Part shown: one piece after another, positions 1-64,000 of the stretch
Layout of the letters: each line of letters begins with the position of its first letter
How positions within the stretch are numbered: the first letter of the stretch is position 1
Assembly (NCBI GenBank): GCA_013350335.1
Contig: CM023539.1
Span: 37,682,631-37,746,630 of the forward strand
Length of the DNA stretch: 64,000 nucleotides
Reading direction: 5' to 3'
Origin: Chimonanthus salicifolius
Lineage: Eukaryota; Streptophyta; Magnoliopsida; Laurales; Calycanthaceae
Notes under the pieces: model-generated
Database searches by the model: none
What the model was told of the DNA's origin: nothing
What the model saw: the letters and a program-made list of their open reading frames with translations, nothing else
Translations under genes and position numbers: made by a program

Positions 1-1190
1 GTGTAATGAACATTGAGCTCTAAAGGCGTTGCGACCGGTCTGGTGTCAGTAATACGAGCTCTTCGAAGAACATCAGCAGCATACTTAGATTGAGAGAGAA
101 GATAACCCTTCGGTGAAGAGGCAACTTCTATCCCGAGAAAATATCTCAAGGGCCCCAAGTCTTTCATGTCAAATGTATTGTGCAACCGTAACTTTAACTG
201 GGCAATACCATCAAGATCATCACCTGTTAAGATCATGTCATCAATATACAAAAGGAGAAGAATACGACCAACAGAGGTGGAGTAAACAAATAAAGCAGAG
301 TCATGAGCATTGGAGTGAAAGCCAAGAGACTCAATCACTGTTGAGAACTTGTCAAACCATGCTCGCGGTGCTTGTTTGAGACCATATAAGGCCTTTCGGA
401 GTCTGCAAACGTCCCCAGGATGATGAACAACACCTGGAGGAGGAAGCATATAAACTTCTTCAGCGAGATCACCATTCAGAAATGCATTTTTAACATCCAT
501 CTGCGACAGAGACCATTGACGAACTGAAGAAACTGCAAGTAAAGTGCGAACAGAAGTCATCTTCGCAACAGGGGCAAAGATCTCCTCGTAATCAATACCA
601 TATTCCTGACTAAAACCCTTAGCAACCAATCGAGCCTTATATCGCTCCACAGAACCATCAGACTTGGTCTTAATCTTATACACCCATTTGCAACCAATTG
701 CACGTTTGGTTGGAGGAAGAGCTACCAACTCCCACGTACCAGTCTTGTGTAATACAGAAAGTTCCTCATCCATTGCCTGTTGCCATAAAGGATCACAAAG
801 AGCCTCCTTATAGGAGGTTGGTTCAGAGAGAGTATGAATGGATGTGAGAAACGAAGAAAATGAAGAGCAATAAGATGAATAAGCAAAGTCATCAAAAGAA
901 TAACCAAATCGAGTAGGAGGCTTACGAATTCGTGGAGGGTAACGAGAAGTAGCAAGATCCTCATCAGCAGAAGTCGAAGGAGAGACAGCTGTAGGAGAGG
1001 GAGGAGAAATATCTGTAGAGGGCAAAACTTCAATAGGAGTAGAAGAAATAGAAGGAACAGAGTTAGGCAAAGCAGGAACATGATCAGAAACAGACAAATC
1101 ATCAATATGAGAGAAGGGGTCAATATAAAGAAGTTCAGACATACCAAGAGTGTTAGAATGTGAAGGAACATAATAGAAAGGAATATGTTA
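1..1190 (-). pseudogene. copia reverse transcriptase domain (partial)
   Basis: Minus-strand translation gives the copia RT core: a motif like KWVYKIK, then YKARLVAKGFSQ, a YGIDY-E-FAPVA segment, MDVKNAFLNGDL (first catalytic Asp), YGLKQAPRAW, and the active-site YIDDM at about 228-245, followed by a DMKDLGPLRYFLGIEV-like segment running toward position 1. The RT stretch itself is largely open. A long hydrophilic linker rich in Ser and Pro lies between integrase and RT, as usual for copia. Upstream stops near 1190-1215 separate it from the integrase. RNase H is outside the window. A 210-residue ORF at 722-1354 on the same strand is an off-frame shadow of this region. Confidence 0.88.
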
Positions 1191-1214
1191 AATAAAAGCA
1201 ACATGACGTGAGAC

Positions 1215-1769
1215 TTACAACTTCTGTGCAGTGGGATTATAACAGCGATATCCCTTTTGACCCTCACCATAACTAAGAAAAATACACAGTGCAGACCGAG
1301 CAGATAATTTTGTGCGCTCATTGTGCGGACGAAGGACAAAACATGCACAACCAAAAACTTTCAAGGAGAAATAGTCTGGAATTTTTCCATATAAACGTTC
1401 AAATGGAGATTTGCCAGAAGTGATAACAGAAGGGATTCTGTTAATCACATGAGTCGCTGGTGAGAACCGCTTCTCCCCAAAATAGGCTAGGAACACTAGC
1501 AGAGAGTAACAGAGATCGAGCAGTTTCAAGGATGTGCCGATGTTTTCTCTCTGCAATCCCATTTTGCTGGGGAGTGTTAGTACAAGAGGACTGATGAACA
1601 GTCCCATCTGAGGCAAGCAAATCAGAGAAAGCACCAGAGGTATACTCGCCACCCAAATCACCTCTAACGCATTTAATAGTAGCAGAGAATTGTGTGCGAA
1701 TGAGGGCACGAAACGTTTGAAAAATTGTAAGAAATTCAGGATCGACGTTTCATCAAATAAATCCAACAA
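1215..1769 (-). pseudogene. copia integrase core and C-terminal part, frameshifted
   Basis: This continues the polyprotein of the upstream ORF (1736-3499) after a frameshift near 1770. The integrase core is split again. One frame (1441-1656) carries GGEYTSGAF, preceded by the second catalytic Asp, and the segment TPQQNGIAERKHRH with the catalytic Glu. The other frame carries VINRIPS, the PFERLYGK-like segment and the VFGCACFV and GYRCYNP motifs seen at the end of copia integrases. At least two indels are needed to follow the protein through, so no intact integrase can be made from this copy. Confidence 0.85.
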
Positions 1770-3499
1770 AAACTGGAATAATCATCAATAAAGGAGACAT
1801 AATATCGAGACCCCCCTTTGGTGGGAAGAGGTGCTGGTCCCCACACATCAGAATGAATTAAATCAAAAGGAGCAAGAGAAATAGGTGAACTTTTATTAAA
1901 ATGCAATGCTGAAAACTTTGCAAGTTTACATCCACTGCAATCAGAAATATCACTACTATTTAAACTTCCTAAAGCTCCTATAGAAGTTAAATACTTTAAA
2001 CGGGAACTAGAAACATGACCAAGGCGAGAATGCCACAAATAAAAACTAGATGAAGTGGGACTCAAACGAAAAGATGATAAATCAACGGAAGAGGCAGCGA
2101 TAGCAGGAACACGGAGCCGCTCTAAGACATATAATCCTCCTTCTCTACGGCCGGTCCCAATCAGCCTCTTGGAATGAGGATCCTGCACAGAACACGAAGT
2201 GGGAGAAAAATTAACAATATAACCAGAGTCACATAGTTGACTGATAGAAATCAAATTCAGAGTAAGATGAGGTATGCAATAAACATCAGAAAGATGCAAA
2301 GAAGAGGACATAATGGAACCAACCCCTGCCAAGGGCAAGGAAGCACCATTAGCAGTTAAGACAGAAACATGTGATGAAGAAGGAGATAAAGATGTGAATA
2401 AAGCAACAGCATGAGTCATGTGATGAGTAGCTCCGGAGTTAAAAACCCAGGTAGAAGGCGAAATACCTGAAGATACTGAATGAGTCAAACCTAGATAAGA
2501 CAATGCATTAGGCTGGTGAGAAGAGAGGAACTGCTGCAACTGGTCTGCAGGGGTGGAGATGGAAGGAGTAGAAGGTGATGCCGCATTCGCTGGTGTGGAA
2601 ACAGAAGGAGGTAAAGGTGATGCCACATCCCCAGACGAAACAACAGTAGTAGTGCGATGTGGCCTAGGAAATGGCACGTGTTGTTGTTGTTGTTGCTGAC
2701 TTCGCAATAACAAAGGATATTGGGCCTTCCAGTGACCTTTCTGTTTACAATAACGACACTCAGTAGTGGCAACTCTCCCACCTTGGCGCTGTCGACTCTG
2801 AGAGCTAGATGAAGACCGGAATGGCATAGCTAAAATAGTTTGACTAGGCAGAGAAAGAAAACGATTGTTGCCATGTGACTTCAACCGAACTTCTTCAGCT
2901 AGGAGTTCATGAACCACTGCATCAACAGAGGGAAGGGGATTACGATGAAGAATAGAGCCCCGAAGTGCTTCAAAGTCATCTCGAAGAGCAGTAAAAAATT
3001 GAACGAGTCGCCCTTCTTCTCTATAAGTGCAATAAAGTGGAAAAGAACTGAGGCCTGCGGGGTCAGTTAATGCAAGTTGATCCCAAAAGCCAGTCATGAC
3101 TGAATAAAATTGTTGAATGCTCATATCCCCCTGTCTAACTGAGCGAATATCATTCTCAAGTTGATATCGCTTAGCGAAGTTGGACTGCGTATACAGTCTC
3201 TCTAAATGATCCCAAATCTCTTTCGCGGTAGAAAACTTCGCAAGTTGCATCCCAATGGAGAGCTCAACTGAATTATTGATCCACGTGATAATTTTAGAAT
3301 TACGGGTGGTCCAAGTAACTAGTGAAGCAGCATAGTCGGCAGCCTTGGGGTCCGTAGGAGGAACAATATCCCCAGAGACATAACCCCACATATTCTTGCC
3401 GGTCAAAAAATTTCTCATAACATATGCCCAATAAGTATATGTGCTGTCAGTGAGCTTCACACTAATTGCATGGAGGGAATCATCACGTTCACCGGCCAT
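1736..3499 (-). pseudogene. copia gag, protease and integrase N-terminal part
   Basis: A 587-codon open frame begins at the natural gag start, MAGERDD. Residues 1-240 are a copia gag (motifs like [12 protein letters not shown], the M-WGYVSG segment, and IWDHLERLY). A zinc knuckle follows at about residues 247-261 in the form CX2CX4HX4Y: the last Cys is Tyr. The protease active site near residue 353 reads FNSGATHH, where copia proteases have D-S/T-G, so the catalytic Asp is Asn. A GAG-pre-integrase zinc finger (WHSRLGH then CSGCKLAKF) and the start of the integrase catalytic core ([17 protein letters not shown]) follow before the frame ends. The long open frame looks recent, yet two essential residues are lost. 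Confidence 0.9.
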
Positions 3500-3896
3500 T
3501 GTTAAACTCTCACCACCAAAATAAGAAGTGCGAAAAATCCAACGTGTCTTAAAAACAAAACACCAAATTGAGAGGGGCTGACAGCGGAAATGCAGCGTGG
3601 ATGCAAACAGGGAGCGTCGGCTGCAATGGCGGCTGATGCAGGGGGGTGGGGCACGGTGAACAGTGAGTCACGCCCAAATCGGTGAAGAAATCACCTCAGA
3701 TCGGAGAACCGGTGCGGAGATGGCAGAGCCGGAGCGCCGGAAGGCAGCGATGCGGAAGTGGCAACGGCAAAGGCAAAGTAGGGACACGGATGAAGCAGTG
3801 AAATCCTAGTGGAGAAGCCGATCAGAAATCGTGAGTTCAGGTGGCGAATCTGAGAAGAATGCGAGAACAGGGCAGTAGCAGAGGGTTCAAAACGGC

Positions 3897-4270
3897 AGAT
3901 CTCTGCCACACAGCAGAACTCAGGCGGATCTAAAAAACACGGAAGAGGCGTTATGCAGAGACGAAGAGCAGGGAGCAGCGACGACGGCAGATCTCGGCCA
4001 CACGGCAGAACTCAGACAGATCTGAAAACAAGGAAGAGGGGTTATACAGAGACGGAGAGTAGGGAGCAGCGACGACGGCAGATCTCGGCCACACGGCAGA
4101 ACTCAGGTGGATCTGAAAACAGGGAAGAGGGGTTATGCAGAGACGGAGAGCAAGGAGCAGCGACGACAGCAGATCTCGGCCACACGGCAGAACTCAGGCG
4201 GATCTGAAAACAGGGAAGAGGGGTTATGCAGAGACGGAGAGCAGGGAGCAACGACGACAAATCGGCGCTA
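3897..4270. repeat. tandem array in the copia leader, about 91-bp unit, four copies
   Basis: The phrase CAGATCTCGGCCACACGGCA recurs with small changes near 3897, 3990, 4079 and 4170, each followed by the same GATCTGAAAACAGGGAAGAGG-like text. It lies between primer site and gag start, where copia elements carry packaging and leader sequence. Overlapping ORFs here on both strands are products of the repetition and encode low-complexity peptide; I do not regard them as genes. Confidence 0.9.
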
Positions 4271-4352
4271 TGCAGAGATGGAGAGCAGGGAGCAGCGATG
4301 ACTCCGATGGAGAGGTGGGCGAAACTGGGCTGTGCAAACAGAGTGCGGCAAT

Positions 4353-4592
4353 GTCGATCGGGAGCAGCAGAACCCCCAAATCAGAGTCGCCCGGAAATCA
4401 GACCAAAACGGGAATACGAAAATTTGCTGAACGTCGATCGGGCACAGCGGAACCCCCAAATCAGAGTCGCCCGGAAATCAAACCAAAACGGGAATACGAA
4501 AATTTGCTGAACGTCGATCGGGCACAGCGGAACCCCCAAATCAGAGTCGCTCGGAAATCAGACCAAAACGGGAATACAAAAATCTGTTGCTT
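4353..4592. repeat. second leader tandem array, 80-bp unit, three copies
   Basis: Units begin with GTCGATCGGG at 4353, 4433 and 4513, an exact 80-bp period, and are nearly identical for the first two. The array directly follows the 91-bp array and precedes the primer site of the minus-strand copia. Confidence 0.92.
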
Positions 4593-4678
4593 GCTGCTTG
4601 ACAAATTCAGATCAAATGTCGATTGGAACCCGATCAAAAATTTCAAAACGGAACCCTAAAGATTAGATGCAATAACCT

Positions 4679-4691
4679 GGCTCTGATACCA
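4679..4691 (-). other. copia primer binding site (initiator-Met tRNA type)
   Basis: On the minus strand the LTR end ...TCTATCA is followed at once by TGGTATCAGAGCC, the standard primer site complementary to the 3' end of initiator methionine tRNA in plant copia elements. Confidence 0.93.
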
Positions 4692-4819
4692 TGATAGAAT
4701 CCAAAAAAGCATAGTTTTGCATTCCATTAAGACCATAATATATACAAAGTAATCCCTAAATAAAAGAGGAATAAAATGACTAAGTTACCCCTATACAATA
4801 ATATAATCCTAATTTAACA
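4692..4819 (-). repeat. copia 5' LTR, 128 bp
   Basis: On the minus strand the LTR starts TGTTAAATTAGG and ends TTCTATCA, with TG...CA ends. It includes a TATA-like TGTATATATTATGG. The primer site abuts it on one side and TTAAG, which is also present in the uninterrupted SINE at 50841-50997, on the other. Confidence 0.85.
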
Positions 4820-4903
4820 TTAAGGACAGTGAGTATCACTCGTGGTAGTTTTATGGTGGATTTCCTGCGTTTTCTCACACGTAAATTAAAAAAAAAAAAA
4901 AGT
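4820..4903 (+). mobile_element. 3' half of a SINE cut by the copia insertion
   Basis: The text GAGTATCACTCGTGRNAGTTTTATGGTGGATTTC...TTTTCTCACAC followed by a poly-A run matches the 3' half of the SINE at 50841-50997. Its 5' half must lie left of the copia element, outside the window. Confidence 0.75.
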
Positions 4904-5245
4904 ATCTCTATAATTCAACTTACTTTTAATGTTTGTTTATTTAAATAAATTTTAATATATGATAGCTATTTTTGTTCTTATTTTCAGTAATTTTTTATCT
5001 AAAGTTTAAGGAATGATTTGAAGAATTTGAATTTCCATAACCCTTGTCAAATATAGACTAAGCGATTTTATACTTACATTACAGATGAGATTAAGTTTGC
5101 GAATGCAAGAAATCACTCATAAATCTCATATATTAGATAGACTTAAAAAATTTAAATCTAAGATTTCTAATCTAATCTTAAAAATACAAACAAACAACCG
5201 TTTAACATTTTCAAAAGTGGTCCATTTTTCATATGGTACGCCAGA
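4904..5245. repeat. duplicated block a, first copy
   Basis: From the SINE poly-A tail to CCAGAGTCGAGTCC the sequence aligns with 50998-51345 with scattered substitutions and small indels. No coding potential is visible. After CGAGTCC the two copies diverge. Confidence 0.85.
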
Positions 5246-5715
5246 GTCGAGTCCAATACCAGCCCTCTCTTTTGTTACTTTCATGACGACCCATTTTCAT
5301 GACTTTTCCGACAAAAGAAAAGTAACAAAAGTTAGTGATCACTGCTTATAGCCTTTTGTTTTCTTCTTTCTCAATCCTCCCCACTTCCCCACCTCCTTCA
5401 ATGTTATCGTACGTCTACTGGGCCCCACCCATGTTTGGCCAAAGATGAAATTTACAACAAAAAAATGATCGTCTACCCTATGGGTGTCGTGTGTGCAGAC
5501 TTACACAATGAAATATGGATCAATAAATAGAATGCTGATGACTTTGTTTGTTCGAGTGTGATCTATAAAAAGTTAATTTTAATCATATCAATTAAATTAT
5601 AAGAATTTTAAATAATTAAATAAAACTTAATTAAAATATTTTTTATAAACCATATATTAAAAAACTAATCCATCCAACTCTTCACCTTGCACAGCAATAG
5701 CATGTGACCTTGCGC
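5246..5715. other. non-coding sequence before the MULE foldback
   Basis: I see no gene. 5270-5335 holds a short inverted pair (TTTTGTTACTTT and AAAGTAACAAAA). The rest is unremarkable AT-rich sequence, with a G+C-richer stretch near 5400-5430. The 9-bp target copy GTTAAGAAA ends at 5724. Confidence 0.6.
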
Positions 5716-5724
5716 GTTAAGAAA

Positions 5725-7185
5725 GGGTACCCTATAAAGACACCGCAAAAACCTGCCAGCAGACACCGAATTTGAATTTTTAACGGGAAATTACAATTTT
5801 ACCCCTTCTCCGTGTAATAGATCGCACGATTCTGTTTTACAAAACAAATCGTGCGATTGATATGTTGAGGAACAACCGATCGATTGATTCAGGTGCAGCT
5901 GCACCTTCGTTATCTTCGATCGATCGATTTAGGTTGTATCTACAGTAATATAAAGATATTATTTAAATAATAAAATTTTCTTTAAAATTTTAACGTTATT
6001 TTTTAAGCACTGTGTATTTTCAAAATTTCTGAAATTGAATATTCGGACTAATTACGATAACCTGATGAAAATACTTTAAGACTTCAAGGTCTTTTGACAC
6101 TCCCAAATGCTTAAAACAGAGTGTTTTACAAATAAGGGTATTCCTAGGCTGTGCAGAAAAGACATTTGGGAGTGTCAAAAGACCTTGAAGTGTTAAAGTA
6201 TTTTTATCATATTATCGTTATTAGTCCGGATATTCAATTTGAGAAATTTTGAAAATACACAGTGCTTAAAAAAATAACGTTAAAGTTTTAAAGGAAATAT
6301 AAAACTTTAACGTTATTTTTTAAGCACTGTGTATTTTAAAAAATTTTCAAATTGAATATCCGGACTAATTACGATAACATGATAAAAATACTTTAAGACT
6401 TCAAGTCTTTTGACACTCCCAAATGTGTTTTCTGCACAGCCTAGGGATACCTTATTTGTAAAACACTTTATTTTAAGCATTTGGGAGTGTCAAAATACCT
6501 TGAAGTTTTAAAGTATTTTTATCATTTTATCATAATTAGTCTGGATATTCAATTTGAGAAATTTTGAAAATACACAGTGCTTAAAAAATAACGTTAAAGT
6601 TTTATATTTCCTTTAAAACTTTAACGTTATTTTTTTAAGCACTGTGTATTTTCAAAATTTCTCAAATTGAATATCCGGACTAATTACGATAACATGATAA
6701 AAATACTTTAACACTTCAAGGTTTTTTGACACTCCTAAATGTGTTTTCTGCACAGCCTATGAATACCCTTATTTGTAAAACACTCTCTTTTAAGCATTTG
6801 GGAGTGTCAAAAGACCTTGAAGTCTTAAAGTATTTTTATGAGGTTATCGTAATTAGTTCGGATATTCAATTTCAGAAATTTTGAAAATACACAGTGCCTA
6901 AAAAATAACGTTAAAGTTTTAAAGGAAATTTTATTATTTAAATAATATCTTTATATCAGTGTAGATACAACCTAAATCGATCGATTGATCAATCGATCGA
7001 ACATAACGAAGGTGCAGGTGCAATCAATCGATCGGTTGTTCCTGAACATATCAATCGTACGATTTATTTTGTAAAATAGAATCGTGTGATCTATTACACG
7101 CAGAAGAGATAGAATTGTAATTTCTCGTCAAAAAATCAAACTCGGTGTCTGGTGACATGTTTCTGCAGTGTCTTTATGGACACCC
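5725..7185. mobile_element. Mutator-like (MULE) foldback element with three internal hairpins
   Basis: The element is flanked by a perfect 9-bp target duplication GTTAAGAAA (5716-5724 and 7186-7194), the hallmark of Mutator-like transposition. The termini are inverted: GGGTACCCTATAAAGACACC on the left against GGGTGTCCATAAAGACACTG on the right strand. Outer arms of about 250 bp pair across the whole element and contain palindromes of GATCGATCGATT. Between them are three successive hairpins (about 5985-6295, 6300-6608 and 6610-6925), each a roughly 130-bp arm and its inverse around a 60-bp loop. The loop of the first hairpin is inverted relative to the other two. There is no transposase ORF, so the element is non-autonomous. 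Confidence 0.9.
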
Positions 7186-7334
7186 GTTAAGAAATCATTG
7201 AAAAAAAAAGTTAAAAAAGAGCATGTGCCACAGTAGGCCGTCGTTACTGTTGTTACCCTTTTCGTTAAACGCCTTCAATCTATAATGCCAGACAGAAGGC
7301 CGTCGCTGAGATGGAGGAGGAGGAGGAGGAGGAG

Positions 7335-7870
7335 GCAAGCGTGTCCTAGCTCCCATTCTCGAATTGAAAAGATGACTGCTTACACTTTCCCTTTCCCTCT
7401 TCCGGTCCTTTCTCTTTCACGTGCCAAAGTAGGATACTCCTTTCTCTTAACCTAGAGCTAATGAAATTATGAAAATACTCTTCAATTAAAAATATTTTTT
7501 ATTTAATTATCTATTTTGAAAATGGGTGAAGGAAAAGAGGAAACACATATACTTCAATTAAATAGTATTTTAATTTCTTTTGTTCTTTTTTAAAATAATT
7601 GAAGTTTAAATTTTTTATATTGATTGAAAAAGTATATACTTAAATATGAGTCGCATAGTGAGTCACTCTGACTATACCATTCAAATTATTTTTTAATAAT
7701 TCAAATTTTAATCACTTCAGATTAACTTTTATTATCAAAACTTTTTTGCCTTTAAAACTATATAGAGATCACAAAAATATTATTTTCTAATGGTAATATG
7801 TTTGCGAATGCATTGATTTGACCAGTCAAGTCATGTATTTTGAGCTTTTTAGATATTTATTATTTTAAAT
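7335..7870. repeat. duplicated block b, first copy (uninterrupted)
   Basis: The stretch from GCAAGCGTGTCCTAGCTCCC to TTTAGATATTTATTAT aligns with 35050-35279 plus 41887-42239. It preserves the site where a LINE inserted in the other copy: AAACACA at 7541-7547 runs on without interruption. Just before it, 7310-7335 carries a GGA trinucleotide run. There are no genes in 7195-8130. Confidence 0.88.
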
Positions 7871-9639
7871 TATTTTTCATTATCAAAACTTTACTATCCA
7901 AAAAATGCCTGAAGTGAAATGGCCGTTACTCCGGTTCAAAACAAAAAAGGGCGTCAAAACGTGAATGTAAAACTATAATGTGTTGGTATTTTCTTTTATA
8001 ATATTTGGAAATGCAATTTTGAAAAATATTTAGTTTTATTTCTTAAAATAATTAGTGGATATACATGCGTGTATCTTTAGTCTTAACTTGATCCAAAATC
8101 TATCCAAACTTGCAGTAAATAAATGAAGGCCGGCTACATAGACACCCGATTTTTCTTTCTCTATACATATGATTTTCATTTTTTGGTAGCAAATTACCAT
8201 TTTGCCCTTCCATTTCTTTTCGTCTGAACAAACAGATAGTCCATTTTGCGTTCGTTATCATGATCAGAAGGTCCGAACGTAAAATAGAATCGTTCGAACG
8301 AATGAGTTGTGGAGAGGGATTTTCAAAATAGGTCGTTTCTCAACCGATTTTTACAAACAATATATCAAAATTCATCTACTCTGAATTTTATGAACTTTGG
8401 GATTGATTTTAAGTAAAAAGGGTATAGTTTTGAACTTAAAAAATCATACCCAAAGAATTAAGGAAAAATGACATTCCCTCTTGATTCTTTTGGTACGATT
8501 TTTGTAACCCAAAACTATGCCATTTTCACTTAAAATTAGTCCCGGAGTTCATAAAATTCAGAGTAGATGAATTTTGATACATTGTTTGTAGAAATAGGTT
8601 GAGAAACGACCTCGTTTGAAAACCTGAACCAAATGCACAAAGGTTACAGTTGGGAGGGAGGCTGTAATGACCCGTCCCGCTACGAGTACGTCAAATTGAT
8701 ACAAAGTCCCAAAACCGATCTGATACTATTTCTGAGGTATTTTTTTTAAAAAGGTAAGTACCGCTCCCGCAACCCACACTCAAATCAAAAACCGATAGTA
8801 CCAATAAAGTATTAATCATAATTAGAAACAATAACATCATTCCGTTATTATATTCATCCAACTTAATGAAATGTACACATATCTCAAATACATTAGCAAG
8901 TCCTCAATTACAAAATGAAACCATGACAAGTACAAAGCTGCAATTCTACGTCCAATGTCCAATTGAGGGTCCCACCGACCCTTCCTCTATGAAGTACCTG
9001 TGAGGCAAGAGGTGAGCTCTACATGCCCAGTGAGGGTAACACACACATCATATGTCATCAAGCATACACTGTATATGATCATATGAACACATCAATGTCT
9101 ATGATGTCTACATGTATGACTATGCAAGCAGGTGCCCTATCCTTAACACACAGGCCCACATCTGTTGGGCCTCTAGTACATCCTCTAACTAACTCAATAT
9201 AACTCTATGGTAACTCCATCATGTGCCCATTCGCTGCGGTCCACCCACCCTCGGGTACTCAGACTGATCTCCAACCCAATCAGGATCCATACTCCTCGAG
9301 CAGACGTATGACCCTCTCATGACAACCCACATAGATATCACGACCAATCCAAGAGTCGGACTCACTAGAGTCACAAACCGACTACCACACGGAAGTAACC
9401 ACCCCACCAGTCCTCAATGGACTGCCAACCAGACTCATCTATGGTCTCCTCCACCAAGCACTAGACTCTCAATAGTCAAACCTATAACCTTGGATCTCAT
9501 CTGTTGGTCTCCAAACTCACTCGTTAGGCGCCCATAAATTCCTGGTGAGTCAACACCCACAAGTTTCAATAATGAACTCCAAAGTCATAACTGTAGGTAA
9601 ACACACTACCAGATCACACCATACACTGTCCCCATCATA

Positions 9640-9870
9640 CAGGTATCCTAACCTGAAATACCATACCTCAAACCGTACCCACCCTGCATGTGTCATAGCT
9701 TGGAATATCATATCTCAGACTATACCCACCCTACAGGTGTCATAACCTAGAACATCTCATCACACCACACCGCAGGTTGTCCCCACCCTACATGTGTCAT
9801 AGCCTGAAACATCTCATCACACCACACCGCAGGTTGTCCCCATCTTAAGGTGTCCTAGCCTGGAACATCA
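9640..9870. repeat. tandem repeat, about 55-65 bp unit, four copies
   Basis: Units share the core GTCCCCACCCTACATGTGTC-ATAGCCTGGAACATC with variants, near 9650, 9715, 9778 and 9838. It lies within the long solo LTR and no protein is implied. Confidence 0.8.
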
Positions 9871-10140
9871 CACTGCACCATCCCTCGACCAATGAGAGGG
9901 CGAGCACACCCTTAGCCTATTCAGTCATCCGGGAATCACAAACCATACCAACGGGAGGGGTCCCTCACCACATCATCCCTCGACCAATGAGCGAACGAGC
10001 ATATCCTCAACCTACTCGGTCATCCGGGGGTCACAAACCATACCAGCGGGAGCTTTCCCTCACCACATCATCCATCAACCTATGAGTGGGTAAGTACATC
10101 CTTAGCCTACTCGCTCATCCGAGGATCACAACCCACCATC
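9871..10140. repeat. tandem repeat, about 100-bp unit, three copies
   Basis: Each unit runs CATCCCTCGACCAATGAG, then CCTACTCGGTCATCCG, then GGTCACAAACCATACCA. Starts are near 9880, 9976 and 10066. It directly follows the shorter tandem array inside the same LTR. Confidence 0.82.
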
Positions 10141-11553
10141 CCACCATCTGGTCTCCACGCGGGCGAACCACTCAAGCCATTAGATCACTGGGGATTCATT
10201 ATCCACCACGCAATCGGGTAGTGTGTCTGTGATGATCTCTAAGTCGGTCTTGGGCGAGCTAACACTTAACCACAGAACTTCCCGTAGGTTTCCATGACCA
10301 CCCAACAACATGTCCCTCTTAGGACTCTCAGGCACTTGGCCCCCCAAACCGGACCACACCTCCCTCATAGGCATGTTTAAATATCACACCTGACAATCTA
10401 ACCCATGCCAGGAAAAACTTCAACCCATGTCCAACTACCGGGTAGTCCATAGTCCAACCACACTTCCACTGCGAGGTCCCACACAACGTCCCCACCCTAA
10501 CTACCCGACAAGCTAGGGGGAGTCTCTAGATCCTAATGTTACCTCTACACCTACACATGCTACTAACATAGTTCATCACATAACAATCAGGTATATCCAT
10601 CACTATTTATCATGGGTTGGCATGTTAATATCCAAATATGTTATAATGTCTAACAGTACAAACTAATTATCACATAATCATATAGCATATTATCAATACG
10701 ACATATCACACCATAATCAGGCATATATCACCACATATCACATGTTCGCATGTTGGCATCTTAACATATTATTAATAAAAATAAACTCTAATCATGTCAC
10801 CACACAACTAATCAATCGTGACATCAGATAAGCAACTTGTATATGCAAATGCAAGCATCAGATATGAATACACCCGGATGGGGACCCACTACATAATGGT
10901 ATCAACAGTTCTCTTGCTGAGTGCCTCACAACAACGGGGACCCCCATTCGCCTCATTTCGTACCCACACATTTGATAGAGTAGTAAGATGCATATATGCA
11001 TGCTAAAAGCGGTGATAAGTTCCCTCACATGTGTGCGTTTTGAAATCAACTTCGAAAAACCAGGTCCACTCGGTTGAAGGGGACTCGATTTGATAAAAAG
11101 AAATACAATGATTAACAAACGGGTTAAAATAGGCTAAAATAAGTCTAGGCCACAAATGGGCTGAACATGGCCCAAAACTGAAAAACCAGATCCAAAACTA
11201 GGTCGGGTTCAAAACTGGGCCTAAAATTGAAATTTGGATCTAAAATGGGCCGGATCTGAAAATTGGGCTTTAAGATGGGCCGAGCCCAAAGCTGGGCCGA
11301 ACTGGGCCGGGCCAGTTGGCCAAGCCTGAGGTGAGTTAAACCAGGACTGGGTTTGACTGGCCGAGTTGGGTCAGATCCGTGAGCTGGACTAGGCCGAGTC
11401 GATCTGGGCCGAACCTGGTTGGGTTGGCTTAATCTGCAGGGCTCAAGAAGCTTGGCCGAGCTGCGCTTGTGTCGCCAGGGTCCAGAACTGAACCCAACTG
11501 AGTCAACTCAGTGACCCAACTGAGTTGGTGTGATACCCTACCCCTCCCTTAAG

Positions 11554-11598
11554 AGTCCCACATCGGTGGGAAAGAAAAGGAGGGGTGGTTTTATTAAG
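11554..11598 (+). promoter_or_regulatory. snRNA-type USE plus TATA-like box, TRIM left LTR
   Basis: AGTCCCACATCG at 11554-11565 matches the plant snRNA upstream sequence element RTCCCACATCG. TTATTAAG follows at 11591-11598, a gap of 25 nt. Confidence 0.6.
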
Positions 11599-12010
11599 AA
11601 GCCACTTATGTTGATTCTTGTGTGAGGCCTTCCAACCCAGTGGGGTAATGGAAACAAAACCTTGAGGGGATGGACCCCAGAGAGGACAATATCATGCTGT
11701 GTGTTATGAGCTGCGTACTCTGATACCAGGTGAGGCCTTTTGGGCTGGGCCACGTGGGCCCGGGCCCAAAAACAAAACCGTGCTGTTTTGGGCTGTGTGC
11801 GAGGCCCAAAACGGACAATATCACACTCAATCAAGCCCTAAGCCATGTGTTCGGGTCGGGTTGTTACAAATATAGTATCAGAGCCGAGTTCAACACTCAG
11901 ACTGTGTGGGCTTTCCTCCTTCCCTTGTAGTTGCTGAGTTGGACCGGATCGAGCTGGGGACGGCTCGAGAATTTAGGGGGGGCGATTGTCATACCATACC
12001 CTCCCTTAAG

Positions 12011-12055
12011 AGTCCCACATCGGTGGGAAAGAAAAGGGGGGGTGGGTTTATTAAG
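12011..12055 (+). promoter_or_regulatory. snRNA-type USE plus TATA-like box, TRIM right LTR
   Basis: AGTCCCACATCG at 12011-12022 and TTATTAAG at 12048-12055, gap 25 nt, same as the left LTR. Confidence 0.6.
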
Positions 12056-12816
12056 AAGCCACCTATGTTGATTCTTGTGTGAGGCCTTCCAACCTAGTGG
12101 GGTAGTGGAAATAAAACCTTGAGGGGGTGGACCCCAGAGAGGACAATACCATGCTGTGTGTTATGAGCTACCTACTCTGATACCAGGTGATGCCTTTTGG
12201 GCCGGGCCATGTGGGCCAGGGCCCAAAAACAAAACCGCACGGGTTTGAGCTGTGTGCGAGGCCCAAAGCGGACAATATCACACTGAATTAAGCCTTAAGC
12301 CCTGTGTTCGGGTCGGATCATTACAGTTGGCTCAGCACCCAACCGAGAAACAAGGAAAAAGAGGGAAAGAAGAGAAAGAGAAGAAAATAAGAGGAAAACC
12401 AGAGAGATAGAGGGGGATAGAGAAAGAAGAAGATCAAGGAGAAGAGAAAAATGTAAACCGGAGTACCTTAAATCGGCGAGCACGGCGGAAAAAGGGTTGG
12501 AAATTTGACGGCTGAAGGTGGAGATCACAGCCAGAGATCAGCTGCAAAGGGTGGTTTCGATCGGAGAGGCTGGAAATGCTTAGGGTTTTGGGACAAATGG
12601 GGAAGGGATTAGAGGAAGAAGAATGAGATGAAGAGAGAAAAAGAAATTAGAGAAATGAGAGAAAAGAGAAGAAGGGAGGCGAGTGAAAGAGAGGAGACGG
12701 AGAACAGAGAGAGAGGAGAGCGAAGAGAGAAGGCGAGAGAGAGGAGATTGAAAGGAAGGGGGTTTAGGGGCGGCGGTATTGTAGCAAATGTGCTATAGTG
12801 CTGTGAGAAAAGAGAA

Positions 12817-12847
<31 letters not shown>
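12817..12847 (+). repeat. uninterrupted run of 31 G
   Basis: 31 consecutive G follow the purine-rich tract (12350-12816) of the long solo LTR. A T run lies at about 12899-12913, and telomere-like AGGGTTTAGGG text at about 12864-12875. Such a run is expected to form G-quadruplexes and is prone to length error in sequencing. Confidence 0.95.
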
Positions 12848-12848
<1 letters not shown>

Positions 12849-13292
12849 GAGGGAAGATACATAGGCTAGGGTTTAGGGGTTCTAGGGTTTTAGGTTGGTT
12901 TTTTTTTTTTTTCTACAAATTAAAAATCTCAAATTTCAAAAATATTTTAAAAGCTCGAAGACATCAAATGACCAAGTCAAGGGAAAACGTGTGATTTTCA
13001 ATCTTTTAGAATGACAGAATATTCAATAATTTAAAATTACCAAAGTATCCTCTGAGTCTCCGAACTCAAAATCGGTAAACCAGGACCCACCATTAGGGGC
13101 CACACTCACCCCACTGCTACCAAGACCCTAAAACTCTGAAAAATCGGGTCGGGTTGTTACATAGGCTGTTTCTCCCTCTCCACAAGCCCATTCGTTCAGA
13201 TGGAAAAAAACGGAAGGCAAAATGGTAATTTCATCCAATTTTTTTGAAATCGGGTGTGTAGAGAAAGAAAAGTCGGGTGTCTATATGGCTGC

Positions 13293-13469
13293 ATTGGTGA
13301 GCCAACTTAAACTTGCTCCCAAAAGGCCTCGTAATAGAAGGATGAGGGTCCCAACTTATAGACCAAAAGAATTTCAAGGCACTACGCGATGTGGGACTTT
13401 GCGCCCGTACAGGCGAATTTTTTTCTCTTTGTAATACAGCTAACCCCCTCTCTTGGGTGGGGTATTACA
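13293..13469 (-). repeat. truncated small LTR, minus strand
   Basis: Read on the minus strand it starts TGTAATACCCCACCC and continues through AGTCCCACATCG, TCTATAAG, then CCTTCTATTACGAGGCCTTTTGG and GTTGGCTCACCAAT. This is the same order as the plus-strand small LTR at 15556-15750. It stops at the edge of the second foldback. The other copy of block c keeps only its first 35 bp (48895-48929). Confidence 0.8.
13355..13398 (-). promoter_or_regulatory. snRNA-type USE plus TATA box, minus strand
   Basis: Minus-strand AGTCCCACATCG (13387-13398) is followed by TCTATAAG (13355-13362) with 24 nt between. Confidence 0.6.
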
Positions 13470-14279
13470 AAACTGTGAAAGCCACACTAGCCTTTGGCCT
13501 ATTTAGCCATTATAAGTGTATGAGAACACCTGGTCTATTTAGTCTTTCTTTTTAAAAAAAAAAATTGAAATTAGTTAAAAACTAGCCATTTATGTTAAAA
13601 GTAGATATGATGAATTACAAGTGGACCAAATTCAAACTCAAAATTCTATTTATAGCCATTTGATCTTAGTGGACAAAATCTCTAAGCATCATTAAAAATT
13701 ACCTAGATAAGGATGCTTAGTGACTTTGACTTTCAAGATCAAATGACTGAAAATTGAGTTTTGAGCTCTACTTTGGTTCAATTGTAACTCATTATATTTA
13801 TTTTCAATCTAACAATTGAATTTTTACTAGTCTCAAATGAAGAAGCTTGGACCTAGTATTTTCCAAACATCGAACTCAACGTACTTATGTTCAAATGTTT
13901 ACCATTTATGTATTTTTTTTAATTTAATTTTAACGGCTTCATTGATTGATTTGAAGTAATGATATAAAAGATTTGACTATATAAGGAGAGTGAGATTTTA
14001 CTATGTTTTTATAGACTTTTCTAGGAATCTAAATTCTGAACGTCAATTTTTTTTCTATCATGACCCATGGAGAAATGCTTTTTTAGACAAATTTATGAAA
14101 CACGTCTTTAATGGCTTGACCAAATAAAATTTCAACACTTTAATCATATGCATACCTGACTTAATTCATTTAAAGAGTTGACCCTACTAAGATTAAATGG
14201 GTTGACTAGACTTAAACTAGTTACAAAACTGGACCCAATGGATCTTGACACAATTTTTTTTTATTAAATGGGGTGAACT

Positions 14280-14454
14280 CAGGGATAGAAATATCGCCCG
14301 AGATATCTAGGGTTTTGGACGCCCGATATATCTCGGCCGATACCAGATATATAGTCTGTACGGCCGATATTTGACAAAAAAGAAAGAGAGAGAGAAATAT
14401 CGGCCGATATTCATGGGACCTAGATCTCGGGCCCAACGTTTTTTCTTACCCCTG
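14280..14454. mobile_element. hAT-type MITE with CGGCCGATAT repeats
   Basis: The 175-bp insert starts CAGGGATAGAAA and ends TTTCTTACCCCTG, an inverted terminal pair. Flanking 8-mers GGTGAACT and GATGAACT differ at one base, and block c copy 2 has an unfilled GATGAACT at 49734-49741. Inside are several ATATCGGCCGATAT-like palindromes, as expected for subterminal transposase-binding repeats. No coding capacity. Confidence 0.82.
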
Positions 14455-15555
14455 GATGAACTCAATCTGAGTAGATCAAGCTCAATAGATCGATTTGACT
14501 GGGCTTATATATTAAGCTTCAATGCAACTTGTGCCGCGCCTAGCCCAAGTCCACATAATAAAACCCTGAAAAGAAAATGGTTTAGGTTGACCCAAGCTCA
14601 GATTGAGTTCATGTTTAGACTAAAATATTAAGCTTGACATAGAATTTGAGTCCGTTTGGTCTTAAAAAGAAAAAAATATTGGGTAGGATTAGGCCTATAC
14701 TTGAAAGCTCAACTCAAGCTCAGAAAACCAATTCTAGCATAGTTTATATCATGTATAATTTATATTTAATAGAATAATATAAAAAATTCCATTTTAGACC
14801 CAATATGCTCGAGCATGAATAAGTTCGCATGTACATTTCAGGTTTGGTCCTAGATATACAATCTTGGATGCTCAGGTTTTACTAATTTGAGTTGATCTAA
14901 ACTCCTCGATCTTCCCACGTTGTAGTTCTTAGCCTAAGTTGTACAAAACTTGACCCATTTGTTAAATAAGTTGATCTAACCCGAACGATCATAAATGGGC
15001 TGATTTGAACCATATGTGACTTAAATATTGTCTCATTTATTTAATGGGTTAATTCAACTCAACTCGACCCATTTATCAACCAATTTTTCTTTATATAGAT
15101 GAGTGGCAAACAAATATATAAAAATTTTAAAATAAATTCCTGCGAAAATATGTTTTTTAAAAAAAATCTATTAAAATGTATTTTCCTTTGAAGTTCATTT
15201 TCTCATAAAATCAAGAAAACATGCCCTAACGGAAAATTTGTTATGAGCTTTTGTGAGTTATAAACAAATTTTCACCACTTAGACACGAGGTCATATGCAG
15301 CAGAGCAATCGTAGGAGATAAATCAACTTTCATAAGTTTACTTTACAAGACTATGAATGTCTAAATCTCATGCATAATTCATATGTCATGTCAAGTGGAA
15401 AACAATTTGAGAAAGTAAATCTCACTAAGGAGTCACTACTGTCCATCAGTAAAAGTAATTTGACAAGTTTTTTTAACTCAACTAAAAAAACTCTGATAAG
15501 ACTAATTGACTTATTAATCAACTCCGATGGACTTGCATGACTTTTTGTGCTTTTA

Positions 15556-15750
15556 TGTAATACCCCGCCCCAAAAAGTCCCATTTTGCTAGTTGTATTGG
15601 AAATTTCCTAGTATATAAGTGGTAGTATTCCTCCTTCTAGTATGAGGCCTTCTGGGAGTAACAGCCGGTTGGCTAGCCAATTGAAAGCCGTGTGGGCTGT
15701 GTGTGAGGCTCAGAGCGGACAATATCATTCTAGCGAGATGGGTCATTACA
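15556..15750 (+). mobile_element. small solo LTR, 195 bp
   Basis: It begins TGTAATACCCCGCCCC and ends GGTCATTACA, with the 5-bp target copy TTTTA on both sides (15551-15555 and 15751-15755). Block c copy 2 shows the empty site, a single TTTTA at 50805-50809. It is related to the truncated LTR at 13293-13469 and more distantly to the TRIM LTRs. Confidence 0.92.
15576..15619 (+). promoter_or_regulatory. degenerate USE plus TATA box in the small solo LTR
   Basis: AGTCCCATTTTG at 15576-15587 is a decayed upstream element. TATATAAG follows at 15612-15619 with 24 nt between. Confidence 0.5.
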
Positions 15751-15783
15751 TTTTAAGGTATGATTAAATGAGTCACACTAAGT

Positions 15784-16001
15784 ATTTTTTTAACTCAACT
15801 AAAAAAACTCTAATAATACTAATTGACTTATTAATCAACTCCGATGGACTTGCATGACTTTTTTGTGTTATTATATAATACCCCGCTCTAAAAAGTCCCA
15901 CATTGCTAATTGCATTGGAAATTTCCTAATATATAAGTGGTAGTATTTCTCCTTCTAGCATGATGCCTTTTGGGAGCAACAGTGGGTTGGCTCGCCAATT
16001 G
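15784..16001 (+). repeat. tandem duplicate of 15468-15783, cut inside the solo LTR
   Basis: The text TTTTTTTAACTCAACTAAAA to GACTTGCATGACTTTTTTGTG and the first part of the small LTR repeat after about 316 bp. This copy of the LTR starts TATAATACCCCGC (TG lost) and stops near 16001 at GCCAATTGA, where reverse-transcriptase sequence begins abruptly. Confidence 0.82.
15894..15937 (+). promoter_or_regulatory. USE plus TATA box in the duplicated small LTR
   Basis: AGTCCCACATTG at 15894-15905 and TATATAAG at 15930-15937, 24 nt apart. Confidence 0.55.
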
Positions 16002-17365
16002 ACCTACCTACAACCATAAGGTCAAGCATTGATTATGAACAAACCTTCTCTCCTGTATCCAGAAATGACTCTTTCAGAATCATTATGGCTTTAGTGGCTC
16101 ATTATGATTTGGAGCTTCACTAAATGGATGTTAAAACCACATTTTTGAATGGTAGTTTAGATAAAGAAGTGTATATGGAACAACCTAAATGATTCTCCAT
16201 AGAGGGTAAGGAACATATGGCATGCAAATTAAAGAAATCAATTTATGGCCTTAAGCAAGCCTCCAGACAATGGTACCTTAAGTTCAATAATACTATTACC
16301 TCCTTCGGTTTTAAAGAAAACACAGTTGATTGGTGTATATACATGAAGGTAGGTGGGAGTAAGTTTATCCTTCTGATATTATATGTTGATGACATTTTGC
16401 TTGCCACTAATGATCTTGGTATGATGTTTGAAACTAAGAAGTGTCTCTCCAATAATTTTGAAATGAAAGATATGGGATAGACAACATACGTAATTGGAAT
16501 AGAGATATTCCGTGACATAACACGTGGTGTGTTAGGGTTGTCTCAGAAAGACTACATAGAAAGAATATTAAAGAGATTCGGTATGTAAAATTGTTCCTAT
16601 CAAGATGCCCCTATTCAGAAGGGAGATAAATTTAGCTTAAATTAATGTCCGCATAATGAACTTGAAAAGAAACAAATAAAGGGAATTCCTTATGCCTCAG
16701 CTGTAGGTAGCTTGATGTATGCCCAGACCTGCACCAGGCCCTGATATTAGTTTTGCTGTTAGTATGCTGGGGTGATACTAAATAAACCCTGGAATTGATC
16801 ACTGGAAAGCTGCAAAGAAAGTAATAAGGTATTTACAGGGTACTAAAGACTTCATGCTTACGTTTAAGAGGTCCAATAATCTCGAGATCATTGGCTAGTC
16901 AGATTCGAATTTTAGTGGTTACATTGATAGCAAAAAGTCAACGTTTGGTTATTTGTTACTTATGGTTGGCGGAGCAATCATCATGGAAAAGTGTCAAACA
17001 ATCTATCACTGCAACATCAACCATGGAAGCAGAATTTGTGGTGTACTATGAGGCCATTGTTCAAGGAATGTGGCTGCGGAACTTTATCTCAGGACTTGAA
17101 TTGTCGACAATATTGCCAGGCCGCTGAGAATTTACTGTGATAATTCTGCAGTGGTATCTTCTCTAAGAACGACAAGTATTCGAATGGATTGAACCACATG
17201 GAATTGAAGTACTTTGTTGTGAAAGAAGAAGTTCAGAAATAGATAGTGTCTATTGAGCACATTAGTACTTTACTTATGGTGGCAGATCCGTTGACGAAGG
17301 GATTACCTATAAAGACCTTTAACGAACATGCCAATAGAATGGATCTTGAACGTAATCTATTATGA
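16002..17365 (+). pseudogene. copia reverse transcriptase and RNase H, broken
   Basis: Recognisable motifs in order are YEQTFSPVSRNDSFRIIMALVA, MDVKTTFLNGSLDKEVYMEQ, KSIYGLKQASRQWYLKF, YVDDILLA (about 16381-16404), YASAVGSLMYAQ, a KKVIRYLQGTKD segment, a DSKKSTFGYLL RNase H segment and the C-terminal ADPLTKGLP end near 17300. In-frame stops at the equivalents of ELHQ-MD, EQPK-F, KDMG-T and others are mostly single-base changes. A frameshift near 16740 breaks the RNase H lead-in. The longest remaining open frame is 16217-16480. Confidence 0.87.
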
Positions 17366-17776
17366 TGTAATTATGTATTTTGGACTGCATTATAAATAAA
17401 TGTGCACTATTTGACATTTGAGTACTCATATATGCGTTTCTGATTATTGTTCATGTTTATTATTGTTATGTATATACATTATATGTGTTTATTTTAACGC
17501 TAACAGGAATAGTCATTATGTTATGATACTTATGTGGACCATTATGAAAAATCTCTCATTTAAGGGCTATGCTAGGTAGGTCACTTGTGTTGTAGTAATG
17601 GAAGGGATCATGTCGGGATAAGATGATGTGCAACTGCTATTGCTCACATTTGTGGTTTGTTTAGTATTAACATTATGATATTGACCACATTATTTTGTTA
17701 AATACAGTTTACGTGTACACCTTATGATATACCTGTTTTAAATCCCATGAAGTATAAATGTGGGCCAAGTGGGGAA

Positions 17777-18343
17777 TGTAAAACTAAACATGACCCACAT
17801 TAAATTTAGGGCACCACATAGAGGATATTAAATCAGGAAAACTATGTTTAAATAAGGAAGGTCTATTTTGGGAGAGTTCTAAAAGGGGTTAGTTTCCTAT
17901 TTTGATGGGACGTAGGAATAGAAAGTTTTAATTGCCTTAAGGGTTTTCCCTCTTCCTATAAAAGGGTCTCTCTCTATAATTATCCATCAACTTAAGCCAA
18001 CCCTATTTCTAAAAATACTATTTACGAAGTTGGGAGAGGGCATTAAAGAGGCAAGAGGCAGAAACCCCAAGGTGGGTGCTTTCTTTTGTTTTTGGACTTC
18101 GGGAAGTATTGACATATTAAAGGGACGATCAGATCTCACTCTTCTACATCAATGGATCCAGGTATGTCTTATGATTATTACGTTAATGATTTTCGCATTA
18201 AGATTGATCAATGTTTCAAGTATTAATCGATTTAGATCTTATGGTTATGTTATTCGGGTATGTCGAACATTTAGTTTAATGATGAATGAATGTACGATTG
18301 ATTCTCAATCAATAAACTCTGATTATTATGATGAAGTATTACA
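17777..18343 (+). repeat. copia 3' LTR, about 567 bp
   Basis: The LTR starts TGTAAAACTAAACATG directly after the polypurine tract. CTATAAAAG at about 17958 is a good TATA box. The probable end is GTATTACA at 18343, giving TGTAA/TTACA ends. A 105-residue ORF at 18030-18347 lies inside it and looks accidental. The 3' boundary is less certain because the second LTR is missing. Confidence 0.68.
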
Positions 18344-19499
18344 CTAACCCTAATATATCTCCGTAGTCACATTTATATGACTAAGATTGGTAATATTGGA
18401 AGCAATGGCTCAACTTCGAGTTTGAAAAGTATTTGGCTTTAATCTTTGTGGCCGGTGTTGGTGGTTCATTTATGCAGTGTATAATGCACAAGGGAGAAGT
18501 CTATAATAATAATTCATGGCAGAATGGAAGATGAGCACTCTTGTCGTCATTTCCCATTGAAAATAATTTTTATCTTCCACCACTACATCTAACATTTTAC
18601 AATTTCAATTTGATGTATTAATTATGATACTCCATACGTCTCATTTGAAATATTTATAATTTTTAAATAACTCTCTATATAAGACTAGCACTCAATGTAA
18701 TCTCATCAATTTTTAACACACTTTATGCTACTCCAATATAAATGTGACAACTATTTTAGGAAAATTTCAAAATTTATATAACACAACTAAATTTGGACAG
18801 AGGGATATGATTTAATATATTTTATTTTTTACAGTATTATTACTCTCATAATAATTTATCCATCTATATAATTTTTATAATTATTAATTGTGACCTACCA
18901 TCTATATAATTTTATATGTTGCACATTTCAAAATGTACATAATTTGATTAACTGCAATATCCATTGTACCAATCAAAATTTTAGAGAGAATAGGTGTAAG
19001 CTCTTTTTTCAGAGAAATTGTTTATTAATACATTAGTTGAGTTTTTCATCATCGATTAATTTGTTTACGTAAATTTTAGTCATGTTAGTCTTATAATTAT
19101 TTTTCAACTTTAATTGTTGATGCCTTGTATATTTAAATAATTAAATGGATGGTCCAATAGGATGAGATATGTCATTAGATTCAAAATTTGTGTCATGACT
19201 TAATTATGTTGTACTAAAGTTTTCACAATACTAATTCTTTAAATTCTCAAACAATGAATTGTAACTACAGTAATCATGTTGAAAATGGATAACAAAATTT
19301 AAAAAGAAGCCTTTCTTCAAACAAATTAGGCCTAATCAGTATCAAGAATATAGAGGCATAATTTTAAACTACGTAGAATTAAACAAATTATTCTCAGAGA
19401 ATAAAAAATCCAGTCCTAGCCTTTTTTCAGTGTCAGACTTTACCATTATTTAAAAGTTCAGAGTTCAAAGAATTTTATAATTTATTTATTTTTATCTTT
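18344..19499. other. AT-rich intergenic sequence
   Basis: No gene, RNA or element end was recognised. It is AT-rich with no open frame of protein-like composition. Confidence 0.5.
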
Positions 19500-20140
19500 T
19501 AATTTTGAAGTCCATAGCTATCTTGATGATGGTAATAACTCAACCCGGTATCACCCATTTTGAAGAGTTTTTTAGACTCCTAATTTGGATTTAAGAGTTG
19601 ATTAATTGCGTAGATTTCGCTGGGAGCTTTTCAATAAGTTCAAGTTTAGTTAAATCTAAACTCGAAAGCTCAGATTGAGATTATTTATAAAATTCAAACT
19701 CTTAAAATTGGTGAATTAGGTTGGTAAATTAATTAATTGCATTTTAATTCTGTGCTCTGAGTTAGATTGAAATTATTTATAATTTTTAGATTAATTCCAC
19801 CATCTTAATTGAAATTAGATGAATTTTGTGTTTTCCATGAAAATTAGATCTCTTGAATGGTTAATTTCTAATTTTAGATTTTGCTCCTATTTTTTTTACT
19901 TGCTTTCTATTTTTAGAATGTTTCTAAATTAAAATTAGATTTCTTAGATTAGAGAATTAATCCCATGTTTAAGATTTATTTTCATGATTTTCTAAATTTC
20001 TTAAAATATATAATTAAATGGTATATTTTTTACGGATATATTTTCCTAAGTTCTGATGGGTTCGACCTCGCACTCAATCGCTATATTATCTAATGGTTCG
20101 TGCGCTTAGCGAGTTATAAATTTAAAATTTACACAACAAT
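19500..20140 (+). repeat. probable gypsy LTR remnant
   Basis: 20060-20140 contains GGTTCGACCTCGCACTC, GTGCGCTTAGCGAGTTATAA and ends TTTACACAACA. The minus-strand LTR end at 33444-33545 carries the same features in the same order (GCGCTTGCGAGT, CGACCTCGCACTT reversed, TTGCACAACA). So this is the end of a related LTR in plus orientation. The left part is uncertain: 19505-19700 also resembles 27640-27720, beside the receptor-kinase duplication. No primer site follows. Confidence 0.45.
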
Positions 20141-22350
20141 AAATACATGTAAATATCAATGAATAGTGTTATAAAACTTTGAAGTTCATTTTATTCCCCA
20201 TTTTGAAACCTAAAATTTTGACACTTGTACATGTTTGTATCCCCAATTAACTGAACACACAGAATTTTGAAACTCATTAAAAAACTTTATGATGTTCTCT
20301 AAAAATCAAGTTTAGTGTGATATTTTTGAAAGCCAACTTCTTAACCACATTAAAAATATCCAAATTTCCAATTTTGATAAAAATGATTTTAGCTAACTAT
20401 TTTTGAATTATAGGATCTACTGAACCTTTGGATCACCAAAAAACATTTCCAATGTATGATATTTTAACGTCGTGTTTCAAAATTTTAAGATCCTAAAACC
20501 CATTTTCAACCCATTACTATTCACTTGGTTTTGAATAAATCAAATTCCATTAGATCAACCAACTTCTTGCATGTGTTTTGAACCAAGTTTTGACAAGTGG
20601 TCATATTTCAATATTCCAGATCCATCTGTGAAGTCCGATTTGAGTATCAATGGCCTTGGACTCATTTTTCTGAGTGCACTCTATAAACCCAAAACCAAAC
20701 CCATTGTTACCAATCCTAATCTCTTTCTTTCCACTTTCAGAAGACTCGAAGTCTTTTTCAAACTTCAAAGACCCAAAGTCTTTGAGTGGAAAGAGAAAGG
20801 AACCAACGATCATAATTGTAATTGATAGTTTGGATGGTCGGATTTATGGCTCAAAGTATTTTTAAGGTTAGGTTGTCGATTGGGTCATGCCCAGGCTCAG
20901 TCTGTTATAAGTAAAAGTATATATTGTTTCTTTTTGTAAGATTTTCTCTGGGACTGCATAAACAGGAGAGAAAGGATAGACTGTGAGGAGGGGACAACAG
21001 GGTTGGGCCTTCTAATATTATTGACTATTTAAACAGTGGCATCTTGTGGGCCTATTAGCAAATTAATACACTTAAAAAATAGTGTAAACTTTACATTATT
21101 TTTTAATTGAATAATGAAGTCCATATCAAATGTAGGCCCCACTTTACAAATTAGACAAGATGAATGAGTGTAAAATCTTAAATTCTAAAAGTCCACTAAG
21201 TTTTGAAATAAATTATCTCAACTCTTAATCTTAGAATCCTACATTTTCGTTGGAAATTTGATTTTAAGTCGGTGTGAGATAGAGGGGGGAAGAGAGTGGG
21301 AGCAAGAGATACAAGGCAAATAAGGAATGATTATTTGATAAATATGATAATTTAAAAAGGGAAGACGATGGTGTAATTTTTTACTGATCCGATCCTAAAT
21401 TAGTTAAATTCAAGTCAAAGATCATATGGTTGGATTATCCAAGATTTTCTTGATCTGGGTCTGGTTTAAGCAAAAATACTGAAGAGACCCAACCACAGTA
21501 TTTTGATACAACCTATAATTACATAAAGACATATTATAAATCTTAAAGATTTATTATAGATTTTTTTTTTTGTGTGTATTAATGGCTAAGTTTTTTTTTT
21601 TTTGTGAATGACATGAACAAATCTTCATTGAAGTCCACAACTACTAAGTATTAATTTATTAAATTACATTTACGAAAAAAAAACTCCAAATTTAATATTA
21701 TCTTTGAGTAAGAATTTAAAAGAATTAATAAAAATAACTTAAATGTTCAAAATTAATGAAAATTACTTAAAAATTAAATGACTTTCTTTTAAACTTTTTA
21801 AATTAAAAAATGATGAAAATTGTTAAAAAACAATTGAAACTATTTTTTTTTAAAAAAAAAAAAACTAACATCACCTATACTATACAATATTAGATGCATT
21901 ATCGGCCAATATGGCCGATAAATACAGACGATTGGTAATAATCTTACTGCAGCTTCAGCTTTGATCTCTTCTAGTTGTTAGTATTGGCATCCCATCTTCT
22001 CCTTCTTTGTTCATCTTTCCTGCTCCTCCATTTCTTGATTTTCTATTTGATTAAGCATATCATTATCTAATAGCCCTCCTAATGTTTATCATAAGACTCA
22101 ATTAGCCTTTGAAATGTTCAAACTGTTAGGCTCGGTGGAGCCTAATCATCCGAGATGTATTGTTGAACTCATTCGTACCGTCGTTGATAAGTGTTGAATC
22201 TATGAATGTGCTGAAAGAGAACTACGTAAATCTGCACGTTATAGCTTGCTTCTCTTTGTTGATTTCTCTTCTTTTTTTGGATATTACTCTTTATGTGGTC
22301 GAGAAGAAGATGATTTTGGCCAACACAAACATCTTATTCAAATAAAAGAA
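20141..22350. other. intergenic sequence left of the receptor-kinase cluster
   Basis: No gene can be supported. 20540-20640 (ACTTCTTGCATGTGTTTTGAACC onward) resembles 27745-27815 on the other side of the kinase pseudogene, evidence for duplication of the cluster. 21895-21935 holds a small ATCGGCCAATATGGCCGAT motif of the MITE type seen at 14280. ORFs at 20571-20865 on both strands overlap each other and look accidental. Confidence 0.5.
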
Positions 22351-22514
22351 AAACCACACAACTCAGGAAAAATAAGTTTCCAACATAGAATTAAGAGTAG
22401 ATAATGGGATTTATAGTTGAAATAAGAACAAAATGAGAAAAAGGGTTCCAAGCATGTAGCAGTTGAAATCTTGTTTGTTCCCTTGGATTGTGTTAGCAGC
22501 TGATTTAACTATCC

Positions 22515-25500
22515 TCACCCATCTCAGTTGATTCTATTTCTATCTATAAGATATAAATTCTTAATCGAGTGCATCTCCATCATAACATCTCTAATTTCTT
22601 TCCTTGCGTTTGCAGATGTCATAGAACAACATACACCAATTCTGATTACAGAAACCAAGCATCTCTCTATCACTTCTTTTGCCAAACTTTGATTCTGATT
22701 TTCATTGAGACCTTCGGCTTCTATCATCAAAGACGTGGATCAACAATCTTCATCACCTGATCAGGTAAAGCCATTCCAACAAATTGAAGAAGACTAATAC
22801 CTTCTTTAAATATTTCATCAGTCGGCTTCTTTCCAATAAACATCTCCAAAGAAGAATTCCATAGCTGTAAACATCTCCATGAGTAGATACTTGGCCACTA
22901 ATTCCATACTCTGTCAACAACACAGCTATATCAATTAGTTTCACTATTCAAGTCTAAAAAAAAAAAGGAGGGTGAAACAAATAATAATACAAAGGAAAAA
23001 TGTTTGATAATTTTGAATATATTTAAACTATTTCACCAAATATTTTTTGAATTGAAGTACAAGTTGTCAAAAATCATAGACTAATTTGGGTATTAATTAG
23101 TTTGTTTTTTTTTAAAAAAATGACAAGTTTCATATGCCTGGTTCTAGAATTAGTAAGAATGTTGCCACTATGTCCACTTTTAAACTTTGTAGGGGACATG
23201 AATGGCAAATACAACTGAGTTCATTATTTTTCTTTCTTATTTTACAGTGTTTTTTATTTTCTAAGAGAGAACTACTTTGAATACGTCATACATTGCTACT
23301 ATAAAAAAGATCATGCATCGTAATAAAAAGAAAATAAGCATAAACGCTACATTCAATGGCATCTACCATCTCTCATTTATTGTGCCGTGGCATATAGAAT
23401 GTGTTTTGGATGTTTGTCTGTGATACTTACGAGGTTTTTTGTTTACCTTTTCAAATAAAAGAAACAGTTTCAATTAGTTTGTCTAAATCGCCAAAACAAA
23501 AGTTGGAAATGGGTCATTAATGGGCACTTTACTCCAATGCACTCGCACTAATTGATAGTGTTGCTAACAAGGAAAGGTCATGTGAACAAAATTAGCTGTG
23601 TTATTGTCAATACAAAAAAAATTTAGTAACTTCTTGATTTTGTTCAAGTAAGCTTTCTTAATCGGTGGTACCATAAATTCTTTAGCACACTAAAATATTC
23701 TCTTGTAATAACAACTTACTTACAATTGGTGATTTAAAAATACAGAATTCTCTATAAATATCAAAAGATATACAATGTAAGATATTGAAGAACGAAATGT
23801 CCAATACCTTAAAAAAAAAACAGTTTCAATTAAATTATCAAAATCACAAATACAAAAATTGGAGATGTGCCATTAATGGATACTTTGCTCCAACGCACTG
23901 GCACAGAATTCATAGTATTACTAACAAGGAAAACGTCATCTCGACAAAATTAAGAGTGTTATTACAAAAAAAATTTAATAGTTATTTAATTTTGTTCAGA
24001 TGGGCTTTCTTAATAACAAGTTAATTACAAATGATAGTGTAAAAATTCTTTACTGCACTCGAATATTTTTTTTCAAATAACAAGTTAATTACAAATGATG
24101 GTGTAAAAATAGAATGTGCTCTACAAATATCAAAAGATATACAAGGTAAGATATTAAAAAATGAAAATTTCAATACCATCTCACAATGCCCTAGAAGGAA
24201 AGGGTTAATGAAACTTTAAGTTAAATTCATCACATCGAATTAAAAAAAATAATCCATTGAAAAATGTAAAAAGAAAATTGAACTTTAATAACCACTAAAT
24301 CCATTTAGTAGTGTAGCATTCCCATTAAGTTAGAACTTTATTTCTATTATTTTCATTAGCAAAATATATCTGTTTGTATTTTTTATCATCTTCTAAATAA
24401 TAACAAGGAAATGTTCAAGGCAATAAAATATTAATGATCACTAGTAAAAATAGAGAAAAAAGTAGGAGAAAATTTGTTGGTACCTGAGAGGAATATAACC
24501 GATGGTGCCTTTTATCCCAACTGAGTTCGTATAGTGATGAGAAGAATTACTTGTAGCTTGAGAAATGAACCGTGATAATCCAAAATCACCTACTCGACCA
24601 TTCATATCATCGTCTAGAAGAACATTGCTTGGTTTTAGATCACAATGAATAACTGGATTCGAGCAACAATTGTGAAGATAATCCAACGCAGATGCCACAT
24701 CAATTGCTATATTCAATCTTTGAATAAGGTTTAGATTTCTTTTAGATTGAGACTGCTCTTCTTGGTCAGGATGCAACCATTGATCCATATTCCCATTAGC
24801 CATGTACTCATATACCAAAGCTTTGAAGTCGTTGCCATTAAAATCGATGCTTCAGCAAGCAGTCAAGATTTTTACAAGATTCCGATGGCGAATGTTTCTC
24901 CAGGCCTTGCATTCGGCTATAAAACTCTTTGAAGCACCACGAAGTTGAAGGTTGAGTACTTTCACAGCCAGGACTGTTTCAGTGTGATCAAAAGATCCTT
25001 TATAAACAGATCCATAGCTTCCCATGCCGACCTAAATTGTCTGAGGAGAACCCATCAGTTGCCTTGACAAGATCAGAATAAGAAACTCTTAAAAATTTAT
25101 CCTCGACAATGATAGTTGTTGAAGAATGATGTTTCTTTGACCTTCTTTTCCAGTAAATGGTCACAAATAATGATGATAGCAAAATTGAACAGAGAATCGA
25201 AGCAACTACTGATGATTACTCCTCTTGGAGCGAAAGGCCTTGCGTGTTTCTTAGTTCCTTGGTTGGTGCATTTAGGCAGCTTGAATTCTGGAGTACCACC
25301 ACAGAGCTTTTTGTTACCAATGATTGAAATTACACTTGCATTCTTAAATATTCCTTCGTTTGGCACTTCACCCTCAAAATCAGTTGAAAGAAAGATTTAG
25401 ATAATTCAAAGAAGTGAAGTTCTCAAGATACTTTGGAATCGGCCCCGAAAGTTTATTGCATGAAAGATCCACTTGTGACAAACGTTTCAAAGCATTCAAA

Positions 25501-27190
25501 GATGGAATGCTTCCTTGAAAGAAGTTACTCCCCAAAGTAAGGTTTTCCAACGCAAGGCAATTGCCTAGGGTTTTTGGAACTTCAGTGGACAACTTGTTAT
25601 GTGATACAACTAGTAGTTTCGAGATGGATCAAGTTGCCTACTTCCATTGGCAAAGGACCATCTAAAGAATTTGACCCTAGATGAAGATATTGAAGAGTGG
25701 TAATGTTGAAGACTTGTTTCGATATTGAACCAGTAAGATTATTTCTAAAAAGAGAGAATTCCGAATAGTTGTTTACAGTTTCCCAAAGTTGAAGGAATGC
25801 TTCCCTGTAACTTGATTTCCATAAAGATAAAGCTCAGAAAGCCATGTCATATTGCCAAGGGAAGTTGGTATTTGCCCCACAAGTCTATTCCTGTTCAAAA
25901 ACAAACCCTGCATCTTGTTAAGCTTCTCAATTTCGACAGGGATAGGACTTGTAAAAGAGTTAGACTCCATGCTCAATCCAAATAGGTTGAAAAGATTGCA
26001 AATCTCTTTTGGGATGCTTCCAGACAACTGATTTCCTCCTACAGTGAGCACCGAGAGATGGGTTGAGAGATTGGCTATGGAGTTTGGGAGCACACCTTTT
26101 AACCGATTGTAGCCTAGCCACAATTTTTCGATAAGGCTACAATTGGTCAAAGAAGTGATGATACCCATATCATCGGCGTCCCCCGTTCCAAGCAGATTAT
26201 CTTGGAGATGAATAAGTTTGAGAGCCTGCAAGCTGCCTAGGTTCATAGGAATCGATCCGCTAATTTGGTTGTAGCTTAAGTCAAGCCGTTCAAGTGCCGA
26301 GGCATTGGCCAATGAGGCTGGAATGGGACCTGTGATAGAGTTTTTGCCCACTAGAAATTCAATGAGGTTGGGAAGAGTAAGGCCTAGGTTTGGTGGAAGG
26401 CTTCCTTGTAGTTGGTTACTGCTCATATATAGGAAAGAGATGGTCGAGACATTGTAAAGTGCTGAAGGAAACATACCGGATAAGTTATTTGCTGAGATTT
26501 GTAACAAATACAGGCTCGAGATCTTACTGAGGTCCTCAGGTATGTTGCCTTCTAGTCTGTTATAAAACAGAGAGAGATGGGTGAGAGCTGATAAGTTCCC
26601 AAATGAAGGTGAGATGCCTCCAGAGAGTGAGTTCTTTCCAAGATAGAGCATAACCAAATTTGACAAAGCAGCAAAATCCACAGGAATCTTCCCCACTAGC
26701 TGATTGCTACTGAAATCGAGGACCCTGAGTTGCTGACAGTGGCTAAGATTGCTTGGAATCTCTCCTCCAAGTGAATTCTGGCTAAGATTGACATACCTGA
26801 GTCTGGACAAGCGGCCCATCTCGTTGGGGATATTGCCATAAAAGTGATTGTCATTGAGGTCGATTGCCCGAAGGAAGCTGAGGTTTCCAATGAAGGGTGA
26901 TATGAAACCAACCAAGCCCAGCCCAGTGAGGTTCAAAGTCATCACTCTCTGCTGATGCCGACGACTGCAAGTGATCCCTCGCCACTGGCAGAAATGGAGG
27001 GATTCATTCCAAGAGCTGAGAACTTGGAAAGGATCCTCTGTTATCTGTTGGTTCAGGGCCAGTAGAGCAAGTTGATCTTTTGCATTTCCTGATAATGGCA
27101 GAGAAGTTGAAGCTGTGGATTGCAGGAAGGATGAAAAGAGAAGGGTGAGATGAATGAGAAATGAGAAGAAGAAGGTGTTGCACGACAGCT
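22515..27190 (-). pseudogene. LRR receptor-like kinase (subfamily XII type), broken by frameshifts
   Basis: Read on the minus strand, 27170-26945 gives a hydrophobic leader and the LRR N-cap (WNESLHFCQWRGITC). 26945-25773 gives about sixteen leucine-rich repeats in one 390-codon frame. Further repeats, the juxtamembrane PNEGIFKNAS and LCGG motifs, a membrane segment and the kinase N-lobe follow in changing frames to 25000. 24818-24482 holds the C-lobe start with VIHCDLKPSNVLLD and GDFGLSRF. HCD in place of HRD makes it a non-RD kinase, as in the pattern-recognition receptors EFR and FLS2. A donor CAG/GTACC at 24482 and an acceptor GACAG at about 22918 bound a 1.56-kb intron at the place usual for this family. 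Exon 2 carries STHGDVYSYG and the C-terminus to about 22524. At least five indels, including one at the P-loop and one in exon 2, rule out a working protein. The start codon is also out of frame with the leader. Confidence 0.9.
22918..24482 (-). other. intron of the LRR receptor-kinase pseudogene
   Basis: This stretch is AT-rich and non-coding. It contains an internal duplication: the text near 23455-23540 (CAGTTTCAATTA..., GGGCACTTTACTCC) recurs near 23815-23895, and 24000-24050 recurs near 24070-24110. The same intron text appears next to the second exon copy at 29291-29990. Confidence 0.75.
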
Positions 27191-27349
27191 GAGATGTTGG
27201 AACTCCATCATTGCTTGAATGAAGAGGCGATGACCACAGCTAAGACATGTTTGAACTCCATTTATAGCACAAGTCGTCGTTGTTGTTCATTCCGTCGCTT
27301 TTGTTTTTTTTCCACTCCAACGCGCGGATGGGGATGGGGATGGCGAAAT

Positions 27350-28700
27350 TAGAATGTGTACAGAAGGCAATATTTTATATTTTTTAAAAATTATCTTATA
27401 ATGTTAAAGATGCCAAAACATCCTTTAGTTTCAACGTTATGTATATCCGACTATAATTTAATGAAATGATCACTTGCGCATTTACTGTGCAAGATATTAT
27501 TTTATATATTCAAGTATAGAGTTATCAAATGAAGTCATACTTAAATTTATTTAAAATGTGTGTCTCACTAAAAATTATTTTAATTGAATTAATCATGTTA
27601 TATTTTTAATTTCTTTAAAATTTAATCAATTTAATTTTGTCGTCCTTGACTATCTTGATGATTGTAATGACTCGACGAGCTTTTCAATAAGCTCAACTTT
27701 GGCCAAATCCAATCTCGGAAGTTCAAGTAATTAGATCAAACAACTTCTTGCATGTGTTTTGAACCAAATTTGACAAGTGATCATATTTCAATATTTGGGA
27801 TCCATCTGTTGAAAAGTTCTTCATTGAATATAAAATCTATTGAAGTTATTTTGATTTAATTAAATAATATTTATTTTAAAATTTAAAAAATTGAAAAACA
27901 TTATTCGATAGATTCAATTGAGATAGAATTTTTGTGGGAGTCTGGGAGACAATTTAAAGAAAAAACTTCTCTAAATCTTAACAGTGAGTCATCAATTCGT
28001 TTTAATAAGAATGTAAACTCCAGTTTCTATGACCAAAAGCTTTTATATAACTGAACTTTAGTATGTAATTAATTTAGAGGTTCTATTTTTAAAAAATTTA
28101 GTTGATCGATTGGACATCTGAACTTTAGTATGTAATTAATTTAGAAGTTTTATTTTTAAAATTTAGTTGGTGGATTAGCGTCGTATACTTAAATCATATA
28201 TTTTATTTTCACGAGATCACAACAATTAAAAAAATCAACAACTAAATTCTCTGTCACAACCATTAAAAAAATGAACCACTAAATTCTCGGTCAATAAATC
28301 TTTGGTAAGTCTTGATACACGTTCCTTGCCACATAGAATGGGTCGATAAGTCTCTATATACATTTAATATTTAGAGTCAAGGTCACATGCCATTCAGAAA
28401 GAAAGCCCGTTTTTGGAAATAAGTACGTTTGGAACTTTGAAATATTATAATTAGGTTGATTTTGGTATAACCCATCTTGACTGACCCATAATTGCAGAAC
28501 ACAAGTGATGTCATGTGCACATCATATGAGTGGTTCTAACCGTGAATATCAAAGGGAGAAGCACATCTTATCATACAATGGTATGATAGTTAAAAAATTT
28601 ATAGAAGTTACCAAAACTTAACCATTTGGTATGACAAAGTTATTGAGAACAAGGAAATCTAATCTGTGATAAAATGGTTGAAAAATGTTCAACATCGTAT
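27350..28700. other. spacer between the two receptor-kinase copies
   Basis: No gene was seen. 27640-27815 resembles parts of 19505-20640 with an internal deletion, and 28700-28835 resembles 22360-22480, the sequence 3' of the first copy. So the spacer is part of the duplicated unit. The 28055-28165 stretch contains a short direct repeat (GAACTTTAGTATGTAATTAA twice). Confidence 0.6.
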
Positions 28701-28861
28701 TCAAATAGAAGGAAAACCACACAAATCAGAAAAAATAAGCTTCTAACATAGAATTAAGATTAGATAATGAGATATATAATCGAAATAAGGACAAAAATGA
28801 GAAAAAGGTTACAAGCATGTAGCAGGTGGCTTAATTTGCCTCTGAAATCCCATCCTCACAC

Positions 28862-29290
28862 ATCTTCCTTACTCGATTTTTCCCATCTTAGCAGATTCTA
28901 TTTTATCTCGAAGATATGAATCTTTAATCGAGTGCATCTCCATCATAACATCTCTAATTTCTTTTCTTTCGTTTGGAGATGTCATAAAATAGCATACACC
29001 AACTCTGATTATAGAAACCAAGCATCTCTCTATCCCTTCTTTTGCACTCTTTTGATTCTGATTTTCATCGAGACTTTCAGCTTCTATCATCAACAGGCGT
29101 GGATCAATAATCCCCATCACTTCATCAGGTAACGTCATCCCAACAAATTGATGAAGAGTGAGACCTTCTTTAAAGTTTAAACATTTCATCAGTTGGCTTC
29201 TTTCCAATAAACATCTCCAAAAGAAGAATACCATAACTGTAAATATCTCCATGAGTAGATACTGGGCCACTAATTCCGTACTCTGTCAAC
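28862..29290 (-). pseudogene. exon 2 of a second LRR receptor-kinase copy
   Basis: The minus-strand translation matches exon 2 of the first copy: kinase subdomain segments like [31 protein letters not shown], then a C-terminal MEMHSIKDSYL. A 7-nt insertion after DEMFK shifts the frame, so an ORF of 133 codons covers only part. This copy keeps the T that the first copy lost in the LLLEMF segment. No exon 1 is present upstream (29990 onward), so this is a 3' fragment of a tandem duplicate. Confidence 0.87.
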
Positions 29291-29990
29291 AACATAGTTA
29301 TATCATTTAGTTTCAAGATTCAAGTCAACAAAATAAATTTAGGACGGTGAAACAAATAATCATAAGAAGGAAAAATGTATGATAATTTTGAATCTAATCT
29401 GAACTATTTAACCAAATATTTTTTTTAATTGATGTACAAGTTGTCATGATGCCCTAACATTTTCTAGTATATTAAAAAAATCATAAACTAAATTAGGTAT
29501 CAAGTAGATTTTTTTAAACAAAATGAAAAGTTTCAAATGCTTGGTTCTAGAATTATAGTAAGAATGTTGCCACTATGTTGACTGTTAAACTTTGTACGGG
29601 ACCTTGAATTGCATATACAACAGAGTTCATTATTTTTTTCAGTCATTTTACAGTATTTTGGTTTTCTAAGATAGAGCTACTATAAAAAAGTTCATGCACA
29701 GCAATAAACACAAAAGAGCATAAATGTTTCATCGGTTCATTGAGGGGTGACATATGGAATGTTTTTTGGTGGTTTATTTGGGATATCTTTGAGATTTTTG
29801 TATTTTATCGTTGTTTTGGATCTAAGTCTCTTAGAGCTTTGTATTATACTGGCACTGTCTTTTAATTATCATACTATATTTATTTTGGTTATCTTTAAAA
29901 AAAGTTTCAACTAACTTGTCAAAATTACCAACACAAAAGTTGGAGATGGGTCATTAATGGACACTTTGCACTGCATAACAGCTCTTTCAA
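29291..29990 (-). other. partial intron of the second receptor-kinase copy
   Basis: It aligns with the intron of the first copy (22930-23530), including GGTGAAACAAATAAT, TTGATAATTTTGAAT-like and GGTCATTAATGG-CACTTTG. Homology ends near 29990; the next sequence is unrelated. Confidence 0.75.
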
Positions 29991-30087
29991 ACAACCATTT
30001 CAGCTCGAAAACCTTTCTGGGTTGGGTGTCGGGGCCCAAAGAAGTGTTGTTAGCCTAAAAGATGTGAACTCATTAGTCATCATTATT

Positions 30088-30237
30088 ATTATTATTTAAT
30101 TTATGAGTGGAAAATCGTAGGATACCTAGCGTAAAACCCCTATGGGTGAGTCCACTACCCTTAGGGCACACCAAGATTAGGCAAGAGGGGTTCAAACCTT
30201 CAATCTCCTTCTTTCTGATGCAGGAAGCAATCAGTTG
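30088..30237 (-). mobile_element. SINE, 5'-truncated, minus strand
   Basis: A perfect 13-bp target copy AGTCATCATTATT flanks the insert (30075-30087 and 30238-30250). On the minus strand it carries GGTTTGAACCCC, a good Pol III B box, then TTGGTGTGCCCTAAGGGTAG, and ends in an (AAT)n-type tail. The middle and 3' parts resemble the SINE at 50841-50997 (CTGGTGTGCCTTAAGGATAA). The A box is not convincing. Confidence 0.82.
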
Positions 30238-30250
30238 AGTCATCATTATT

Positions 30251-31070
30251 CTTGAATATATGTGAACTATTAGATACTAAAATCTTACAAAGACCTTGAT
30301 TAACAACATGAAATTATTCTTCAATGTTCCATGCAATTGGATTTGGGTATAATTTTAATCTTTTCTTGACTATAGTCTAATACGCATTTTCTAAAGCATC
30401 TTTTCTGTCTTGTTTAGTGGCGTCTTTGAATAGTTAATTCTCTAAATAATAATAGAGATGTCCTGATGCAGAGCCCCCATTTAATTGTGTTTAACCTTTT
30501 AATTTAATAACATTAACACTAAGAAGATAATATGGATTTGGGAATCTATGTTTGGTAGTGACGACTCCATCAGGGATTAGTTGATTTAATTAACAGATCA
30601 GTTTGTTTGACTAGAGAATCCTAGACTTAATTAATTAGCAAAAGCCATGTTAAGGCATTAACCACCACAATATTCAATAGGAGGGATGGAAAAAGAGATC
30701 AAAGGCGCATCTAAGAAGGTGAGAAGTGTGATGTGACTTCATCTTTTCAAACGACCCATCATGGCATGTTTGTACGGTGTGATGGGTGCACTTGTTTGCT
30801 TGACTTTAATATAATGAAAATGAGAATTAGTGTGAGGGAGTCATGATTCATGAAGCAGTTGGGCCTTGGCATACAACACGTTTTGAGGGTCATGCTTGTG
30901 GACTTGGTTTCCTTAAAAGCATCCCATCGAGCATCCATTATCTAAAAGTAGTGCAAATCTATATTTTATTTATCATTGCCACGTATATATTAATAATAAC
31001 ACCTAGTTGGCAAAATGGAAGAAATGATGCATGTATCTTCACTTGCTCTTGTTCAACCATCCAAATTTTG
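30251..31070. other. intergenic sequence before the truncated gypsy element
   Basis: I see no gene or repeat with defined ends. The plus-strand ORF 30843-31139 runs into the gag region on the opposite strand and has no recognisable domain. Confidence 0.45.
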
Positions 31071-31073
31071 CAA

Positions 31074-32605
31074 TTACTTTTTGCCCTTAGGCCCATTAAG
31101 TCTAAAGTGGAACATCTCCATGATGCACGTTGGAAGTAGTTGACAGTCCACTTCGAACTGACCCTTAGGATTGGGAATGGGTTGACTAGGGAATTTGCCA
31201 TTTTCCCTATCTGTGATAGCACTTGCAAGTTTTCCTATCTGTGTTTCAAACTTCAGTATAGCTTGGAAATTTGACTGCAATGCTTGCTGAGTAGACTGCA
31301 TGAATTGTTGCAGTGTTTCTTCCAGAGAGGGTTTATGCCGTTGTGGACCAGGTTGATAGGACTGACTCTGGGGTGGATGAAATGGCTGACCAGGTGAATA
31401 GAATGGTTGACTAGGTGCTTGCAACTGATGAGGTCCCTGATTCATGGGCTGGTTCTTACTCCATGAGAAATTAGGGTGATTCCGCCAATTGGGGTTATAG
31501 GTCGCAGAAAATGGACTCTCCTGCTGCTTCCCAAAATTATTTAGTGCGTTAGCCTGTTCAGCTAGGCACTCTGGATTTGCGTTTAAGAAAGGACAGGTAT
31601 ATGTTGTATGTCCTGGGTTAGTACACAAAGCACACACCTCAGACTGTGCACCCATTGACGGACTCACCCCTTGAGTCATTGCTAAGGCCTCTACTTTTTC
31701 AGTCAGATTTGCAATTGCGACCTTAACCTCAAAGTCATTATTGACTTCGTACAAACCTCCTCTTTTGGAAGTTTGTCCTGAACTCTCCTTTTTAGAGAAA
31801 TCCCATCGTTGAGAATTCTCTGCCAAATTTCCAAGAATTCCATCCTTCAACTTGACTTTGTTCCAAAAATGCCCCAGTTTTCATAGACTCGACCAAAGTA
31901 TGGAGATGTAGTTAAGCCATCATAGAAAAATTGAATGAGTCTCCAAGTTTCAAACCCATGATAGGAACATTTACTCAATAGATCCTTGAATCTTTCCCAT
32001 GACTTCGAGAATTGTTCACCCTCTTTCTGAATAAAATTTGAAATTTCTGTTTTGAGGGCGTTTGTTTTAGATATCGGAAAAAATTTATTCAAGAATTTAT
32101 TTACCAACTGATCCCACGTGTTGATGGAATTTGCGGGGAGGGAGTTCAGCCATGATTTTGCTTTTTCTTTGAGAGAAAAAAGAAAAAGGCGAAGTTTAAT
32201 GGATTCATCAGTGACATTTTGAAGTTTGATAGTGGCGTAAATTTCTAAAAATTCCTTAACGTGTAAGTAGGGATCCTCATGATCAAGGCCATGGAAAGCG
32301 GGGAGGAGATGTAAAAGACCTGGTTTTAGCTCATAGGTGTCATTGGTGGTTGGGATGACTATGCTGGAGGGTGTGTTGGCTACGACCGATGAAAAATAAT
32401 CTCGAAGATTTTTCTCCCATTCTCCGGCCATTTTGGGTGATGGTGGTGATGATGACGGTGGACTGTCTATATCTATGATTGGACCTGACTGAGCCCCGGA
32501 CGCAACGATCGGTGGTATGACGGACAATGTAACTCGAACCAAGCGATTAGTGGAGTCATGAGACCAATGATGTATACACAAATATGAACAAACACACTCA
32601 AACAA
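31074..32605 (-). pseudogene. gypsy gag, two frames
   Basis: The first part (32605-31847) contains a retrotransposon gag domain with LLPAFHGLDHEDPYLHVKEF, LRLFLFSLKEKAKSWLNSLP and FLNKFFPISKTNAL, which are hallmarks of the Athila/Tat gag. The second part (31850-31074) has a coiled region, one intact CCHC knuckle (CALCTNPGHTTYTC), and a Gln/Pro-rich tail with PNWRNHPNFSW. The two parts overlap by 4 bp in different frames. The text normally joining them is shortened, so a small deletion with frameshift is the simplest reading. Confidence 0.85.
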
Positions 32606-33419
32606 ATCTACACAAACTATGCCCTAAAACTATACTGACACACAGATCCTAGCTCTAGACTGCTCCTAATCTCCTTTCCAGAAAATTTAAATCTCCGAGG
32701 AGAGTTTAAATACAAGCACGGCCAGGTAAGTTTCCAGGTAAGTGGAGGAGCATAATGGCAATCAACTTAAACTTCCACTTATCCTTTCACGTATTTACAC
32801 CTTGGTGACAAAACTAGCCTAGACACCATGCTCGAAGCAAAACTATTCACCGGTGAAGTAAAAATAACTGAATTAAAGATGGTCCTATTGAACATGAACA
32901 ACTTTAAACAATGGTTCTAAATTGATTTTAATTGGATAATGCATGAACCAATTTTACTAATATTTTTTTTGAATTTTTCTATTTTGTGAATGCAAGCCTA
33001 AATTACCAGTGGAAGATTCAAGTAAATATGAAGACAATAAGCAAACAATTTAACCTAATGCATGAACTAGCAACCAAAATAGATGAACAAATTAAATATG
33101 CAATTTATTTTTATTTTTTTATGCAAAATAAATGCGAGACAACCTAACAAGATCTATATGAATGCGTGAAAATTAAAAAAAGAAATTAAAGAAAGTGGTT
33201 TAGACACTTACTTTGTCCTGTAGTCGCTTTTGTAAATTTTTTTTCAGTGTGTAATTCAAAATCCTGCAAAAATCAACAAACAAAACCTAGTTGAAGACAC
33301 CAAATCACATAAAAATATGCATGAAACCTAGATCTAGATGCAAAATTCCTAAATCTACAATTAGTGGAAAGATTAAACTAATAGAATTTTTAATTTTTTT
33401 TTTCCGTTTCAATCTCAAG

Positions 33420-33437
33420 TCACCGGCAACGGCGCCA
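33420..33437 (-). other. gypsy primer binding site
   Basis: Minus-strand TGGCGCCGTTGCCGGTGA lies 6 bp from the LTR end. This is the characteristic primer site of Athila/Tat-like plant gypsy elements. Confidence 0.9.
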
Positions 33438-33443
33438 AAAACT

Positions 33444-34887
33444 TGTTGTGCAAATTTTAAATTTATAATTACTCGCAAGCGCACGATTCGAATTGGAATA
33501 TAGAGATATGTAAGTGCGAGGTCGAACTCACATGGACTTGATTTAGAATGAACTGGAAAACAAATTAAAAAGCCTAATATTTTAACCTTAACCTAGTTAA
33601 CAATTTTTCATGAGAATGATTGAATTGAAATTGCAAAATTAATTAAAACAACTAAAAACGGAGATTAAATCAAGTGAGAGAAATTACTAAGGTATCGGAT
33701 TCCACCACCATTAAATCCATAATATTTCAATTATTTATTTATTAATTCCCAGTTTTAAAGATTTAAACATTTAAGTTCATTAATATGGTGTTCAAAATTC
33801 AGATTTTCCTTCGCTTTTAATGATGTAATTTCTAAGCATTCAATGTATCCTATTTTAATTGAAAAGACAATGGATCAAAGGGATTAATCTAGGCATCCAA
33901 TGTATTTAAATTAAAATAAAAGAAAATCATGAATCAAAGGGTCTTACTTTTAAATTAATTTGAACGCCAAACAATGATGAATCAAATGTTAATATTAACT
34001 ACCACAAATACATGATATTAGTGGTGAAAATAATTAACATCTAATTAATCTAATGAAACACAATTCATAAATAATTGAACATACATATTCAAAATTATAT
34101 AAACAAATAAAAGAATATTATTTCGTTAATGGGGTTTTATCTTTACCCTTAGTACAAGAAATTAGCCGGACATCATAAAATTAAAACAAAAGAGATAGAA
34201 AAATAAAACCCAAGCCATGTCGGAGATCCCGAGCAAATGCCTCTGTCTCTGTCTCTTCAAGTCTCTGTCCATCCGATTCTGCCCTCTAATTTATAGATGA
34301 ATTACTTTCCAATATGAGTTAACCGTGTGGGCCCTTTCCTTTCTCATCTTTCGCCTTCAAAATTCCACCGTCCCAACCTTTCTACGTTTCCTACTCCTAT
34401 TTTATTTTTGTTTTCTTTCTTTTCTCTGCATGGGACGGTGCATGTGAATGGGCAACAGCTCCTTCCTTTCTTATTTCTCTGATTTCTATTTTCCATTTTG
34501 TTCCTCAAATAGATTGCCAACGACACTTGCTGTCTCTGTTGATTCTCGCCTATTTCTTTTCATTTCTACTCTTGTTCTAAATTCGGTCACAGCAACCCAC
34601 CATCCTCTTCTGATCTTCTATTTACATTCCTTCTAATTCTATTTTTTCTCTGTTGTGCTTCTCATTCTTTTTCTAAACTCTTTGTTTGTTAAAACAACAG
34701 CCACCTTCCTCTTTCAGTTTCAGTTGATGTTCACAAGACAATCATATTCTTTCTTTATTTTTTCGTTTCTTTTTCTGCTGTACACGATTCAGTACATCTT
34801 GGCCTTTCCAATGCTTATCTCTCCTTCTTTCCTTTGTATTTTCCGGTTTTAAATTGTAGATCATTTAGGAAATGTTTCCATACAACA
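33444..34887 (-). repeat. gypsy 5' LTR, about 1.44 kb
   Basis: The plus-strand left edge TGTTGTGCAAATTTT lies next to the primer site. The likely right edge is TACAACA at 34887, giving matching TGTTGT/ACAACA ends. The pyrimidine-rich stretch 34330-34860 (plus strand) would be the transcribed purine-rich side on the minus strand. The outer edge is not confirmed by a target copy. Confidence 0.6.
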
Positions 34888-35298
34888 CACTCACCTGACA
34901 AGACATAAAAATGCACTTAATTAGATATAATTAATTAATATAAATTTAGAATATATAATATATTACAATAATAATATAAAATAAAGAAAATTTAAGAACT
35001 AACTAATCAAATATTCAAAGGTAAAATTATCATATTTTTGTGCTCATCAGCAAGCGTGCCCTAGCTCCCATTCTCAAATGAAAAGATGACTGCTTTCCCT
35101 TTCCCTTTCCCTCTTCCACTCCTTTCTCTTTCACTCTTTCACGTGCCCGAGTAGGATACTCCTCTCTCTTAACCCACTACATTAGAGCTAACGAAATTAC
35201 GAAAATAGTCTTCAATTAAAAATATTTTATATTTAATTATCTATTTTGTAAATGGGTGAAGGAAAAGAGAAAACACAGAGCCAAGCCCCCTCTCTTCC

Positions 35299-37074
35299 TT
35301 GTTTCTCTCATTACTGTTCATGTTTCAATGGGTAAGGATAGCAGGCCTCTCTACCCCTCTTAGGCCTCTCGACCCCTTTCCTCTCTTGGAAGATGACCCC
35401 ATCCGGCAAGCTTTGATGCTGGAGGAAACCCTTCTCTTCGACGACTGGTCGGATGAGGTAAAAATCAACTGCCTTGTCTCTACCATTCGGAACGGTGTAG
35501 AGATGCCTCTTGTAGCCTCAGAAGTCCTTGTTGCTGCGGCAAGGGAAAAAATCAGGTTTAAAAAAATGGAAGTCTTCCAAAAGAAGTTTAAGAAATGCGG
35601 AGACAGGGAAGAGCAGGTTGCTCTGATCGCAGAATACATCCGTAACAGAAAGCAAGATCGTTTCCCCCATTCGATCCTGGCGGAACTCCTCTTGCTTGGA
35701 GCTGACCGTGCTACTTTTCAGGTGAAGCAACTACACTCTCTTGGAGGGGCCTCCACTCCAACATCGCCCCCTTTCATCTTTGATCTCAAGGATTTCTATG
35801 CGGCTGACAAACAAAAGAAGATCCAAATCCTAGCTACAACAATCGCCTCCTCCAATGGCAACAATATCCCTTTAGATACGGACCCAGATCTCATCAAGCT
35901 GGCCCGTGCCAGTCTCATCGAGAACACCTCGTCCTCTTCTTCCTCTACTAGTGTGAGAGAAATTGAGGCAACCTCCAGCTCTGTAAACCAGGCGGTCTCT
36001 TCCTTTGGTGCTACTGTGCCTTGCACTCCCTCTTTCCCTTCGGCAAACTCTCCCAATCACATATCTGGTAAGCGGGTCCATCAACAGCCAATGGACCCAC
36101 AACATCCTTTTGCCGATTCTGATAAAACTTCCAACTCTGTTTCACGTAACCCATCCCCCACCTGTCCTACGCCCACAACCCTACTCCTACCACTCCTACT
36201 CCCACCAACCCTATTCCTTTCAACCCTACTGCCACCAACGCAACCCCCACTAGCCTCTTTACCACCATCCCGACCAATCCTAACCCCTGTCCTGCTTCGG
36301 TCATTCCTCAGCCAGGCTCCTCTACTAGCCATGCTCAGCTAGCAGCTAGCCTAAATGGGCATCTCTTTTCCAAAAGAAACCTGAACCATCCCTTAGCCTC
36401 AACTTTGTTGAATCCGGCTCTACCTCTCCCTTCATCACTGAATCCCTCCGGACGACATTATTGAAGGAGAAGACCTTTGGAAGTCTTTCCTTGTTGGGTA
36501 CTGCATTGGGAAGAAGCCTTATTACCCTCATCTACTGAATGGTGTCTTGAAACAATGGAATTCTCCTTTGGGCCTTCAAATTACCACTTTAGAAGATGGT
36601 TACTTCCTTTTCAAATTCAGCAATGAAGATGATTGTCTCCAGGTTCTTGAAAAAGGACCTTACTTCATTCATAGTAAGCCCCTTCTCCTAAAGCGATGGG
36701 ATCTCTCCTCAAATTTGGATAGAGAGGAACTTCATTCCCTCCCCCTATGGATCAAGCTCCCCAACCTGAATGGTGCTTTCAGGACCACCAAAAATCTGAG
36801 CAGAATTGCTAGCCTTATCGGTAACCCTCTGTTCATGGATTCCTCGATGGCAAAGGGAACCAACCTCGCACAGGCCCGGATGTGCGTTGAGATCAGTCCT
36901 ACTACCCAGCTACCAGAAATCCGCACCCTAATCACCCATCGTGGAACAATCTATCAGAGGGTGGAATATGACTGGAAACCAAAATCATGTCCCAATTGCA
37001 TCTCTTTCAACCACTCCATCAGCAATTGTCCAAAGTCTTCAAGCAAGCCTAAAACTACCTCATTAGAAAAATAG
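35299..37074 (+). pseudogene. LINE ORF1 (DUF4283 and CCHC knuckle)
   Basis: The first frame (35299-36342) holds a charged N-terminal region and then a Ser/Pro-rich linker that drifts into a low-complexity Pro/Leu tail after a frameshift. The second frame (36547-37074) holds a DUF4283 domain (KFSNEDDCLQVLEKGPYFI, LPLWIKLPNL) and one knuckle, CPNCISFNHSISNC, at the end. This is the usual ORF1 composition of plant L1 elements, where the protein binds element RNA. Frame breaks around 36200-36540 make it non-functional. Confidence 0.82.
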
Positions 37075-37430
37075 CCTACCACTAAAACCACAAAATCCAT
37101 CGTTCCTATGCATAAACTGCAGAGTTGTTAACCTTGAAGGGAAAGGGGGTGACTGGCCAATCAAGCCAAGAAAACCGAAGCACAATCATCGTATGAATGG
37201 TCAGCTGATAATTGGTACTCCCCAACCTGCACCTCTTATTAATCCGACCAATCAATTTTCGATCCTAGCCAATCTTCCATATGATGAAGTGCATTGTTCC
37301 TCTGCTGCGCTGGAAGTCGATCCCTCTGTTATTGTCAAGGCCAAATCCGCTTTTGAAGAACATTTTGTGGATGAAAATTGCCTTCAAATGATGGACACTC
37401 TTGTGGAGAATTATGCTTCGGCGAAGTTAG

Positions 37431-38190
37431 ATGTTGCCCAAGCTCCAGCTGTGCCTGTCGGCACACCCCCCCCCCACCCCACCCTCCTCTGATCATACAT
37501 CCTGGAATGTGAGAGGCCTTAATCGCCCTCTCATGCAGCTGGAGATCAAAGACTTGATCTCATCCTCGAAGCCTGACATCCTCTGTATTTTGGAGAGCCG
37601 GATTCGTGAAAACAACATCCACCTTCTTGCCAACAAGTTTCTTCCTCTGGATTGGCAATACACTACCAACATAGCCCACTGTTTGTCGGCTAGAATTTGG
37701 CTTGCCTGGCATGGCGAATTAAATGTGAGTATCGAGAACTCTTCTGATCAAGCAATTCTCTGCCGAGTTAAGCTTGCTGGCCTTATTTCGCCTCTGTTCA
37801 TTTGCTGCGTTTATGGGTCCAATGACCCCCAAACAAGGATTTCTCTCTGGGATAACATCTCTCTCTTATCGCATTCCATTCATTCGCCTTGCATTTTTAT
37901 TGGCGACTTCAACTGTGTGCGATTTGCAGAAGAAAAACGTGGAGGGGCTCCTCCTAATACACAGGCTATGGCACATTTCAACCATTGTATTGATCAAGCA
38001 AATCTGATTGACTTCTCCATCCATGGAGCTGGGTATTCCTGGTCTAACTCTGCTTTTGGTCACAGCAGAACTGAGACTAAATTAGATTGAATTCTGGTTA
38101 ACCAAGATTTCCTTAACCGCTTCAATTAATCATCGAGCAAGTATTTTGGCCCTGGGCTCTCTGATCACCATGGTATTCATCTCAGCATCC
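37431..38190 (+). pseudogene. LINE ORF2, endonuclease domain
   Basis: WNVRGLNRP at the start, LESRIRE, FIGDFNCV at about 37905 and SDHHGIHLS at about 38160 are the ordered motifs of an exonuclease-endonuclease-phosphatase fold of the apurinic type. This enzyme nicks the target in target-primed reverse transcription. A TGA at about 38088 interrupts the expected KLDR-IL segment where CGA would code Arg, and another stop follows at about 38127. The domain is otherwise well kept. Confidence 0.87.
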
Positions 38191-38396
38191 AAGACCATTA
38201 CCCCAAAGGTAAGCCCCCTTTTAGATTCATCAACTCCTGGTGCAATGAGAGTGATTTCTTTGAAATTATCAGTCAGTGCTGGCAATATCAAATTTCGACC
38301 ACCCCCATGTATAAACTTATCTGCAAGCTAGAGCATCTGAAGACTACTCTCACAAAGTGGCATCGCAGGAAGCCTAATTCCAAGTAGCGTATCAAT

Positions 38397-39680
38397 TTGG
38401 CTAGGGACTGTCTTTTGCAGGCCCAATCTCTTTTCGATTCTTATCAATCCCTCCCAAGCTTTGAAGCAGTTCAAGCTGCCAAAGATAAGTTGGGAGCAGC
38501 TTTGGATTGGGAACTCAACCTCCTTCAACAAAAATCGAGACTCCTGAAGTTGAATCTAAATGATATGGGTAGTAAATTTTTCCACAACTCTGTTAAAGTT
38601 AGACAGCATAGGAGCAACATTCAGAGTGTCCTTTGTGACGATGGAACCCAGTCTGATGATCCTTCCATTATTTCCAAGACTTTTGTTTAATACTTCACAG
38701 AACTTTTCAGTGGCACTCCTATTCCTTTGTTTGGCACTCTTAACCAGCCAAATGGTAGTTCGGATTCTTCTAGGCACTGAAATCCAATCCTTTTCTGGTG
38801 GCATCTTCGACATTATAGAAAAATTGCATGGTAACGACTCTGAGTTGTTAAATTCTCCTATTGCTCCTACTGAGATCCGGATTGTGGTATTTAATTTGAA
38901 TCCTTTGAAGGCCCTTGGACCAAATGGTTTCAATCTTCTTTTCTTTCAAAAATGTTGGGATATCATAGGCAGCGATGTTACTTTGGCCATCACTGTTTTC
39001 TTCGCCTCTTCTAGGCTTCTCAAGCAAGTCAAGGCCTCCTTTCTGGTTCTAATCCCCAAGACCAATGCTGTTTTCAAGCTTGAGCACTACAAACCAATTG
39101 CATTGTCTAACGAAGTATAAAAGATGATTTCACGGGTCCTTGTGAATAGGCTGAAACCACACCTTGCTGGGCTGATAAGCTGTAATCCAATCTACATTCA
39201 TCCTGGGCCACAATATCTCCGATAACATTATGCTGTCTCATGATCTCCTCCGAGGTATCCACCTGGATCATGGGCCTCCCCGCATGTGTATTAAGATCGA
39301 CCTGCGCAAGGCTTTCGACAGTGTGAAATTGGATTGCCTTCTCCTCATCCTCCATCAAATGAAGTTCAATGATACTTGGCTCTCTTGGATTAAGGAATGC
39401 ATCTCCAACCCTGCTTTCTCAGTTTTGATCAATGGTACCCCTAGGGTTTTTTTCAGAGTTCTGTGGGATTGAGCCAAGGGGATCCCTCATCCCTCTCATT
39501 TTCTGCGTTGTGATGGAGAGGCTTTCTTGTGGTATCAACAGGCGTGTTATGGATGGGTCTATGTCCTGCCCTTTCACTAAAGGCAACACCACTATTTCTC
39601 ACCTCCTTTTTGCCGATGATTTGATGCTCTTCTGTGCGGCTGACCTTGCTTCGACTACTGGCCTTAAGTAGCTACTGGAT
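38397..39680 (+). pseudogene. LINE ORF2, reverse transcriptase domain
   Basis: Ordered RT motifs are present in shifting frames: KALGPNGFNLLFFQKCW, LIPKTNAVFKLEHYKPIAL (about 39050-39110), IDLRKAFDSV with a catalytic Asp (about 39295), PRGSLIPLIFCVVMERL, and HLLFADDLMLF with the active-site Asp pair (about 39600-39630). Stops near 39118 and 39475, and indels around 39180-39230 and 39430, break the frame. Confidence 0.87.
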
Positions 39681-39919
39681 GACTTTTGTGCTTTCTCTGG
39701 GCTTTCTATAAATCTGACTAAGAGCCAGATTATTTTCTCTAGTTCTACTACAGTCAAATCTGACATTTGCCATGTCCTTGGTATACCCCAGGCTTCCTTG
39801 CCTATAATGTACTTGGGTCTATCTCTTTTCTCCTAACCTCTGACTGCTCCAAGTTGCTTCTCATGGTCTAGAACAGGTTGGGTAGCTAGAAGAGCAATTG
39901 CCTCTCTTATGCCGGCCGT

Positions 39920-41300
39920 TTGGAGCTTCTAAAATCTACTATAAATGGAATGCATATCTACTGGGCTCATTCTTTCCTCCTACCTGTGGCAGTTTCTCTC
40001 CAGATTGAAAAAACCATGCGGTTTTTCCTTTGGGGGGATCATTCGAAGAAGACTATGCATACTGTTGCTTTGGAGAAAATTTGTAGTCCCAAAGCCAAGG
40101 GTGGTCTTGGTCTTCGGCGCATTAGGAAAATCAACCTCGCTTGTCTCATGAAGCACTCTTGGAACATCGCCTCGGGAAAAGATAGTCTTTGGTTGAAATG
40201 GATTCATGAAAAGTACATCAGAAACAAGAACTATTGGGAGATTAGACCAAAAAATACGGCATCTTGGGCTTGGCGGTCTATTTTGGCTGCTAGAGACCTT
40301 GTTAGAGCAAACATTGTCTTTACCGTTGGTGATGGCTGTAAGACCAGATTTTGGTTGGATCCCTTGATCAGCCTGGGTACCCATCTCGTGAATATGATTG
40401 GTAATCGTCAAATTTATACCATGGGTCTGAATAGGAATTGCACTATTGACCATTTCATTTGTAATGGGAATTGGTCTCTGCCTGCTGCGACCTCCCACTC
40501 TTTCGTTAGCCTCTGGCATTCAATTACCTCTATCAAGCTTCCTCTAGCTAGTATTAAGGACCAGATTCTTTGGGTTGCAGACCATAGGGGAGTTTTCTCC
40601 ACTTTGTCTGCGATTGATGCTTCTTTCCCGGTCCACAACAATCCCACCTGGATTAGCAATACTTGGTTCTCTGGTTGTATCAACAAGCACTCCTTCACTG
40701 CTTTGTTGCTCTTCAATTCTGGTTTCAAGTCCAAGCAGAGGCTGATCAGGTGTGGTATCATCTGTGACGAGCTATGCACCTTGTGTTACTCTGCCACTGA
40801 GACTTCTTCCCACTTTCTTATCTACTCCTTTGTCCTATCCATGTGGGACTACATCATGAACAAATTTGGGCACCTGAGACATTCTAATAATATTTGGGAT
40901 GATCATAATGCTCTCATTGCCTCCAAGAATTGTCGTCTCGAAAAGCTTGCTGCCAATCTTACCCTTCCCACCGTCATTTGGCACTCCTGGCATGAAAGAA
41001 ACCTTCACATATTCCAGAACTGCTGCAGACCTGCCTCTGGAGTTTGCTCGGGTATCCTTCATTATATTCGGGACAGGTTTACTTCCTCCTATCCAACGAC
41101 GACCTCAGAAAGGCGAATGGTTCTTTCCTCGCCTCTTGGGATCTTCCTCTTACATCAAGTGCTCCTGCTCATCGCCCATCTATTGGTACCTCCATCAGCA
41201 TTGACCCTGCTGCTAGTTGCCTCCTCATCGACCTCTTCATTGTGGATGGCCACACCATCCTTGGTGCGTCTTTGGTCAGTAATTCTTCTCAGGGACTGAT
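39920..41300 (+). pseudogene. LINE ORF2, thumb and zf-RVT region
   Basis: A 459-codon frame continues ORF2. It has FFLWGDHSKKTMHTVALEKIC, PKAKGGLGLRRI, WRSILAARDLV, the WI-NTWFSGCINKHSF type segment and a zf-RVT pattern with CGIICDELCTLC and ETSSHFLI. These match the C-terminal part of plant L1 ORF2. The reading frame probably drifts after about 41090, and the last segment to about 41405 is read in another frame. Confidence 0.82.
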
Positions 41301-42239
41301 TGCTTGGCCTACCGATAACGGCGATATTATATCGAAAATCCTGGATGCTACCCAAATTTGCCTGCGCAGATTGTTGTCCCTCAATGTTGCTGTGGATAAC
41401 CTTTAGATCGATTGTCCGGATTCATTGAGGCTTATCTCTCAACGCTGCCTTGTTGCATGGAATTACAGATGTCTCATTCTTACTATCCATGCCTTCTTGG
41501 ACTGTTTTTGTTGTAAGTCCATCACCCAACCTGACCCAATCCAATAGGCTTGCCTTTGGAACTGGGTGAATCTCCATAAGCACCATCATTTTGTTTTCTC
41601 TGGTATTTTTCAAGGCTGGGAACCACCAGTGACATACCATCTGGTTTTGCTGCCTTTGTTGGGTTGGGTTATTTTTCTAATCTTTGCCCTTCTATATTCT
41701 TTCTCCTGGCTTCTGTCCAGATTTTTTGTTTTCTTCCTGGGCTATGACCCAGTATAAAAATTTATACACTCCTTTTTTTTGGTTACTTGCCTGGCTCGGG
41801 TTGTGGGTCTCCATTGTATATTTTGGGCTTCCCCCTTGAATGTTATCTTACTAACCTTTCATTCCAAAAAAAAAAAAAAACACAGATATATGTTTCGTTG
41901 AGAGATTTTTAAAAAATCATTCGAATTACATCAATTAAATAGTATTTTAATTTCTTTTGTCATTTTTTAAAATAATTGAAGTTTAAAATTTTTATATTGA
42001 TTGAAAAAGTATATACTTAAATATGAGTCGCATAATGAGTCACTCTGAATATACCATTCAAATTATTTTTTAATAATTCAAATTTTAATCACTTCAGATT
42101 AACTTTTATTATCAAAACATTTTGCCTTTAAAAATATATAGAGCTCACAAAAACATTATTTTCTAATGGTAATATGTTTGCGAATGCATTGATTTGACCA
42201 GTCAAGTCATGTGTTTTGAGCTTTTTAGATATTTATTAT

Positions 42240-43706
42240 TGTTGCCCAAAAATTGACCCTAGAGGGGGGGTGAATTGGGTCAATGCAAACTTTTTGGGTT
42301 TTCTTTAATTTCACAATTTAAGAAAAATAAGATGCAAACAAGTAGTAAATAAATGCCAAAATATAAAAGAGGAGATGAGAAGAGATGGAGAGATTGAACC
42401 CGAGATTTTTACGAGATTCGGCGTTCTTGCCTACGTCCTCGCCTCAAGTACACCACTTGAGGATTGAATACACTAAACTTCTCCTTCAAGGGTGGAGAAG
42501 AAACCTATTACACAGCTTGAAGGTGAAGACACCCTTCTCCTTCACAAGGGTTACACCAACTCTTCTCAAACTTCATCTCTCAAGGAATTATAAAAGATTA
42601 CAATGTAAAGCTTAGGAATAACTCTCAAATGTTTACAAATCTAGTTTTCTAAGAGTTACTCAAAGAGTTGAACTGAAATGGCTCAAGGTAAGATTGCAAG
42701 AGATGGATTTTGAGCTAGAGTATGCTTGAGATTTGATTTCAATGGATTTCTCTTGATTTCAAGTGATTTAGCAGCCCATTTACTCATAAAAGCTTGGTTT
42801 TATAATTTTGTCATATTTAGAACCGTTGCCAAGCATTAAATGAAGCAAGGGGCCGTTGGAGGGAGCATTTATTGTTCAAAAAATATTACCGTTTCGCGAT
42901 TCAGTCGACTGAAGTGAATATTCAGTCGACTGAAAATGCCCCGAAACACAAACAATTTATCTGTGAATAATTCAGTCGGCTGAATCTGAGAATTTAGTCG
43001 ACTGAAATTGCAAGTCATGAAAATTCTGATTTTCAGTCGGCTGAAACATCATTTCAGTCGACTGAAATGCCTATACTGTGAACATTTAGTATTTCAGTCG
43101 GCTGAACCTTCATTTCAGTCGACTGAAATCACTCTCCACTGAAAATACAGTATTTCGGTAGGCTGAAAACTTGATTGAGTCGACTGAAATCTCGTCTCCC
43201 CATAATCCATTGATTTAGTCGACTGAAACTTCAAGTTCAGTCGACTGAAATGACCTTAATGATGTTTTGTGTAGTTTTGGCTTCATTTTGGTCATTTCAA
43301 ACACATAGGTCTTGGGGACTTAATCTTATCCTAGGATTCCATTTAGATGCATAAGATAAAGCTTGGTTTTCCTAGGGTCCACTAGAAGGTGACTTGATCC
43401 ATGGTGTTCAACAATTGAGTAACTTTACATTTTGTTCTTAATACTCATGACCAAAACTAAGAACCCACGTTTGATCTTCAATCTTCAATCTTCAATACTT
43501 GTATCATTTGCCATTTGAACTTCAAAGATTGATAAGTCATCCGATCTCTTGTATTGATCTTCAATGATCTTGCCCTTCTTTCTTCTTTGTAAATGTGATA
43601 CCTGTCTCATTGAGTAATATTATTTGAAATATTAAATATCACACTTTAATGGTTTGTGGTCATCAAAATATCCATATATCCTTGGGTTGAAACCTTGGGG
43701 TTAACA
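42240..43706 (-). repeat. SIRE-like 3' LTR, 1467 bp
   Basis: Plus-strand edges are TGTTGCCC and GGTTAACA; read on the minus strand the LTR begins TGTTAACC directly after the polypurine tract. The plus-strand left end carries CTAGAGGGGGGGTGAATTGGG and, further in, TTTTTACGAGATTCGGC and CCTCAAGTACACCACTTGAGG. The same features in the same order occur in the solo LTR at 52085-57616. Confidence 0.85.
42900..43249. repeat. array of 14-bp palindromes in the SIRE LTR
   Basis: About twelve copies of TTCAGTCGACTGAA or its TTCAGTCGGCTGAA variant, arranged as pairs with about 9-15 bp between members and longer gaps between pairs. The first base of the array is 42900 and the last 43249. Confidence 0.92.
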
Positions 43707-43720
43707 ATCTCCCCCTTTTT
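43707..43720 (-). other. SIRE polypurine tract
   Basis: On the minus strand TCATCAAAAAGGGGGAGAT is followed at once by the LTR start TGTTAACC. This is the characteristic plus-strand primer context of SIRE-type elements. Confidence 0.88.
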
Positions 43721-44140
43721 GATGATGACAAACCATTGCATACAAATCATAAATAAAGGATACACAATTTGTGATCCTCCCCCTTACTTCATGCATAGAA
43801 ACAAATTTTCCATTTTTTTCAAGGTATTTTTCAAATGATAAGTATTCTCCCCCTTTCTTCATGAATGTATTTCTAATAAAATAAATGCATCATATCCATC
43901 ATTACACAATCAATAAGTGCATCAAATCCATCATTACAAAATCTACTCAACTATATTAAGATATGTAAATAAAAATCATAATAAAAACAAACATTTGTAC
44001 AAGTAATATGAACCCATTAAATTTGATTAAGTCAAGGACTTTACAAAGGTTAGAACTTAGTGGGTCATTTACAAAATTGCAAGTGCAATCTTTGATATTT
44101 CTCCCCCTTTGGCATCATCAAAAGGAGAAGAGGGTAAGTG

Positions 44141-45299
44141 TCACTCGAGGCCAAGATGGGCCATGAGATGGCTTAATTGAAGGTGCACCGGATCAGTGTC
44201 ATCGCGAGAGGCATCAAGTCGGCCTTTAACAAATTCACGAATACTCTCACATTGAGTGCGGAGAAGGTCGACATTTACCCCTATCTCTGCAACGTCAATG
44301 CAGAGAGATTCAATGGCAGCAAAAACACGCTGAATGTCCTCATTGGAGCTAGAGGGGCCACCAGAGGGATGAGGAGAGTCAGGCATGCCGATATCCTGAT
44401 CATGATAGGATTGCTCCTCTGCGGCTTGCTCAGGTGGTTGGATTTTCTTCAACCTTGCAGGAGTGGGTTCCCAAGAATTGCCAACAAGCCTATACCCCAT
44501 ATTTTAAGGGTATGATCACAATAAACATCATTGGCAGCACCAATTTCTTCTAAATCTCGTGGGCAGCGGATGTTGAAATGTTCAAATAGGAATGAAATGA
44601 GTTTTCCATAAGGCAGAGTCTTCTTGCACTTTTGGCAATCTCTCATGAAGCATATGATGAGGTAGGGAAGATTAACTAAGTGATGTTGAATAAGGGCCCA
44701 AATGAGATAAACATAAAAATAGATGACATGATTATAGGACCCAGACCGCAGGAAGAATATTGTGGCAAATAATATGATGAATCAGCAGGGCTTCTAATGA
44801 GAGTTGGGATGCAATCGGCTGAAAGGGTTCAACAATATCATTTCGTTCACAAATTAATTTGAGGGCCTCTATAGTATCAAAACCATCAATCCAAATATTA
44901 GTTTTATACATTGTAGGACCATCGGAGGGGGCTTGAATAATGGTTCCTAAATCCTCTCGGTTGAAAGAAAAAGGAGTGCCACTCACTGAGAGAAAAGGAG
45001 GATTCAAGGGATTTGCTTTGAGAGAAAAATTTGCATAAAATTGTTTTACCAGTGTAGGATAGGAGGGGTGAACTGATTTCGATAAAAGGGATCCATCCTT
45101 AATAGTCAAAATGTGCTCTAAATGGAAATTGGTTTGCAAATTGATCAAAAAAAAGAGAGAGAAATGACTTTACCGAAAACCACTTTGCGAAACATGAAAT
45201 GCAGAATGTAAGCGCTTTCCGCATCTTGTGAGACGAAGTGAAGACGAGTGTCACTCCTCCTTTTCGACCGTCGTTCGGTCTCAGCCGTTTGGGTGCCAT
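44141..45299 (-). pseudogene. extra ORF after pol, putative plant transposon protein
   Basis: Minus-strand frames 45299-45099, 45148-44732, 44646-44449 and 44500-44141 join into one protein if an indel in a run of A near 45150 and a few later breaks are allowed. It starts MAPKRLRP. The middle has VKQFYANFSL, a GTPFSFNREDLGTII segment and LIHHIICHNILP; then KTLPYGKLISFLFEHFN; then an acidic Ser/Pro-rich and coiled C-terminus. These match what I know as the plant retrotransposon-associated domain often called putative plant transposon protein. The position downstream of pol is where SIRE elements carry an env-like ORF. There is no evident signal peptide or membrane anchor, so I do not call it an envelope. 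Confidence 0.7.
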
Positions 45300-45586
45300 T
45301 GCGGAGACTGAGGGAGGAAGGAGTGGAAAGAGGTGATGTGGAGTAAGGTTAGGGAGGATTAGGGTGAAATGACGGGAGGAAGAAGAGAGCCGAACAAGAA
45401 AAAAAATGAAAAACGGACGGTAAAAAAAATGAAGGAGTAAAAGAAAAACGGAGAGAAGCAGGGAAGAAGAGAGAGATCGAGCGAAAGAGGGAAAAGGAAA
45501 GGGGATTTTTACGGATAGAGGAAGAGGGAAAGAGACTTGACGAAAAAGAGGGTTAAAACGAGGGTTAAAAGAACTTACCCGTGTGT

Positions 45587-45951
45587 TTCAGTCGACTGAA
45601 ACTTATGTTCAATCGGCTAAAAAAGGGTGTCGAGAGGAGACAGTGAATCAGAGAGAAACTCAGTCGGCTGAAAAATGAGTAACTGCGTGGTTCAGTCGGC
45701 TGAAAATTATTTTAAGGCGGTTGAAAAATGGGAATCGCTGGGTTCAGTCGGCTGAAAAGTATGTTCAGTCGACTGAAATATGTCACGTACAGCAGACAGT
45801 AAACAGAGGCAAAATCAGTCGGCTGAAAAATGGATAGCTTTATGGTACAGTCGGCTGAAAGGTATTTTCAGTCGGCTGAAAAATAAGGAAAAAAAATAGC
45901 CAGTGCATAGGAATATTTCAGTCGACTGAATATGAATATCAGTCGGCTGAA
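45587..45951. repeat. second array of 14-bp palindromes, between pol and the extra ORF
   Basis: About twelve copies of TTCAGTCGACTGAA, TTCAGTCGGCTGAA and degenerate forms, again partly in pairs about 10 bp apart. It lies in the transcribed internal region upstream of the extra ORF start at 45299. The G variant dominates here, the palindromic A variant in the LTR. Confidence 0.9.
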
Positions 45952-45982
45952 CGTGTCCGCCCTTTTTTTTTTTTTTTATAAT

Positions 45983-48894
45983 TCAGCACACATCCCTACT
46001 GAGATACATTCCCAAATCTTTTATGATTGTACAAAATCTATCTTCAGGAAGAGGTTTTGTAAAAATATCGGCCAATTGATGGTCAGTGCTTACAAATTCT
46101 AATTGAACATCACCTCTTTGCACATGGTCTCTAATGAAATGGTGTCTAATTTCAATGTGCTTAGTTCTAGAGTGTTGTATGGGATTTTTTAACAAATTTA
46201 TAGCACTTGTATTGTGACACCTAATTGGAATGCGATCATAATTAAGTCCAAAATCTTCCAATTGTTCTTTCATGTACAACACTTGATTCTTCTTCAGCTG
46301 TGGATAAGGCCACTGAATTTTGATTTTTACTGAACCAAGATACGAGGGAGAGTCCAAGAAAGTGACAAGTCCCACTTGTGCTTTTTCTATCAATTTTACC
46401 ATCGACAAAGTCGTCATCCGAACAACTTACTAATTCGAGTGAAGTGTGTTTAGGATACCATAAGCCCAAATCAATAGTGCCAATCAAATATCGGAAAATA
46501 CGTTTTACGGCAGCAAGGTGTGATTCTTTGGGGCAAGATTGAAAACGTGCACACAAGTATACACTAACATTATATCCTGTCTACTAGCGGTTAAGTACAA
46601 CAAACTTCCTATCATGCCTCTATAGAGTTTCAAATCAACGGGTTTGCCACAATCATCCTTGTCAAGCTTGGTAGATGGGATCATACGAGTCCCAATTGAT
46701 TTAGCTTCATTCATTCCAAATTTCTTGAGAAGGTCTTTGACATATTTTGATTAATTTATAAATATCCCTTCACAAGATTGTTTGATTTGTAAACCAAGGA
46801 AGAAGGTTAGTTCACCCATCATACTCATCTCGAATTCATCATGCATGATTTTCGCAAATCTTTACAAAGTAGTTCATTTGTAGATCCAAAAATAATGTCG
46901 TCCATATATATTTGTATAATGAGCATATCATTGTCTAGAGATTTAATAAATAAAGTAATGTCAATTTTTCTCTTGTAAAGTCATTTTTAATGAGAAAATT
47001 ACCAAGCCTATCATACCTGCTCTAGGTGCTTGCATTAAACCATACAATACTTTTGTCAATTTGTAAACATGATTAAGAAATTCATGATTTTCAAATCCGG
47101 GTGGTTGTTTTACATAAACTTCTTCGAAGATGAAACCATTTAGAAAGGCACTTTTCACATCCATTTGAAATAATTTGAAATTTTGAAACAAGCATATGCA
47201 AGCAACATTCTTATGGCTTCTAGCCTAGCAACCGGGGCAAATGTTTCCTCATAATCTATCCCTTCTTCTTGGTTGTAACCTTGGACTACTAATCTAGCTT
47301 TGTTTCTAACAATATTTCCTTCCTCATCCTTTTCATTTCTAAAAACCCACTTTGTGCCAATTATTGAGTGATCCTTAGGCATAGGCACAAGCTCCCATAC
47401 TTTGTTTCTTTCAAATTGATTTAGTTCTTCTTGCATGGCAATTATCCAAAACTCATCTATTTCGGCTTTTTGAATGTTCTTTGGTTCGATTTAAGAGACA
47501 AAAGCCATGTTGTTACAAGCGCTTCTAAGTTTAGATCTAGTGGCTATTCCTTGAGATGGTTCACCAATAATTTGATCTTTTGGGTGATCTCTTACAAAAC
47601 TCCAAGCCTTAGGAAGATCATTATTTGGTTTGACGTCCTCACTATCTTGTCTTCCACTACTATTTGAAACATTTAATTCATTGTTAGGATTGTCTTGGAT
47701 AACAAGTTGATTCATCTCCTTTTCCAAAATTACAATCTCATCATCAAGATCCTTTTTTATTTCAAAAGGGTTGGCTTCATCAAAGACCACATGAATCGAT
47801 TCCTCCACAATTGATGTTCTCTTGTCATATACTCTATATGCTTTGCTAATGGGAGAATAACCAACAAAGATTCCTTCATCTGATTTTGGATCTAACTTTC
47901 CTAATTGATCTTTGGTGTTTAGTATAAAACACTTGCATCCAAAAACTCTAAAGTATCCAATGTTTGGTTTTCTACCATTCCATATTTCATAAGGGGTCTT
48001 ATCCAATCCTTTTCTAATGGTTACCCTATTTATAACATGACAACCTGTGCTTACGGCTTCGGCCCAAAAGTATGTTGGTAACTTATGTTCGTTGAGCATG
48101 GTCCTAGCTATTTCTGGAAGTGTTCTATTCTTTCTTTCAACTACTCCGTTTTGTTGAGGATTTCTAGGAGCGGAGAAATTGTGACCAAAACCATTTTCAT
48201 CACAAAGTATTTCCATTTCTTGATTTTCGAATTCTCTACCCCTATCACTTCTAATGTTGTTGATTGCATATCCTTTTTCATTTTGGACTCTTCTACAAAA
48301 TTTTGCAAAAGCTTTAGGTGCATCATTTTTGTGAGATAGATATAACACCCAAGAGAAGCGAGAATAATCATCAACAATTACAAATGCATATGACTTACCA
48401 CCCATACTTTGAACTTTGCTAGGACCAAACAAATCCAAATGGAATAGTTGAAGAGGCCTAGAGGTAGATATATGCTTTTTGCTTTTAAAGGAACTTTTGA
48501 TTTATTTTCCAAATTGGCATGCATCACAAATTCTATCCTTGGCAAATTTGGCCTTAGGCAAGCCATCAACTAATTCAAATTTGGATAGATTTGAAATAAG
48601 TTCTATGTGAGCATGTCCTAGTCTCCTATGCCATAACCAACTATTTTCATTTATGACAGCAAGGCATTTAACATTTTGGTTAAGCATTTTATCAAAGTCA
48701 ATGGTGTAAACATTTTCATCTCTATATGCTATGAACATTTCTTTATCATTGCTAGCATTTCTAATAGAACATTTGTTTGATTCAAATACTACCTTATTGC
48801 CTTTATCACAAAGTTGACTTACACTAAGTAAATCATGTTTTAACCCATCTACCAATAGTACATCTTCAATTGAAAGTAAGGGGTCATTACCACG
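45983..48894 (-). pseudogene. SIRE-like pol: integrase, reverse transcriptase, RNase H
   Basis: The 48897-48502 frame gives the end of protease and a pre-integrase zinc finger (WLWHRRLGH, CDACQFGK). The 48438-47491 frame gives an integrase with all three acidic residues in place (VDDYSRFSW, IRSDRGREFEN, NGVVERKNRT), plus VFGCKCFI. Then come [27 protein letters not shown] (47436-47155), [11 protein letters not shown] and a damaged RT active-site region near 46900. RNase H and the C-terminus lie at 46714-45983 (DRKSTSGTCHFLG, then NTSAINLLKNPIQHSRTKHIEIRHHFI is recognisable in shorter pieces). Several frameshifts and stops separate these frames. Confidence 0.88.
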
Positions 48895-50840
48895 CAACTA
48901 ACTCCCTCTCTTGGGTGGGATATTACAAAACCGTGAAAGCCACAGGAGCCTTTGGCCTATTTAGCCATTATAAATGTATGAGAACACCTGGTCTATTTGC
49001 TCTCTTTTTTTTAAAAAAAAAAAATTGAAATTAGTTAAAAACTAGCCATTTATATTAAAAGTAGATATGATGAACTACAAGTGGACCAAATTCGAACTCG
49101 AAATTCTATTTATAGTCATTTGATCTTAGTGGACAAAATCTCCAAGCATCATTAAAAATTACCTAGATAAGGATGCCTAATAACTTTGACTATCAAGATT
49201 AAATGACTCGAAAATGAGTTTTGAGCTCTACTTTCGTTCAGTTGTAACTCATTATATTTATTTTCAATCTAAACAATTAAATTTTTAATAGTCTCAAATG
49301 AACAAACTTGCACCTAGTATTTTCCAAACATCGAGCTCAACGTACTTATGTTCAAACTTTTACCATTTATGTATTTTTTTTAATTTAATTTTAATTGCTT
49401 CATTGATTGATTTGAACTAATGATATAAAGGATTTGACTATATAAATAGAGTGAGATTTTTCTATGTTTGTTTTTTACAGATTTTTCTAGGAATCTAAAT
49501 TCTGAAGGTCAATCTTTTTTTTTTTTTTCTATCATGACCCATGGAGAAATGCTTTTCTAGACAAATTTATGAAGCACGTCTTTAATGGCTTGACCAAATA
49601 AAATTTAAACACTTTAATCATATGCATACTTGACTTAATTCATTTAATGAGTCGACCTTACTAAGATTAAATGGGTTGACTAGTTACAAAATCGGACACG
49701 ATGGATCTTGACACATTTTTTTTTATTAAATGGGATGAACTCAATCTGAGTAGATCAAGCCCAATGGATTGACTCGACTTAGCTTCTATATTAAGCTTCA
49801 CTGCAACTTGTGTCGGGCCTAGCCTATGTCCACATAAAAAAACCCTGAAAAGAAAATGGTTTAGGTTGAACCAAGCTCAGATCAAGTTCATTTTTAGACT
49901 AAAATATTAAGCTTGACATAGAATTTGAGTCCGTTTGCTCTTAAAAAAAAAAAAAGAATTTGGGTCGGATTAGGACTATACTTGAAAGCTCGACTCAGGC
50001 TCAAAAAACCAATTCCAGCATAGTTTATAAAATGTAATTTTTATTTCGTATTAATGTAAAATTTATATCATATATAATTTATATTTAATAGAATAAAATT
50101 TCACTTTAGACTCGCATGTAGGTTTGGTCCTACATATACAATTTGGGATGCGCTCGGGTTTTACTAATTTGAGTTGATCCAAACTTGGGCTTTAGCCCTA
50201 GCAAATGTAAATTTATTAAATGAGTTAGCCTAATCCGAACAATCATAGATAGGCTGATTTGAACCATATTTGACTTAAATCTTGTCTCATTTATTTAATG
50301 GGTTAACTCAACTCAACTTGACCCATTTATCAACCAGTATTTCTTTATGTAGATGAGTGGTAAACAAATATATAAAAAATTAAAAAATGAATTCCTGCCA
50401 AACTATTTTTCTAAAAGATAATCTATTAAAATGTATTTTCCCTTTGAAATTCATTTTCTCATAAAATCAACAAAACATGCCCTAACGGAAAATTTGTTAT
50501 GAGCTTTTGTGAGTTATAAACAAATTTTAACCACTTAGACACGAGGTCATATGCAGCAGAGCAATCTTAGGAGATAAATAAGCTTTTATAAGTTTACTTT
50601 ACAGGACAATGAATGTCTAAATCTCATGCATAATTCATATGATCATTCGAGTGGAAAACAATTTGAGAAAGTAAATCTCACTAAGGAGTCACTGCTGTCC
50701 ATCAGTAAAAATAATTTGAGAAGTTTTTTAACTCAACTAAAAAACCTCTGATAAGACTAATTAACTTGCTAATCAACTCCGATGACTTGCATGACTTTTT
50801 TGTGTTTTAAAGCTATGATTAAATGAGTCACTCTAAGTAT
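48895..50840. repeat. duplicated block c, second copy (empty sites)
   Basis: 48895-48929 matches the tail of the small-LTR remnant (CTCTCTTGGGTGGG-TATTAC), and 48930-50840 matches 13470-15783. It lacks the MITE and the small solo LTR, so the unfilled targets can be read at 49734-49741 and 50805-50809. Confidence 0.88.
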
Positions 50841-50997
50841 AGTGCAATTGGTAATCGCACTGGTAATCTCCCGCCTCAGGAAGTGGGAGATGTTACCATG
50901 ACCTCACCTGGTGTGCCTTAAGGATAATGAGTATCACTCGTGAGAGTTTTATGGTGGATTTCTCGCGTTTTCTCACACATAAATTCGAAAAAAAAAA
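50841..50997 (+). mobile_element. SINE, tRNA-like head and poly-A tail
   Basis: The head contains GCAATTGGTAATCGCACTGG (A-box side), a CTCCCGCCTCAGGAAGTGGGAG stem typical of a tRNA anticodon-arm region, and a degenerate B box (ATGTTACCATGACCTC). The middle is CTGGTGTGCCTTAAGGATAA and the tail is a run of A. The relative at 4820-4903 was cut by a copia element at the TTAAG of this middle segment. Confidence 0.75.
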
Positions 50998-51345
50998 TGG
51001 TATCTCTATAATTCAACTTACTTTTAATGTTCGTCTATTTAAATAAATTTTAATATATAATATCTATTTTTTTCTTATTTTCAGTAATTTTTTAACTAAA
51101 GTTTAAGGAATGATTTGAAGAATTTGAATTTCCATAACCCTTGTCAGTTATACACTAAGTGATTATACTTACGTTACATATGAGATTAAGTTTGCAAATG
51201 CAAGAAATCACTCATAAATCTCATATATTAGATAGACTTACAAAATTTTAATCTAAGGTCTCTAATCTTAAAAATATAAGTAAACAGGGCTTAACATTTC
51301 CAAAAGTGGTCCATGTTTTCATATGGTACGCCAGAGTCGAGTCCA
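50998..51345. repeat. duplicated block a, second copy
   Basis: It aligns with 4904-5245 and ends at the same CCAGAGTCGAGTCC, after which the sequences differ. Confidence 0.85.
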
Positions 51346-52079
51346 TCATTCTTCTCTTTTTATTTTTTTCAAATAGGACTGGTTTTATTTTTTTAATTTT
51401 ATCTGAATTAAAAAAAATAGACTTTAAAAAAAAAACTGGAAAAAATACATAATATTGGCCGATATCATGGCCGATATTTTGCCTACATGGCCACATATTG
51501 GCGATATATTGGTGGGACCCAACACTGATATTTGATTTTTTTTTAATTCGGTCAATATTCAGGATATTGGTCGATATTTTGGGCGATATATCACGATCAT
51601 ATCGTCGATATATCGTTTGCCAGGCCGATTCATATCCTTCAAAAAATTAATACATATTCGCCAATACGATATGCATCCGCCGATATTATTACTTTTGCTC
51701 GATTACTATTAATTTTTTTAAAACTATTGTTTTTCCATAAATTGCCACCAAATATTGAATCTTTAAAGGATTCAAATTCAAACTCGGATATCCATAATGA
51801 TCCAGATGCTAATATGTTTAGGCTCTTGCAATCAGATTGGATTCGAATTTAGATTAGAATTATACACAGATATGAATTATTACTCTCAGATCTGGATATG
51901 GGTATTGATTAGTGAAATCATATGGGTATTGATTGATCAAATCCGATTTTCAGACCTGGATACGAGGTTATTGGATTTGGATTCGAATTATACACAGATC
52001 TGACCTATATCCGACCCATTTACATCCCTACCATTGATCCTCATATTAAAAAAGTGGGTTCATAACTCGACTCTTAATC
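51346..52079. repeat. decayed hAT/MITE-type sequence rich in GGCCGATAT
   Basis: 51445-51680 is dense in variants of ATATTGGCCGATAT and CGATATATCG, the motif set of the MITEs at 14280 and 57717. From about 51760 to 52040, ATCCGATTTTCAGACCTGG, GATTCGAATTATACACAGAT (twice) and the end CCGACCCATTTACATCCCTA resemble the ends of plant hAT-like elements that start TAGGGATGTAAA on the other strand. I could not place both ends or a target copy. Confidence 0.5.
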
Positions 52080-52390
52080 GTTCTTGTTGGACAAGCTAGC
52101 CAAATGTCTAGAATAGTCCTAGAGGGGGGTGAATAGGACTATTGAGAAATTTTAAAATCTATTTAAATATTGGGCACTTTAATGATTAATCAATACAAGT
52201 TTGCTCAATTAATATTCTAAATGTGATTTACAAGCAAGATTAAGTTTAAGCAAATTATGTGTGCAATAAGATATGAGCAAAAGTAAGTACACATAATAAG
52301 GTGAAGGAGATGAGAAGAGATGAAGAATTGTGACACAGTGACTTTTACGTGGTTCGGCAACCTTGCTTATATTCATGCCTCAAGTACACC

Positions 52391-55300
52391 TGTAACGTCC
52401 CGCCCCTTTCAACAGCCTAAACAGGTCGTGGCCCGCTTAACTGTAGACTGAACGGGCGTGATCCAACGCATTATGCATCTAACGGGTCTTACATCACAGA
52501 TTTGTGGCTGGAAGAAATAAGTATATATATTTTTTTTAAGATTGTGAATGAAATAACGAAGCCATCAATTCCGTCAAACCCAATTTTTACACCTCGCATG
52601 AATCATAATGTCATTGACAATATGAAATAAATAACATCTATTATCAATATCAAATCTAATCTCACTACAGACATCCCATTCCATAAAATAAAATAAAATC
52701 AATATCCTCAAAGTTCTCAACTATTTCAAACCAACCAATCCAATCTCTCAAAATACATAATATCAAAGAAATAAATCAAATGACATGAATCCACAACTAT
52801 ACTAAGAAATTAAATATGCATCCTTGACAGTCTCTAAACATCAGTGGTCTCCTCCAATCCTAAGTCTAAAGGATTACCTATAATGTAAGGGGTGTGAGCT
52901 CCAAGCTCAGTGAAGGAATACAATAATTCATACCCAACATAATATCTCTATTATTCTCTATAAATATGATCTTAAAACATGATTAAATAATATGCTTTTA
53001 ATATCCATGCATTATGCCATGCAATGCATAATGCTCAATGCAATGCTCAATGTCTCATTCCTCCACAACATACCCACTGTATTTGGTGGCCATCTCGCCG
53101 AAGCGATGCCTATAACTTACCACAGAGTGGTATTTTCCATATCAAATGGGGCCTATACAACGCAACTACCACAAAATATCAGTTTTTGTAATCTTTCATG
53201 GCTTAACAAACCAAACCTATCACATGTGTGGTACTCCTCATTAAAAGCGAGGCCTCAAACTACTACCGTCGTTGTCATCATGAAGAATCACGGCCTACAC
53301 CTCCATACACTTCTCATGAATATGAATATGTCATCCTTACCATGCATTATTTCTACCATTATGCCACGTTATGAACCATATTTACATGCCATGAGTAAAA
53401 TCATTGCCATCATACTCCAAACATGATTATAATCTCAATTTAGCATAAACATCATGTACATATTTTAAGCATCAAAACTAACTCCAATAATATTACATGT
53501 ATAAAGGAATAAATTGTATTACAACATTATCATTATGGTAACAATATTATAAATCAACCTCAAGAACATCACTTGTCACACCAACATAACATTCAACCAA
53601 TTCGAACATAATTATTGGATCTTTCAATAAGGCTTAATAGTCGATTTCCATTTATCCGGGCAAACTGAGTCTCCTCACGGCCATTAGAACACTTAGCCAA
53701 ATCCCTTACATTACTGTGAGTGAGCACCGGACTACAAATACTATTCTAAAATATAGCTCAGTCTATTTCCCAGATCCAATATTACATTCCAAATACATGC
53801 GATACGATATTCTTTTATAATGCTCAATCATATAAATAACATAGTGAATTTTCATGCTCGGTAAAGGTACAAAGTATTATTTTCCCTCACCTAAAAAGTT
53901 CACGAAGTGTAGGTGATGAATCCACACATATTCCAACTATTGTCAAGTAGTAAGAATTTTGGGATGTGCTGCACATAAATTTATTTGAAGGTTTTAAATA
54001 ATATTAACATCAAGATTATTCAACATTTCCGATTGATCTAAATTATATGTACACATGGGACGTCTCTAAGGTATGGGGTTGGTTTTTATTGAGTCTATGA
54101 CTTAGTATATAATCATATACTTAGAGTTATTAAAATGGATACCAATATTAATTCAGCCTTGGGTTGGTGTTGAAGCAACAATTTGCCAAAGAATAATACT
54201 TTAGGGACTGCTATTGTCAAACATTAACCCAATATAAAACCAGCTCCTAAGTTGTCTTAAACCATGCCTAAGCCTCAGTTCAGAAACTGGTTGTAGTAAG
54301 GCATGAAAAAATACAACCTAATGTGGTTGTTGGAACAAATCCTGCATTCACATACTTTCGGCTAATAAAGAGGGATAAATGTGTGCCCATGTGAAGGGGA
54401 TATATTAAATAGAATTGGAAATCAGTCCAAGGTAAGGCATTTTATCTATCTCCCTTTCTTCATCTTCTTTATAGAAATTAGGAACTATTAGTATATAACA
54501 AAGGAAAAATGTCTCAGTTGTATAGATCTAATCCAACAATGTTTTGGATTGGTTTGTAAGCCTAACTTAGAAGTATCAAATGTATAGAAGAGTAGTGGTT
54601 ATAACTGGTCTCAACCCATTCAACTTTGGGACTGAAAAACAATCCCAATTCTATCGGTCCTTGATGCCAAACAGTTTCTGAGGTTTTTGGACAACAAGAA
54701 AGGTTATAACAATAAACCAATCAATTAGGTTAAAGGCCTCTAGTTTAAAGGTTTGAATTAATCATGTTAATGGAGTTAATGGCAGGTTTTTACTAGTCCA
54801 AATAGTGCTCAGACCTGAATGGTCATCGGTTCCCTTTTTCTTTTGTTTCTCAAATAAGTGTGGGAATGGCTTCTATTTGGTGTGCTTGGCTTGGCAACAT
54901 TAGAGGGTTTGGCAACCAACTTATGCAGCCAAGATAGAGAAGATGGTAGCCCACCATATGTTTGATGAAAATAGACAGTGAATCTGAGCCTCTCTCTTTC
55001 TTTCCCCAAATACATCAACCCTTCCCATTCTTATTATAAAGTTTTCCTTCTTGAAATTCAACTCTTGAGCAATCTCACTTCCAATTTCGTTTGGGGATAC
55101 TCATAGAAAATAAAAGAGATACACAGAGAAGATACTTACTTGTTGTTTGTCACAAGGTGGAATCACAGAAGCCAAAGGGCTGATCGAAAGATGAACAATA
55201 CGAAAATGGAGAATGCTCGGCCTTGCTGCTGCTTGAAGAAGGTCGAAGGTAGGGGAACGGATATGGCTGCCATCGCAAGGATTATGTACAAAACCAGGTC

Positions 55301-55880
55301 GGTCCCCATGAGTTGTAGTTGTATTGGGAAAGGAAAGGGAAGAAGAAGAATTCGGATTTGGAAATCCTAGCCGAGATAGAGTTTCTATTGGTAATTTAGG
55401 GATTTGGATGCTACGGTTAGAGAAGGGGAGAAGAAAGGGAAGAAAAGAAAAGGGAAAGCCAGAGAAAGGAATTGTGTAAAGTAATAAGGGAAAGAGTGGA
55501 AAGCATTTAAGGTGTGGGTCACCAAGGGGCCCACACGGTTAAGTTATTTATTTAATTCCCAATATAAGTGAAATTAAAATTCTAATTGAAATTCTTAACT
55601 TTGCAAATTAAAATCTAATTTGACAATTAAATTTTTATTAACTCAATCTCAACTCGAAGCGGATAAATTCATAAATTTCTAATTAAGGAAAAATGTGTGT
55701 GCATTGGGGAACCTAAATTAATTAAATTCTAGGTTTTTGTGTGTTTATTTATTTTACTTTAAACAATAAAAAAATAAAAGAAAATAACACATAATTTCAC
55801 ACAACACAATCGAGAGGCCTATTTATTATTTTAGTTTTACCCGATTCGATTGACCCGCTACTTCGGGTCGGGTCATCACA
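52391..55880 (+). mobile_element. long solo LTR, 3490 bp, nested in the SIRE solo LTR
   Basis: It begins TGTAACGTCCCGCCCC, ends GGGTCGGGTCATCACA, and has a perfect 5-bp target copy ACACC (52386-52390 and 55881-55885). Joining the flanks restores the CTCAAGTACACCACTTGAGG text present at 42430-42455. Like the LTR at 8663 it has a GTGAGCTCCAAGCTCAGTGA segment near 500 bp and a purine-rich stretch near its 3' end (55330-55500). Probably a Tekay/Del-like gypsy LTR; no internal domain to prove it. The 144-codon ORF at 52992-53426 has no recognisable domain. Confidence 0.85.
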
Positions 55881-56740
55881 ACACCACTTGAGGATTTCAC
55901 CAACATTTTCCTTCATGGGTGGTGAAGAAACCTATTAAAACTCTTGTGGTCTCTTTCACGGGTAAAGACCTTACCGTTACAACTTGGATCTCTTTCACGA
56001 GTAGAAGTCGAACCTAAGGTAAACATACACTAAGAAAACATCTTTCTTGGATTTTACAAGGGTTACACCAACCCTTATAATTATCTCAATGAATAATGAA
56101 AGTTGTAGAATGTAACAAAGAACACTAGCCTCTTGTTACTTTAAGTAGCTTTGGCTTGTTCTTGAATGTCCTCCTCTTCTTGGTTTGATATAGATGCTCC
56201 AATGAAGTCCAACCAAGATAGTAATAAAGAGGTCTAGGGTAAATAATTGTTTTCCTATGAAGATTAAGACCTTAGAGAGAATCTCCACTTAACACATTCA
56301 ACTTAGAGCATAAGATGCTCAAGATATGCTTATGAGAGCTTTGAATGTGTTTGAGATTAAGATTCAAAACTTAGAGTATTTTAACTACGGAGTTTGTAAG
56401 CTATGAAAAAAGAGGCTTAGAGATGATATTCTATTGATTAATCTTTTCCTGAGATGTTTCACAATGACACATTCAAGATTGAGCCTAAGATGCTCAAGGA
56501 CTTTGCATATGAGTGCTTTGAATATGCTTGAAAATTGTTTTAGAGCAATGAGGGTATAACTATAGAGTTTTGATGCTCTAAGAATGATTGAGAGTCTTGG
56601 AGAATGTTAGAGAGTGTTTGGCTCATCAAAAATCAATGTTTGAAATGTCCTAAGGTCATATATTTAAAGCCCTCTTGAAGATATTGCCATTGGAAGTTGA
56701 AATCACAAGAATAGAGCCGTTAAAAACTTCCCGTTGCGAT

Positions 56741-56900
56741 TTCAGTCGACTGAACTTGAATATTCAGCCGACTGAAATGTCCAGAAATGACCGTTAAAAC
56801 ATCTGGGCACATTCAGTCGACTGAATTATAAGATCGAAGGCTGAAAAATCCATTTAGCAGGCTTTTCAGTCGACTGAATTATAAGATTCAGCCGACTGAA
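56741..56900. repeat. third array of 14-bp palindromes, in the SIRE solo LTR
   Basis: About six copies in three pairs: TTCAGTCGACTGAA with TTCAGCCGACTGAA partners (one badly decayed), with 9-10 bp between pair members. Confidence 0.9.
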
Positions 56901-57716
56901 AACTTGGCAGTTTTGCATACCTCCACTAAAATCCCCATAACTCGAGTTTCTGAGCTCGATTTTGGGGTGCTCTTGGGCTCATTGGAAAGATAACTGAGAG
57001 AAATATCTACTCACCAAATTTGGTCTAATTTGAAGTCAATTTGATACCTCAAATAAGCTCTCAAAGGGAGGGTATATGACAAAACTGTTTTGATCTGTTT
57101 TGCACTATTTCATTAAAATGCTCATAACTTGATCTATATATTTCCAAATTGAGTGTTCTTGGACTTTTTGAAAATCTTTTTAGTGGTCTATCAAATCATG
57201 AAAATTTTACTAATACTTGAGCACATTTGATAGGAGAAAAAGCTTCTCCAAAACAGAGCAAAACAAAACTAACCTAAGAAATCCAATTTAGTTCTATTAA
57301 ATTCAAAGTTATGGATTCTAAGGTTTATCCCAAAGGTAAATTTAGGTATTTTAAATCAATCCTAAGGTCCAAATACCTATGTTGGTAGGGATTCATGAAG
57401 TTTTTCCTTTTTCGGTGCGATGCCATCCAAATAACGCGTCTTCTCGAGCTTCAAACTTGATTTAACTATGCAGGTCTTCCAGAGGCGCGGTCTTGTATAA
57501 GTAGACGGTCACGAATCAATTAACAAAATTGACAACTAAGGATTCAGTCGGATGCAGTCACGGAATTGACAACTCAGTTTGACTCAGGGGAGAGAGATTT
57601 AACTTTTAAGCCAACAGTTCTTATCCCATTGGAAATGCAATTGCAAAATATAAACATGGGCCCAACAAAGTTGGGCCCATTCTTTTTAACTAATAACGTT
57701 ATTTCAATCTATTAGA

Positions 57717-57898
57717 CAGGGTTACAAATCTCAGTTGATACTGTGCATATCGGCTGTACTGGCGAGATTTCATTGAGATCTCATCAATATCGGCCGATAG
57801 ACATTTATACAACCAAGATTTGTTGGAAAAAAGTTAGGAGAGAGAGATATTGGCTGAGATCCGAGATATCAAGATTATCAACAATTTTTTTATCCCCG
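57717..57898. mobile_element. hAT-type MITE, 182 bp
   Basis: It starts CAGGGTTACAAATC and ends TTTTTTATCCCCG, roughly inverted to each other. Flanking 8-mers CTATTAGA and TAATTAGA match at six of eight. Inside are ATATCGGCCGATAG and related motifs. Length and motif content agree with the MITE at 14280-14454. Confidence 0.65.
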
Positions 57899-59195
57899 TA
57901 ATTAGAGCATTGAATTTTTGTCAAGTTAAAAATTTCAAAATCCATAAAAATTTCAGCCAAAAATGGCAGAATTCTTCCGTAATTTGCCTAAAATTTCAGC
58001 CTACTACAGTAATTTCAAAACTTATTACCATCAATACTCTCTCCCTCTCTCTAGATAAGGGCTATCAAGAATGTTATGTCACACTAGTAAACCCCAGGAT
58101 TAGTGAAATCATATGGGTATGATTGTCTAAAACAAAAACTTCAGGCAGGCCTCCAGTTGGCTTTGACTGATCGGTGTTACTAACTTGGATCACGAATTTG
58201 GCCGACATGTAACGGTGAAATCCCGCAACATATCACTCGCTATAATACGTGCGTAGCATTCTGTACATAAATTCAGCTGATACGCATTAAATTTGACCGT
58301 TGCCATTTTCTATTAATTTTTTCAAAAATGGTCAAAACGGGTAAATTTTCATTAATTTCTTAATATTTATTTAATGTGAAAAATGTTAATATAATGATAA
58401 AATTTGATTTTTCATTAATTTTTTATAATATTTGAAATTATCGATTTTGTATGATTCCAAAAATTAATTACGGGCTTAAATTCAGTCATTGCCACAATTT
58501 TTTGCCTTTAACTCAAGGTCGTCTCCCATCATTTTTTGATCTTTGAAGTTTTCAAACTCTCTCATTCAAAATTTTCCATGTACATGTAATTTTTTTTTAA
58601 AACCGAATTTCATTATTATGAAATATATGCTTTATGTCTATTGCAATATTTGAAATTATCAATTTCGTATGATTCAAAAAATCATTTCAATATCTAAATA
58701 ATTGCATCTTAATAATATAATTACCTACTCTTGAAGCTTAATTTTTTCTACATTTCCTATATAATTTTCAAATTTTTGAAAGAAAAAAAATCGGACAGAG
58801 AATGCGTAGCAGCTGCTGTGGGCCGATACGCTACTATAAACAAAATTTTACCCCAGATTATTAGCAGAAGGCTGCATATAAACCATTCACTAGACAAACA
58901 ATTCCTCACATTTTGAAAAAAAAAAAAAAAATCTTACATTGTAAGGTTTATTTATTACAAGGCAAGCTCTGGAGCACCAAAGGCATGCCATGAGGATATA
59001 ACCTACAGCGTGTAAGAAAAACTTGCCTCAATCTGCTTTCTTTCTACCTATTACCTCATATCTAATGATCCATTGTTATGTCAAAATTAAATGGTAAACA
59101 AGGAAAGCAGCAATCGTGAAGGGAAGACAACAACCAGACCAGATTAAGAACGACAGAGAGAGAGACATGGTCACTGTTAATCTCCACCAGGTATT
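57899..59195. other. intergenic sequence and probable 3' UTR of the gene at 59196
   Basis: No gene is seen up to about 58940. From there to 59195 lies the sequence just 3' of the stop codon of the minus-strand gene; TTTATT (an AATAAA-like signal on the minus strand) occurs at about 58949. 58130-58270 has more CGGCCGATA-like decayed repeat text. Confidence 0.5.
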
Positions 59196-59476
59196 CTACT
59201 CGTGGAGCTTCTGGATTCCAGTCCATCGAGCATAGTCAACCCACCTGTTCCAAACAGTAATAAGTATTTTAACAACTGTAGAGAAGCTTCTGTGAATTAA
59301 CTGCATTGAATTTCCAAAAAAGGAGAAAAAAAAAAAGGATTGAATCTTACATTAATGATCCCAGGTATGTGTTGCCTGTACGAACGGCAAAGCACAGAGC
59401 ACTCAACATAATCTTGTGGCGGTGCAACAAGGGTTCAAGAATCCGCTGTTCTATAACACCAGCCAGCATTTGGTAC
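59196..59476 (-). CDS. last two exons of a RETICULATA-like (DUF3411) gene, partial
   Basis: On the minus strand, exon A (59476-59351, 126 bp) follows an acceptor ACAACAG. It encodes YQMLAGVIEQRILEPLLH, then HRHKIMLSALCFAVRTGNTY, and ends LGSLM across a donor AT/GTAAG. Exon B (59244-59196) follows acceptor GGAACAG, continues in phase as WVDYARWTGIQKLHE and ends in TAG at 59196-59198. The phase fits exactly at the junction and there are no stops, so this part looks functional. The segment matches what I recall of the C-terminus of plant RETICULATA-RELATED proteins, chloroplast envelope membrane proteins that affect leaf mesophyll and vein pattern. Earlier exons were not found in the window and would lie beyond long introns on the right. 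The exon calls are firmer than the family name. Confidence 0.68.
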
Positions 59477-60769
59477 CTGTTGTGTTTTTTTTTCGACAGC
59501 AGAAGTTTATCAGTAACTCCTTAGCCTAGATCTGCTTCCATTTGCATGCACTCCGTTTTAACGAGAGACAGAGGGGTGAAAACAAGGGTGACCCTCATTT
59601 ACCCCCATTTGGTAGAGAAGAGGAGAGAAAATCTCAAGTTTTCCCTCTCAGCACAAATCTGAAATCCCCTTCACTACAAGAGGTATAATCACTTTACCTC
59701 TCCTTCAGAGTAAGTTTTTTTTTTTTTTGCTCTTATACCTTTACAACTGTAATTACCAAACAAGATAAGAGAAACGCCGGCAAAATTTACCTCTCATCCA
59801 AACAGTCTTAGCGCAAAACATTGATTAATAACCATATGTTTGTGGAGAATGTAGACAAGAAACACTAGTCTTCCAGTGCCAGTAGCAATACAGGGGTTCA
59901 TATCTTGCCTTCAACATGCATTTAGTTAAAGTTGAGGCTATAAGAGCTTCTGCTCATGAGTACTAGGGCATACATACAAAACACAAAAGGATCCTTATGT
60001 GTGTCAACAAGCTTGGACAGGTTAAAAAACCTACTAAGTTGGAGTAGCCCAAAACATGGAAGATGTGTCCAGCCAAATCCTCATTACAACAACTAGAAGA
60101 GTGAAATCTAGTCCCTCAATTTTAAATGATAATCTAGTCCTATTTCCAAACAGATAATATTGCGAATCTCATCTGAAGCTCCAAACAGTTAGACAAGAAC
60201 TTTGTAAGGGGAAAATCTTTGACAAGATAAGACATTTAATTCAATCAAGTTACCCTTCTCAAGTTGGTGGAAAATGAATAGCTGTAAAATTTGTCACTTT
60301 AACCCAATGAAATCCAGTGTCAGTATTTCTTATTACCAGTTCCAAATTGTGCTTTTCGTGTCACCACATTTTGTGTATGGCAGTACAGTGAATCAACAAA
60401 TGATAAATATAGGAGAGACAACATTATTATCCAGCTAGCTAATGAAAATAATGATGTAAAAAATAACAAATAAAGAAACACACACATTTAAAAGTTATAA
60501 GGTAGCACACTTGTTTTTGGCTGACAATGAAATACAGAGGCCTCCATCTTTTTAGAGTTGATAGGGGAGAAGAGAGGAGAAAATGTAGAAAGAGAGGGGA
60601 GTGAGAGAGGAAATACTCGTATTCGAGAGAGAGAACTACCTTTTCATGAAGAACTTGTTTGGAATGTGTTTTCTTCTTCTCTGGTTGCATCTTAATCGTT
60701 AATTTAATTTAAATAGCTTCAAGCAACGGCGGATACCTATTTTAACTTTCTAAAGAAAATATTGTATTA
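59477..60769 (-). other. probable intron of the RETICULATA-like gene
   Basis: No further exon can be recognised between the acceptor at 59477 and the SINE at 60787. The sequence is AT-rich and lacks open frames with protein-like composition. The ORF at 60439-60690 is low-complexity. Confidence 0.45.
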
Positions 60770-60786
60770 ATAAAATTCTAGAGTAA

Positions 60787-61001
60787 AACTCCAAGGGGTT
60801 GGTGTCTTGGCCACGAATCCACTTCAAGAAGGGGGAGTCTTGAATTTGAATCACATCCCACCCTAAAGGGTCACTCCTTATAGTTTTACCCAGTGTATGG
60901 GTTGGGTAGAGAGGCTTGCATATAACCCGAGGACTAGTCCAGATCTCTAAGAGTCCCTTGATACCTCGGTCATCAAAACAAATATGAAAAAAAAATAAAA
61001 A
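60787..61001 (+). mobile_element. SINE with 17-bp target duplication
   Basis: A perfect 17-bp repeat ATAAAATTCTAGAGTAA flanks it (60770-60786 and 61002-61018). The body starts AACTCCAAGGGGTTGGTGTC, has a weak B-box-like TTGAATTTGAATCAC, and ends in an A-rich tail with AAAAAAAAATAAAA. Long target copies and an A-rich tail show LINE-mediated retroposition. Its 3' half differs from the SINEs at 30088 and 50841. Confidence 0.88.
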
Positions 61002-61018
61002 ATAAAATTCTAGAGTAA

Positions 61019-61729
61019 CTATTCCCATAGAAAATAATTTTACAAAATACTGAACTACGTTAACATTTTTCCTTTAACAAATAGTTGCAGCTATCCTAAT
61101 CTCAACGTTTTGATCCAACATGATTCATTTACCAAATCCACAAAATAAAAAAAGAGTTGCATAAATATCTGAAAACATAAGATAAAATTTTATAGGAACA
61201 ATCTCAACAAAGTGACAAACCATGGATGATGCAAAAACCAACTTTTCATATTTTTTTTTCTTTTCTAGAGTATGTAGAAGTAGCATAGGACAGTTTTGTG
61301 AAGGATATTTAGCTAGAAAATTGTCCTTCCTATCACTTACTCCAACTTCAAATTTACAAAATTCAATCAAACATGTTGAAATTTCATTGTTTTAATATCT
61401 CTGTTTAATACTCCCTAATAGAGTGCACATAAAAGAGTCAAAATAAAATTTTATGCCCATGAAACCAATCATGTTCAACCATATGCATTTAAGACAAAAC
61501 AGTCATGCACTCTATGAGTAGACATTTATGGTTTGAGACATGTTGTGCACAATCGAGCATACAGATCAAACAAAACTAATCCACGACGCTTTTGTATGAG
61601 GTAGTAGAGAAACAAAAAAGCATACAGCATTATAAATATTGAGTCTTAGAAAGTTAAAAATTTAGCAAATAACTTGATTTTTGCAAAATGGAATACACAA
61701 AACTTTCACCAAGTACATGTATATATACA
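61019..61729. other. AT-rich non-coding sequence
   Basis: Nothing recognised up to the hAT target copy at 61730, apart from the beginning of a tandem duplication at about 61702 (AACTTTCACCAAGTACATG). Confidence 0.5.
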
Positions 61730-61737
61730 ACATGGCC

Positions 61738-63056
61738 CAATGTTTTCAAACTCGACTCGGATTGTGAATCTATCTAGAGGTGTGACTCGTTAATCGTAAA
61801 TCGTAAATCGTAGAATTGTAAGAGTTTTAACATTTTTAACTTTTTTTACTATAATTATTATTTATTGATTTAGTTATTGATTTAATGATTTAAATTAACT
61901 GATTTAGTTTAATAATGTTAAAGGTCGAAGTGGAGTTCTACTATCAATTCTATTTATTTAATAAAATTATAAATATTGTTGAATCAAAATTTATTTCTAG
62001 AGTCAATATAGTAAAAAATTCTAATTTAATTTGATAAGATATTATATTCAATAATTAACATTTTATTAAAACTAAACTGAGACGCTGAACTTATTTCTCA
62101 TAATGCATTATTAATATAGATAGTGCACTATTATTGTTATTATTTAAACTCCATTTCTTATCAAATCCCTGAAATTAATTTATTATTTCTTTTCCATAGA
62201 AATATGTTCGGATAAGGTCCAAGTAAAGTGAAAGAGTAAATGTCCCATTAAAAAAAAATAATCATCCCAAAAAAAAAAAAAGGATAAAAAAATATCAATA
62301 CAAGATTTAAACATACATAATTAAATATTAAGTGCATAAATTGTTTTCTATTATTAGAAAACTGTATTTTTATATTTATAATGTATATATAAAATATGGT
62401 ATTATATTTTACAGATTACAATATACTGACATATATAGTTATATAGTATTTATAATTTCAGTATTAGACTATTAGTAATTTAGTATTATAAAAAGATCTA
62501 CATAATATGATAAAAAAATATTTACAGTATTACAGTATATAAGATGCAATTGATTATTGAGGTTAAAAAAATAATACTATATATATAATATGCGAATGGG
62601 TAAAAAAAATCTAGCACCGGAACTTTACTTTCACAATTTTGTCACATGTCATTTTTGCTTTCACATCAAGGATAAAAATATTAAAATATAAGAATGAAAG
62701 AAAGGAAAGGGGTTTCAGCTTTCGTTGAAAACGAAAAAAGAGAGGAAAGGTTTACGAAAACCAGAGGAGTGGTTTTTGAGGGACGACAGCGATGCAGAGG
62801 GGCGACAAAGAAGAAAAAAAGAGGAAGAGGATTCTCTGTGTCTTCCCCTTTTTTTTTTAACTGATTTTTCTTCTTTTTCTTTTCTATTTTTCCTCTTCAT
62901 CGCACGATGGTGCAATTGCCGATTTTGGAATAACACAATCTTCGATTTTCGCAAAACTTGGCCGATTAATGGGTTTTTTCGATTGAACCAGCGAATTGAC
63001 TCACTAGACCATCCGCGCCGAGTCGACTCGCAACTCGGACAATTTTAACAACACTG
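61738..63056. mobile_element. non-autonomous hAT element, 1319 bp
   Basis: Termini CAATGTTTTCAAA and (other strand) CAGTGTTGTTAAAA are inverted, and both continue into CGACTCGG-like text. A perfect 8-bp target copy ACATGGCC flanks the element (61730-61737 and 63057-63064), which is diagnostic of hAT. A nearby duplicate of the flanks (63206-63360) contains a single ACATGGCC, an empty site. No transposase motif was seen. The centre is AT-rich; 62700-62900 carries purine- and pyrimidine-rich stretches with overlapping ORFs on both strands that I regard as accidental. Confidence 0.92.
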
Positions 63057-63064
63057 ACATGGCC

Positions 63065-63411
63065 CACCAAAATTGAATTTGTATTACACAATTGAATGTG
63101 TATTACACAACTTTCCATTATAATGTACAATAATTATTTTATTCTAGATCATATAATTTTTATTTAAAAAATAATCAAACTTTCCAAATTTAAGCCTAAA
63201 ATCAAACTTTCACCAAGTACATGTATATATACAACATGGCCCACCAAACTTGAATGTGTATTACACAACTTTCTATTATAATAATAATTATTATTTTATT
63301 CTAGATCATATACTTTTTATTTAAACTTTCCAAATTTTAGCCTAAGATCCTTTTTTCTTAACAATTTTTTACTCAATTTTCCACAAAAAATTTCGAAGGT
63401 TAGATAATAAT
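63065..63411. repeat. tandem duplication around the hAT target
   Basis: AACTTTCACCAAGTACATGTAT...ACATGGCCCACCAAA...GTATTACACAACTTTC...TTCTAGATCATATA occurs once split by the hAT element (61702-61737 plus 63065-63175) and again uninterrupted at about 63206-63330. Within the first copy, GAAT-TGTATTACACAA is itself repeated. Confidence 0.88.
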
Positions 63412-63497
63412 TGTGATGACCCGCCCCAGAGGGGGACCCTGAGAGGACGCCCAACTTGACTAAAAATTAGCCAGGTTGGCATTGGGAGCATGTTGAG

Positions 63498-63542
63498 AGT
63501 CCCACATCGCCTCTGTGGGTAGAAATCAAGCCAGTATATAAG
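63498..63542 (+). promoter_or_regulatory. snRNA-type USE plus TATA box, TRIM left LTR
   Basis: AGTCCCACATCG at 63498-63509, TATATAAG at 63535-63542, 25 nt between. Confidence 0.65.
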
Positions 63543-63861
63543 TTTGACTCTCCTCCTTCATAGCACAACGTGTTTGGGGGCCTCCTTTGAATGGGTCCTC
63601 AATGCAAAGCCATGTGGGTCCCGCCTGTGGGCCCAGAGCAGACAATATTGTGCTAGGAAGGCCCAGGGTGTTACAAATGGTATCAGAGCTGGTTCAACTC
63701 TCAGACGGTGGTGTGGGACTGGATTGTGTGTGTAGAGCCAGGGGCGGCTCTAGCTTTAAGGGGGTTAGGATGTGATGACTCGCCCCAGAGGGGGACCCTG
63801 AGAGCAGAGGATGCCCAATCTGGCTAAAAAGTAGCCAGGTTGGCGTTGGGAGCATGTTGAG

Positions 63862-63906
63862 AGTCCCACATCGCCTATGTTGGTAGAAATCAAGCCAGTA
63901 TATAAG
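63862..63906 (+). promoter_or_regulatory. snRNA-type USE plus TATA box, TRIM right LTR
   Basis: AGTCCCACATCG at 63862-63873, TATATAAG at 63899-63906, 25 nt between. Confidence 0.65.
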
Positions 63907-64000
63907 CTTGGTTCTCCTTCATAGCACAATGCGTTTTGGGGGCCTCCTTCGGGTGAGTCCTCAATGCAAAGTCGTGTGAGTCCCGTCTCTAGACCCAGAG

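Follow-up and report, generated by a model that had tools for sequence, protein, structure and literature searches.

In a window of 64,000 nt from Chimonanthus salicifolius (GCA_013350335.1, CM023539.1, 37,682,631-37,746,630, forward strand), we found elements that we regard, with moderate confidence, as TRIM-type non-coding miniature LTR retrotransposons whose LTR promoter would be a type 3 snRNA-type promoter (upstream element, USE, plus TATA) with U6 geometry. The architecture of an snRNA promoter is present in the LTR as a predicted promoter, and yardsticks within the same genome give good support to its short (Pol III) geometry. It is from this geometry that we infer Pol III as the probable polymerase of these elements. 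The promoter reading is based on the motif, on its U6-like spacing, on the preservation of motif and position in a variable LTR, and on a conserved paired domain whose closing helix lies at the start predicted from U6.

All seven LTR copies were read, and in each of them (7/7) AGTCCCACATCG or a near form was followed by a TATA-like box 24-25 nt downstream. Measured from the end of the motif, the distance was 24 nt at 11554, 12011, 13398 (minus strand), 15576 and 15894, and 25 nt at 63498 and 63862. The pair therefore stands as the original prediction had it. The number of loci does not, as there are four and not five: element A, a minus-strand truncated LTR, a solo LTR with its tandem copy, and element B. 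The features are given below, where R1 is a downstream domain and P1 the helix that closes it.

11529-12325, plus strand: element A, two-LTR miniature, 797 bp, with a 5-bp duplication (GTTGG/GTTGG)
11529-11868, plus strand: element A LTR 1, TGTGATACCC...GTTACA, 340 bp, 91.4% identical to LTR 2
11554-11565, plus strand: USE AGTCCCACATCG of element A LTR 1
11590-11598, plus strand: TATA-like box TTTATTAAG of element A LTR 1, 24 nt past the USE
11607-11712, plus strand: first R1 domain of element A LTR 1 (38.2 bits, E 1.1e-7)
11716-11841, plus strand: second, tandem R1 domain of element A LTR 1 (86.4 bits, E 4.3e-20)
11869-11986, plus strand: element A internal part, 118 bp, with PBS-like TAGTATCAGAGC and a purine tract
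11987-12325, plus strand: element A LTR 2, 339 bp
12011-12022, plus strand: USE AGTCCCACATCG of element A LTR 2, with TTTATTAAG at 12047-12055
12064-12298, plus strand: tandem R1 pair of element A LTR 2 (12064-12169 and 12173-12298; 31.5 and 90.8 bits)
13280-13469, minus strand: truncated LTR, with USE at 13387-13398 and TCTATAAG at 13355-13362
15556-15750, plus strand: solo LTR, 195 bp, with a TTTTA/TTTTA duplication
15576-15587, plus strand: decayed USE AGTCCCATTTTG of the solo LTR, with TATATAAG at 15612-15619
15627-15748, plus strand: R1 domain of the solo LTR (74.8 bits)
15874-16002, plus strand: truncated tandem copy of the solo LTR, with USE AGTCCCACATTG at 15894-15905 and TATATAAG at 15930-15937
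From 63412, plus strand: element B, two-LTR miniature, cut by the window end
63412-63675, plus strand: element B LTR 1, TGTGATGACCC...GTTACA, 264 bp
63498-63509, plus strand: USE AGTCCCACATCG of element B LTR 1
63535-63542, plus strand: TATA box TATATAAG of element B LTR 1, 25 nt past the USE
63550-63668, plus strand: R1 domain of element B LTR 1 (84.8 bits, E 1.1e-19)
63560-63568, plus strand: element B P1 5' arm ATAGCACAA, at the predicted RNA start (8/9 pairs)
63648-63656, plus strand: element B P1 3' arm TTGTGCTAG, after the conserved ACAATAT
63676-63770, plus strand: element B internal part, 95 bp, with PBS TGGTATCAGAGC at 63678-63689 and purine tract AAGGGGGTTAGGA before 63771
63771-64000, plus strand: element B LTR 2, cut by the window end, with USE at 63862-63873 and TATATAAG at 63899-63906
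63911-64000, plus strand: R1 domain of element B LTR 2, incomplete at the window end (45 bits)

The target-site duplications of element A and of the solo LTR are 5 bp each (GTTGG and TTTTA). We take the PBS of element B, TGGTATCAGAGC, to be of the initiator Met tRNA type; that of element A is a one-base variant. The solo LTR with 79 nt of flank was later duplicated in tandem (the 79-nt flank recurs at 317 nt), and this produced the 15894 copy. The search of the window for R1 gave ten matches, with six copies at 31.5-90.8 bits. R1 in the truncated tandem copy, at 15945, was weak (17.2 bits), the match in the minus-strand truncated LTR, at 13291, was not significant alone (11.6 bits, E 0.78), and one on the minus strand at 12165-12291 (12 bits, E 0.62) was set aside.

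The motif was confirmed as the plant snRNA USE, RTCCCACATCG. The exact 11-mer occurs five times in the window, at 11555, 12012, 13387 (minus strand), 63499 and 63863, and with one mismatch in two places, 15895 and 40839 (minus strand). The latter is not among the seven LTR copies. The 15576 copy is poor, reading AGTCCCATTTTG with three mismatches to the USE.

Host snRNA genes served as a yardstick. The USE (0-1 mismatch) was detected at 15/24 readable U6 loci, and in 14 of these 15 the U6 sequence starts 53-54 nt after the USE, with TATA at 24-25. For U1, a Pol II gene, an exact USE with TATAWA at 33-34 was observed in 9/42 matches, of which 8/9 have the USE 61-65 nt before the U1 match. The other 33/42 showed no link to an exact long-spacing place (they were compared with the long spacing band, the short-band matches listed being part of C1). 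The LTR spacing of 24-26 nt equals that of host U6 and is about one helical turn shorter than that of motif-bearing U1; therefore the LTRs sit in the U6 spacing class, near the short (Pol III) form, as had been proposed. This spacing reportedly decides the polymerase in land plants (PMC9841428, PMC9845283). As to the snRNA-type machinery also proposed, a promoter of short geometry was borne out by the U6 and U1 yardsticks and by domain copies collected without the motif; transcription by Pol III itself is a prediction.

Genome-wide, short and long spacers form separate peaks. There were 121 matches with a spacer of 30-37 (61 at 33 among the 100 matches listed), and in the 22-27 band the 100 matches listed had 58 at 24 and 23 at 26. 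We sampled 100 motif places from the genome for counts of spacing and domain. A TATA-like hexamer started 22-28 nt downstream in 77/100, while other downstream windows tried gave at most 6/100; matches at offsets 24, 25 and 26 numbered 47, 11 and 50, where one site can count twice. Among nonredundant sites, the hexamer was present in 38/52, compared with at most 4 in other downstream and at most 6 in upstream windows. We also collected 72 matches to the domain that lack the exact motif, without using the motif. A USE with 1-3 mismatches was located at -49 to -53 in 52/72 of them, and three controls gave 0/72 each. The USE-TATA distance is fixed although the spacer between and the LTR lengths around diverge. 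Among 44 sites, the length from LTR start to USE had an sd of 27 (n = 31) and that from T-run to CAATAT 9.2 (n = 35), compared with 1.0 from USE to TATA (n = 34) and 0.96 from USE to T-run (n = 38), both latter features having been sought in a bounded window. Motif and spacing thus seem to be conserved beyond the neighbouring LTR (52/72 vs 0/72; sd 1.0 vs 27), in agreement with the original prediction.

The R1 domain, approximately 118 nt long and starting approximately 41 nt after the motif, was in place in 73/100 sampled sites. It is common to the copies and R1-bearing LTRs align mutually, which contradicts the view that the LTR groups otherwise share little. In the 27/100 sites without R1 in place, a TATA-like box was still present in 22/27. 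Two sites with 33-34 spacing, L044 and L065, are without the domain. Of the sites lacking R1, L015 adjoins a gypsy gag-pol; if this LTR is the gag-pol's own, the promoter also serves a long coding element.

R1 is closed by P1 with strong compensatory change, and the P1 5' arm lies at the RNA start predicted by U6 geometry. Paired cells (82.6% vs 68.5% shuffled and 32-48% slid), double changes (77 vs 26.8 shuffled) and the covariation score (0.521 vs 0.254 shuffled) were matched in 0/500 shuffles. Pairs having a double change (8 vs 6.6; 56/500 shuffles) and pair types (20 vs 17.7; 25/500 shuffles) were weak. Unguided folding recovered the inner five pairs, with a consensus energy of only -0.33 kcal/mol. 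Searched at gathering scores, 16 loci and the window LTRs were without an Rfam match, the sole window match being a snoRNA at 31953. For L036:1000-1250, with E up to 5 allowed, there was nothing but a 10-bit match with an unrelated family. A description of the conserved hairpin at the predicted start was not found. We regard the P1-closed domain as a candidate for a new RNA family.

In the mechanism that we propose, the host snRNA activator would bind the USE and bring in the machinery in its Pol III form. The RNA would begin approximately 54-55 nt after the USE, at P1. It would continue along the remaining LTR, past the Met-tRNA-type primer site and across the short internal part, on into the second LTR, and would be copied by proteins of an autonomous partner. 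The conserved TTTT approximately 10 nt after the start is a candidate RNA end; R would then be short, at about a dozen nt. This T4 was present in 35/44 sites. Of T4 runs in the predicted transcript, element A has two, and there is none in element B from 63564 to the next USE. In 40 LTR segments, T5+ runs downstream numbered 10 vs 2.4 ± 1.4 expected (T4+ 15 vs 10.1; A4+ also in excess, 42 vs 28.0; A5+ not, 8 vs 9.1). T5+ runs, present in 10/40 segments, are enriched and not depleted; therefore simple full-length elongation by Pol III is doubtful in a quarter of the segments.

The same runs, and the TTTT directly after the start, speak for an alternative in which Pol II would make capped, polyadenylated RNA, like that of other LTR retrotransposons, from a genuine snRNA-type promoter, with the short spacing tolerated or due to LTR-specific factors and R1 acting as an R/U5 structure for 3'-end formation or priming. 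The conserved ACAATAT just 5' of the P1 3' arm, possibly an A-rich near-upstream element, and the possible use of the promoter by a long element (L015) fit this too. We consider it possible but rather doubtful, since the spacing matches U6, unlike motif-bearing U1 of the same genome, and is reported to be polymerase-deciding (PMC9841428, PMC9845283). It is unlikely that each LTR is a small Pol III gene, giving a short P1-closed RNA of approximately 100-150 nt that ends at a U5 T-run, with the full-length template from rare read-through or outside promoters. Promoter and P1-closed domain do lie inside one LTR, in several families T5-T7 runs come no more than tens of nt later, and a solo LTR retained the unit; however, 30/40 segments are without a T5+ run and double-domain LTRs alter the unit length.

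Simple descent from one ancestral LTR that captured a U6-like promoter would account for the 76/100 sampled sites that form a single similarity cluster and for the mutual alignment of R1-bearing LTRs. As the only reason why the pair was kept it is very improbable, given the fixed USE-TATA distance amid diverging lengths, the compensatory change in P1, and the indications of conservation across lineages above neighbouring positions. The loose motif by itself (at most 2 mismatches) is only modestly over chance inside the window (28 matches vs 16.0 ± 4.0 shuffled), as a chance pairing of a frequent word with an AT-rich box would have it. This explanation has a negligible probability and was refuted by reversed-pattern controls, in which the motif occurred 25 times vs 6236 genome-wide and the USE+TATA pair with a spacer of 22-27 gave 0 matches vs 903.

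The TRIM-type reading with U6 geometry, if true, means that LTR retrotransposons adopted gene-external Pol III promoters besides gene-internal ones, and that the rule by which spacing chooses the polymerase is testable on thousands of natural copies. Scans for ncRNA genes or guide-RNA promoters by USE+TATA would meet approximately 900 short-spacing matches in this genome, and at least 73/100 sampled motif places are LTRs bearing R1. With the P1-closed domain, even very divergent TRIM LTRs are easier to recognise. A broader proposal is tentative and may well not hold in full: a large, diverse plant TRIM class with a U6-type gene-external Pol III promoter in U3, an RNA starting exactly at a covarying helix (a new family of approximately 110-120 nt), a conserved TTTT about ten nt on that terminates in the 3' LTR only with an R of about a dozen nt, and thousands of U6-type promoters scattered.

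Plant TRIM/SMART elements have a Met-tRNA-type PBS. They further resemble the present ones in two short LTRs, a tiny internal part, 5-bp duplications and tandem arrays (Gao 2016, PMC4717578, the main text of which has 0 occurrences of 'promoter' and of 'snRNA'). TRIMp3 elements (Cassandra, Helenus, Ajax), as described by Kojima 2024 (PMC10886601), are likewise miniature LTR elements with PBS, purine tract and an LTR carrying the Pol III promoter of some small-RNA gene of the host, may reach thousands of copies, and have a short RNA terminal repeat (18 bp in Cassandra). In their LTRs the promoter is of the gene-internal type, made of 5S or tRNA boxes in small-RNA-derived sequence, whereas that of Chimonanthus would be gene-external (USE+TATA); 'snRNA' and 'TATA' each have 0 occurrences in that main text. 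No 5S- or tRNA-derived sequence was found by Rfam in the LTRs tested (16 loci and the window LTRs). Plant U6/U3 type 3 Pol III genes (U6 was compared) share the USE, its spacing to TATA and the predicted start distance, but here the promoter lies in a mobile LTR and the downstream domain, in the loci tested, is without an Rfam match, U6 included. Plant Pol II snRNA genes (U1 was compared) share USE and TATA box but differ in the spacer, 33-34 in the 9 exact-motif U1 matches. In summary, LTRs with USE+TATA are best read as a new kind beside the 5S-derived (Cassandra) and tRNA-derived (Helenus) LTRs.

We examined the seven LTR sites of the window at which an snRNA-type promoter in the short, Pol III-type spacing had been proposed. 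All seven were real, and a TATA-like box was found 24 or 25 nt past the plant snRNA upstream element (USE, RTCCCACATCG, hereafter the motif) at each of them. The exact motif was present at five of the seven sites, with one mismatch at another and with three mismatches in the 15576 copy. The original prediction had assigned these sites to five loci; we observed four:

11529-12325, two-LTR miniature (TRIM-type) element A, with a flanking GTTGG duplication
two-LTR miniature element B, starting at 63412 and running past the end of the window, with an internal part of 95 bp
truncated LTR on the minus strand
solo LTR with a TTTTA duplication, later duplicated in tandem along with 79 nt of flank

Other features were also noted in the window. 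One more motif with one mismatch, GTCCCACATGG, lies at 40839-40849 (minus strand) and is not among the seven LTR sites. The plant snoRNA snoR71 (RF00097) was detected at 31953-32059 (plus strand, 60.1 bits), and a run of 31 G at 12817-12847 is possibly an assembly or sequencing artefact. A degenerate copia-type reverse transcriptase with in-frame stops (16010-16500, read by eye) directly follows the truncated LTR copy at 15874-16002.

Genome-wide, AGTCCCACATCG was counted 6236 times in 852.6 Mb, and the same letters reversed 25 times. For the analysis of spacing we used all 100 listed motif places, which were not selected by us and come from a single stretch, the first 8.4 Mb of contig C1. A TATA-like hexamer started 22-28 nt past the motif at 77 of these 100 sites and at no more than 6 in other downstream windows tried; for nonredundant sites the count was 38 of 52, against at most 4 downstream and at most 6 upstream in other windows. 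Most of the 23 misses had a near-TATA at the same position (TTTATTTG, CTTATGTG and TTCATAAG among others). The profile over the 52 sites presents a TATA peak of about 1 bit, preceded by a spacer rich in purines and followed by a tract of pyrimidines; TTTTGG, at about 63-68 nt, forms a second peak. Short and long spacers (counted from motif end to TATA-like box) formed separate peaks in the genome, with 0 matches in reversed controls. A spacer of 22-27 nt occurred in 903 matches (among 100 listed, all on C1, 58 at 24 and 23 at 26) and one of 30-37 nt in 121 (among 100 listed, 61 at 33); these are counts of pattern matches in which a few places appear more than once (TATATATA). In many LTRs (L052, L051, L013, L080 and others) an inverted motif copy stands directly upstream of the USE, e.g. 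CCGATGTGGGAG then AGTCCCACATCGG; together they make a near-palindrome, which could work in either direction.

Host snRNA genes served as the yardstick. The genome holds 48 U6 matches (RF00026), of which 30 loci were extracted and 24 had a readable start, taken as the start of the U6 sequence and not of a mapped RNA. A USE with 0-1 mismatch was found at 15 of the 24, and the other nine were without one (4-6 mismatches). At the motif-bearing loci TTATAA-like boxes stood 24-25 nt past the motif, and the distance from motif to U6 was 53-54 nt in 14 of 15 and 49 nt in one. Of 42 U1 matches (RF00003; 27 over the family cut-off), nine carried the exact motif, followed by TATAWA after 33 or 34 nt (seven of the nine over cut-off), and the distance from motif to U1 was 61-65 nt in eight and 124 nt in one; this comparison covered 49 long-spacing places out of the 100 listed (121 in all), and promoters were seen for 9 of the 42 matches. 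According to the accessible text of PMC9845283 and PMC9841428, the USE of U6 and U3 genes lies one helical turn nearer than in Pol II genes, and spacing decides the polymerase in land plants; that of PMC11961915 names spacing as one of the major determinants for Pol III. L044 and L065, the two sampled sites whose spacing is 33-34 nt, were searched for snRNA genes behind them and gave no Rfam match. Some long-spacing matches of motif and TATAWA, these two for example, may be unrecognised snRNA-like genes of the Pol II type, or relics. In four cases a weak U2-family match (121-125 nt) is preceded by a long-spacing USE at a distance of some 136-141 nt, which is odd for an snRNA gene:

C1:31570515, C1:39702635, C1:40372733 and C4:69394384, weak U2-family matches with a distant long-spacing USE

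The LTR groups were said to share little apart from the promoter pair. This was wrong, as a structured domain of about 118 nt (R1) is common to 73 of the 100 sampled sites (38 of 52 nonredundant), beginning 25-50 nt past the motif, usually at about 41. We aligned 39 nonredundant copies and two window copies; 13 of the 52 nonredundant sites were left out (without the domain motif, deleted, or with a nested second domain). Unguided RNAalifold returned one five-pair helix with compensatory changes in every pair and a consensus energy of only -0.33 kcal/mol. Extended to nine pairs (alignment columns 13-21 with 118-126), this is P1, the closing helix of R1. Its cells were paired in 82.6% (68.5% when shuffled, 32-48% when slid), changed on both sides in 77 cases (26.8 in shuffles), and gave a covariation score of 0.521 (0.254 in shuffles); none of the three values was reached in 500 shuffles. 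Two coarser measures were weak, namely pairs with any double change (8 vs 6.6, reached in 56 of 500 shuffles) and pair types (20 vs 17.7, reached in 25 of 500). In 53 nonredundant copies from the larger set P1 was 85.7% paired, with 102 double changes vs 34.8 (0 of 300 shuffles). The arms of P1 are wholly different between families, e.g. CCATCACAA/TTGTGATGG and TCAGTATCA/TGATACTGA, while TTTTGGGCC, CAAAACCGTG and GGCCCAAAGCGGACAATAT are conserved inside R1. Two further hairpins within the domain, P2 and P3, are plausible, with complementary and conserved arms, but their compensatory excess over shuffles was little or none; the inner pairs of P2 paired slightly above shuffles but fitted better when slid by one column. 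As P2 and P3 lack covariation support, we claim P1 alone. No Rfam family matched R1 in the loci tested, and among viral contigs three exact pattern matches were all without R1 and the conserved core had 0 matches. We regard the P1-closed domain as a second, independent result.

R1 stands twice in tandem in some LTRs (window 11607-11841 and 12064-12298; L013, L054, L052:4313-4534). Read by eye and unscored, the start-side arm of such LTRs pairs with the far 3' arm and the inner arms look decayed. In most of seven double-domain copies (about three families) the start-side arm formed no fewer Watson-Crick pairs with the far 3' arm than with the near one; when G-U pairs were counted, the near arm was equal or better in some (11554).

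At the 27 sampled sites without R1 in place, a TATA-like box at 22-28 nt was still present in 22. They include double-domain LTRs, tandem arrays, a group from one region, and L015. The arrays (L019:3198-4405, L020) repeat another TRIM-like unit, about 309 bp long, and every unit carries a USE followed by TTATAA at 24 nt. The one-region group (L045-L050, C1:5.21-5.48 Mb) has a sequence with USE and TATA six times in one orientation; at L045 it comes after an apparent aldo-keto-reductase exon (read by eye) and may have been duplicated with a gene array. L015 was considered as the LTR of a neighbouring gypsy gag-pol; the patterns tried showed no PBS, and the stretch examined contained no second LTR.

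We then looked at the motif in copies found by R1 and not by the motif itself. A covariance model of R1 gave 152 matches (131 in 77 loci, 13 in U6 loci, and 8 kept of 10 in the window), which are partly dependent, since LTR partners of sampled sites are included and most loci were picked for having the motif. Upstream DNA was sufficient for 150, of which 77 had the exact motif in place and one had it displaced. Among the remaining 72, a motif with 1-3 mismatches was present at -49 to -53 in 52; controls with the reversed motif or with either of two shifted windows gave 0 of 72. Nine of the last 20 are second copies where the domain is doubled in tandem, and these begin at a greater distance from the motif; others are truncated or rearranged. 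Lengths were compared over 44 sites, with sites in 8 loci left out here and in the downstream T-run counts. The standard deviation was 27 from LTR start to motif (n = 31), 1.0 from motif to TATA (n = 34), 0.96 from motif to T-run (n = 38) and 9.2 from T-run to CAATAT (n = 35), the second and third being limited by bounded search windows. The motif and its position are conserved. That TRIM LTRs carry an snRNA-type promoter with U6 geometry is well supported by the sequence, in the host-like U6 spacing and in the motif kept in R1 copies.

The 5' arm of P1 occupies nt 51-59 past the motif, shifting by one or two nt between families, and the U6 geometry predicts a start at nt 54 or 55; most double changes fall in P1 pairs at about nt 54-58. 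This agreement between promoter and helix is a fact of position. Because the arm overlaps the U6-geometry start, the start is predicted at the closing helix of R1, and from these positions we infer that the RNA would begin at the P1 5' arm.

A full-length Pol III transcript is expected to avoid T-runs. Terminator depletion was therefore considered as proof of Pol III and rejected, as T-runs were not depleted. In 11 nonredundant two-LTR elements there were 20 T4+ runs vs 13.6 expected, the conserved run counted. Downstream of the conserved T-run, 40 LTR segments had 15 T4+ (10.1 expected) and 10 T5+ (2.4 expected); A4+ runs were also in excess (42 vs 28.0), A5+ runs were not (8 vs 9.1). The conserved TTTT, present in 35 of 44, follows the predicted start by about ten nt. 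Between start and second USE, element B has no T4+ run and element A has two T4. Thus Pol III is favoured by the promoter geometry and not by the body of many families, where T-runs are not depleted downstream. In other contexts Pol III does pass single T4 runs. Cassandra, too, is reported to end its RNA at a site present in both LTRs. We estimate that Pol III is about as likely to make the element RNA as not, and the main reason for holding our confidence at this level is that T-runs are not avoided.

In summary, the observation made in the window is confirmed and much extended. The literature matches listed, with subscription journals mostly outside coverage, contained no paper on an snRNA-type promoter in an LTR and nothing relevant beyond TRIMp3, and the word "promoter" is absent from the accessible text of a TRIM survey (PMC4717578). 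TRIMp3 are TRIMs with Pol III promoters, described in the accessible text of PMC10886601 as Cassandra (5S), Helenus (tRNA) and Ajax (5S); none of these is gene-external, and that text has neither "snRNA" nor "TATA". TRIMs with Pol III promoters are already known; since no earlier report was found in the literature covered, we count the gene-external type, a U6-type promoter in TRIM LTRs, as new among them.
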